Shown here: positions 1 through 38,294 of the stretch, piece after piece
Numbering within the stretch: the stretch's first letter is position 1
Layout of the letters: the number at the start of each line of letters is the position of its first letter
Assembly (NCBI GenBank): GCA_021299855.1
Contig: JAJTEY010000008.1
Location: 1-38,294 of the forward strand
Length of the DNA stretch: 38,294 nucleotides
Direction of reading: 5' to 3'
DNA from: Bacteroidota bacterium
Lineage (GTDB): Bacteria > Bacteroidota > Bacteroidia > Palsa-965
Position numbers and translations under genes: made by a program
The notes under the pieces: model-generated
Databases searched by the model: none
What the model was told of the DNA's origin: nothing
Seen by the model: only the letters and a program-made list of their open reading frames with translations

Positions 1-65
1 GGCTATTCGCGGCACAGGGCTTGCATTTTTACCGGTATAACTTAATAGAAACGGAGGATAGCTCT

Positions 66-734
66 ATGAAAACGATTACCAGAACTTTTGTGATGTGGGC
101 GGTGTTATTTATTTCACTGATGTGCGTGTATCAATTGCGTGCTCAGCAATCGGAATTAATATTGAAGACTCAGAACAATCAATCGTTCCGTGCCTTTATC
201 AATAATCAGCCGGTTGTGAATACCGGAAACGCGCAGGTTATTTCTAATCTTGCACCCGGACGACATCATGTGCGCATGATCTCTAATCCTCAATATAACG
301 GAGCCGCATTTGTTTTGCCGGCGTTATTGTACGATGGATATGTGGATGTTCCCGCAAACACAAGAATGACAGCGATGGTCATTAATCTGGGTTTCATTCA
401 GATTATTTTACAAGAACCATTATTCGGTGGAATTTTTCAGTCTCCGGGAATGCATCCTGCAGATTTTGAGATGCTGAAGCAAACCATCCATAATCAGTCT
501 TTCGACAGTTCACGATTGTCCGTTGCAAAACAAGCGACGACTATGAATTATCTCAGTTCACGTCAGGTGTTTGAATTGTTGGAGTTGCTGACGTTCGAAA
601 GTTCTAAACTGGAATTTGCTAAGCACGCTTACAATCGTACGGTTGACAGGAACAACTATTACGTAGTAAATAATGCCTTTACATTTTCGTCGAGTATTGA
701 TGAGCTGACACGATATATTCAAAACGTCCGATAA
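66..734 (+). CDS. DUF4476 domain-containing exported protein
   Basis: Predicted exported protein of 222 residues of unknown function. The first 27 or so residues form a signal peptide (MKT followed by a hydrophobic stretch ending near LRAQ). The middle part (about 28-125) is beta-rich, and the last ~95 residues match the DUF4476 pattern: a helical block with regularly spaced F-D-S-S-R-L and F-E-S-S-K-L-E-F-A-K repeats, common in Bacteroidota secreted proteins. An upstream GTG/TTG-type start at 21 is possible, but ATG 66 is preceded by a GGAGG-like ribosome site (about 53-57) and begins the signal peptide, so I prefer it. It is monocistronic in the window and faces the minus-strand gene cluster tail to tail. 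The family assignment is from pattern recognition; the biochemical role is unknown. Confidence 0.8.
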   Translation: MKTITRTFVMWAVLFISLMCVYQLRAQQSELILKTQNNQSFRAFINNQPVVNTGNAQVISNLAPGRHHVRMISNPQYNGAAFVLPALLYDGYVDVPANTRMTAMVINLGFIQIILQEPLFGGIFQSPGMHPADFEMLKQTIHNQSFDSSRLSVAKQATTMNYLSSRQVFELLELLTFESSKLEFAKHAYNRTVDRNNYYVVNNAFTFSSSIDELTRYIQNVR

Positions 735-779
735 TTTGTGGCACGGTTTATGAAATACAAGAGGTAAGAAATTATAACT

Positions 780-880
780 GTTGCCGAACCGCTCTGCAAC
801 AGAAAAAGACACCGGGTTTTAGTAGCGTTTTTCCCGGTGGACTATTAACCCTGATGCAACAGCGTCAGGGTTATTTTATT
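780..880 (+). terminator. Stacked hairpins and terminator after the DUF4476 gene
   Basis: The gap between two convergent genes holds three inverted repeats in a row: GTTGC/GCAAC (780-784/796-800), CACCGGG/CCCGGTG (810-816/833-839) and AACCCTGA/TCAGGGTT (847-854/865-872). The last is followed by ATTTTATTT and looks like an intrinsic terminator for the plus-strand gene. It overlaps the stop codon of the minus-strand dehydrogenase gene (871-873). Confidence 0.7.
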
Positions 881-2448
881 TGTTGAGCAATTGCTTCAGC
901 GCATCGTTGACCGTCAATAGCAGCAGAAACAATTCCTCCTGCATAACCGGCGCCTTCCGCACACGGAAACAAGTTGGTAATCTGAATATGATGCAAATTT
1001 TCACGATCACGTGGAATGCGCACCGGAGAAGAAGTTCTGGATTCCACACCGACAATGAGCGCTTCGTTGGATAAGTACCCGCGCATTTTTTGTCCGAAAG
1101 CGGCAAAGCCTTCCTGCAATCGTTTACCAATTGCCGCAGGCAGTAATTCGTGTAACGGTGCTGAGTGCACTCCCGGCTGATACGAACAATCCGGCAATGT
1201 TGCACTGAGTTTACCTTGCACAAAATCTTTGATGCCTTGTGCCGGCGCTGTTTGTGTTTTACCACCTGCTATCCATGCGGCACGCTCTAAATCTTGCTGA
1301 TAACGCAATCCGCTTAAAGGTCCGTGTTGCGCGTAATTCTTTAACTCCAGCGAATCTACAGCAACCACAATTCCCGAATTCGCATACGGATTATTTCTTT
1401 TCGAAGGCGACCATCCGTTGGTAACCACTTCTTCTTGCGCAGTTGCACATGGAGCGATGATTCCACCGGGGCACATACAAAACGAATACACGCCTTTACC
1501 GTCTGCCTGATGCACCAACGCATAAGAAGCTGCAGGTAAATAATCGCGTAGCGTGTGTAATGCAGGACCGTTGCAGTGGTATTGAATACTGTCAATTAAT
1601 TCCTGTCGGTGTTCTGCACGAACGCCCATCGCAAATGGTTTCGCCTCAATGGCAATTTCTTTGCGATGCAACAATTCGAAAATATCACGTGCGCTATGTC
1701 CCGTTGCTAATAGAACAGCGCTGCATGGAAAGTTTTTTACGGCATCTGTTGTTTGTGCAATGATGCTCTTAATTTTTCCTTGCTTCAGCTCGAAATCAAT
1801 AACGCGTGTGTCGAAATGAACTTCACCACCGCAACGGAGAATATTCTCGCGCATGGCAGTAATTATTCCGGGTAGTTTATTCGTGCCGATATGCGGATGA
1901 GCTTCTGCCAATATCACTTCGTCTGCACCATGTGCAACAAATAATTCCAGGATGCTTTGCACATCGCCGCGCTTGTGCGAACGTGTGTATAATTTGCCGT
2001 CACTGTATGTTCCTGCGCCACCTTCACCAAAGCAATAATTAGAATCGGGATTGACGAGGTGTTCTTTATTAATTGCCGCTAAATCACGTCTTCTGCGACG
2101 AACATCTTTTCCGCGTTCTAAAACAATGGGTTTCAACCCAAGTTCAATCAGCTTCAATGCAGCGAATAATCCTGCAGGACCTGCGCCGATAATGTGTACC
2201 TCTTTTGCGGAGCTGACATCGCGAATTTGAAATTGGTATTGATGTGCAGGAACCGGTTCATTAATATACACTTCCAGTCGCACATTCACGCGAATAGTTC
2301 TGGATCTGGCATCAATACTACGTTTGAGAAGTTTCCACCCGTTCAGTTCATCGGTATCAATGCCCAAATGCTCGGCAACGGCTTCGTGCATGTTGGTCCG
2401 GTTGAACGCCTCTTGTGGCGTTAACACCAGATCAAGTTGTTGGATCAT
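871..2448 (-). CDS. FAD-dependent dehydrogenase (COG2509-type)
   Basis: Flavoprotein of 525 residues. The N-terminal ~85 residues form the small domain typical of the COG2509 family. It is followed by a dinucleotide-binding Rossmann motif (GAGPAGLFAALKL, about residues 88-100) with the FAD-ribose acidic residue at the end of the next strand (VLERG). The C-terminus has a second FAD contact (GAGYAGGIVSAAIDG). The substrate is not established for this family; electron transfer or redox modification of a small molecule is the usual guess. It starts 3 nt after the porT stop codon, so it is surely in one operon with ubiE and porT. An NADH-driven role in quinone chemistry would fit the neighbour but is only inference. 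No signal peptide is seen, so it is probably cytoplasmic. Confidence 0.85.
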   Translation of the reverse strand: MIQQLDLVLTPQEAFNRTNMHEAVAEHLGIDTDELNGWKLLKRSIDARSRTIRVNVRLEVYINEPVPAHQYQFQIRDVSSAKEVHIIGAGPAGLFAALKLIELGLKPIVLERGKDVRRRRRDLAAINKEHLVNPDSNYCFGEGGAGTYSDGKLYTRSHKRGDVQSILELFVAHGADEVILAEAHPHIGTNKLPGIITAMRENILRCGGEVHFDTRVIDFELKQGKIKSIIAQTTDAVKNFPCSAVLLATGHSARDIFELLHRKEIAIEAKPFAMGVRAEHRQELIDSIQYHCNGPALHTLRDYLPAASYALVHQADGKGVYSFCMCPGGIIAPCATAQEEVVTNGWSPSKRNNPYANSGIVVAVDSLELKNYAQHGPLSGLRYQQDLERAAWIAGGKTQTAPAQGIKDFVQGKLSATLPDCSYQPGVHSAPLHELLPAAIGKRLQEGFAAFGQKMRGYLSNEALIVGVESRTSSPVRIPRDRENLHHIQITNLFPCAEGAGYAGGIVSAAIDGQRCAEAIAQQIK

Positions 2449-2451
2449 GAT

Positions 2452-3159
2452 TTATCCTTCGAAGGTGAATGAAATAAGAAACACTTTTGATCGCAAACGA
2501 TCCAGTGACATCGCGTAGATGGTATTGTCGGGAACAAGCAGGTTGCGCAGTCCAAGCGACATTTTTAATTCGATTCCGAATTTAAAATAGGGCAGGAAGA
2601 AATCTAATCCCGCACCGGCTTCATAACCGAAATCGTGTTTATATAATTTCACTACTTCTTGTCCGGGAACCGTATTTCGTGCATCTTTTTGGGATGCCAG
2701 ATCCAGCGTGTATTTCATACCGCCAATCATATAAGCAGCAATATTGTTCAATCGTTTCGAACGGACTTTGAAGGATAGCGGAAAGTTCAGGAAAGTTGAT
2801 TCCACACGCTTCACCATGTCAAAAGTATCTTGTCCTGCAAAGTGATATTCAATATTTCGTTCACCGAATGCTAAGTCGGGTGTGAAGCGTAACGTGAGGT
2901 AGTCGTGCAATCGAAGTTCAGAAACAATACCCAAGTTGAAACCGACTTCCGGAGAAGATAAAATGGTTTTCAACGAATCACCTGCAACAGCGCGAAGATT
3001 TTGAACCGACGTAATCAGGAAATTAGCCTGATTAATTCCGAGGAAAAATCCGAAGTGTAACGGATCGTGGTAATACTCGGGACGATTTTGTGCCGTGCGC
3101 TGTCCGAATGAAAATCCGGAAATCAAGAGTGCGAGAATTAAAAATCGGAAACGTTTCAT
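2452..3159 (-). CDS. porT: PorT/SprT-like T9SS outer-membrane protein
   Basis: Beta-barrel protein of 235 residues with a clean signal peptide (MKRFRFLILALLISGFSFGQ). The rest shows alternating hydrophobic strands and the outer-membrane pattern of PorT, a protein needed for type IX secretion and gliding in Bacteroidota. Features that favour PorT over a generic small porin are the length, the conserved start of the mature protein (HFGFFLGINQANF) and the position directly downstream of ubiE, an arrangement I recall from other members of the phylum. A TATCTTTG box (3179-3186 on the minus strand) lies 19 nt before the ATG, so it may have its own promoter besides readthrough from ubiE. Two T9SS cargo proteins in this window (4055-5512 and 16288-17673) show that the secretion system is in use. 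PorT identity is likely but not proved. Confidence 0.75.
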   Translation of the reverse strand: MKRFRFLILALLISGFSFGQRTAQNRPEYYHDPLHFGFFLGINQANFLITSVQNLRAVAGDSLKTILSSPEVGFNLGIVSELRLHDYLTLRFTPDLAFGERNIEYHFAGQDTFDMVKRVESTFLNFPLSFKVRSKRLNNIAAYMIGGMKYTLDLASQKDARNTVPGQEVVKLYKHDFGYEAGAGLDFFLPYFKFGIELKMSLGLRNLLVPDNTIYAMSLDRLRSKVFLISFTFEG

Positions 3160-3178
3160 GTTTCAAACATTAACGGGT

Positions 3179-3186
3179 CAAAGATA
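3179..3186 (-). promoter_or_regulatory. Candidate -7 box for porT
   Basis: TATCTTTG on the minus strand matches the Bacteroidota -7 consensus TAnnTTTG exactly, 19 nt before the porT start. No TTG is seen at the ideal upstream distance, so the call rests on one element. Confidence 0.4.
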
Positions 3187-3200
3187 AAATTATTGCAACA

Positions 3201-3935
3201 TCAAGCGTTCTTGGTGCCTGTGTATATAGAGGCGATACCGAAGGTCAATGGTTGCCAGGTGACATTAGAAAAACCTGCCTTTTTCATACGCTCCATAAAA
3301 GCTTCTCCGTCCGGAAATGCATTTACCGATTCGGGCAAATACGTATATGCTCGGGAATCTTTGGAAAACAATTTTCCGATTAAAGGTAATACGCGCAAGA
3401 AGTAAAAGTTGTAAAGTTGCTTAACGGGAAACTTACGCGGACGTGAGAATTCCAACACTGCAACCATACCACCTGGTTTCAAAACACGACACATATTCTC
3501 CAATCCTTTATCCAGATTTTCGAAATTGCGCACACCGAAACCTACAGTAATGGCATCAAAAGTGTTATTCTCGAAAGGAAGATTTTCGGAATCGCCGCTT
3601 TGCAAGGTGAGCTTGTGGTCGAGATTGATTTTTTTCAATTTCTCACGACCAAATTTCATCATGCCTTCCGAAATATCAACGCCGATAATTTGATCCGGAT
3701 TCAAGACACGATTAGCTTCTACTGCAAAATCTCCTGTTCCGGTGGCAACATCCAGCATCGTTTTAGGTTGCACTTTCGTCAACGTTTTGCATGCTTTTTT
3801 TCGCCATCCGTGATGAATACCGAGTGATAAAATTTGATTTAAGAAATCGTAACGATGCGCGATGTTATCGAACATGTCTGCCACCTGCTTCTTTTTACTT
3901 TCGCTCGTCTCGTAAGGAGTAACTGCACCTGCCAT
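3201..3935 (-). CDS. ubiE: Demethylmenaquinone methyltransferase
   Basis: SAM-dependent methyltransferase of 244 residues that methylates demethylmenaquinone, the last step of menaquinone synthesis (also called menG; Bacteroidota use menaquinone). Visible signatures are the family N-terminus (VADMFDNIAHRYDFLNQILSLG, here cited as residues 19-40), SAM motif I (DVATGTGD, 62-69), the acidic end of strand 2 (GVDISEGM), motif II (DAITVGFGVRNFENLD), and the family motif VLEFSRP. Length is normal. It is the first gene of the ubiE > porT > flavoprotein operon. A TAnnTTTG box lies just 4 nt before the ATG, which supports this start and suggests a leaderless message. Confidence 0.95.
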   Translation of the reverse strand: MAGAVTPYETSESKKKQVADMFDNIAHRYDFLNQILSLGIHHGWRKKACKTLTKVQPKTMLDVATGTGDFAVEANRVLNPDQIIGVDISEGMMKFGREKLKKINLDHKLTLQSGDSENLPFENNTFDAITVGFGVRNFENLDKGLENMCRVLKPGGMVAVLEFSRPRKFPVKQLYNFYFLRVLPLIGKLFSKDSRAYTYLPESVNAFPDGEAFMERMKKAGFSNVTWQPLTFGIASIYTGTKNA

Positions 3936-3939
3936 AAAA

Positions 3940-3947
3940 CAAAGTTA
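3940..3947 (-). promoter_or_regulatory. -7 box abutting the ubiE start codon
   Basis: TAACTTTG on the minus strand is an exact TAnnTTTG match that ends 4 nt before the ATG (3935). If it works as the -7 element, transcription would begin at or next to the ATG. Confidence 0.55.
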
Positions 3948-4005
3948 ATAATGATTATAACAACAGCCCTGAACTATTGTTGTTTAGCACGTGGGCGTAA
4001 TTCAT

Positions 4006-4031
4006 AAAAAAATCCCGCCAAAAGCGGGATT
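4006..4031 (-). terminator. Terminator of the sugar-dehydrogenase-like gene
   Basis: On the minus strand AATCCCGC, a 5-nt loop and GCGGGATT (4024-4031/4011-4018) are followed by a run of T (4006-4012 region), about 24 nt after the stop codon of the gene at 4055-5512. It is a classic intrinsic terminator. Confidence 0.85.
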
Positions 4032-4054
4032 TTGAAAAGCTTTGAAGCAATGTA

Positions 4055-5512
4055 TTAATGCACCAACAGTTTTGTGGTTTGAACTCCTGTTGTTGTGTGC
4101 AACTGAATGAAGTATTGACCCGGAGATAAATTCCACTGCTGCACATCGATTGCTGTTGTGTAAGATCCGGCTTCTTCTGTTTTTGAGAATACGGTTCCAA
4201 CAACACGACCGGTGATATCCAGAATTTGCATGGTAACTGCAGTTTCCTGTGTTAATGACCACTGAACAGTTGTTGAAGTGTTAGCAGGATTCGGATAAGT
4301 GCTCAACATTGAAATTCCTGAAGGTTGTTCTTCAACATTCAAACCTTGAGGACAAATACGATACAATTGTCCGTTGCTCGTATAACCACCTTTTAACGCG
4401 TAAACACAACCGTCTGTACCTTGCTTGATGGTGGTTAATCCGCCTGTAGTGGTCATATCCATCCATTGCGTGCGCGAAACAAATTGATCATATGCAGGCG
4501 CATTTCCCAATGTAATATCATATACACGACCGTAATCGTTATCGGCAACCAATAAATGATTGTCGAATTCAGGCATCACCTGACTGCTGTAAAATAAAAC
4601 TCCTGTTACTGCTGGCAATGGTGTTCCCCAATCTTCGATCGGTAATATATCATTGGGTAAGTTGCACAATGTTGAAGTGGAACTGTTCGCGTAAAATCCT
4701 TCGCAATTGGCCCAACCGTAAAATGCACCTTTATGAATCATGTTTACTTCATCCCACGCATTCCATCCGTTTTCGGTGCAATACATACTGTCGGTTACAG
4801 GACTGAAACAGAAGTCGAATGAATTACGATGACCATACGACCAAATCCAATCGCAAGTGTCATTAAGTGGCAAGCCATCTTCGTAAAACGGATTATCTGT
4901 AGGGCAGGTGCCGTCTTCGTTAATGCGCAAGATCTTACCGTAAGGGCTGGTCAACTTGTTCGCATAATTTAATGTGGGATTACCTTGCTGATATGCGAGA
5001 TCGCCGATTGTTAAATAAATTTTTCCGGGATCTCCGGGACGTAAATGCACATTACCTCCAACGTGATTACCCGCGATGTTATCTGCAACGTCCAAGTCAA
5101 AAATGATGGTTGGATTGGTCCCAACGTTATTCACTTCCGTGAAGCGTACAATACGAATGCGTTCATCTCCATTATAACGATGGTTGTAGTATGCAAATAC
5201 ATATTGATTCGTTGCAAAATCGGGATGAACGGTAATGCCCAGCAAACCGCGCTCGAAGTCACTGTTGCACGAATCGGAGAGATCATAGAATACACCGATG
5301 TAAGTTCCGTTCGGATTAAAAACTTTGATCTGTGCATCAACAGCCATATTCGAAACTCCACCTTTTTGTGTGATGAAGTAGCGACCGTCCGGAGCTACAT
5401 CAAATGCCACAGGATTGCTTAGGCTGCTGATTAAAGTTGTTTGTGTATACGTCTGTGCAAATGCCGAAATTGCAAGTGCGACAAAAAATTGGACTGCGGA
5501 AAGTTTTTTCAT
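4055..5512 (-). CDS. Secreted sorbosone/glucose dehydrogenase-like protein, T9SS cargo
   Basis: Exported protein of 485 residues. A signal peptide (1-20, ending SAFAQ) is followed by a six-bladed propeller of the PQQ-dependent sugar/aldose dehydrogenase-like (GSDH) family, with blade motifs such as VAFDVAPDGRYFITQKGG, RGLLGITVHPDFA, YLTIGDL, and SPYGKILRINEDGT. The last ~75 residues (from about 408) form a T9SS type A sorting domain: STYPNPA, then VQILDITGR-like strand, and a final GQYFIQLHT...KLLVH. Secretion to the surface by T9SS is therefore expected. A true PQQ enzyme cannot be claimed from the motifs I can see; many family members are uncharacterised. It begins 24 nt downstream of sppA, probably in the same transcript, and has its own terminator. 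Confidence 0.85.
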   Translation of the reverse strand: MKKLSAVQFFVALAISAFAQTYTQTTLISSLSNPVAFDVAPDGRYFITQKGGVSNMAVDAQIKVFNPNGTYIGVFYDLSDSCNSDFERGLLGITVHPDFATNQYVFAYYNHRYNGDERIRIVRFTEVNNVGTNPTIIFDLDVADNIAGNHVGGNVHLRPGDPGKIYLTIGDLAYQQGNPTLNYANKLTSPYGKILRINEDGTCPTDNPFYEDGLPLNDTCDWIWSYGHRNSFDFCFSPVTDSMYCTENGWNAWDEVNMIHKGAFYGWANCEGFYANSSTSTLCNLPNDILPIEDWGTPLPAVTGVLFYSSQVMPEFDNHLLVADNDYGRVYDITLGNAPAYDQFVSRTQWMDMTTTGGLTTIKQGTDGCVYALKGGYTSNGQLYRICPQGLNVEEQPSGISMLSTYPNPANTSTTVQWSLTQETAVTMQILDITGRVVGTVFSKTEEAGSYTTAIDVQQWNLSPGQYFIQLHTTTGVQTTKLLVH

Positions 5513-5536
5513 GTTGAGTGAATTGTGAACTCTAAG

Positions 5537-7309
5537 TTAGAATATTACCACATCATACGGCATGCGCGCATGAATACCTTTTGTAGTAAGTAACAGTTTT
5601 GCACGCATGAATTGTTGGTATTCATTACGCAATGTGCCCAATTCGCGGTTTACATAAGCTTGCTGTACTTCAGCGCCACCGTCTTTCAGGAAATTCTCGA
5701 ACGGACTTTTCATTACCGGTAATTTCTTCAAGCGATAATCATCACCCACTTTCGCTAAACGCGCCGCGATACGAATAGCATCGCTAAGTCCGCCGAGTGA
5801 ATCCACCAAACCGATCTTCTGTGCATCAGATCCGCTCCACACGCGACCTTGACCAATGCTGTCCACATCCGCAGTTTTCATTTTACGGCCTTCAGCAACA
5901 CGTGTAATGAATGTGGTATACACATCTTCTACACCTTGTTGAATCATTTCACCTTCCATCCCATTTACCGGACGTAACAAGGTGCCCATGTCGGCATGAG
6001 GATTCGTGTTTACGGTATCAACAGTAACACCAACCTGATTCTTCAACATATTTTCGATGTTCGGAATCAATCCGAATACACCAATCGAACCTGTAATGGT
6101 ATTCGGTTGTGCCACGATCACATCTGCAGCACATGAAATATAATATCCGCCTGAAGCAGCTACATCACCCATAGAAACCACAACAGGTTTCACTTTCTTA
6201 CACAATACCACTTCTCGCCACATGACATCAGATGCCAATGCACTTCCACCGGGTGAATTCACACGCAACACTACTGCTTTAATCGTAGAATCTTCACGTG
6301 CCTGACGGATCGCTTTTGCAATACGATCAGATCCGATCGTTTCATCATCACCTTCACCGCTTTCTATACTGCCTACCGCATAAATAATGGCGATTTTGTT
6401 TTTCGATTTGTTCTCCTCTTCTTCTTCTTTAACCAGCGGTGATTTCGCATAACGATTTAAAGTCACCAACTGCACTTTCTTTTCTGCGCCTGATTTTTTC
6501 TTTAGAAGTTCCAAGACTTCGTCGTAGTAAGCGGTTTTATCCATCAATTTCAAGGTTACTGCATCCTGCGATTTGCGCACTTTTAATTGTGTGGCAATTT
6601 CATCAAGTGTTGCTAACGGAATTTTTCGTTCCTGCTCAATGCCTTTAAGCATGGTATACCACAAAGAACCAATATAAGTCATCGTTTGCTCACGGTTTGC
6701 GGGGCTCATCTTCTCCAAATCGAATGGTTCAACCGCACTTTTAAATTTTCCGTGACGAAATATTTGAACATTGATTTCCAATTTCTCCAACATCTTTTTG
6801 AAGAACATTACCTGAGCACTTAAGCCTTTGAACTCCATGCCACCTTCCGGGTGAATAATAATTTCATCGGCAACGGAGCTGAGGTAGTAACCCTTCTGTG
6901 TGTAGATCTCGCCATAACTTACGATGAACTTCTTCGACGCTTTAAATGTTTTCAACGCTTCACGAATCTCTTCAACCGTTGCCATTCCTGCGCCACACAT
7001 AGATCCTTCCAAATAAATACCTTTAATACGCTCGTCTTTAGTAGATTTACGAATAGCCGATAAAATCTGATCTAAACCGACAGGACGTTGGTCACCCAAT
7101 GATGCGAAGTTGGGCAGTTGTTCTTTATTGGCGCGTTCTGCAATAAGTCCGTTTAAGTTCAAATGCAGGATAGAGTTATCCTTAATTTTAATAACGGGAT
7201 CACTGTCGAAAGCCGAGCCAATGGCGGCGAAGACAACAATTAGTGCAATAATAGTGGCGATGATAATTCCGGTTATAGCACCGAAAAAGCTACCGAAAAA
7301 TGTTTTCAT
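5537..7309 (-). CDS. sppA: Signal peptide peptidase SppA, 67K type
   Basis: Membrane-bound serine protease of 590 residues with tandem S49 domains, which degrades cleaved signal peptides. An N-terminal membrane helix spans about residues 10-33. By comparison with the E. coli enzyme the catalytic lysine is K190 (in GKFKSAVEPF) in the first domain and the nucleophilic serine is S386 (in GDVAASGGYYIS) in the second, so both halves of the dyad are intact. The linker contains an acidic run (EEEEE near 295-299). It lies divergent to folK with a 105-nt gap. A near-match -7 box (CAACTTTG, 7335-7342 on the minus strand) lies 25 nt before the ATG. Confidence 0.95.
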   Translation of the reverse strand: MKTFFGSFFGAITGIIIATIIALIVVFAAIGSAFDSDPVIKIKDNSILHLNLNGLIAERANKEQLPNFASLGDQRPVGLDQILSAIRKSTKDERIKGIYLEGSMCGAGMATVEEIREALKTFKASKKFIVSYGEIYTQKGYYLSSVADEIIIHPEGGMEFKGLSAQVMFFKKMLEKLEINVQIFRHGKFKSAVEPFDLEKMSPANREQTMTYIGSLWYTMLKGIEQERKIPLATLDEIATQLKVRKSQDAVTLKLMDKTAYYDEVLELLKKKSGAEKKVQLVTLNRYAKSPLVKEEEEENKSKNKIAIIYAVGSIESGEGDDETIGSDRIAKAIRQAREDSTIKAVVLRVNSPGGSALASDVMWREVVLCKKVKPVVVSMGDVAASGGYYISCAADVIVAQPNTITGSIGVFGLIPNIENMLKNQVGVTVDTVNTNPHADMGTLLRPVNGMEGEMIQQGVEDVYTTFITRVAEGRKMKTADVDSIGQGRVWSGSDAQKIGLVDSLGGLSDAIRIAARLAKVGDDYRLKKLPVMKSPFENFLKDGGAEVQQAYVNRELGTLRNEYQQFMRAKLLLTTKGIHARMPYDVVIF

Positions 7310-7402
7310 GAGTATCTGAACTTCAAATGAGCATCAAAGTTGCACAATTCTAACGAGTGGAGAAAGTTTGGTGTCGTTATGAATATCATTTGAATGTGTT
7401 GT

Positions 7403-7410
7403 TACTTTTG
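7403..7410 (+). promoter_or_regulatory. -7 box abutting the folK start codon
   Basis: TACTTTTG is an exact TAnnTTTG match that ends 4 nt before ATG 7415. It lies downstream of the alternative ATG 7394, so it argues for 7415 as the true start and for a leaderless transcript. Confidence 0.55.
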
Positions 7411-7414
7411 TTTC

Positions 7415-7924
7415 ATGGCGCTCCCGGAGGTACATGTATTTATCGGACTTGGCTCGAATGAAGGAGATTCGTTGCAGCATTTATCGGACGCCCGACGGAA
7501 TATAGGCGAGTTGCCGGAAGCAAACTTGATAGCTACAAGTTCATTTTACCGAACAGCGGCTTGGGGCAAAACGGATCAACCCGATTTTATCAATCAGGTA
7601 ATTCAAGTTTCCACAACTTATCATCCTGAGGAATTGATGTTGCTATTGTTGGAAATCGAGGAGCAGATGGGTCGGAAACGGGAAGAAAAATGGGGTCCGC
7701 GCAGCATTGATCTGGATATTTTGTTTTTCGGACAGAGTATTCTCCATTTCGATTTGCTGCAGGTGCCGCATCCGCACATTACAGAGCGACGATTTGTGCT
7801 TGAACCGCTTTGCGAACTGGCGCCTGACTTTATACATCCGTTAAACGGGATAACCGTGCGCCAATTATTGGAGCTTTGTACCGATATTGGCTCGGTGAAA
7901 CGAATAAATTCCGGCAATGAGTAA
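7415..7924 (+). CDS. folK: HPPK, folate pyrophosphokinase
   Basis: 2-amino-4-hydroxy-6-hydroxymethyldihydropteridine diphosphokinase, 169 residues from this start, which transfers pyrophosphate from ATP to the pterin in folate synthesis. The family motifs are all present: FIGLGSNEGD at the N-terminus, SSFYRTAAWGKTDQPDFINQV, the signature RKREEKWGPRSIDLDILFFG, and HPHITERRFVLEPLCELAPD. An in-frame ATG at 7394 would add seven residues (MCCYFCF), but the promoter box lies between the two. Its 3' end overlaps the deoxynucleoside kinase start by 8 nt, which implies translational coupling. Confidence 0.95.
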   Translation: MALPEVHVFIGLGSNEGDSLQHLSDARRNIGELPEANLIATSSFYRTAAWGKTDQPDFINQVIQVSTTYHPEELMLLLLEIEEQMGRKREEKWGPRSIDLDILFFGQSILHFDLLQVPHPHITERRFVLEPLCELAPDFIHPLNGITVRQLLELCTDIGSVKRINSGNE

Positions 7925-8528
7925 GTACCGCTACATAGCGATAGAAGGCAATATCGGCGCCGGTAAATCGACGCTGGCGAAATTGTTGGCGGCTCGTATG
8001 CAGCATGAATATATGCCCGAGCATTTTCAGGATAACCCTTTCTTACATTCATTTTATGCCAGTCCTGAACGTTATGCATTGTCTGTCGAATTGGCGTTTC
8101 TGGAAGAACGATTTCGTCATGTACGCGACGCCGTTGCAGTTGATAAATGGATTATTGCCGATTATTTATGGGAGAAATCACTGGTTTTTGCCCGTGTTAA
8201 TCTGAAAGGTGAAGAGTTGAAATTGTTCGAGCGCATTTATCATCATTTAACCACGCAATTGCCCGTTCCCGATTTGGTAATTTACTTGCATATACCTTCG
8301 GAGCGGTTACTAAAACAAATTGCGGGGCGGGGCAGGGATTTTGAGCAGAAAATTCCGGCCGAGTACTTGCGTGATGTGGCTTCCGGTTATCGCGATTATT
8401 TTGCATCGGAGCGCCGTTTCCCTGTGCTGTGGCTTAATCACGACCTTGGCCCTGAAGCGTTAGCTCAGTATGTAGCTCGCTTAATGGACCGCAAATTTCC
8501 TCCCGGATTGAACATGATTGAGCGTTAA
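7917..8528 (+). CDS. Deoxynucleoside kinase
   Basis: Deoxyadenosine/deoxyguanosine-type kinase of 203 residues, which phosphorylates deoxynucleosides for salvage. It has a P-loop (GNIGAGKS, residues 11-18), the ERFRHVRDAV segment bearing the substrate/catalytic region, the VADYLWEKSL-like block (IIADYLWEKSLVFA), the lid/arginine part (LLKQIAGRGRDFE) and a C-terminal helix. Size is typical of Bacteroidota and Gram-positive dNKs. The pairing with folK, with an 8-nt overlap, is common in Bacteroidota as I recall it. Exact nucleoside preference cannot be read from sequence. Confidence 0.9.
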   Translation: MSKYRYIAIEGNIGAGKSTLAKLLAARMQHEYMPEHFQDNPFLHSFYASPERYALSVELAFLEERFRHVRDAVAVDKWIIADYLWEKSLVFARVNLKGEELKLFERIYHHLTTQLPVPDLVIYLHIPSERLLKQIAGRGRDFEQKIPAEYLRDVASGYRDYFASERRFPVLWLNHDLGPEALAQYVARLMDRKFPPGLNMIER

Positions 8529-8573
8529 GGCTTTAAAATCAGTAATAACCTGTCAATTATTCAGGATTTTATT

Positions 8574-8581
8574 TAAATTTG
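8574..8581 (+). promoter_or_regulatory. Candidate -7 box for the TPR lipoprotein gene
   Basis: TAAATTTG matches TAnnTTTG, 32 nt before ATG 8614. It separates this gene from the upstream folK-dNK pair. The upstream element is not clear. Confidence 0.45.
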
Positions 8582-8613
8582 CGGCGTACCAAAAAAAGGT
8601 TAATCCTTACTTT

Positions 8614-10350
8614 ATGACCATGAAAAAACACCAATTGAACATCCTCGGGCTGGCGGCAATCGCGGCTTTAGGGCTTTCATCCTGCACTGGACTGAACAAA
8701 ATGTCCAAGAAAGAAGCGCTGGTTAAGTATTCTGTAACACCAAATCCGTTGGAAATGCACGGTGACAGTGTTGCAGTGACTATTTCAGTTAACTATCCTG
8801 CAAAATACTTCGGTAAAAAAGTAATCCTGAACGTAACACCGGAATGTGGTGGTAAGAAGTTCAAGACTGTTACTTTGCTGGGAGAGAAAGCAATTGGAAC
8901 AGGTACAAAAATTAATTACAAAACAGGTGGTTCATACACTTATACTGATAAGGTGTTTTACACTCCTGAAATGAAGGATGCTGACTTGAAAGTTACTGCA
9001 ACAGGTAACGTGAAGAACAAGTCGAAAGAAATGCCTGCACGTGTTGTAGGTCATGGCACCATCATCACTCCATACTTATTGAAAAACGACGATAAGCCGA
9101 TTATCGGAAAAGATAAGTTTGAGAAAACAACGCCACAGGTTATCGATGGAACTAATTTCTTCGTGATCAGTACTTCTACCTACACTCCTGCAGGTAGTAT
9201 GGACGAGAAGAAGAATCCAAGCATCAAGCCGGTGAAAGATTTTATCGCTGCTAACGCGAAAAATCCTAACATGCGTTTCGATAACATGACTATTTCTTCT
9301 TACGCTTCCCCTGATGGTGAAGATGCTGCAAACGGCAAGTTGGCAGAAGATCGTTTCAAGAAAACTTCCGGCGATTTGAAAACGTTGGCAAAAGATAAGA
9401 AGAACCCAATCCCTGGTGGTGAGCAAGATGAGTTCTACAAGAAAGAGCGAGTTGAAGTTGACTGGAACGGTTTCAAATCAGCAGTTAGCGCTTCTAACAT
9501 CAAGGACAAGCAAATCATCCTGAACGTTGTTGGTGCTGCTCCTGATGCAAGCAAGATGCAGGAAATCAAGAATATGTCCGAGACTTACGAAGAGTTGAAG
9601 ACCGATATTCTTCCTCAGTTGCGTCGTTCTACGATCACTATTAATGCTACCAAATTCAACCGCACTGATGAGCAGATCCTGAAGTTGGCTCGTTCAACTG
9701 CAGACAGCTTGAGCGTTGAAGAAATTTTGTACGCTGCTACTTTAACTACTGACATGAACGAGAAGTTGACATTCTACAAGTCTGCTGAGCGTTTGTATCC
9801 TTCTGATTGGAGAACTGCTAACAACGTAGGTTGTATCTTATTAATGCAGAACAAACTTCAGGATGCAAAAGGTGCATTTGATCGTGCTGCCAAGAATTCT
9901 GCTAACAATCCAATCATCATGAACAACCAAGGCATCTGCCAGCGTTGGGAAGGTGATCGTAAAACAGCGAAAGAAACTTTAGAGAAAGCAAAATCTGCAG
10001 GTCCTGAAGTAAGCTATAACTTAGGTTTAATTGCTGTTCAGGATGGAAAATACGAAGATGCAGTTGGTGCTTTCGGTGCTAACAAAACATTTAATGCTGC
10101 GTTGGCAAAAGTATTGGCTAACGACTTGGAAGGTGCTTTGGCAACTATCGACGCAAGCCCTGAAAAAGAAGACGCATTGTCTTACTACCTGAAGGCTATC
10201 GTTGGTGCTCGTAAGGGTAACAAAGAAATGATGATCAACAACTTGCAAACTGCAATTTCAAAAGATCCTTCAATGAAGGAAAAAGCGAAGTCAGATGTGG
10301 AGTTCTTGAAATATCGCGGCGATTCTGAATTCGATAACTTAGTTAAATAA
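8614..10350 (+). CDS. TPR-repeat lipoprotein with OmpA-like segment
   Basis: Envelope lipoprotein of 578 residues. A type II signal peptide ends in the lipobox LSSC, so Cys becomes the lipidated first residue; ATG 8620 (MKKHQ) is an equally good start. The region around residues 215-260 (ISSYASPDGEDAANGKLAEDRF) resembles the first half of an OmpA C-terminal domain. The second half holds tetratricopeptide-like helical repeats (about 390-560), for example YPSDWRTANNVGCILLMQNKLQDAKGAF, cited by its first residues, and YNLGLIAVQDGKYEDAVGAF. Codon choice looks more biased than in the neighbours, suggesting strong expression. It may help organise the envelope; I do not recognise a named gene. It ends at a bidirectional terminator. 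Confidence 0.8.
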   Translation: MTMKKHQLNILGLAAIAALGLSSCTGLNKMSKKEALVKYSVTPNPLEMHGDSVAVTISVNYPAKYFGKKVILNVTPECGGKKFKTVTLLGEKAIGTGTKINYKTGGSYTYTDKVFYTPEMKDADLKVTATGNVKNKSKEMPARVVGHGTIITPYLLKNDDKPIIGKDKFEKTTPQVIDGTNFFVISTSTYTPAGSMDEKKNPSIKPVKDFIAANAKNPNMRFDNMTISSYASPDGEDAANGKLAEDRFKKTSGDLKTLAKDKKNPIPGGEQDEFYKKERVEVDWNGFKSAVSASNIKDKQIILNVVGAAPDASKMQEIKNMSETYEELKTDILPQLRRSTITINATKFNRTDEQILKLARSTADSLSVEEILYAATLTTDMNEKLTFYKSAERLYPSDWRTANNVGCILLMQNKLQDAKGAFDRAAKNSANNPIIMNNQGICQRWEGDRKTAKETLEKAKSAGPEVSYNLGLIAVQDGKYEDAVGAFGANKTFNAALAKVLANDLEGALATIDASPEKEDALSYYLKAIVGARKGNKEMMINNLQTAISKDPSMKEKAKSDVEFLKYRGDSEFDNLVK

Positions 10351-10365
10351 GGAATCCTGATAGGT

Positions 10366-10401
10366 ACAAAAAACCCGAAGCTTAGCTTCGGGTTTTTTTA
10401 T
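10366..10401. terminator. Bidirectional terminator between TPR gene and trmH-like gene
   Basis: AAACCCGAAGC (10371-10381), loop TTA, GCTTCGGGTTT (10385-10395), with A-rich sequence before and a T run after. Each strand therefore has a hairpin followed by T residues, so it can serve both convergent genes; it reaches the stop codon of the minus-strand gene at 10398. Confidence 0.9.
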
Positions 10402-10934
10402 TGCTTCTTGTTCAGCTTAAAGAATAACTCCCAGATTACGATTCCTGCAGTAACCGCGACGTTGAGCGAATGTTTCATGCCGTACTGAGGCAATTCCAGC
10501 GCACCGTCACAAGCATTCACCACTTCCTGCGCAACGCCTTCTACTTCGTTACCGAGAACAACTGCAATCTTATTGTTTACATGCGGTTCAAAGTTTTGCA
10601 GCATGGTGCTATTCATTACTTGTTCAATGCAGTAAACCGTGTAGCCTGCTTGCTTCAATGAATCCACGCATAATAATGTGGAATCAAAATGTTCCCAGGG
10701 AACTGATTCGGTTGCACCTAAAGCCGTTTTTTGAATTTCGCGATGCGGCGGAACAGCCGTAAATCCACACAAACAAATTTTTTCTACACGATAAGCATCG
10801 GAAGTTCTGAAAATAGAACCCACATTACTCATGCTTCTGATATTGTCGAGCACTATTACCAATGGCGCTTTGCCCGCTGCCCGTGCTTCTTCCGCACTTA
10901 GACGGCCCAATTCCTCGTTCGAAATTTTTTGCAT
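10398..10934 (-). CDS. TrmH/SpoU-family RNA methyltransferase
   Basis: SPOUT-class 2'-O-ribose RNA methyltransferase of 178 residues. The three family motifs are visible: motif 1 (LDNIRSMSNVGSIFRTSDAYRV), cited as residues ~29-50; motif 2 (IAVVLGNEVEGVAQEV); and motif 3 (ELPQYGMKHSLNVAVTAGIVIWEL), the trefoil-knot SAM site. The short length, without an N-terminal L30e-like substrate domain, points to a tRNA enzyme of the TrmL/TrmH kind, but the target nucleotide is not predictable here. A TTG two codons upstream (10940) is possible, but it lies inside a TAnnTTTG box, so ATG 10934 is preferred. Confidence 0.9.
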   Translation of the reverse strand: MQKISNEELGRLSAEEARAAGKAPLVIVLDNIRSMSNVGSIFRTSDAYRVEKICLCGFTAVPPHREIQKTALGATESVPWEHFDSTLLCVDSLKQAGYTVYCIEQVMNSTMLQNFEPHVNNKIAVVLGNEVEGVAQEVVNACDGALELPQYGMKHSLNVAVTAGIVIWELFFKLNKKQ

Positions 10935-10937
10935 ATC

Positions 10938-10945
10938 CAAAGGTA
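10938..10945 (-). promoter_or_regulatory. -7 box abutting the trmH-like start codon
   Basis: TACCTTTG on the minus strand exactly matches TAnnTTTG and ends 3 nt before ATG 10934. It covers the alternative TTG start. Confidence 0.5.
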
Positions 10946-11039
10946 CGTTTTGCGATGTTCGGAATAGCTATAACATTTTATAATCCCGCCCCGTCTTATT
11001 CCAAACAAAGCAACGATAACAACAACAAAAAAATATTCT

Positions 11040-11762
11040 ATGAAAACTCTCTTACTCACTGCATTTGCAGCCATCGGATTTACTGCATCAGGTTGGGCTT
11101 GTGATGACAGCACCAAAACTTGGAAGTCGAATAACGGTACACATAAATACTGGACAGGATTAGATGTTGGTGTAAACGGATTTATGAAAAACGGCTACGA
11201 CATCACGACACCGGAAAACTATCCGTTTTTGGAATTGGATTATGCACGATCACGCTCCATCGCCTGGAACATGGGGCAATACAATGTGAAACTGGTAAAG
11301 AACTATGTGCAATTAGTAACAGGATTAGGTTTAGAATGGAATACCTACAGCCTGTGAAATAATGTGAACTTACTGACTGATGCTCCAACTGTTAGTGCGG
11401 TAAATGAAAACGTGAATTTTAGTAAGAACAAATTCAGAACTATTTGGGTGAATGCACCGTTGTTACTGGAGTTTAACACCTCCAAAGATGAAGACAAAAG
11501 TTTCCACGTAGCCGGTGGTGTAACGTTCGGATACAATATGTTTCGCAATCGTTTGAAGCAGGAATTTTCCGCCAACGGTGATAACGTGAAGCGTAAGTTG
11601 AAGGATGATTTTAACGTTAATCCATTCCGTTATTCGTTAACAGCTCGTGTTGGATATGGAGATTTTACATTATTCGCGAACTATGTGCTAACCGAATTAT
11701 TCAAGTCGGGACGCGGACCGGAAGTATATCCTTTCAGTGCCGGTATCAATATCAATTTCTAA
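11040..11762 (+). pseudogene. Outer-membrane beta-barrel gene interrupted by an in-frame TGA
   Basis: One reading frame of 240 codons plus stop encodes a small PorT-like/OMP_b-brl outer-membrane protein with a signal peptide (MKTLLLTAFAAIGFTASGWA) and typical strands (YWTGLDVGVNGFM, VTGLGLEWNTYSL, FHVAGGVTFGYNMF, YSLTARVGYGDFTLFANYVL). A TGA at 11355-11357 cuts it after residue 105, in a strand-turn region (TYSL, stop, NNVNL). The downstream part continues in the same frame, with a GTG at 11364 and full coding character to the natural stop. Nothing is missing on either side, so a single substitution (for example from TGG or CGA) explains it. It may be a recent pseudogene, a sequencing error, or a readthrough case. 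Other genes here end normally with TGA, which argues against a changed genetic code. Confidence 0.8.
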
Positions 11763-11783
11763 GTGTGTTTGGTTGAACAGGTG

Positions 11784-11816
11784 GCCCGGTGTGAGTGAAT
11801 CGCATCGGGCTTATTT
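11784..11816 (+). terminator. Terminator after the broken barrel gene
   Basis: GCCCGGTG (11784-11791) pairs with CATCGGGC (11803-11810) with one G-T wobble, followed by TTATTT. It lies 22 nt after the plus-strand stop and abuts the minus-strand stop at 11811. Confidence 0.7.
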
Positions 11817-12248
11817 CATTTTACCGAAACTTACCTGCGACGTTTTTTTGTCCGTTACGCTAAAGTCTAAAACAAGTTTCGATTTGGCAGGGAATGTTCT
11901 GTAAGCATCGTAAATCCAATCGAAAGAATATTCGTTCTTCATATCGCGTAATTCCCATTTACCATCCAATAACGCATACGCATAGCACTGAATGCGATGC
12001 ACACCTTGAGGAACCTTAACGCTCACCGAATTTTTTTCACGTTGATCCTTGGGTTCACTTTCTCCGACAAAAAGTCCATCGATGTACACTTTAAGTTTTG
12101 TGATCTTGGAATAGCCTTCAATTGTACCCGTTGCCTGATATTCAATCTGCAGAGCAGCGGTGTAATCTGCAGGTAATGTGGTGTTGAACGATGCCATTGA
12201 GCACAATACAGCGAGCAACATTATAGTATGAAAAGTACTTCGAATCAT
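11811..12248 (-). CDS. Small secreted protein of unknown function
   Basis: Protein of 145 residues with an apparent signal peptide (about 1-22). The mature part is beta-rich, with a segment KLKVYIDGLFVGESEP followed by VKVPQGVHRIQCYAYALLDGKWE. That layout recalls PEGA-like or other small beta-sandwich domains that present a 'value with graceful loop', but I cannot name a family with confidence. Its ATG overlaps the proC stop codon by 4 nt (ATGA), so it is translationally coupled to proC. No functional link to proline synthesis is evident. Confidence 0.7.
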   Translation of the reverse strand: MIRSTFHTIMLLAVLCSMASFNTTLPADYTAALQIEYQATGTIEGYSKITKLKVYIDGLFVGESEPKDQREKNSVSVKVPQGVHRIQCYAYALLDGKWELRDMKNEYSFDWIYDAYRTFPAKSKLVLDFSVTDKKTSQVSFGKMK

Positions 12249-13054
12249 GACTTTAAGTTAGCTAATTCTCCGGCACGTTGTTCTGCTTTTTTCATGCCTT
12301 CTTTTAATCCTTCGTGTACGTGATACTTTTCAAACTCACGCAATGCCGCTTCTGTTGTACCACCGCGAGATGCAACCGTTCCAATTAAATCGTCCAGCGA
12401 TTTGCCGGCGTTGTTGATGAGGTGAAAGGAACCCAACATGGTTTGTTTTACCAATGTTGCAGCCACTGCTTCCGACATGCCCATTTCTTTTCCCGCTTCA
12501 ATCATGGCGCGTACGATATAGAAAAAGTAAGCAGGACCACTGCCACTCACTGCAGTTACCGCATCCAGCATTTTTTCATCTTCAAAAAAAACAGTTCTTC
12601 CTGTAGTGGCTATGAGTTGTTCAACCTGTCGTATTTGTGCAACAAGAACATCAGTGCCGGCAGAGAATCCCGTCATGCCGAGTCCAAGCTCCACCGGTGA
12701 ATTCGGCATAGCGCGCACCACCTGCGTCGTTCCCAACGATGATGCTAATTGCTGCAACGTAATGCCCGCCATAATAGAAACTACCGTGGTACGACTCGTG
12801 AGATATGGCGCAATTTTAGGCGCAAGATCACTAAAATCCTGAGGTTTTACGGCTAAAATGAGCAAATCGGTATCGCCAATTTCCGGAGTATCTGCAACGG
12901 TAACTTTACCCAGATTAAGTCGCATCAGTTCATCACGACGCTGTTCGTTTTTCTCTGCAAGAATCAGTGAATCCGCATTCACGATTTGATAACGCAGAAA
13001 TGCTCGGGCATACACCAATCCCATATTTCCGCATCCGACAATGGTAACTTTCAT
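12245..13054 (-). CDS. proC: Pyrroline-5-carboxylate reductase
   Basis: NAD(P)H-dependent reductase of 269 residues that makes proline from 1-pyrroline-5-carboxylate. The N-terminal Rossmann motif reads VTIVGCGNMG, followed by the NADP region and LAVKPQDF. The C-terminal dimer domain carries the ProC signature (AVSGSGPAYFFYIVRAMIEAG, a 21-residue stretch near 155-175) and TLVKQTMLGSF, ending with SRGGTTEAALREFE, where the substrate-binding Gly/Thr lie. A TTG two codons upstream (13060) falls inside a TAnnTTTG box, so ATG 13054 is chosen. It is divergent from mutS and coupled by 4 nt to the downstream secreted-protein gene. Confidence 0.95.
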   Translation of the reverse strand: MKVTIVGCGNMGLVYARAFLRYQIVNADSLILAEKNEQRRDELMRLNLGKVTVADTPEIGDTDLLILAVKPQDFSDLAPKIAPYLTSRTTVVSIMAGITLQQLASSLGTTQVVRAMPNSPVELGLGMTGFSAGTDVLVAQIRQVEQLIATTGRTVFFEDEKMLDAVTAVSGSGPAYFFYIVRAMIEAGKEMGMSEAVAATLVKQTMLGSFHLINNAGKSLDDLIGTVASRGGTTEAALREFEKYHVHEGLKEGMKKAEQRAGELANLKS

Positions 13055-13057
13055 GTG

Positions 13058-13065
13058 CAAATGTA
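13058..13065 (-). promoter_or_regulatory. -7 box abutting the proC start codon
   Basis: TACATTTG on the minus strand is an exact TAnnTTTG match that ends 3 nt before ATG 13054. It overlaps the alternative TTG start and so decides between them. Confidence 0.55.
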
Positions 13066-13148
13066 CTCGGTTTGCGTGTAGCCCGAAAGTAATTAACAGA
13101 GGCGCGGTTATGTGTAAAACTTTCCACTGAAACCCGCGTCTAACTTGG

Positions 13149-13156
13149 TAATTTTA
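13149..13156 (+). promoter_or_regulatory. Near-consensus -7 box abutting the mutS start codon
   Basis: TAATTTTA matches seven of eight positions' worth of TAnnTTTG (last base A, not G) and ends 4 nt before ATG 13161. Its spacing equals that of the exact boxes at folK, ubiE and the TonB receptor. Confidence 0.4.
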
Positions 13157-13160
13157 GCCA

Positions 13161-15773
13161 ATGAGTTCGGCGAAGAAAGTGGCAGAAACACCGTTGATGA
13201 AACAGTACAACGAGATCAAGGCGAAATATCCTGATGCCTTGTTATTGTTTCGTGTGGGCGATTTCTACGAAACATTTGGTGAAGATGCCGTTAAAGCTGC
13301 GGGCGTATTGGGTATTGTACTAACCAAGCGCGCGAACGGATCTGCGTCGCACATTGAGTTGGCAGGATTTCCGCACCACTCAATGGAAAATTATTTGCCT
13401 CGTCTGGTGCGCGCCGGTTATCGTGTTGCGGTTTGCGATCAATTGGAAGATCCGAAATTGACCAAAACTATCGTGAAACGTGGCGTTACGGAACTGGTAA
13501 CTCCCGGTGTAGCATTTAGTGAAAAAGTTTTGGATCATCGCAGCAATAACTATTTGGCTGCAATTACGCCGGATACCAATACCATTGGTATTTCGTTTCT
13601 GGACGTTTCCACCGGAGAGTTTTTTATCGCTCAGGGACAACTCGCGTATATCGAAAAGTTGATGCAGAGTTTTCGTCCCAGTGAAGTGTTGTTTTGTAAA
13701 AAACAGAAATCGTGGATTAACGAACAGTTCGGCGATCGTTTCAATTTTTTCGGATTGGAAGATTGGGTTTTTACTACAGACTTCGCTTACGAAAAACTTA
13801 CGCGTCATTTTGGAACAGCTTCATTAAAAGGTTTCGGAATTGAAGAGCAAACTTCCGGTATTATTGCTGCAGGTGTTGCGTTACATTACTTAGGTGAAAC
13901 GCAGCATGAACGTGTGCAGCATATTACAGGCATAACGCGTATTGAAGAGAGTGAATTTGTGTGGTTAGATCGTTTCACGACGCGCAATCTCGAGTTGTTT
14001 TATTCTCCGAATGAAAATGCAAAAACGCTTATTACTACCATTGATAAAACGGTAACACCAATGGGTGCGCGCTTGCTGAAACGTTGGCTGGCATTGCCGT
14101 TGAAACAAACCGATAAAATTGCGGAACGTCACGAAGTGGTGCAGGCTTTGTTGCACGATCATCAGATCACGGAACAAATTATTGATTTGTTGAGTGCATG
14201 CGGTGATCTGGAACGCTTAATTGCGAAAGGAGCTGCAGGGCGCATCAATCCGCGGGAGTTACTGCAGTTGTCACATGGGTTAGCATTGGTGACGCAGGTG
14301 CAGGAGTTATGTCGTAATTCGGGTATTGCACGTTTGGAGCAATTGGCAACACATTTTGTCGATTGTTCGCAGATCGAACAAAAGATTCGAGAGCAATTAC
14401 ATGAAGATCCTCCGGCATTAGTGAATAAAGGTCATGTGATGGCGAACGGGGTGAATGCAGAGCTTGATGAATTACGTGCTTTGGCATTTTCGGGTAAAGA
14501 TTATTTGTTGCAAATGCAGCAACGAGAAATTGAACGCACCGGAATTCCTTCCCTGAAAGTTGCGTTTAACAACGTGTTCGGATATTATCTGGAAGTGACG
14601 AATGCTCACAAGGATAAAGTTCCCGTGGAGTGGATTCGTAAACAAACGTTGGTAAATGCAGAACGTTACATTACTCCCGAACTGAAAGAATACGAGGAAA
14701 AAATATTAGGTGCGGAGGAGAAAATTCTCGCCATTGAACAACGATTGTATCAAGAGTTGGTAACAAGTCTTGCCGCATTTGTACAACGCATACAACACAA
14801 TGCTGTTTTGCTTGCACAGTTGGATTGCTTGAGTGCCTTTGCAAATTTGGCGCGCATGCATCATTACACGCGACCTGTAGTGGATGAGTCGTTGATTATT
14901 GATATTAAAAGTGGACGACATCCGGTAATTGAGCAACAACTTCCGCCGGGCACGCCGTACATTGCTAATGATATTTATCTGGATCCGGAGTCGCAGCAAA
15001 TTATGATGATTACCGGTCCTAACATGGCAGGTAAATCGGCTCTGTTACGGCAAACAGCATTGATAGTTTTGTTGGCGCAAATCGGAAGTTTTGTTCCGGC
15101 TGCACATGCGCGTATCGGCATTGTAGATAAAATTTTTACGCGTGTTGGTGCATCGGATAATATTTCGTCCGGTGAATCAACGTTTATGGTGGAGATGAAC
15201 GAGACGGCTAGCATTCTGAATAATTTGTCGGCCCGAAGTTTGGTGTTGCTGGATGAAATTGGTCGTGGCACAAGTACGTACGATGGTATTTCAATTGCGT
15301 GGGCTATTGCCGAATTTATTCACGAGCAGCAGCAGCACAAAGCGAAAACCTTGTTTGCGACGCATTACCACGAATTGAACGAAATGACTTCTTCCTTTCC
15401 GCGCATTCGCAATTTTAACGTGAGTGTGAAGGAGTCGGGTGGTAAAATTATTTTTCTCCGCAAGTTAGAGCAGGGTGGAAGTGAGCACAGTTTTGGTATT
15501 CACGTTGCGAAGTTGGCGGGTATGCCGCGTGTAGTGGTTGAACGTGCAAAGGCCGTGATGCAGCAGTTGGAGCAGTCGCATAGCGGTGATCAGCTCATGC
15601 ATCAAACCGGAACGGGCAAGGACGAAAACCTGCAATTAAGTTTTTTCCAATTGGACGATCCTGTTCTGGAGCAGATCAAAGAAGAGTTGGTTAAAACGGA
15701 CATCAATCATCTGACTCCCGTAGAGGCTTTGATGAAGCTGAACGAGATCAAGAAGCTGGTTGGAGGCAAGTGA
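13161..15773 (+). CDS. mutS: DNA mismatch repair protein MutS
   Basis: MutS1 of 870 residues, which recognises mismatches and recruits MutL. The mismatch-reading Phe-x-Glu is F35-Y-E37 in GDFYETF. Domains follow in the usual order: mismatch binding (1-125), connector, lever/clamp, and the ABC-type ATPase. Walker A is GPNMAGKS (619-626) and Walker B is LVLLDEIGRGTSTYDG, followed by the H-loop region LFATHYHEL. The C-terminal tail has the helix-turn-helix dimer part and a short LTPVEALMKLNEIKKL end typical of MutS1. Length is normal and nothing is missing. It is divergent from proC; two tRNA genes with their own promoter follow. Confidence 0.97.
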   Translation: MSSAKKVAETPLMKQYNEIKAKYPDALLLFRVGDFYETFGEDAVKAAGVLGIVLTKRANGSASHIELAGFPHHSMENYLPRLVRAGYRVAVCDQLEDPKLTKTIVKRGVTELVTPGVAFSEKVLDHRSNNYLAAITPDTNTIGISFLDVSTGEFFIAQGQLAYIEKLMQSFRPSEVLFCKKQKSWINEQFGDRFNFFGLEDWVFTTDFAYEKLTRHFGTASLKGFGIEEQTSGIIAAGVALHYLGETQHERVQHITGITRIEESEFVWLDRFTTRNLELFYSPNENAKTLITTIDKTVTPMGARLLKRWLALPLKQTDKIAERHEVVQALLHDHQITEQIIDLLSACGDLERLIAKGAAGRINPRELLQLSHGLALVTQVQELCRNSGIARLEQLATHFVDCSQIEQKIREQLHEDPPALVNKGHVMANGVNAELDELRALAFSGKDYLLQMQQREIERTGIPSLKVAFNNVFGYYLEVTNAHKDKVPVEWIRKQTLVNAERYITPELKEYEEKILGAEEKILAIEQRLYQELVTSLAAFVQRIQHNAVLLAQLDCLSAFANLARMHHYTRPVVDESLIIDIKSGRHPVIEQQLPPGTPYIANDIYLDPESQQIMMITGPNMAGKSALLRQTALIVLLAQIGSFVPAAHARIGIVDKIFTRVGASDNISSGESTFMVEMNETASILNNLSARSLVLLDEIGRGTSTYDGISIAWAIAEFIHEQQQHKAKTLFATHYHELNEMTSSFPRIRNFNVSVKESGGKIIFLRKLEQGGSEHSFGIHVAKLAGMPRVVVERAKAVMQQLEQSHSGDQLMHQTGTGKDENLQLSFFQLDDPVLEQIKEELVKTDINHLTPVEALMKLNEIKKLVGGK

Positions 15774-15807
15774 TTGACTTATAGGGTAATAAAAACCCAT
15801 ATTTATT

Positions 15808-15837
15808 TTGCATTATTCATTTGGGTTGTTACTTTTG
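15808..15837 (+). promoter_or_regulatory. Promoter of the tRNA-Gly gene
   Basis: TTG (15808-15810), 19 nt, and TACTTTTG (15830-15837) reproduce the full Bacteroidota sigma-A consensus TTG-N19-TAnnTTTG, 56 nt before the tRNA. It is the best two-part promoter in the window. Confidence 0.75.
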
Positions 15838-15893
15838 TAACCCGTTTTCAACAAGACGTTATTGTCGAATGGAAACGTTCTTTGTAATAATTA

Positions 15894-15966
15894 GCGGAAG
15901 TAGCTCAGTTGGTAGAGCGTAACCTTGCCAAGGTTAAGGTCGCGAGTTCGAGACTCGTCTTCCGCT
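15894..15966 (+). tRNA. tRNA-Gly (anticodon GCC)
   Basis: A 73-nt cloverleaf: acceptor GCGGAAG/CTTCCGC, D arm with GCTC/GAGC, anticodon stem TAACC/GGTTA with loop TTGCCAA and anticodon GCC (15927-15929), and T arm containing GTTCGAG. The 3' CCA is not encoded. An intrinsic terminator follows at once. Confidence 0.95.
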
Positions 15967-15973
15967 CTTTTTT

Positions 15974-15998
15974 CCTCTCGATGAGAGGTTTTTTTTTA
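15974..15998 (+). terminator. Terminator between the two tRNA genes
   Basis: CCTCTC (15974-15979), loop GAT, GAGAGG (15983-15988), then a run of nine T. It stands 8 nt after tRNA-Gly and would separate it from tRNA-Leu. Confidence 0.8.
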
Positions 15999-16033
15999 CC
16001 CCGATTTTGGGGTTCGTTCATCATCAGATGAAC
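15998..16033 (+). repeat. Two hairpins just before tRNA-Leu
   Basis: ACCCC-GATTTT-GGGGT (15998-16013) and GTTCATC-ATCA-GATGAAC (16016-16033) are perfect small inverted repeats that end 1 nt before tRNA-Leu. They could be processing signals or part of an attenuating leader. No TAnnTTTG box is seen here. Confidence 0.5.
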
Positions 16034-16034
16034 A

Positions 16035-16119
16035 TGCCTGGGTGGTGGAATTGGTAGACACGAGGGACTTAAAATCCCTTGGCAGTAATGCCGTACGGGT
16101 TCAAGTCCCGTCTCGGGTA
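16035..16119 (+). tRNA. tRNA-Leu (anticodon UAA)
   Basis: An 85-nt class II tRNA with a long variable arm. The acceptor pairs GCCTGGG with CTCGGGT (with wobble pairs), the anticodon stem is AGGGA/TCCCT with loop CTTAAAA and anticodon TAA (16069-16071), the variable arm lies around TTGGCAGTAATGCCGT, and the T loop is in GGGTTCAAGTCCC. CCA is not encoded. Confidence 0.95.
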
Positions 16120-16124
16120 CAAAA

Positions 16125-16177
16125 AGCAGAACGAGTGTACAGAGCGAGAGCGATGGAAACGAGTTCTGCTTTTTTTT
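16125..16177 (+). terminator. Terminator after tRNA-Leu
   Basis: AGCAGAAC (16125-16132) pairs with GTTCTGCT (16163-16170), followed by seven T. The 30-nt loop is long, but position and T run fit a terminator for the tRNA transcript. Confidence 0.65.
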
Positions 16178-16287
16178 GCACTTTACGATCGACTTGGTCT
16201 CAATAAAACGTTGGAATATTCTCGAATGCGGTGAAAACTTCTACGTAACATTTTAGTAGAGTTGAATTTCATCTTCCCACACTCCCC

Positions 16288-17673
16288 TCACTCCCCAATC
16301 ACCAACTTCCCCGATTTCATCACTTGTGCCGAACCTCTCGTGATGCGGTACATATACAAACCTGACTGTACCGCAAGCGGTAAGGTGGTGCGGCCGGATT
16401 GTAGCGAAAGAGTGTACAACAATTGTCCGTTCAAATTGTACAATTCGAATTGTGTGGGTGGTGTTGTTGATTCTAAAATAACTTCAACCTGGCCGGAGCT
16501 TGGATTAGGAAATACCTGAACGTTAGTGTTAGCGTCTGTTTCTTCCTGTGCCGTCATGCCGATGTAGAAGAAATGACTGTAGGTTTGGTTGTTGTATACA
16601 ATGTCATATTTCCATTGCCCGTACGGCGCATTGCTGCCTAAAATAATCCACCAGTACACATACGCGGCATTGTAATTGGGCATAGTGTTGTTCCAAGACC
16701 AGGTTGACCATAAGGTGTTATTGGGTTGATAGATGTTGACGGTAATTAAATCGCCGGTATTCAAAAAACGGTAATACGACATGAGGTAAATGGTATCCAA
16801 CTGACCGAAGTAATTTTGTTCATTCTTCACATCCGGTGCAGAACAGGGATTGAAATTCGGGAGTTGATTGTTGGTAGAGATATGATTTAATGCGGCATCA
16901 AAGTATGCGTGTTGATTTTGCCACCAGCTTGCACTGTTCATGGTATTACATGTACCCGCATACGGATCGATAAGATTGTTTCCTGAGTCGTACACTTCAA
17001 AATGTAAATGCGGTCCCGTTGAATTGCCCGAACTGCCCACTACGCCTAAGTATTCGCCCTGCGCTACCGACGCACCTACATTTTTTGTAGTAAGCGTTCC
17101 CGCTTTCATATGTCCGTACCAGGCTACAGAACCGTCGCTGTGCTGCACGTAAACAGCATTCCAATTGTTATTATTAAATGTGCAACTGCGATCGAAATTA
17201 CCGTCGGATTTGTAGAGTATGGTTCCAGCAGCGGCAGAAACAATTTCTACATCGTTACTGTCCATTTTATTCCAGGCAAAGGGCCAGAGGAAATAGTCGG
17301 TGCCTTTATGGTTGTAGCCGGAAGGCGTGTCGTACGTGCGTTGTCCACAATTGTAGTCGGTCAATTGATTCGGGAAAGCGGGATTATGATCCACATGAGC
17401 GGAAATGGAATGATAACCGTATTCATTCACACCTGCGCGTAATTGCAAAGGCCAGGCAAAAAGTACCAGTGCATTTTGATCCGGAGGAGGCAGCAGTTGT
17501 TCCGTGAACAGTTGCACGCGTATGCTGTCGAGTGTGTTCATGATTTGCGCACGATGCACGTCGGATAAACATTCCGTATGCTGCGTCTGATAAGGAACCA
17601 CGACAGGAGCGCTGTTTTGAGCACCGATTACCCCGTGCAACAACAGGAGGGCGATAGTGAAGATTTTATGCAT
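16288..17673 (-). CDS. Secreted M23 metallopeptidase with T9SS sorting domain
   Basis: Exported protein of 461 residues. A signal peptide (1-18, ending GVIGA) leads into an M23/LytM peptidase domain (about 115-240). Zinc ligands are H122 and D126 (in NHKGTDYF) and H224 (in PHLHFE), with H188 (WYGHMK) and H222 as further active-site histidines. Enzymes of this kind cut peptidoglycan cross-bridges or glycine-rich peptides. A beta-rich middle part precedes a T9SS type A sorting domain in the last ~75 residues (VFPNPSSG, FELYNLNGQLL, SGLYMYRI, SGKLVIGE). It should thus be released or anchored outside the cell, so the target may be foreign cell walls or proteins rather than its own wall. Its start is divergent from the TerB-like gene. 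Confidence 0.9.
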   Translation of the reverse strand: MHKIFTIALLLLHGVIGAQNSAPVVVPYQTQHTECLSDVHRAQIMNTLDSIRVQLFTEQLLPPPDQNALVLFAWPLQLRAGVNEYGYHSISAHVDHNPAFPNQLTDYNCGQRTYDTPSGYNHKGTDYFLWPFAWNKMDSNDVEIVSAAAGTILYKSDGNFDRSCTFNNNNWNAVYVQHSDGSVAWYGHMKAGTLTTKNVGASVAQGEYLGVVGSSGNSTGPHLHFEVYDSGNNLIDPYAGTCNTMNSASWWQNQHAYFDAALNHISTNNQLPNFNPCSAPDVKNEQNYFGQLDTIYLMSYYRFLNTGDLITVNIYQPNNTLWSTWSWNNTMPNYNAAYVYWWIILGSNAPYGQWKYDIVYNNQTYSHFFYIGMTAQEETDANTNVQVFPNPSSGQVEVILESTTPPTQFELYNLNGQLLYTLSLQSGRTTLPLAVQSGLYMYRITRGSAQVMKSGKLVIGE

Positions 17674-17757
17674 GCGATGTAATGATCAGTTGTTGATGCG
17701 GAAATTTACACCAAAAAGTTGTAGCCTCGTATGGAAAAGGAATGCATGTGAGTATTT

Positions 17758-17765
17758 TATATTTG
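17758..17765 (+). promoter_or_regulatory. Candidate -7 box for the TerB-like gene
   Basis: TATATTTG, an exact TAnnTTTG match, in the 154-nt divergent gap, 62 nt before ATG 17828. The upstream element is not visible. Confidence 0.4.
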
Positions 17766-17827
17766 CCTCGCAATGGTCATATTTACGTCGTTGTTATTAC
17801 CTTCACTTCATTAATTAGTAGTTCAGT

Positions 17828-18190
17828 ATGGCACATAAACTGAATAAACCCATTGCAGGTTATCATTTGTTGATGATTCTGTCGCAGGTGGATGGTGAAT
17901 TTCCGGTAGCGGAAGGAGAAGTGATCATTCGTTATCTGGATGAGAATTTTCCGATACACGTGAATTTGGATGATGAGTTTGATACGTTGGCTTCTTTGTC
18001 GAAAGACAAGTATATGACTCATTTCATTACCGCCATGAACGATTTTTATGAAGATTCCACACCGGAAGAACGCGATCATTTCCTGGACTTTGCGGTGAAG
18101 TTGGTAAAGGCGGACGATAAAATTACGCGCGAGGAGAATGAATATTTAACGGCTCTGTTTAATGCCTGGGTGCCCGAGTATGAGGAATAA
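17828..18190 (+). CDS. TerB-like protein
   Basis: A 120-residue, acidic, all-helical protein that resembles the TerB/TerB-like (DUF533-like) fold: LLMILSQVDGEFPVAEGEVIIRYL near the start is matched by FAVKLVKADDKITREENEYLTALF near the end, giving the duplicated 'A-x-x-D-G/K-x-(x)-x-x-E' pattern that marks the family. TerB proteins bind metal and are linked to tellurite resistance and membrane stress, but isolated single-domain members like this are uncharacterised. No ter genes are nearby. It ends just before a terminator, so it is monocistronic. Confidence 0.65.
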   Translation: MAHKLNKPIAGYHLLMILSQVDGEFPVAEGEVIIRYLDENFPIHVNLDDEFDTLASLSKDKYMTHFITAMNDFYEDSTPEERDHFLDFAVKLVKADDKITREENEYLTALFNAWVPEYEE

Positions 18191-18211
18191 GTTTTAAAAT
18201 ATTTTACACCG

Positions 18212-18250
18212 AACCGCAGTTTGTAAATAGGTTACATTCTGCGGTTTTTT
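18212..18250 (+). terminator. Terminator after the TerB-like gene
   Basis: AACCGCAG (18212-18219) pairs with CTGCGGTT (18239-18246) across a 19-nt loop and is followed by TTTTCTTTG. It isolates the TerB-like gene from the next pair. Confidence 0.75.
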
Positions 18251-18276
18251 CTTTGTCTTCATCAAACTGATCTCGT

Positions 18277-18459
18277 ATGAAGACTTTATTTACCGAACGT
18301 CCCGAATGTAGAATTGTTGCCTTTCGTGTGAAGCGCAGTGCGGCACCGAAAAGTTTTTTGTTGTTGCAGAATTCGTTCGGCAGCTGGGTAGCTCCGGTGC
18401 AATTGTGTGAAGGCATGCATCAGGCGGATGTGAGTGCATCATTAATTTATTTGAACTGA
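18277..18459 (+). CDS. 60-residue protein of unknown function
   Basis: Small ORF whose TGA stop (18457-18459) shares one base with the ATG of the next gene, an arrangement typical of coupled translation. The product is basic in its first half (RVKRSAAPK) and hydrophobic further on (SFLLLQNSFGSWVAPVQL). I recognise no family. It starts 30 nt after a terminator. Real coding status rests mainly on the exact junction with the DnaA-like gene and on the absence of any better use of this 200-nt stretch. Confidence 0.5.
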   Translation: MKTLFTERPECRIVAFRVKRSAAPKSFLLLQNSFGSWVAPVQLCEGMHQADVSASLIYLN

Positions 18460-19175
18460 TGAAGTACGAAGTTCCTACGCATCAATTTTTGTTGGAGCAA
18501 TTTTATCAGGATGATTCTTCAGGTATTGATCGGTTTCGGTATGCGGTGTTGCAACGCGGTAAAGCATATTCGTTAATTATTGCGGAAGCAGGCGCGGGCA
18601 ACGGAGTGACGCATTCGTTATTAGGCGCGGCGGCGTTGTATCGTGAACGTTACGAAAATGAAACAGTTTGTTCTGTAAATGCAGCAACACCTGTTGTAAC
18701 AGATGCCGATGCGTTGCAGTTGTGTTCGTTGTTGGTAGTGGATGCATTTGATCGTTCGGACCGGAAGGATGTGTGGGTGCCGATTATTCGTGCACGCATG
18801 AAAGCAGGCAAGTTAACGTTGCTGGGCAGTCGCGATGTGTATGTGGACGTGTTGGAACAATTATGTGCTTCGCCTGCGGGTGTGTTGCGTTTAAAGTGGA
18901 CATTGCCTTCGCGTCGGTTGTTGTATAAAATTCTTGCGCAACATGTTAATGTGCATGCAGAAAGTGAACATAGCGTTCCGGAATATTTGTTGTTTGCCAT
19001 GGTTAGCAAGTCGCTGCCCGGCGTGGGAGAATACCTGCGCTGGGCCGACGATTTGTTGGGACAATTACACCGGGATAAAACACGATTGCAGCGTTCGACG
19101 GTGTTAACGGAAGCAGTGGTGAATCGTTCGTTTAAAAAATATAAAACGCGTATTACCGATAATGATCGAGCGTAG
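18459..19175 (+). CDS. Degenerate DnaA/Hda-like AAA+ protein
   Basis: Protein of 238 residues that I read as a divergent DnaA-type AAA+ domain. The P-loop region (EAGAGNGVTHSLLGA, 43-57) lines up with DnaA's G-x-G-x-G-K-T-H-L-L, but valine (V50) stands where the ATP-binding lysine should be. The Walker B-like strand is LLVVDAFD (91-98), with alanine after the first aspartate. LTLLGSRD (119-126) corresponds to sensor 1 (IVLTSD), and LPSRRLLYKILAQHV (149-163) to the PDLETRxAIL lid start. There is no C-terminal DNA-binding domain IV, so Hda is the closer architectural relative. If right, it cannot bind ATP in the usual way and might act as a pseudo-ATPase partner. The alignment is by eye; another P-loop-like family is possible. 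Its 3' end overlaps the WYL gene tail to tail by 23 nt. Confidence 0.5.
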   Translation: MKYEVPTHQFLLEQFYQDDSSGIDRFRYAVLQRGKAYSLIIAEAGAGNGVTHSLLGAAALYRERYENETVCSVNAATPVVTDADALQLCSLLVVDAFDRSDRKDVWVPIIRARMKAGKLTLLGSRDVYVDVLEQLCASPAGVLRLKWTLPSRRLLYKILAQHVNVHAESEHSVPEYLLFAMVSKSLPGVGEYLRWADDLLGQLHRDKTRLQRSTVLTEAVVNRSFKKYKTRITDNDRA

Positions 19176-20157
19176 CCTGAAGGCGTCGCACCAGTTCGTC
19201 GCGGAGCGGTTGCGGCTGCAGGACGCGCACGTGCGTGTTGTAGGAGAGTAACAATTGAATTAAGTCTTCCGTGATTAACAAACGAAATTTAAATGTAGTG
19301 CCTGTTTCCTGTTCTTTGACTTTTTTCTGTGTGGCGTGCAAGGGTTGACGCAATAACAATTTGCTAAGGATCGGAGAGCACCACAATTCAATTGTTTGGG
19401 GTTGTTCCGGATGTTCGGTAATGCCGATGCTGTAACGGAAAAACAAGTCCGGTTCGAAATCTTTTCGTTTTGTGAAGGAGTCGTTGGTGCTGTCCAATGT
19501 TGTAACGCGATCCAGTCCGAAGGTGCGAATGTCTTTCTTCTCCGGGCTCCATCCGATAAGATACCAGCGGGAACGATATTCTTTCAATAGATACGGATGA
19601 ATGCGATACCGATTGAACGTATTTTTATAAATATTCTCGTAGGTAAATTCCAATACAGTGCGACTGCGAATCGCTTTCAGCACATCACTGATCCATTGCA
19701 CACCGGAAGCCTGATCATTGCTTTCGAAAAGAATGATTTTTTCCAGTTCGCGTTCTTTTTCACCTTCCGACCATTTTAACTTTTCATTGATTTTTCGGAT
19801 GGAGTCCCGAAACTGCGCGAATACGGGCAATCCGCTGTAGTTATCGAGTGTAGCAGCGGCATCTTTAAGTGTATCAATATCTTCTTCGCTAACGGGATGT
19901 TGCAGGATGGAATAATTAGATTCGGTGTAATGATACCCTTTGTGTTTTTTGCTGTATGCGATGGGTGCAAAAAAACCGAGTGTTTCGTCGAAGCGCATGG
20001 AGTGCATATCCTTATCTACCATGGCGGCGGAAATTTGTCCCACTTTTTCTTCGATCAGTTCCAGCAGTCGCTCTTTGTCGGGATATGGACGATATTTATT
20101 GTTCAATGCAGCGTCAATAACAAGGTAACGCCGCATGGCAGATTTATTTACAGGCAT
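19153..20157 (-). CDS. WYL-domain transcriptional regulator
   Basis: Regulator of 334 residues from this start. The N-terminal ~60 residues (RRYLVIDAALNNKYRPYPDKERLLELIEE begins it) look like a winged helix; a coiled middle follows; and the WYL domain lies around residues 150-235, including LEFTYENIYK and YRSRWYLIGWSPEKKDIRTFGLDRV, with the W-Y-L triplet itself present. A C-terminal WCX-like extension follows. WYL domains sense nucleic-acid or nucleotide ligands and often control DNA-damage or defence genes. An open frame extends upstream to 20538 but would run into rmuC; MPVNKSAMRRY at 20157 has a TAACTTTA box 3 nt before it. It is divergent from rmuC (85-nt gap). Confidence 0.85.
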   Translation of the reverse strand: MPVNKSAMRRYLVIDAALNNKYRPYPDKERLLELIEEKVGQISAAMVDKDMHSMRFDETLGFFAPIAYSKKHKGYHYTESNYSILQHPVSEEDIDTLKDAAATLDNYSGLPVFAQFRDSIRKINEKLKWSEGEKERELEKIILFESNDQASGVQWISDVLKAIRSRTVLEFTYENIYKNTFNRYRIHPYLLKEYRSRWYLIGWSPEKKDIRTFGLDRVTTLDSTNDSFTKRKDFEPDLFFRYSIGITEHPEQPQTIELWCSPILSKLLLRQPLHATQKKVKEQETGTTFKFRLLITEDLIQLLLSYNTHVRVLQPQPLRDELVRRLQATLDHYR

Positions 20158-20160
20158 GAT

Positions 20161-20168
20161 TAAAGTTA
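20161..20168 (-). promoter_or_regulatory. Near-consensus -7 box abutting the WYL gene start
   Basis: TAACTTTA on the minus strand differs from TAnnTTTG only in the last base and ends 3 nt before ATG 20157, supporting that start. Confidence 0.4.
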
Positions 20169-20225
20169 AGGAGTTATTTATAAATCGGGTAGTATTCCTG
20201 CGACGGTGTTTTACGATTAAGGGTG

Positions 20226-20233
20226 TATCTTTA
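20226..20233 (+). promoter_or_regulatory. Near-consensus -7 box for rmuC
   Basis: TATCTTTA differs from TAnnTTTG in the last base and ends 9 nt before ATG 20243. Confidence 0.35.
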
Positions 20234-20242
20234 TAACTCATT

Positions 20243-21658
20243 ATGATGGAAATTATTCTAATCACCTTAGTGCTGGTAGTGCTGATCGTGATACTGGTTG
20301 TTGTGCTCAGAAAGAACACGAACGGAAATGATTCCGCCGCTGCTTTACAACCGCAACTGGAACGTATGGAACGCAGCATTCGCGAGGAATTCAGAGGTTC
20401 ACGCGAAGAATATGCGGCACAATCGAAATCCAATAGGGAAGAATTGAATGTGGCCCTGAAAGAATTTAAGCAGGAAACGAATGATGCGTTGTTTAAGATT
20501 GGTGAACAGAATCGCTTGTTGTTGGAGCAGTTGAACAAAACGTTGGACGAGCGATTGGTGTTGTTGATGGAGAAAAATGAAATTTCGAATAAAGCTTCAC
20601 GCGAAGAATTAGCTAAAAATCTGAAAGAATTTCGTGAAACTTTCGAAGCCAGTGTGAAGTCGTTTAACGATTTGCAACGACAGAAATTCGACGATTTGGA
20701 AAAACGTCAGCAGGAACTGGTGAAGACCACAGAAGGAAAGCTGGATGAGATGCGCAAGACGGTGGATGAAAAGTTGAATGAAACTTTGGAGAAACGCTTG
20801 GGCGAATCGTTCAAGCAAGTGAGCGATCGTTTGGAAGCAGTACACAAAGGATTGGGTGAAATGCAAACGCTGGCCGTGAGTGTAGGCGATTTGAAAAAGG
20901 TAATGAGCAACGTGAAATCGCGCGGCGTGTTGGGTGAATATCAATTGCAAAATATCATTGAAGATTTATTGACCAACGAGCAATACGAGAAAAACGTAAA
21001 GACCAAAGAAGGCAGTGGTGCTATTGTGGAATTCGCGATTAAGATGCCACACGGAAATAATTTGGAGAAGACATTGTGGTTACCGATAGATTCCAAATTT
21101 CCGAAGGAAGATTATGAAGCCTTGGTAGACGCTTACGAGAAAGGCGATCCGGAAAAAATTGAAGAGTACCGCAAGGCTTTTGTCAGTGGCATTAAAAAGA
21201 ATGCGAAAGACATTAAGGATAAATACATCGATCCTCCGAATACCACGGAATACGGCATTATGTTTTTACCGTACGAAAGTTTATACAGCGAAGTGCTTCG
21301 TGTTCCGGGATTATTTGAGCAATTGCAGAAAGAATATAAGATTACCATTACAGGTCCGACAACGCTCAGCGCCTTGTTAAACAGCTTACAAATGGGCTTT
21401 AGAACGTTGGCCATTGAAAAACGAAGCAGTGAAGTGTGGGATTTGCTGGGTGCGGTGAAAACGGAATTCGGGAAGTTTGGAAGCATCATCGAGAAAACAC
21501 GGGATAAGTTAGTTGCTGCCACCAAAGAGCTGGATAATACCGGTGTGCGTACACGAAGTATTGAACGCAAACTTCGTCAGGTGCAGGAATTGCCTGCATC
21601 TGATTCGTCCAAAATTCTGGATGTTGGTGATGAGGATACGAACGAAACGGAATCGTAA
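20243..21658 (+). CDS. rmuC: DNA recombination protein RmuC homologue
   Basis: Protein of 471 residues: an N-terminal membrane helix (about 2-23), a long charged coiled coil (about 35-220), and the RmuC domain (about 215-430). Family motifs are visible: SRGVLGEYQLQNIIEDLL, LWLPIDSKFPKEDYEAL, YGIMFLPYESLYSEVL, and ITGPTTLSALLNSLQMGFRTLAIEKRS, here cited by its beginning. RmuC limits DNA inversions at short repeats and is related to a PD-(D/E)xK nuclease fold; the substrate is unknown. It is divergent from the WYL regulator, which could control it, although I see no operator beyond the two -7 boxes. Confidence 0.92.
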   Translation: MMEIILITLVLVVLIVILVVVLRKNTNGNDSAAALQPQLERMERSIREEFRGSREEYAAQSKSNREELNVALKEFKQETNDALFKIGEQNRLLLEQLNKTLDERLVLLMEKNEISNKASREELAKNLKEFRETFEASVKSFNDLQRQKFDDLEKRQQELVKTTEGKLDEMRKTVDEKLNETLEKRLGESFKQVSDRLEAVHKGLGEMQTLAVSVGDLKKVMSNVKSRGVLGEYQLQNIIEDLLTNEQYEKNVKTKEGSGAIVEFAIKMPHGNNLEKTLWLPIDSKFPKEDYEALVDAYEKGDPEKIEEYRKAFVSGIKKNAKDIKDKYIDPPNTTEYGIMFLPYESLYSEVLRVPGLFEQLQKEYKITITGPTTLSALLNSLQMGFRTLAIEKRSSEVWDLLGAVKTEFGKFGSIIEKTRDKLVAATKELDNTGVRTRSIERKLRQVQELPASDSSKILDVGDEDTNETES

Positions 21659-21708
21659 ACGACGGATACAACGTGCGGTTTCGTCACCTGTTTCCATTCT
21701 GTAATTAT

Positions 21709-21716
21709 TACTTTTG
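21709..21716 (+). promoter_or_regulatory. Candidate -7 box for the DUF5916 gene
   Basis: TACTTTTG, an exact TAnnTTTG match, ends 10 nt before ATG 21727. It lies downstream of the alternative GTG start 21673, which it argues against. Confidence 0.5.
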
Positions 21717-21726
21717 CGCGGCTCCG

Positions 21727-24132
21727 ATGCGCACGTATTTATTCATACTATTGCTGATACTAACTCCGGTGCTTCACGCTCAAACAGTGAAGCATGCGGA
21801 AGCGTGTCGTTTGGTAAGTCCTCCGACCATCGATGGGAAAGGAGCCGATGAATGTTGGCAGTTCGTACAACCCATGAGTGGTTTTACGCAAATTCAACCC
21901 AATCCCGGTAATTCGGCGCGACAACAAACTGAAGTCCTTATCGCTTATGATGATGAAGCGATTTATGTTTTTGCCCGTATGTACGATACGGCACCGGATA
22001 GTATTCTCCACCAGTTAGGACCGCGAGATGAATACACGAACAACACGGATGCATTCGGAATTTTATTCGATACCTATCACGATCGTCGCAATGCCTTTTG
22101 GTTTGTGGTAACCGCGGCCGGTGTGCAAACCGATGCGCGATATAATTTCGACAAAACCGACGCGAGCTTGAATGCGTTATGGATGAGTGAAACGAGTATT
22201 GATAGTTTAGGTTGGACGGTGGAGATGAAAATTCCTTATCAAACATTACGTTTTCCTGCCGAACACGAAATGTTATGGGGCGTAAATCTCATGCGTAATA
22301 CACGTCGTTATCGGGAAACGAGTTGGTGGAATACTGTGGATCCTGCGGTTTCGGGAATTGTGAATCAGGCCGGTGATATTTCAGGAATTGCTGCTATTCA
22401 ATCGCCTATACGTTTGGCCTTATTGCCCTACGTTTCGGGCTATGCAGAAAATTACGACGGTTCCAATGCGTACACGGCGAATGGAGGAATGGATATTAAG
22501 TATGGGTTGAATGAAAGCTTTACGTTGGACATGACCTTGATTCCCGATTTCGGGCAGGCCATTAGTGATAATCTCGTACTCAATCTTTCTCCGTTTGAAA
22601 TTAAGTTTGATGAGCGTCGTTACTTCTTTACGGAAGGAACGGAATTGTTTAACAAGTACGATTTGTTTTATTCGCGGCGCATTGGTGCGCGACCTTCCGG
22701 CTATAGCAGTGCTTACGCAGGTCTTGATAGCGGTGAAGTTGTTGTGATGAATCCGCTTACCGCTCGTGTGATTAATTCCGTTAAAATAACGGGACGTACA
22801 CCGTCCAATCTCGGAGTAGGATTTTTGAATTCCATCACAGCGCCGGCTTTTGCTACGATTGAGAATTTTAATACCGGTGAAGCGCGGCAAGTGCAAACGG
22901 AGCCGTTGGTGAATTACAACGTGTTGGTTGTCGATCAGATTTTAAAAAAGAATTCCTACATCGGATTGGTGAATACTAACGTGGTTCGTAACGGTACTGT
23001 GCGTGATGCTAATGTGTCTTCCATCAACTTTCGTGCTGCGAATAATAAAAATCGCTGGGCGGTAGAAGGTCACGGCGATTGGAGTGCAGTGATGAATCCG
23101 GATGCCACAAAGAACGGATACCGTTATCAGGTGAAAGGTGGAAAAGTGAGTGGGAATTATTTGGTTGATTTAACGCACACGTTGGTGAGTAACACGTTTG
23201 ATCCAACCGACATGGGTTTTATCGAGCGCACGAATTATTACAATTTTAGTTTGCGTAATGCGTACAATATTTATAAACCCTTTAAACGTTTTGTGAGTTT
23301 GTTTAATGATGTCACGATCAATCAGGGTTTCATGTGTCAGCCCAATACGAATACGTTTTTCTCTATTAGCGGCAAAAGCATTGGCACATTCCGAAATTTT
23401 TTGACGGTTGGACTGAATTTTTACACCAATCCATTTATCAGTTACGATTTTTTCGAAACGCGTACGCCGGGCAGGTATTTGATTTATCCGAAGAACTACG
23501 AAGGCGGAGGATTTATTTCTTCCGATTACCGAAAGCCTTTCGCATTGGATGTTTCAACGACGTATCGAATATACATGGAGCGGGATCGAACCATTTTCAG
23601 ATATGCTATTTCTCCGCGTTGGCGTGTTAATGATAAGTTGTTTTTGGTGTATCGTTGGGAGAACGAAAAGAAAACCGATAACGTAGGTTTTGTAACGCGC
23701 ATTGGTGATGATATTATCATGGGCGTTCGTGATTTGAATACGGTGACTTCGATGTTAACTACCAATTACATTTTCACCAATCGCATGAGCTTGATGTTAC
23801 GTGTGCGGCATTACTGGTCGGAAGCGAATTACAGCAAGTATTATGTGCTGAGTGAACGCGGTCGGGTAGAGGACAGAGATTTGAATATTGATGCCAACGT
23901 GAATTTTAATGCGTTTAATATTGATATGATCTATGTGTGGCAATTTTCGCCCGGAAGTGAATTGACGATCATGTGGAAAAATTCAATCATCTCGTCGTTA
24001 AACGATTTGGCAGGAACCTATATCAATAATTTGAATTATGTTTTCGGTGAACCGCAGAACAATAATATTTCGGCCAAGTTGATTTGGTATATCGATGCCG
24101 GAACCTGGCTTACGAAGAAGGTTCGACGATAA
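21727..24132 (+). CDS. DUF5916 outer-membrane protein with CBM9-like domain
   Basis: Exported protein of 801 residues. After the signal peptide (MRTYLFILLLILTPVLHA) comes a carbohydrate-binding family 9-like domain (about 22-205: PPTIDGKGADECW, EVLIAYDDEAIYVFARMYD, NTDAFGILFDTYHD, and GWTVEMKIPYQTLRF). The remaining ~580 residues are DUF5916, rich in aromatic amphipathic strands and probably an outer-membrane barrel (MTLIPDFGQ, DERRYFFTEG, LFYSRRIG). Ligand and role are not known. It is common in Bacteroidota and Gemmatimonadota genomes. The first ATG after the promoter box is chosen; the frame itself opens at 21673 with GTG. C-terminal residues end in KKVRR, without a T9SS sorting domain. 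Confidence 0.85.
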   Translation: MRTYLFILLLILTPVLHAQTVKHAEACRLVSPPTIDGKGADECWQFVQPMSGFTQIQPNPGNSARQQTEVLIAYDDEAIYVFARMYDTAPDSILHQLGPRDEYTNNTDAFGILFDTYHDRRNAFWFVVTAAGVQTDARYNFDKTDASLNALWMSETSIDSLGWTVEMKIPYQTLRFPAEHEMLWGVNLMRNTRRYRETSWWNTVDPAVSGIVNQAGDISGIAAIQSPIRLALLPYVSGYAENYDGSNAYTANGGMDIKYGLNESFTLDMTLIPDFGQAISDNLVLNLSPFEIKFDERRYFFTEGTELFNKYDLFYSRRIGARPSGYSSAYAGLDSGEVVVMNPLTARVINSVKITGRTPSNLGVGFLNSITAPAFATIENFNTGEARQVQTEPLVNYNVLVVDQILKKNSYIGLVNTNVVRNGTVRDANVSSINFRAANNKNRWAVEGHGDWSAVMNPDATKNGYRYQVKGGKVSGNYLVDLTHTLVSNTFDPTDMGFIERTNYYNFSLRNAYNIYKPFKRFVSLFNDVTINQGFMCQPNTNTFFSISGKSIGTFRNFLTVGLNFYTNPFISYDFFETRTPGRYLIYPKNYEGGGFISSDYRKPFALDVSTTYRIYMERDRTIFRYAISPRWRVNDKLFLVYRWENEKKTDNVGFVTRIGDDIIMGVRDLNTVTSMLTTNYIFTNRMSLMLRVRHYWSEANYSKYYVLSERGRVEDRDLNIDANVNFNAFNIDMIYVWQFSPGSELTIMWKNSIISSLNDLAGTYINNLNYVFGEPQNNNISAKLIWYIDAGTWLTKKVRR

Positions 24133-24163
24133 ATGCTTAATCTCCCGTATTAAGCGAATTCTC

Positions 24164-24668
24164 ATGATACGAATAATTGTACTTCTTGCATTTTTTTCCG
24201 GTATTACATGTACAAGCTGATGTTGTTGGTCAGCTCGCCCGACCTGCCTCGCACATGTTTTTTAAAAACGTAAACGCATTCCCTGCGTGGAGAATTGTGA
24301 CTCGTTTGGATCGTGAGGACTATTGGACTGTGGTGAAGCAGGATTCAGCATATATCTTGCCGGGAGGAAGAGGTCGTCTTGTGATGCGTGAAGTTCGTGC
24401 GGAAAAAATTGGAGATACGCTTATTGGTCCGACACTGACATACTTTACTTGAAGTAACGATTTTGTGTTGGAGGTGTTGGCCATCGATTCAACAGGTCGC
24501 GTGAGTGTTGCGCAACAGTGGAAGAAGAAAAGGCACAAAGGAGGTTTCGAAACAAGTGATGATGGTACCGGAAATTGGCTTTGGTGGATTGGTGCAGCAG
24601 GATTCGTATTATTTGCGTCCGCATTATTGGTGCAACGTCGTCGGTTTAATTCAACTGATTCACACTAA
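24164..24668 (+). pseudogene. Small exported membrane protein gene with a frameshift and an in-frame TGA
   Basis: ATG 24164 opens a signal peptide (MIRIIVLLAFF) that falls out of frame at a run of seven T (24191-24197). With six T the frame would read on as PVLHVQA, a good cleavage site, into a mature protein starting DVVGQLARP. That protein continues to a TGA at 24450-24452, then in the same frame (SNDFVLEVLAIDS) to a C-terminal membrane helix (WLWWIGAAGFVLFASALLV) with a basic tail (QRRRF) and a proper TAA at 24666. Repaired, it would be about 166 residues. I recognise no family. Two lesions point to gene decay or to two sequencing errors. Its last 23 nt overlap the convergent GH2 gene. Confidence 0.75.
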
Positions 24669-27156
24669 AGAATTTCAGACTTTCCTGAAGTTCTATTAAT
24701 GATAATGGTGATTGAATCGTGATTTTCCATTGGTCACCTCGTTCTCCGGTTAAAACATTTTGGTCGAAAGTAGTTTGAGTGTTGGTGCTTGTTACCAGAA
24801 AATCGCGCACATACGTAGTTGCTTCAACCGACAAAATGTAGGTCCCTGCTTTTTCTCCCGAAGTAAGACCCAAAATATTATACGGTAGTACATCTGTATT
24901 CCCGACGTTCATGGTTTTACTCAGATTAACATACGATACAATTGGTTGTTTGCTACCGCTATATGTAAGTTTGATGTAACCGTTTTCAGGTGCCAATGTA
25001 TCGCTGAACATTTTACGACTAGCACTTAACACCGGATTGATGGTGCCGCGTTTGGAATCATTTACTCCTGCAAGGCTCCTGATCACTTCACCACTGAAGG
25101 TTTTGTATTGCATCGTAATCATGCCTTTGTAACTTGTGGTATCATCGTTAATGAGATATACGAACAACGAATCATTTGTAAGACGATGCATTATAGTAAG
25201 TGGTGCGTACCATTTTTTCAATTGATATGCTGCAGCTTTGGGTTGGCGGTTGTAGTCTACAACTGACCAGGAAACGCCCGGCCAGCAATCAGTCCATTGC
25301 CACAACATTGTTCCCATGCAACGCGGTTGTGCCGCACGATGCGCGTAGATGGCTGTTTGCAGCGCGTCGCGTTGTACCAGTTGCGTAACGTAATGATACG
25401 ATTCCGGACTGTTGGCTTTTGGATAATGTTGATCCGCAAAACGATTCATGTAACGATAACCATGTTGGTGTTTTTGATGCGCATGATACGCTGCAGAGTC
25501 GGAGAGAGGTCCGAATTGTGCAATGGCAGCAGGATTGGGCATAGACTGAAATCCGTATTCACTTACGAAACGTCCGGTGAATTCGAAGAAGGAAGAGAAG
25601 TCACGTTCGCCCCACCAAACGCCCCAGTAGTGCACATCTCCCGACTTGTACGCTTCCGGACGTCCCCAGCCCGTTGAAGGAGAACTCGGCCAATACGACA
25701 CAGTGGTGTTCATGCCTTTTAGTATGGTTGGAATCACGTCTTCAAAAACGTATTGCTGATTGCGCCACAACAAGGAAGAATCATCTGATGAAAGTTGATA
25801 TTCTTTTTTCCAGCCCCAATTGTACCATGCTTCGGAAATCTCATTGTTCCCGCACCATAGGGCCATGCACGTGTATTTGCGCAATCGTGAAGCTTGTGCG
25901 GTGATTTCGTTTCTGATGTTTTGCAATAGCGCGTAATCAGAAGGAACAGTTGCACCAGCAAACATGGCATCTTGCCAAACAAGAATTCCAAGTGAATCGC
26001 ACAATTCATAAAATGCATCGTGTTCATAGATGCCTCCGCCCCAAACACGTAACATATTTACACCCGCATCACGAATAGGAATAAGCACTTTACGGTAATC
26101 GGGTTTGCTGAGTGTTCCAGGAAACATGGATAACGGACTCCAGTTGGCACCTTTAATAAATACCGGTGCACTATTTAAACGGAAATAAAATCGTTCACCG
26201 ATATTGTCTTTTTGAGTGACTAATTGAATGGTTCGCACCCCGCTTAATCGGTGCAACTTCACTTGTTCTTTTTTGCCTGATGCCGCACATTCAAACGCGT
26301 ATAGCTTTTGTTGTCCGCGACCGTTGCTCCACCAATAACTTGCATCAGGAATTTCAAGTTCCTGCATAAATCCGACAACACGAGGTTCTGCCGCATTGTT
26401 TCCAACAGCCAATGTTCCCGCTGTTTTATTTTCTCCGGTAATTGCTAATGCAATAGTTCCGTTTCCGGGAAGAAATACTTCTCCTGTCATCAACATTTTT
26501 GCAACGCCATTATCTACTCCTGTACACACGATTGTCCAGTCGCGGATATCAAATTCACTGAAACAATTAAGGCGCACAGGTTTCCAGATAGCAACGCCCG
26601 TGTAGGCAGGTGCAAAATCCCAACCGAACTGATATTGAGCTTTGCGCACGAAGGCTCTGTTACCTCCGGGATTTTTGAAAGCCACTTTTTGTGCTCGTTC
26701 ATTTGCTTTTTGAGTGGCTGAAGAGAAGGCAATACGGAGCTCGTTTTTCTTTTTTAGAATTCCTTTCACCGATACACGATGCGGAAGAAACATATTCTCT
26801 GCGGTAAGAATCAATTTGTCGTTCAGATAAACTTCTGCATAGGTGTCTAATCCTTCAAAAATCAATTCCTGAAATTTTTCACGCAGTTGCTTTTTGCTAC
26901 AGGTAAAGGTGGTGCGGTATTCCCAGTTTTTTTCGTTGATCCATTGCAAATCATTTTCACGTACACCTTCGATGGGATTCTCGATTAATTTATTTTGAAA
27001 TAAATCCATGAATACCGAACCGGGAACTGTTGCCGGATGAAAGTTGTTTTTATTCACCTCTCTGAATTGCCATCCGTTAGTTAATATCACTTCCGATCGC
27101 GCTTCGGTAATTATCGGAAACAAGAGTAGTACTGCTATGATAAGAAGCGTTCGCAT
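24646..27156 (-). CDS. GH2 beta-mannosidase
   Basis: Exported glycoside hydrolase of 836 residues. Signal peptide about 1-19; a jelly-roll domain (20-195: NGWQFREV, PATVPGSVFMDL, EYRTTFTC, YLNDKLI); an immunoglobulin-like domain; and a TIM barrel (about 330-650). Acid/base is E439 in LWCGNNEISEAW and the nucleophile is E533 in RFVSEYGFQSMP, both matching beta-mannosidases rather than beta-galactosidases. It removes terminal beta-1,4-mannose, for example from Man-beta-1,4-GlcNAc. A trailing beta domain (about 700-836) follows. It starts 8 nt after cutC, so the two form an operon. Location is probably periplasmic because no T9SS tail is present. Confidence 0.9.
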   Translation of the reverse strand: MRTLLIIAVLLLFPIITEARSEVILTNGWQFREVNKNNFHPATVPGSVFMDLFQNKLIENPIEGVRENDLQWINEKNWEYRTTFTCSKKQLREKFQELIFEGLDTYAEVYLNDKLILTAENMFLPHRVSVKGILKKKNELRIAFSSATQKANERAQKVAFKNPGGNRAFVRKAQYQFGWDFAPAYTGVAIWKPVRLNCFSEFDIRDWTIVCTGVDNGVAKMLMTGEVFLPGNGTIALAITGENKTAGTLAVGNNAAEPRVVGFMQELEIPDASYWWSNGRGQQKLYAFECAASGKKEQVKLHRLSGVRTIQLVTQKDNIGERFYFRLNSAPVFIKGANWSPLSMFPGTLSKPDYRKVLIPIRDAGVNMLRVWGGGIYEHDAFYELCDSLGILVWQDAMFAGATVPSDYALLQNIRNEITAQASRLRKYTCMALWCGNNEISEAWYNWGWKKEYQLSSDDSSLLWRNQQYVFEDVIPTILKGMNTTVSYWPSSPSTGWGRPEAYKSGDVHYWGVWWGERDFSSFFEFTGRFVSEYGFQSMPNPAAIAQFGPLSDSAAYHAHQKHQHGYRYMNRFADQHYPKANSPESYHYVTQLVQRDALQTAIYAHRAAQPRCMGTMLWQWTDCWPGVSWSVVDYNRQPKAAAYQLKKWYAPLTIMHRLTNDSLFVYLINDDTTSYKGMITMQYKTFSGEVIRSLAGVNDSKRGTINPVLSASRKMFSDTLAPENGYIKLTYSGSKQPIVSYVNLSKTMNVGNTDVLPYNILGLTSGEKAGTYILSVEATTYVRDFLVTSTNTQTTFDQNVLTGERGDQWKITIQSPLSLIELQESLKFFSVNQLN

Positions 27157-27164
27157 AAATGGAT

Positions 27165-27851
27165 TTAACGAATGGCGTGAAGTAATATTTTCATTTCTTC
27201 AGGATCGGGTTCAATATTACTGCCGAAAGCAGTTGCTATAGTTGCGCCTTTTGCAGATGAATGAAATTCCTTACAGCCAATATTTTCTTTAATACGGGAA
27301 ATGTTTTTTGAAGTTACACCGCCACCGGGAAGTAGAATGATTTTGTCGGAATACAATTCGTTCCACTTTTTTAAATTGGAAATTCCTTTATCCACATTCG
27401 ATTCGCCACCTGAAGTCAATACACGTTGCACTCCCAATCGAATAAACACGTCCAACGCTTCTTCATGGTGCGGCACAGCATCAAATGCACGGTGAAAAGT
27501 CACGGGCAAACCCTTAGTACACTCCAACAAGTGTTGTATCGCCTGTTCATCAACAGTGGAGTTTTTATTCAAGGCACCAATCACGAATCCGTCTGCACCG
27601 GCATGTTTCAGTGCTGTAATTTCATGTTGCATGAGTTGAATTTCATCTTGAGTGTAGGTGAAATCTCCTTCACGACAACGAATCATAACGAACACGGGGA
27701 TATCGACGGAGTCTTTTACAGCGCGCAATGCAGCAGTGGTTGGTGTAAGACCGCCGTTCGAATAACCATAACACAGCTCTATACGATGCGCTCCGAGTTG
27801 TGCTGCTCTGATTGCTGCTCCTGCCGAAAATGCTGCTATTTCGAGAATCAT
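27165..27851 (-). CDS. cutC: CutC family protein
   Basis: TIM-barrel protein of 228 residues with the CutC signatures: AAFSAGAAIRAAQLGAHRIELCYG at the N-terminus, GGLTPT, VFVMIRCREGDFTY, ITALKHAGADGFVIGAL, VTFHRAFDAVPHHEEALD, RVLTSGG, and ILLPGGGVTSKN. The family was named for copper homeostasis in E. coli, but that role has been questioned. No copper-binding cysteine cluster is visible here. Its place as first gene of an operon with a beta-mannosidase suggests a sugar-related role. A TATTTTTA box is weakly visible upstream. Confidence 0.92.
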   Translation of the reverse strand: MILEIAAFSAGAAIRAAQLGAHRIELCYGYSNGGLTPTTAALRAVKDSVDIPVFVMIRCREGDFTYTQDEIQLMQHEITALKHAGADGFVIGALNKNSTVDEQAIQHLLECTKGLPVTFHRAFDAVPHHEEALDVFIRLGVQRVLTSGGESNVDKGISNLKKWNELYSDKIILLPGGGVTSKNISRIKENIGCKEFHSSAKGATIATAFGSNIEPDPEEMKILLHAIR

Positions 27852-27939
27852 GATGTTTTAAAAATACTGCATTCTGTGCTGCTAATTCGCTTCGGTTAAA
27901 AAAGTTTTACATTCCCGTTCCTCGCATACTCTAAGCGCG

Positions 27940-27947
27940 TATTTTTG
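27940..27947 (+). promoter_or_regulatory. Candidate -7 box for the SET gene
   Basis: TATTTTTG, an exact TAnnTTTG match, 26 nt before ATG 27974 in the 122-nt divergent gap with cutC. Confidence 0.45.
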
Positions 27948-27973
27948 CCGCCTATTCTAATCTAATCAACCTT

Positions 27974-28375
27974 ATGCTCATCGTTAAAAAGTCCCGAATT
28001 AAAGGCGCCGGAAAAGGCTTATTCACTACATCGCGAATTCGTAAAGGTGATGTTATTGTGGAGTATCAGGGAGAGAAGATGACTTGGGCGAAAATCATGA
28101 AGCGCTATAAGAATGATTTGAAGGAAGCACGCTACGTGTTTCACATTACCGACGCGAATTGTGTAGATGCACAATATACCTTGGACGCGTTGGCACGTTA
28201 CGCGAATGATGCGAATGGTCCCGGAAAAAATGTAAGCGGCTTGAAGAACAATGCCGAATACAAAGTGATCAAGAAGAAACCGTACATCATTGCGACAAAA
28301 AGCATTGGTCCCGGTTCCGAGATTCTGGTTGACTATTCCGGTGATTACTGGGAAGTGATGTTGTCCGACGATTAA
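27974..28375 (+). CDS. SET-domain protein (putative lysine methyltransferase)
   Basis: A 133-residue protein that is little more than a SET domain. N-terminal SAM motif: KKSRIKGAGKGLFTTSRIRKG (about 5-25, a 21-residue stretch), then VIVEYQGE. The usual NHS/C motif is replaced by ARYANDANGP (74-83), where an aspartate takes the place of the histidine. The C-terminal motif is GSEILVDYSGDYW (114-126) with the conserved tyrosine. SET proteins transfer methyl groups to lysine; bacterial targets are mostly unknown. It ends flush with the convergent GH20 gene (no gap). Confidence 0.85.
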   Translation: MLIVKKSRIKGAGKGLFTTSRIRKGDVIVEYQGEKMTWAKIMKRYKNDLKEARYVFHITDANCVDAQYTLDALARYANDANGPGKNVSGLKNNAEYKVIKKKPYIIATKSIGPGSEILVDYSGDYWEVMLSDD

Positions 28376-30652
28376 TTATTCAATTATAATTTCCGATACA
28401 AACAACCACGCGCGGTGTCCTGCTCCGGGTTTTCCATCGGGTATGATTCCTGAATTGGGCACTACAACTTTTAAATAACGCGTTGTGGCTTGACATTGAT
28501 AAAATGCTTCCTGCAATGGAGGCGTTTGTGCAAATCCGCTGTTTACCTTTTTTACACGAACCGCTTTGTACGTTAAACCATCTTCCGATGCGAACACTTG
28601 TACCGGTCGATGTCCGTGAATCCATGAACCTTCATCGGCCAGCGAAACAACACGAATAGAACCGATAGCTGTTGGTTTTTGAAAATCATAAATCGCAGTA
28701 AGGTCTTCACCTAAAAATCCTAACCACTCGGATCCTTTCCAGGGTAAATTCCCTGTAATGCCATCGGTTAGTGTGAACGCACCTCCGTTTGAATACTGCT
28801 GATGCGGGGGGGGCGTTAATGTCACAGCATTGCCACTACCGAGATGGTGCCAATAATTATACGTGTTATACGCACCCACGGGCAGTTCATCTTTTGCAGA
28901 AACCGCATAAACGATTGCAGATTCTTGAAGCGGAATCGGCTCAACATAAGTGCGCATGGTTTGGTCTTTACCAATGCGGTATTGCGCTTGTAAACCATCC
29001 GGTGTTTCTATGTGTAATAATATTCCGGGACCGTTCGGATTTGGTTTCGGAATAAATTTTAAATCATACACCGCACGCGAATAGCGAATGCCTTCACGCT
29101 CCATCCAACTAAAATGAATCGGAAGTTTTTCTTTAAACATTGTCCAGTTTTTATTGCCGGGCTGTGTCCAACCAACTTCTGCCAAGGCCAGCATTCGCGG
29201 AAAAATCATGTATTGTACCTGAGAAAAATCAGGGATATATTCCGTCCACACATTGCCTTGTGTTCCTAAAATGTATTCGTGTTTTTCTTTCGGTAAGATT
29301 TTCGGAACAGGTTCATAACTGTACACTTTTTCAACTGTCGTGTATCCTCCGAAGGCTAAAGGTTCTGTCGGATAAGCGGATTGATAATGATCGAAGTAGC
29401 AGTGACTGCCGGGCGTCATCACTGCATAGTGTCCTGCAAGCGCCGCATCCAGCCCGCCTTGTTCTCCGCGCCACGACATTACAGCAGCACCTTTAGCTAG
29501 ACCACCGTCCAGAATTTCATCCCAACCAATCGCGCGCTTTCCTTTGCTTTGTAAATAATTGACAATGCGTTGCACGAACCAACTTTGCAAACCGTTTTCA
29601 TCTTTAAGCTGATGTTGTTTGATCAGCGATTGACAATACGTAGAATTTTTCCAACGTACTTTGGGAGCTTCATCACCGCCAATGTGAATGTATTTTCCGG
29701 GAAACAACTTGCACACTTCATCCAATACATCTTGTAAAAATGAAAACGTCTTTTCTGAAGGGCACAACACATCATCAAAAACTCCCCAGGTGCGCTGTAC
29801 TTCAAATGGTCCCGGTGTGCAGGCCAATTCGGGATAAGCAGCCAACAGGGCTGAAACGTGGCCGGGCATTTCAATCTCGGGAACAATAGTGATGTGCAAT
29901 GAATCGGCATAACGCACAATTTCGCGAATATCATTTTGGGTGTAAAAACCTCCGTAACGTGAGGTGTCATACACATCAGGCGATTCCGTGTAATGTCCTT
30001 TCAGTGTGCCGTTTCTGTAAGCGCCAACAGAAGTGAGTCGCGGCCACTTTTTAATCTCAATTCTCCAACCTTGATCATCGGTGAGGTGCCAGTGAAATAC
30101 ATTCATCTTATAGCGAGCCATCCACGACAAATAGTTTTTCACGTCTTGTTTCCCGAAAAAATGTCGAACAACGTCGAGATGCATGCCCCGCCACGGGAAG
30201 CGCGGGTGATCCATGATATTCGTAACCGGAATAAGGATTTTTGAATTCTCCTTTCGAATTAATTGTAACAGGGATTGAATGGCGTAAAAATGTCCGGCAA
30301 AATTTCCTCTGATTTCAATTTCGTTGTTACGAACAAATAATTGATAACCGTTATCGGGAATGGTAATGCTGTAATCAGTAACGAAACGAATAACATTTTC
30401 CGGTTTCCTTTTTTTTGTTGCTTTAAGTGTGAGTCCTGTTTCGCGTTGTATCTGTTTTTGCAAATGCGAAATATCCTTCTTTGAAGTTTTTTTGTCGTAA
30501 ACAATAACGGTAGCAGGTGAAAGTTCAAATGTAGTTTGCTGTACTACCATCAAGTTGGGCTGCGGAATGATCACCACGTTAGCGTTCTGAGCAACACAAT
30601 AATGCGGGAGTAAAGTGAGCAGCGCGCATGTGAACAACAAGAATCGAATCAT
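28376..30652 (-). CDS. GH20 beta-N-acetylhexosaminidase
   Basis: Exported enzyme of 758 residues that releases terminal GlcNAc/GalNAc from glycans or chitin-like oligomers. Signal peptide about 1-22; GH20b domain (25-145); catalytic GH20 barrel (about 150-500) with WRGMHLDVVRHF, FHWHLTDDQGWRIEI, IPEIEMPGH-like (VPEIEMPGH), and the catalytic pair D327-E328 in HIGGDEAPK. Near the C-terminus an F5/8 (discoidin)-like module follows (IRVVSLADEGSWIHGHRP to ATTRYLKVVVPNSG). A TTG 18 nt upstream (30670) is possible, but ATG 30652 begins the signal peptide and lies 1 nt past the stop of the preceding gene. It follows the HxlR regulator and a small gene in one direction. Confidence 0.92.
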   Translation of the reverse strand: MIRFLLFTCALLTLLPHYCVAQNANVVIIPQPNLMVVQQTTFELSPATVIVYDKKTSKKDISHLQKQIQRETGLTLKATKKRKPENVIRFVTDYSITIPDNGYQLFVRNNEIEIRGNFAGHFYAIQSLLQLIRKENSKILIPVTNIMDHPRFPWRGMHLDVVRHFFGKQDVKNYLSWMARYKMNVFHWHLTDDQGWRIEIKKWPRLTSVGAYRNGTLKGHYTESPDVYDTSRYGGFYTQNDIREIVRYADSLHITIVPEIEMPGHVSALLAAYPELACTPGPFEVQRTWGVFDDVLCPSEKTFSFLQDVLDEVCKLFPGKYIHIGGDEAPKVRWKNSTYCQSLIKQHQLKDENGLQSWFVQRIVNYLQSKGKRAIGWDEILDGGLAKGAAVMSWRGEQGGLDAALAGHYAVMTPGSHCYFDHYQSAYPTEPLAFGGYTTVEKVYSYEPVPKILPKEKHEYILGTQGNVWTEYIPDFSQVQYMIFPRMLALAEVGWTQPGNKNWTMFKEKLPIHFSWMEREGIRYSRAVYDLKFIPKPNPNGPGILLHIETPDGLQAQYRIGKDQTMRTYVEPIPLQESAIVYAVSAKDELPVGAYNTYNYWHHLGSGNAVTLTPPPHQQYSNGGAFTLTDGITGNLPWKGSEWLGFLGEDLTAIYDFQKPTAIGSIRVVSLADEGSWIHGHRPVQVFASEDGLTYKAVRVKKVNSGFAQTPPLQEAFYQCQATTRYLKVVVPNSGIIPDGKPGAGHRAWLFVSEIIIE

Positions 30653-30653
30653 A

Positions 30654-30986
30654 CTAATCGATATTTTCAAATGGTTCTACCAATAATCCTTCCACATTGG
30701 TTCTCACTTCCAGTTCTTCATTTTCAAATTTGAACAGAATGGCATCGTTGCGATACCGGTTGTTTTTTTCTTTCACCAACCCAACGGACGTCGTTACTTT
30801 ACCAATGGCAGGTTCCCACAAACCGTTATCATTCATGTGTTCTGTGCGCTGATCAATTTTTCCTCCGAATTCGTGGAGTAAAAGCAATTTTCTTTTTTCG
30901 GCATCAAAATCAAAATCAACGTGCATGGCTCCTTCTACATCTTCGGAAGCGAAGAGCACCATTCGAATACCATCTTCGAAATGCAA
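30654..30986 (-). CDS. Small protein of unknown function downstream of hxlR
   Basis: Beta-rich cytoplasmic protein of up to 110 residues with no recognised family. It contains HFEDGIRMVLFASEDVEGA and HVDFDFDAEKRKLLLLHEFGGKIDQR. There is no ATG at the likely start: the frame begins with TTG 30986, 10 nt after the hxlR stop, and its first ATG is 30962. The coding character continues upstream of the TTG (DRIEL before HFEDG), so an ATT or another rare start inside the hxlR tail is also possible. Its stop codon is 1 nt before the GH20 ATG. The chain hxlR > this gene > GH20 is probably one transcript. Confidence 0.6.
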   Translation of the reverse strand: MHFEDGIRMVLFASEDVEGAMHVDFDFDAEKRKLLLLHEFGGKIDQRTEHMNDNGLWEPAIGKVTTSVGLVKEKNNRYRNDAILFKFENEELEVRTNVEGLLVEPFENID

Positions 30987-30996
30987 TTCAATACGA

Positions 30997-31344
30997 TCAA
31001 CAAAGTACGACTTTCATATCTTTCATAAGAGATTGGCCGTATGTCCGAATTTCGCTAATTATTTTAATTGCCTTAATACCGCGGCGGGTAATGGTATATT
31101 CAACTTTAGGCGGAACGGTCGGGAAAATTTTACGTTTCACAAAACCATCAGCTTCCAACTCTCGTAATTGAGACGCTAACATTTTGTCCGTTATCCGGGG
31201 AATAGATTTTTTAAGTTCAGAATAACGTAATGTGGTTTCCTGTAGTCGCCACAGAATGGCCATTTTCCATGTTCCGCCAATGCGATCAATTGCAAATTCT
31301 GCAGGATGATAATAAACCTTGTTGTTGTAAATGAATTCCGGCAT
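30997..31344 (-). CDS. HxlR-family transcriptional regulator
   Basis: A 115-residue winged-helix regulator. The family pattern is clear: IDRIGGTWKMAILWRLQETTLRYSELKKSIPRITDKMLASQLRELEADGFVKR (first helices and recognition helix) followed by the wing VPPKVEYTITRRG. The cysteine that most HxlR/YodB sensors have before the first helix (C-P-V/I) is replaced by histidine (YYHPAEF, H13); the only cysteine is the last residue. Thus it is not a classic thiol sensor. It is divergent from an oxidoreductase gene, which is the usual target arrangement, and an inverted repeat lies between the two (31353-31391). Confidence 0.92.
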   Translation of the reverse strand: MPEFIYNNKVYYHPAEFAIDRIGGTWKMAILWRLQETTLRYSELKKSIPRITDKMLASQLRELEADGFVKRKIFPTVPPKVEYTITRRGIKAIKIISEIRTYGQSLMKDMKVVLC

Positions 31345-31352
31345 TGCTTTAA

Positions 31353-31391
31353 TACTTTCTCAAAGGAAAGTAAAATACATTTAGGAAAGTA
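31353..31391. promoter_or_regulatory. Candidate HxlR operator
   Basis: Perfect inverted repeat TACTTTC (31353-31359), 6 nt, GAAAGTA (31366-31372), plus a further GAAAGTA half-site at 31385-31391, in the 88-nt gap between hxlR and the oxidoreductase gene. Position and symmetry fit a dimeric winged-helix regulator acting on both promoters. Confidence 0.55.
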
Positions 31392-31432
31392 ACTTGTGTA
31401 AGAATTAAGTTCTACTCATCTTGCGCTTGATT

Positions 31433-32050
31433 ATGAAAATTGCAATTATTGGAACAGGGAATGTAGGTGGTGCATTAGCCACGAAATGGGTGCATAAAGG
31501 GCACGAGATTGTTTTAGGTGTTCGTGATCAACAGTCGTTTAAAGGGAAAGAGTTACTGCAGAACCCGAATACAAAGTTGATGAGTATTGTGGACGCTGTG
31601 CAACAAGCTGATGTTATTTTAATGGCAACACCGGCAATGATGGCAGTTGAAGTGACGCAATCGCTTGGTGATACAACCGGCAAAGTAATTATTGATGCAG
31701 CGAACATCGTGATGGGACGCGGGCCTCAAGGATTTACGAATGTAAGCGATGCTATATTGGCTAATACCGCGACACGTGATGTTGTCAAATGCTTCAACAC
31801 CACAGGGTTTAACAATATGCAAAATCCGACGTACGGGGATACGGCTATTGATTTATTTGTTGCGGGCGATTCTGACCGGGGTAAAGCTATTGCGCAACAG
31901 TTAGCGCTGGATGCAGGATTTGCAGCTTGTTATGATATTGGCGGTAATGATAAGTTCGCACTGATGGAACAGTTTGCGTTCTTCTGGATTAATCTCGCCA
32001 TGTTTAAAGGACAGGGCAGAGAGATTGGCTTTAAGTTGTTGAAACGATAG
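31433..32050 (+). CDS. NADP-binding oxidoreductase, F420-dependent reductase-like
   Basis: A 205-residue protein with an N-terminal Rossmann fold (KIAIIGTGNVGGALATKWVHKG; residues 2-23) and LGVRD after strand 2, as in the NADPH-dependent F420 reductase-like family (COG2085). Further motifs are DVILMATPAMMAVE, KVIIDAANIV, VKCFNTTGFNNMQNP and LFVAGDSDRGKAIA. Bacteroidota do not usually have F420, so the true substrate is probably another carbonyl or flavin compound. TTG 31421 is an upstream alternative, but ATG 31433 begins the Rossmann strand. It is divergent from hxlR, which likely represses it. Confidence 0.85.
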   Translation: MKIAIIGTGNVGGALATKWVHKGHEIVLGVRDQQSFKGKELLQNPNTKLMSIVDAVQQADVILMATPAMMAVEVTQSLGDTTGKVIIDAANIVMGRGPQGFTNVSDAILANTATRDVVKCFNTTGFNNMQNPTYGDTAIDLFVAGDSDRGKAIAQQLALDAGFAACYDIGGNDKFALMEQFAFFWINLAMFKGQGREIGFKLLKR

Positions 32051-32056
32051 TACAAC

Positions 32057-33325
32057 TTAAGTCTTCTGGTGTTTCTTTTTCGCTGCAGGAAATAGAACAT
32101 TATTCAGAATTAAACGATAACCGGCCGAGTTTGGAAACAAAGACAAATCAGTTGGAGGTTCTTCCACGCGGTGTTGATAATCTTCCGGATCGTGTCCGCC
32201 ATAAAATGTCCATAAACCTTTACCTGCATCACCATGAATGTAGCGGGCTTCGTTGATGGCTTTGTTTTCCCCCAGAATGAGCACGCCTGGTTTAATTTTC
32301 GATTTATCAAACCCTGTTGTTTGTCCCCAAAAACCTTTAATCAGGTTGCTGTGGTTTTGACATAACATCGTCGGAATAGGATCCCACTTCGCAGAAAAAT
32401 CGAATAACGAGAAGTAATCGTTTTTTTCGTTAACTCCTTTCATACCTCGTGTAAAGTACGTGTCAATGTCAGAGAACTCGTATTCACGAGGATTTGTCTT
32501 CAACGTGAAATTGGTAAAGCAAAATGTTTTCGAATAATCAATTTTACTGTTCATAGCAGGATCGGCCGGGTCGCCATCAAACATGCTTTCACAAATATCA
32601 ATTCCTTCAGCTGCTAAAGCAATGTCATACGAATCTGCAGCAGAACACATGGCAAACAAAAATCCGCCGCCAACAACATACTCTTTTATTTTTTTTGCAA
32701 CCGCTAATTTCAGTTGTGAAACTTTCGTGAATCCTAAACGATTTGAGGCAGCTTCATTATTCGCAACTTCTTCGCGATACCAGGGTGCGTTTGCATATTG
32801 CGCCCAAAAGCGTCCGTATTGTCCGGTAAAATCTTCGTGATGCAGGTGCAGCCAATCGTACAAAACAAGTTTGTTCGAAATCACTTCATCATCATAAATC
32901 TTATCGTATGGGATTTCTGCATACGTCAACACCAGCGTTACCGCATCGTCCCAGGGTTGTTTGCCTTTTGGTGTGTACACCGCAATTTTAGGCGCTTTTT
33001 CCAACTTCACTGCTTCCATATTCACTTCGGGATTTGCAATTTCCGAAAGTATCATGGTGGCTTGCGCATCGGGAATTACTTCAAATGTTACTCCGCGAAG
33101 TTTACATTCTGTTTCAAACGATTTGTCGTAACGAAACATAAAACTTCCGTTACGATAGTTCAACAACCACTGCACTTCCAAGCCTTTCGCAATAACCCAG
33201 TAAGCAATCCCGTATGATTTGAGGTGATCTTTTTGTGTCAGATCCATAGGAATCAACATGGACGCAGCGTGCGCCTGTATCACAAATAGAAAAGCAAGTA
33301 GTGTTATTCCGCACTTTTTCATCAT
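32057..33325 (-). CDS. Exported amidotransferase-like protein (often labelled 'asparagine synthetase B')
   Basis: Exported protein of 422 residues with a signal peptide (MMKKCGITLLAFLFVIQAHA). I recall this Bacteroidota family under the name asparagine synthetase B, but neither the N-terminal Cys glutaminase nor an ATP-pyrophosphatase SGGxDS motif is present, and the protein is exported. The middle region (IAVYTPKGKQPWDDAVTLVL, YEIPYDKIYDDEV-like, GGGFLFAMCSAADSYDIAL) instead resembles a class I glutamine-amidotransferase-like/DJ-1 fold with C (in FAMCSA) at a nucleophile-like elbow. Later parts (YIHGDAGKGLWTFYGGHDPEDYQHR, cited by its first residues) are strongly conserved-looking. A TAACTTTA box lies 5 nt before ATG 33325. 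Confidence 0.7.
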   Translation of the reverse strand: MMKKCGITLLAFLFVIQAHAASMLIPMDLTQKDHLKSYGIAYWVIAKGLEVQWLLNYRNGSFMFRYDKSFETECKLRGVTFEVIPDAQATMILSEIANPEVNMEAVKLEKAPKIAVYTPKGKQPWDDAVTLVLTYAEIPYDKIYDDEVISNKLVLYDWLHLHHEDFTGQYGRFWAQYANAPWYREEVANNEAASNRLGFTKVSQLKLAVAKKIKEYVVGGGFLFAMCSAADSYDIALAAEGIDICESMFDGDPADPAMNSKIDYSKTFCFTNFTLKTNPREYEFSDIDTYFTRGMKGVNEKNDYFSLFDFSAKWDPIPTMLCQNHSNLIKGFWGQTTGFDKSKIKPGVLILGENKAINEARYIHGDAGKGLWTFYGGHDPEDYQHRVEEPPTDLSLFPNSAGYRLILNNVLFPAAKKKHQKT

Positions 33326-33330
33326 CACTA

Positions 33331-33338
33331 TAAAGTTA
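33331..33338 (-). promoter_or_regulatory. Near-consensus -7 box next to the amidotransferase-like start
   Basis: TAACTTTA on the minus strand ends 5 nt before ATG 33325; it differs from TAnnTTTG in the last base. Confidence 0.35.
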
Positions 33339-33361
33339 CAAAAACTGTGCAGAACAGATTG

Positions 33362-34906
33362 TTAGAACGGATCTTCTTCGATATCGTTGAGTTTAGAGCC
33401 GCGAATAATACTTCCTCCGCCCGGGTTAAAGTCGGTAGAAGGTGTAATTCCCGCAGTCGGATCGTAAGTAACACCACCGGAGAATCCGGAGTTGAAGCCG
33501 CCGTCCAAATCCGAGAATTTGGCGAGTTGGTTGATGAAACGCAAGTTCACAGAACCTACTGCACCGTTACGGTGTTTCGCAATGATAATTTCTGCAACAC
33601 CTTGTGTAGAGTTACCTTCTGCATCTTGCGTAAATCCGTAGTATTCCGGACGGTGAATGAACAATACCATATCCGCATCTTGCTCAATCGCGCCCGATTC
33701 ACGTAAGTCGGATAATTGCGGACGACGATCACCACCGCGTGTTTCAACCGCACGACTTAACTGCGACAACGCAATGATCGGAACGTTCAATTCTTTAGCG
33801 ATACTCTTCAATGATCGGGAAATAGTAGAAATTTCCTGTTCACGGTTTCCGCGGTTATCACCACCCGTAGTCATCAGTTGAAGATAATCGACGATGATCA
33901 ATTGAATGTCGTGCTGCGCTTTTAAACGTCGGCACTTCGCTCGCATTTCAAAAATGGAAAGGGCAGGAGTATCATCAATGAAAATAGGTGCTTCGGAAAG
34001 CTTACCAATCTTCACGTGTAGTTGTTGGTATTCGTGATCTTCAAGTTGCCCTTTCTTCAATTTCTCTGCAGAAAGTTCCGATTCACTTGCAATCAAACGT
34101 TGCACCAATTGTACGGAGGCCATTTCCAGCGAGAACAACGCAATCGGGCGACTGAATTCTACAGCAGCATTACGCGCAAGTGATAACACGAATGCGGTTT
34201 TACCCATTGCAGGACGCGCAGCAAGAATTACCAAATCTGAATTTTGCCAGCCGGAAGTCATTCGGTCGAGATCTGTAAATCCGCTAGGAACACCGGTTAC
34301 GCCGGTTTTTTGATTTCGTGCAGTTTCAATTTGTTCCATCGCCTGGTTGATCAGAGAACTCATCTTATCGTAGTTCTTTCTGATGTTACCTTCCACAACG
34401 GAGAACAAATTGCGTTCAGCTTTATCCAACAAATCAAATACATCCGCTGTGTCTTCGTATGCTTCACGAATTGTTTCGCTGGAGATTTGAATCAACTCGC
34501 GTTGAATATATTTCTGAGAAATAATTCGGGCATGAAATTCAACGTTAGCAGCAGATGCAACGCGATTGGTAAGCTGTGAAATGTAATACGCACCGCCTAC
34601 AATTTCCAACTCGCCGGTACGTTTTAATTCCTGCGTTACGGTCAAAATATCAATAGGTTCCGAACGTTGAAATAAGTTTTGAATCGCGTTGAAAATTCTG
34701 CCGTGTGCTTCTTTGTAAAAACTTTTGTGCGTGAGAATATCCACCACAGCCGTCAATGCATCTTTTTCGAGCATCAACGCACCCAACACGGCCTCTTCCA
34801 ATTCCACGGCCGGAGGCGGCAACTTACCAATTTCGTAAAGTTGCTGACTTACCTGCGCCAATTGCAGCGGTTTGCGGGTTGACGTTCTTTTCTCTTCTGT
34901 GCTCAT
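33362..34906 (-). CDS. dnaB: Replicative DNA helicase DnaB
   Basis: Hexameric replicative helicase of 514 residues. The N-terminal domain (about 30-135: PPAVELEEAVLGALMLEKDA) is followed by the linker and the RecA-like ATPase. Walker A is ARPAMGKTA (near residue 230), Walker B is LIIVDYLQLM, and the family motifs PIIALSQLSRAVETR and RPQLSDLRESGAIEQDADMV, cited in part, are intact with the arginine finger region IIIAKHRNGAVG. No intein interrupts the ATPase motifs. The tail after about 470 is glycine-rich and ends acidic (EEDPF). It is divergent from hpt; a TACTTTTG box lies 20 nt before the ATG. Confidence 0.97.
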   Translation of the reverse strand: MSTEEKRTSTRKPLQLAQVSQQLYEIGKLPPPAVELEEAVLGALMLEKDALTAVVDILTHKSFYKEAHGRIFNAIQNLFQRSEPIDILTVTQELKRTGELEIVGGAYYISQLTNRVASAANVEFHARIISQKYIQRELIQISSETIREAYEDTADVFDLLDKAERNLFSVVEGNIRKNYDKMSSLINQAMEQIETARNQKTGVTGVPSGFTDLDRMTSGWQNSDLVILAARPAMGKTAFVLSLARNAAVEFSRPIALFSLEMASVQLVQRLIASESELSAEKLKKGQLEDHEYQQLHVKIGKLSEAPIFIDDTPALSIFEMRAKCRRLKAQHDIQLIIVDYLQLMTTGGDNRGNREQEISTISRSLKSIAKELNVPIIALSQLSRAVETRGGDRRPQLSDLRESGAIEQDADMVLFIHRPEYYGFTQDAEGNSTQGVAEIIIAKHRNGAVGSVNLRFINQLAKFSDLDGGFNSGFSGGVTYDPTAGITPSTDFNPGGGSIIRGSKLNDIEEDPF

Positions 34907-34926
34907 GCCGGTTTTTACAAGGGGAT

Positions 34927-34934
34927 CAAAAGTA
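34927..34934 (-). promoter_or_regulatory. Candidate -7 box for dnaB
   Basis: TACTTTTG on the minus strand, an exact TAnnTTTG match, 20 nt before the dnaB ATG. Confidence 0.5.
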
Positions 34935-34959
34935 GGAAAATATGCGCCCCCGATGCACG

Positions 34960-34980
34960 AATTAGTTATCCATACTAATT
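34960..34980. repeat. Inverted repeat in the dnaB-hpt gap
   Basis: AATTAGT (34960-34966), 7 nt, ACTAATT (34974-34980) is a perfect palindromic arrangement in the 196-nt divergent region. It could be an operator; no regulator is known for it here. Confidence 0.4.
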
Positions 34981-35084
34981 AACGAGCTATTAACAGGAAA
35001 TGTTAGCTTTTTCCGATGGAAGTTTTGAACAAAATCCGCATTCTGATGGAAATCAGGTTGCTGCATTCGGTAAGTGGTTTCCGT

Positions 35085-35092
35085 TATCTTTG
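35085..35092 (+). promoter_or_regulatory. Candidate -7 box for hpt-adk
   Basis: TATCTTTG, an exact TAnnTTTG match, ends 10 nt before ATG 35103 and lies downstream of the alternative start 35016, which it argues against. Confidence 0.5.
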
Positions 35093-35102
35093 TGCCTCTA
35101 CT

Positions 35103-35639
35103 ATGGAATCGATTCAGTTAGGCGATAAAACCTTCATCCCTTATTTACAGGACGATGTGATACACGAAGCGGTGCAGCGTATTGCGCATCGTATTAACGA
35201 AGATTATGCCGGCAAAAAGCCGTTGTTTCTTGTGGTGTTAAACGGCGCATTTTTATTTGCGGCCGATTTGATGCGTTGCATTAACTGCGATTGTAAAGTG
35301 TCGTTTGTGAAGTTGGCGTCGTACGAAGGAACATCCAGCACGGGTCAAATGAAACAATTGATCGGACTGAACGAAGATTTGAAAGGTCGCGATATTATCG
35401 TTGTAGAGGATATTGTGGATTCGGGAAATACTATTGTACATCTGGATCATTTGTTACACGAAGCGCAAGCAAACAGCGTTGCTTATGCAGCATTGTTATT
35501 CAAACCTAAAGCGTATTCCAAGGATATTCGCATTCAATATGTCGGGATGGAAATTCCAAATGATTTTATTGTGGGTTACGGACTTGACTACGATGGGATG
35601 GGTCGTAATCTGAAAGATATCTGGGTTATTAAATCATAA
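35103..35639 (+). CDS. hpt: Hypoxanthine phosphoribosyltransferase
   Basis: Purine-salvage enzyme of 178 residues that joins hypoxanthine or guanine to PRPP. The PRPP-binding motif is IIVVEDIVDSGNTI with the acidic pair E102-D103; the pyrophosphate loop is VVLNGAFLFAADL; the flexible loop contains ASYEGTSSTG; and the base-binding end reads PNDFIVGYGLDY. A longer frame from 35016 exists, but the first 29 residues do not fit the family and the promoter box lies within them. It is followed by adk after 11 nt, so the two purine-nucleotide genes form an operon. Confidence 0.93.
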   Translation: MESIQLGDKTFIPYLQDDVIHEAVQRIAHRINEDYAGKKPLFLVVLNGAFLFAADLMRCINCDCKVSFVKLASYEGTSSTGQMKQLIGLNEDLKGRDIIVVEDIVDSGNTIVHLDHLLHEAQANSVAYAALLFKPKAYSKDIRIQYVGMEIPNDFIVGYGLDYDGMGRNLKDIWVIKS

Positions 35640-35650
35640 AAATTGTACAC

Positions 35651-36223
35651 ATGCTCAACATCGTGTTGTTTGGCCCTCCGGGCGCAGGAAAAGGAACACA
35701 GTCAGAAAAATTGATTGCTGAATATCATTTGGTGCATTTATCTACCGGTGATATTTTCCGCGCGAATATTAAAGGTGAAACCGAACTTGGCAAACTTGCT
35801 AAGAGTTATATGGATAAAGGTGAATTGGTGCCGGATCAGGTAACGATTCAGATGTTGGAATTGGAAGTTGTGAAACACAGCGGTCCTAAAGGTTTTATTT
35901 TCGACGGATTTCCAAGAACCACTGCTCAGGCACAAGCTTTGGACGCGTTTCTGGCAAGTCGTAATACCGGAATTTCTTGCATGTTGGCGTTGGAAGTAGA
36001 TGAAGAAGAATTGAAGAAGCGATTGTTATTGCGCGGTAAAGATTCCGGTCGTGCAGATGATCAGAATCCGGAAATTATTGCGAATCGTATCGCGGTGTAT
36101 CAGCGCGATACAGCTCCATTGAAATCTTACTACGAGCAACAAGGCAAGTACCGGGGCGTGCAAGGCGTTGGAAGTATTGACGAAATTTTTGCATCGCTCT
36201 GCAATCAGATTAACAGCCTCTAA
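35651..36223 (+). CDS. adk: Adenylate kinase, short form
   Basis: Interconverts AMP, ADP and ATP; 190 residues. P-loop GPPGAGKGT (8-16), AMP site LSTGDIFRANI and FIFDGFPRT, and LID region LLLRGKDSGRADDQNPEIIANRI, which is the short type without the zinc-binding insertion. It is second in the operon with hpt, and a strong terminator follows. Confidence 0.96.
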   Translation: MLNIVLFGPPGAGKGTQSEKLIAEYHLVHLSTGDIFRANIKGETELGKLAKSYMDKGELVPDQVTIQMLELEVVKHSGPKGFIFDGFPRTTAQAQALDAFLASRNTGISCMLALEVDEEELKKRLLLRGKDSGRADDQNPEIIANRIAVYQRDTAPLKSYYEQQGKYRGVQGVGSIDEIFASLCNQINSL

Positions 36224-36247
36224 TCAACCATGTTGATTTCTATATCG

Positions 36248-36275
36248 GGCAACCTTCGGGTTGCCTTTTTTATTT
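36248..36275 (+). terminator. Terminator of the hpt-adk operon
   Basis: GGCAACC (36248-36254), TTCG tetraloop, GGTTGCC (36259-36265), then TTTTTTATTT. It lies 24 nt after the adk stop. Confidence 0.92.
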
Positions 36276-36326
36276 CTGTAATTTGATTTGCCGTAAATAA
36301 AATTTAGATACGCCTAAAAAAGTATT

Positions 36327-36334
36327 TATATTTG
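36327..36334 (+). promoter_or_regulatory. -7 box abutting the TonB receptor start codon
   Basis: TATATTTG, an exact TAnnTTTG match, ends 4 nt before ATG 36339. A TTT at 36303-36305 is a weak candidate for the upstream element. Confidence 0.55.
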
Positions 36335-36338
36335 CCAA

Positions 36339-38294
36339 ATGTTTACGGGCAGATTGATATTGACTTTTTTCCTTTACGTCTCGTGCGTTCACGTATATGC
36401 TGCGACTATTTCGGGAATTGTGCAATCGGGTAATGAGCCAGTACCATTCGCGTTAGTTGGTGTTGTTGGAACAAGTGTCGGTGTAACAACTGATGCTTCC
36501 GGGAAATTTAGTTTACAATTAGCTCCGGGTAAATACGAATTGCGTTTTCAATGTGTAGGATATTTAACCTTGCAAAAAGCAATCACGGTTACAGATCAAG
36601 ATCTGACGTTGCAAATAATTCTGGAGCCCGATGGCAAACAATTGAATGAAGTAGTGGTATCTGGAACGATGAGCGATATAGAACGTTTTGATTCACCGGT
36701 GTTGGTAGATGTGTACAATCCTACATTTTTGAAACGCAATCCTGTCCCGAATCTTTTCGAGTCGGTGGCAATGATTAACGGTGTGCGTCCTCAAATGAAT
36801 TGTAACGTATGTAATACGGGCGATATTCATATTAACGGTATGGAAGGTCCGTACACGATGATTCTGATTGATGGAATGCCGATCGTCAGCAGTTTATCCA
36901 CGGTATACGGATTAATGGGAATTCCAACTTCTCTTATTGAACGAGTGGAGATCATGAAAGGTCCTGCATCTTCATTGTATGGTTCGGAAGCGATGGGTGG
37001 CATTATTAATGTCATTACCCGTAATCCGATGAATGCGCCTAAGTTTGGTGCGGATGTCAGTTCTACTTCTTGGGGAGAGGTAAATGCAGATTTCGCCGGA
37101 AGTTATCGCCTGGGAAAACGAACGCATGGATTGACAGGTGTCAATTACTTCAATTATTCGTTACCAGTTGATGCGAATAACGATGGTTTTACGGACATGA
37201 CGTTGCAGAAAAGATTGTCTGCGTTTTCGCGAATCATATTTCTGGACACGCTGAATCGCCAGTCTTCATTGGGTATGCGCTACGTATATGAAGATCGTTG
37301 GGGCGGTGAAATGAATTGGAACAATGCGTTTCGTGGTGGTGACAGTATTTATGGTGAAAGTATTTATACCAATCGTGTTGAAGTAATCGGTTCGTGGCAA
37401 TTGCCGGTAAAAAAAGACATAACACTTCAAACTTCGTACACGTTGCACGATCAAAATTCTGTGTACGGAACTATAGCGTACATTGCTGCACAGCATATCG
37501 GATTCGCGCAATTGTTCCATCGTTTTTCAAAAGGGCGCAGCAATTGGTTAGCAGGAACTGCATGGCGTTTAAATCATTATGATGACAATACACCGGCGAC
37601 TGAATTTATCAATAACAATATTGTCCAGACTCGTCCTGCAATTACTTCTTTGCCGGGCGTGTTTTTGCAAAACGATTGGATGCTCAACGAACGTCATCGA
37701 TTGTTACTGGGTTACCGAATGGATTATCATCCCATACACGGGCTCATTCATTCGCCACGTATAGCATGGAAATATGCACCACATGAACGATTGATAATGC
37801 GATGGAGTAGTGGCACAGGATTTCGCGTAGTGAATTTGTTTACTGAAGATCACGCAGCCTTAACCGGTTCACGTGAAGTGATAATACGTAACGCGCTGAA
37901 TCCCGAGCGATCAATTAATCTCACCGGAAATTTAACCTGGCGCACCTATCACTCGTCGTGGTTCGGAGGTCTTGAAGTAACTGCATTCTACACTTATTTC
38001 TCGAACAAGATTGTAGCAGATTATGATAGCGATCCCGACGCGATTATTTATGATAATCTTCAGGGATATGCAGTGTCTTCAGGCGTTAGCATGAATGCGG
38101 ATATCACGTTTACCACAGGTACAAAATTCACTTTCGGCGCTTCATATATGGAGGTCTATCGGATGGATCGTGATTCCATGAATCGTTATGAAAAGAATGT
38201 TCAGCTATTCGCACCGCGCTGGTCGGCAACAGGAACCTTGTCGCACACCTTTAAAAAACGCACGCAAGTATATTTGACATTTAACACCTACGGC
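36339..38294 (+). CDS. TonB-dependent receptor (3' end beyond the window)
   Basis: At least 652 residues, open to the window end without a stop. Signal peptide about 1-22 (ending VHVYA); a carboxypeptidase-regulatory-like domain (about 23-105: ISGIVQSGNEPVPFALVGVVGTS, cited by its first residues, and SGKFSLQLAPGKYELRF); a TonB-box-like junction (LNEVVVSG); then the plug (about 115-230) with HINGMEGPYTMILIDGMP, IERVEIMKGPASSLYGSEAMGGIINVITR, cited in part, and a C-x-x-C pair (C155 and C158 in MNCNVCNTG). The rest is barrel. Family members bring in iron chelates, cobalamin, metals or oligosaccharides; the ligand here is not readable, though the plug cysteines hint at a metal or redox step. The message may be leaderless. 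Confidence 0.92.
   Translation, partial: MFTGRLILTFFLYVSCVHVYAATISGIVQSGNEPVPFALVGVVGTSVGVTTDASGKFSLQLAPGKYELRFQCVGYLTLQKAITVTDQDLTLQIILEPDGKQLNEVVVSGTMSDIERFDSPVLVDVYNPTFLKRNPVPNLFESVAMINGVRPQMNCNVCNTGDIHINGMEGPYTMILIDGMPIVSSLSTVYGLMGIPTSLIERVEIMKGPASSLYGSEAMGGIINVITRNPMNAPKFGADVSSTSWGEVNADFAGSYRLGKRTHGLTGVNYFNYSLPVDANNDGFTDMTLQKRLSAFSRIIFLDTLNRQSSLGMRYVYEDRWGGEMNWNNAFRGGDSIYGESIYTNRVEVIGSWQLPVKKDITLQTSYTLHDQNSVYGTIAYIAAQHIGFAQLFHRFSKGRSNWLAGTAWRLNHYDDNTPATEFINNNIVQTRPAITSLPGVFLQNDWMLNERHRLLLGYRMDYHPIHGLIHSPRIAWKYAPHERLIMRWSSGTGFRVVNLFTEDHAALTGSREVIIRNALNPERSINLTGNLTWRTYHSSWFGGLEVTAFYTYFSNKIVADYDSDPDAIIYDNLQGYAVSSGVSMNADITFTTGTKFTFGASYMEVYRMDRDSMNRYEKNVQLFAPRWSATGTLSHTFKKRTQVYLTFNTYG

Follow-up and report, generated by a model that had tools for sequence, protein, structure and literature searches.

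Five genes in the window, the whole 38,294-nt stretch of DNA analysed here (Bacteroidota bacterium, Bacteroidia; Palsa-965; assembly GCA_021299855.1, contig JAJTEY010000008.1, positions 1-38,294 of the forward strand), have an exact TAnnTTTG box ending 3 or 4 nt before their ATG. Judging from the sequence, it is very probable that these boxes are sigma-ABfr -7 elements set so that transcription starts on or near the A of the start codon, giving leaderless mRNAs. The initial annotation had posed this reading as a question, and it is supported by four sequence tests: a peak at 3-6 nt over shuffled sequence, the absence of boxes before operon-internal genes (0/60), the spacing before orthologues and the avoidance of G at the variable positions of the box.

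In the proposed mechanism, the primary sigma factor of Bacteroidota (sigma-ABfr) would recognise the box and RNA polymerase would start at, or a few bases from, the first base, A, of the start codon; when 4 nt separate box and ATG, +1 would fall on that A. The resulting mRNA would have neither a leader nor a ribosome-binding element, so that translation would have to begin at the 5'-terminal AUG (or GUG), a route suggested by the leaderless mRNAs of other organisms. Mapping in Flavobacterium johnsoniae is reported to place transcription starts 4-5 nt past the -7 box (PMC6847099), and for this reason 5' ends are predicted on the AUG or no more than a few bases from it; the exact +1, and the term leaderless as used here, follow the distance reported for that species. 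What the DNA itself shows is the boxes, their spacing, their concentration before genes able to head transcription units, their recurrence before some orthologues and the reality of a few start codons. In the source genome the leaderless mode would coexist with leadered promoters gene by gene.

Boxes and start codons in the window

The boxes found before genes of the window are given below gene by gene; the gap is counted from box to start codon, which is an ATG in the first nine entries.

ubiE (3201-3935, minus): exact -7 box TAACTTTG at 3940..3947, minus strand, gap 4
folK (7415-7924, plus): exact -7 box TACTTTTG at 7403..7410, plus strand, gap 4
SpoU/TrmH-like methylase gene (10398-10934, minus): exact -7 box TACCTTTG at 10938..10945, minus strand, gap 3
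proC (12245-13054, minus): exact -7 box TACATTTG at 13058..13065, minus strand, gap 3
TonB-dependent receptor gene (36339 to the window end, plus): exact -7 box TATATTTG at 36327..36334, plus strand, gap 4
mutS (13161-15773, plus): near box TAATTTTA at 13149..13156, plus strand, gap 4
WYL protein gene (19153-20157, minus): near box TAACTTTA at 20161..20168, minus strand, gap 3
Gene with ATG at 18459: weak and doubtful near box TTTATTTG at 18446..18453, plus strand, gap 5
ATG at 33325: near box TAACTTTA at 33331..33338, minus strand, gap 5, absent from the list of the initial annotation
rmuC (20243-21658, plus): near box TATCTTTA at 20226..20233, plus strand, gap 9, short leader
DUF5916 gene (21727-24132, plus): exact box TACTTTTG at 21709..21716, plus strand, gap 10, short leader
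dnaB (33362-34906, minus): exact box TACTTTTG at 34927..34934, minus strand, gap 20, leadered spacing, contrast case
Outer-membrane barrel gene (2452-3159, minus): exact box TATCTTTG at 3179..3186, minus strand, gap 19, leadered spacing, contrast case

All five exact boxes described by the initial annotation were present at the gaps it gave (ubiE 4, trmH-like 3, proC 3, folK 4, TonB receptor 4). Its near matches held for mutS (gap 4) and the WYL gene (gap 3); the ATG at 18459 (gap 5), without a Pfam match, is only possibly its amidotransferase-like gene. Boxes at 9-10 nt were found as described for the DUF5916 gene (exact, 10) and rmuC (9), but not for hpt, which has a one-mismatch box TAGCTTTT at gap 4 (one mismatch allowed). 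The putative mutS promoter lies back to back with that of proC, and the outer-membrane barrel gene also carries a weaker box, AATGTTTG, at gap 4. TAnnTTTG is not over-represented in the whole window (28 found, 36 expected); what is unusual about the boxes is their placement, not their number. For 31 candidate starts, which include two genes entered with two alternative starts each, and 4 gaps, 0.045 exact boxes were expected and 5 were seen (Poisson 1.5e-9, or 4e-6 if the rate were five times higher), which agrees with the earlier judgement that chance hardly explains them.

The box had also been taken to settle the start codon of four genes. Starts 10934, 13054 and 20157 were picked as well by a coding-score caller blind to the box, while start 7415 has the box as its support, since this caller missed folK; HPPK models match folK only from residue 8-9 and do not settle its start. 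Two competing TTG starts, at 10940 and 13060, coincide with the final three bases of the boxes.

These observations bear on the possibility that the boxes are real promoters and the adjacent ATG is not the start, translation beginning at a downstream codon behind an ordinary leader. Gene starts are predictions, and only 16 of the 36 TAHHTTTG-gap 3-6-ATG sites in the source sample are called starts, the others being intergenic (9), in-frame alternatives (3), in another frame (5) or antisense (3); some of the 9 intergenic sites may be genes missed by the caller, as folK was. Against downstream starts, the called starts, chosen without the box, still peak at gap 4, and ATG positions mostly coincide among the ubiE and proC orthologues. 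NCBIfam models match from residue 1 in three genes whose ATG follows a box, namely fructose-6-phosphate aldolase and malate dehydrogenase in family f42 and, below the curated cut-off, peptide deformylase in the source genome. Many boxed f42 genes also open with an apparent signal peptide (by eye, with no predictor) that begins at the boxed codon. We regard downstream starts as very unlikely. Among f42 genes starting with GTG, 14 of 37 have a box at 3-6 nt.

Spacing and gene context of the boxes

The genome-wide scan and the comparison with shuffled sequence proposed in the initial annotation both bore out a peak at short gaps. In 414 kb of the source genome an exact box lies at gaps 3-6 of 20 out of 285 genes, against a shuffle mean of 0.87 and a maximum of 3 (100 shuffles); shuffle tests exclude genes less than 60 nt from the end of a stretch, which kept 285 of 293 genes. 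Genome-wide, box, gap 4 and ATG are combined at 77 sites, against 37 for the reversed pattern (p = 1.1e-4), and the gap-11 control gives 21 sites against 26. The TAHHTTTA variant is likewise enriched at gaps 3-6 in the source genome (11 against 0.45), and a sample of three same-genus genomes gives a weak signal (3/103). The mode had been suspected to be widespread. Its peak is real, but it is a minority mode: 35 of the 285 genes have a box at 15-45 nt, genes with an exact box at 3-6 nt make up 20 of the 55 with one at either distance, and leadered promoters are still the majority.

Exact boxes pooled over eight groups, which use 56 of 80 mutS loci and, all being centred on mutS, do not provide independent draws of genes, number 0, 0, 0, 8, 60, 31, 19, 13, 9, 7, 6, 2, 2, 4, 2 and 4 at gaps 0 to 15, followed by a broad second mode beyond gap 15. 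The mode at gap 4 and the empty gaps 0-2 agree with a start 4-5 nt after the box, and the empty gaps are expected if the interior of the start codon is barred to transcription start. Gap 3 counts against the leaderless reading, as it would put +1 inside the ATG if the box-to-start distance were always 4-5 nt. A further point against it is that the trough at gaps 8-14 is not empty, with 6 boxes in the source genome, 15 in f42 and 7 in f38 against 1.6, 0.8 and 0.7 in shuffled sequence.

Throughout the class, counts at gap 4 are above control in 140 of 149 genomes (14436 in sum, against 8257) and those at gap 11 in 85 of 149 (8683 against 8154). Chance or AT-rich composition, to which we give next to no probability, could draw on the unenriched box count of the window and on the other classes of the phylum, where gap 4 is above control in only 42 of 89 genomes; it was rejected by the shuffles, the reversed pattern and the gap-11 control, all of which failed to yield the peak in the source genome and the class.

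The boxes are concentrated before genes able to head transcription units. Counting three box variants (the 20/285 figure covers exact boxes only), 20 of 98 divergent genes and 0 of 60 operon-internal genes have a box in the source genome (p = 4e-5), and 40 of 84 and 9 of 116, respectively, in f42 (p = 1e-10); these 9 operon-internal genes count against the leaderless reading. In the Flavobacteriaceae sample none of 48 operon-internal genes has a box. At the variable positions of the box, G is found in 2 of 20 boxes at gaps 3-6 and 4 of 41 at 13-60 in the source genome, against 91 of 265 for all TAnnTTTG (p = 0.015), and in 6 of 63 boxes at gaps 3-6 against 82 of 328 in f42. This avoidance matches the TAHHTTTG refinement of mapped sigma-A boxes in F. 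johnsoniae. No clear peak of a -33 TTG was seen 12-33 nt upstream of the boxes in the source genome (n=20) or f42 (n=63), and the F. johnsoniae study also reports a much less evident -33 element (PMC6847099). Boxed genes tend to lack the Kozak-like A at -3, but this is no more than a trend (9/31 against 92/197, p = 0.08).

Could the element act in translation, as an AT-rich ribosome-binding element of non-SD type, and not as a promoter? The FCB group has been modelled with AT-rich non-canonical RBSs (PMC9581028), and Bacteroidales logos are AT-enriched near -13 and -8 to -6 (PMC3155529), where a gap-4 box occupies -12 to -5. We rejected this reading, which is highly improbable, mainly because operon-internal genes, before which a translation signal should also be found, lack the box in the source genome and the Flavobacteriaceae, though not wholly in f42. 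Moreover, the sequence is that of a sigma-A box, G avoidance included, and the same box also precedes other genes, and orthologues, at distances of 15-60 nt.

Orthologues and families f42 and f38

Orthologues of ubiE, trmH, mutS, proC, topA and mdh were read. The loci used were 25 of 30 for ubiE, 23 of 30 for trmH and 28 of 30 for mutS (the remainder being weaker matches, mostly paralogues), 20 of 24 for topA and 20 of 22 for mdh; for proC 27 of 29 loci were shown and ten of the window's family were reread with near boxes allowed (G010 partial). The ATG was unreadable in ubiE of G002, G010 and G032, trmH of G057 and mutS of G111. Of the 8 readable ubiE genes of the window's family, 6 follow a box at gap 4-5, those of the source and 5 other genomes (one with TACTTTTA), and 2 have no close box. 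In 5 of 10 family genomes the trmH-like gene is preceded at gap 3-4 by a box, exact or of TTCG type, and none of the 3 f42 genomes read has a close box before it. For proC, one-mismatch boxes lie at gap 4 in 3 same-genus genomes, boxes lie at 17-20 or 45 nt in 5 others, and topA has no close box in the 6 family genomes read (6/6). The mdh gene has a box at gap 4 in 4 of 4 f42 genomes and at least 18 nt away in 15 of 16 others, among them the window's family, where it lies at 39-48 nt in 6 of 6 genomes (one box degenerate). Similar spacing is kept in a good part of the orthologues read, and mdh is one gene with two modes, a close box in f42 and a distant one in the window's family.

The close-box mode is much commoner in f42 and f38, families of the same class, than in the source genome. 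In the f42 genome an exact box lies at 3-6 nt in 63 of 307 sampled genes and at 15-45 nt in 11. A MutS tree (108 rows, named Bacteroidota included) places f42 and f38 on long branches outside every named group; several independent origins of the mode were considered and dropped because this tree cannot carry the claim. A search with the Rfam 16S model matched 6 of 18 genomes, none of them from the source genome, f42 or f38. With a typed pattern the 16S 3' end was found in 4 of 21 genomes, and the anti-Shine-Dalgarno CCTCC is intact in two of these, G088 (f42) and G007 (the window's family).

Divergent spacers in f42 have a median of 64.5 nt for boxed genes (n=40). Such spacers leave little room for a second promoter with its leader, and this speaks against the idea that these genes are transcribed mostly from a second, upstream promoter, as leadered mRNA, the ATG-adjacent box being a minor or alternative start. 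That idea, which we judge unlikely, gains from the presence of more than one box-like site upstream of the outer-membrane barrel gene, proC and mutS, and from dual transcription starts being common in bacteria. The spacer argument is weakened by the unboxed divergent spacers of f42, which are short too (73 nt, n=35).

Probable leaderless initiation in the Bacteroidota

The boxes share with the sigma-ABfr -7 element of Bacteroides and Flavobacterium the TAnnTTTG consensus, the G avoidance and the placement 15-45 nt before other genes; they differ in that a large share abuts the start codon here, whereas F. johnsoniae is mostly leadered, 87% of predicted transcripts with a probable promoter reportedly having leaders longer than 10 nt (PMC6847099). 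Counting against the leaderless reading, reported values for leaderless or sub-10-nt leaders in three Bacteroidota with start-site data are 3.7-13%, with 3.7% under 10 nt in B. thetaiotaomicron and 5.5% short-leader or leaderless in F. psychrophilum. Phylum and promoter are the same, and our Flavobacteriaceae sample is alike (8/390 starts), but boxes at 3-6 nt are commoner in the source genome and dominant among the close boxes of the f42 genome sampled. In Actinobacteria and Deinococcus-Thermus, leaderless mRNAs have a TA-like -10 box about 10-12 nt before the start; there too the core promoter puts +1 on the start codon and leadered genes are mixed in the same genome, but the sigma box differs.

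Among open-access papers we found none describing a leaderless-dominant Bacteroidota lineage, although earlier ones suggest leaderless mRNAs in the phylum. A survey from 2011, which took the E. coli Pribnow box as its reference for upstream signals, scored only 1 of 37 Bacteroidetes/Chlorobi genomes and warns that non-Pribnow signals may be missed (PMC3160421). A 2017 statement on leaderless Bacteroidetes mRNAs cites this survey, a Bacteroides RBS paper and an RBS survey rather than mapped starts. The passages that make these suggestions name neither the -7 box nor its spacing; the f42 genome, by contrast, keeps CCTCC.

In f42 and f38, leaderless initiation is probably the main mode for genes heading transcription units, by way of a -7 box moved to the start codon and with the anti-SD intact in the one f42 genome read; this may hold also for f47, f17, f20 and f57. 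The low leaderless shares of the mapped species would then be species-specific, and part of the AT-rich 'non-canonical RBS' would be promoter. Most Bacteroidota have kept the anti-SD, yet they use Shine-Dalgarno pairing little; start selection by their ribosomes is a subject of current work, which has so far pointed to leaders rich in A and to Kozak-like bases. Lineages in which leaderless starts are common, if they exist, would be natural test cases for SD-free initiation; such starts would also go well with very short spacers between genes, and gene finders whose training rests on leadered signals could misplace them, the final three bases (TTG) of a gap-3 box forming an in-frame false start. 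The distance from box to ATG may serve as a cheap, genome-only predictor of leader length.

Boxes at start codons in the window and its genome

The initial annotation had placed TAnnTTTG boxes (the sigma-ABfr -7 promoter element) 3-5 nt before several ATGs of the 38 kb window, and all five exact ones are present at the gaps claimed, the gap being the number of nucleotides between box end and start codon. Pfam and NCBIfam identify the genes behind them as ubiE, folK (HPPK), a SpoU/TrmH-like methylase gene, proC and a TonB-plug receptor gene, and they agree with the names proposed for mutS, the WYL protein, rmuC and the DUF5916 protein. Over the whole window the exact box shows no excess (28 observed against 36 expected); at gaps 3-6 of 31 candidate starts there are five exact boxes against 0.045 expected. 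The divergent proC and mutS genes, separated by a 106 bp spacer, each carry a box-like element at their ATG.

Further features of the window
27859-27866 (-): near box TATTTTTA at gap 7, before the ATG that opens a CutC-family gene (27165-27851); absent from the initial annotation
10940 and 13060: TTG starts from simple ORF calling that are the final three bases of a promoter box
4055-5512 and 16288-17673: secreted proteins, each with a C-terminal Por_Secre_tail match (Pfam), pointing to a putative type IX secretion system
15894-16120: tandem tRNA-Gly(gcc) and tRNA-Leu(taa)

With a gap of 3, the TTG codons at 10940 and 13060 share the reading frame of the ATG, and such box-derived TTGs are an origin of start misannotation.

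The assembly is incomplete (2.08 Mb, 88 contigs, 72% complete) and its MutS clusters with Bacteroidota in a MutS tree. The genome-wide enrichment suggested as a check is found: across the whole assembly a box followed at gap 4 by ATG occurs at 77 sites and its reversed pattern at 37, whereas the corresponding counts in the gap-11 control are 21 and 26. Genes were then called in the window and in 20 further stretches totalling 376 kb, using a custom coding-score caller blind to the box. At the starts so called, exact boxes number 3, 9, 5 and 3 at gaps 3, 4, 5 and 6, become sparser beyond and form a second broad mode at about 18-45. Dinucleotide shuffles of the upstream 60 nt gave a mean of 0.87 genes at gaps 3-6 (maximum 3 in 100 shuffles), and at 15-45 there are 35 genes against 5.7 shuffled. 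TAHHTTTA is also used (11 at gaps 3-6, 0.45 expected). With the three box variants (exact plus near boxes), 31 of 284 genes are boxed at 3-6 nt and 56 at 15-60 nt only; two modes are therefore mixed in this genome, leadered promoters being in the majority. In a 198 kb sample from three genomes of the same genus, 3 of 103 genes are boxed at 3-6 nt, where shuffles give 0.24 with a maximum of 2, and 10 are boxed at 15-45.

Promoter or ribosome-binding site

The boxed ATGs are taken as real because the coding score picked them independently of the box. Among boxed genes of this genome and of f42, a numbered family of the same class, NCBIfam models align from residue 1 for fructose-6-phosphate aldolase, malate dehydrogenase and peptide deformylase, the last match falling below the curated cut-off; for the remaining boxed proteins the match begins at residue 3 to 17, which is neutral for start choice. 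Many boxed f42 proteins have an apparent signal peptide, read by eye, from the boxed codon.

Placement and base composition favour a promoter over a ribosome-binding site. In the window's genome the three variants occur at gaps 3-6 in 20 of 98 divergent genes versus none of 60 operon-internal genes (p 4e-5). G stands at the two free positions in 2 of 20 exact boxes at gaps 3-6 versus 91 of 265 of all TAnnTTTG. The F. johnsoniae study gives G avoidance as an RNA-seq-derived promoter rule, and 4-5 nt as the distance from box to transcription start (PMC6847099); if this distance is 4, a gap of 4 would put +1 on the A of the ATG. Pooling eight genome groups, we found no box at gaps 0-2, 8 at gap 3, 60 at gap 4 and 2-4 at gaps 11-15, followed by a second mode. 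This sharp lower edge is as expected if transcription may not begin within the start codon. The trough at gaps 8-14 is clear in Flavobacteriaceae (1 gene), Bacteroidales (0) and Sphingobacteriaceae/Chitinophagaceae (1), and partly filled in the window's genome (6), f42 (15) and f38 (7), another family of the class.

Most likely, and with strong support from sequence, sigma-ABfr RNA polymerase would bind the box and melt the DNA across the start codon, and transcription would begin on the A of the start codon (gap 4) or a few bases earlier (gaps 5-9). Ribosomes would then bind the 5'-terminal AUG with initiator tRNA, by analogy with leaderless mRNAs elsewhere.

Orthologues in the window's family and in f42

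Ten family genomes were searched for ubiE; of 8 readable starts, 6 (in G000, G001, G003, G005, G006 and G007) are preceded by a box at gap 4-5, and the upstream sequence outside the box has diverged among them. The ubiE genes of G008 and G009 have no box and seem to lie close behind another gene. A box-like site precedes mutS in 7 of 7 family genomes (exact in 4) at gaps 4-8, measured in several of them from an ATG upstream of the expected one. For the trmH-like gene the box lies at gaps 3-4 in 5 of 10 genomes, with one further CATCTTTG at 5 (by eye). Of nine readable proC genes, one has an exact box and three a single-mismatch box at gaps 3-4; in four more the box lies at 17-20 and in one at 45. 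Gaps thus differ between orthologues within the family, so one gene can change between close-box and leadered modes.

In 420 kb of G088, a single-contig f42 genome with a G+C of 0.55, the exact box lies at gaps 3-6 in 63 of 307 starts and at 15-45 in 11; the three variants lie at 3-6 in 40 of 84 divergent and 9 of 116 operon-internal genes. In all four f42 genomes the box of the malate dehydrogenase gene sits at gap 4; in all six genomes read from the window's family it is 39-48 nt away (one degenerate). Among ten other genomes, nine have exact or one-mismatch sites at least 18 nt away; in genome G085 a degenerate TATTTTTA at gap 5 is additional to a site at least 18 nt away, and no box was seen before this gene in G056. 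An exact box precedes topA at gaps 5-6 in 4 of 4 f42 genomes; among the sites listed for the other 16, none lies within 15 nt. Counting against the f42 trend, none of the three f42 genomes read has a box before trmH, and the box of f42 ubiE is at 17-19 nt, in sequence possibly coding on the opposite strand. The 16S 3' end of G088 retains CCTCC, and the close-box mode therefore does not require anti-SD loss.

Further observations in the f42 sample
G088, stretch L171, 13466-14575 (-) and 14613-15938 (+): divergent genes, exact -7 box at both start codons; the whole 37-bp spacer would be two back-to-back promoters
Elsewhere in the sample: further closely spaced divergent pairs boxed on both sides
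Stretches L160 and L171-L190: box at gaps 3-6 before 14 of 37 GTG-start genes, which suggests leaderless GUG initiation

Distribution in the phylum and published leaders

The class was sampled with 149 genomes from 63 families; gap 4 exceeds the reversed control in 140 of them (p<0.001 in 75) and gap 11 in 85 (p<0.001 in 5). The gap-4 excess per Mb ranges from -3.5 to +78 sites, with 13.4 in the window's family and about 19 in its own genome. The outliers are f42 (714 versus 53 in control, four genomes) and f38 (913 versus 241, three genomes); in a small f38 sample (one genome, 134 kb) 15 of 80 starts are boxed at 3-6 versus 12 at 15-45. Genome G056 (f46) has 1 versus 10 (n=94). Among 89 genomes from other classes of the phylum, 42 have more gap-4 sites than control sites, 7 of them at p<0.001, and the sums are 3030 versus 2805; the excess is concentrated mainly in a few families, f77 (235 versus 85, six genomes), f75, f85 and f68. 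Of note, the MutS of locus L096, titled Chitinophaga pinensis, groups with Crocinitomicaceae and other Flavobacteriales-labelled MAGs, apart from that of the same-named L129 (MutS tree), and one of them may carry a wrong label.

Named Flavobacteriaceae (666 kb, 31 loci, all around mutS) have 8 boxes at 3-6 versus 53 at 15-45 (n=390), a low close-box share that agrees with mapped transcriptomes. In published reports, leaderless or sub-10-nt leaders make up at most 13% in F. johnsoniae, where 87% exceed 10 nt (PMC6847099), 3.7% in B. thetaiotaomicron (PMC7366714) and 5.5% in F. psychrophilum (PMC9723704). A survey of 953 bacterial genomes, referenced to the E. coli Pribnow box, scored 1 of 37 Bacteroidetes/Chlorobi genomes as having leaderless genes (PMC3160421). 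A 2024 study mentions leaderless mRNA for some Flavobacteriia without CCUCC (PMC10783764), and work on gene starts assigns AT-rich non-canonical RBSs to the FCB group (PMC9581028). Leaderless mRNAs in the phylum have thus already been floated; searches of an open-access collection, in which most subscription journals are missing, turned up no report of a mostly leaderless lineage in the phylum or of a general placement of the -7 box at the start codon.

Taken on this sequence evidence, the proposal of leaderless mRNAs very probably holds, with a moderate effect in the window's genome; those earlier papers and the weak same-genus sample temper this slightly. Most genomes of the class show the close-box effect at a low level, f42 and f38 to an extreme degree, and this extreme pattern is a more interesting result than the moderate effect in the window's own genome.
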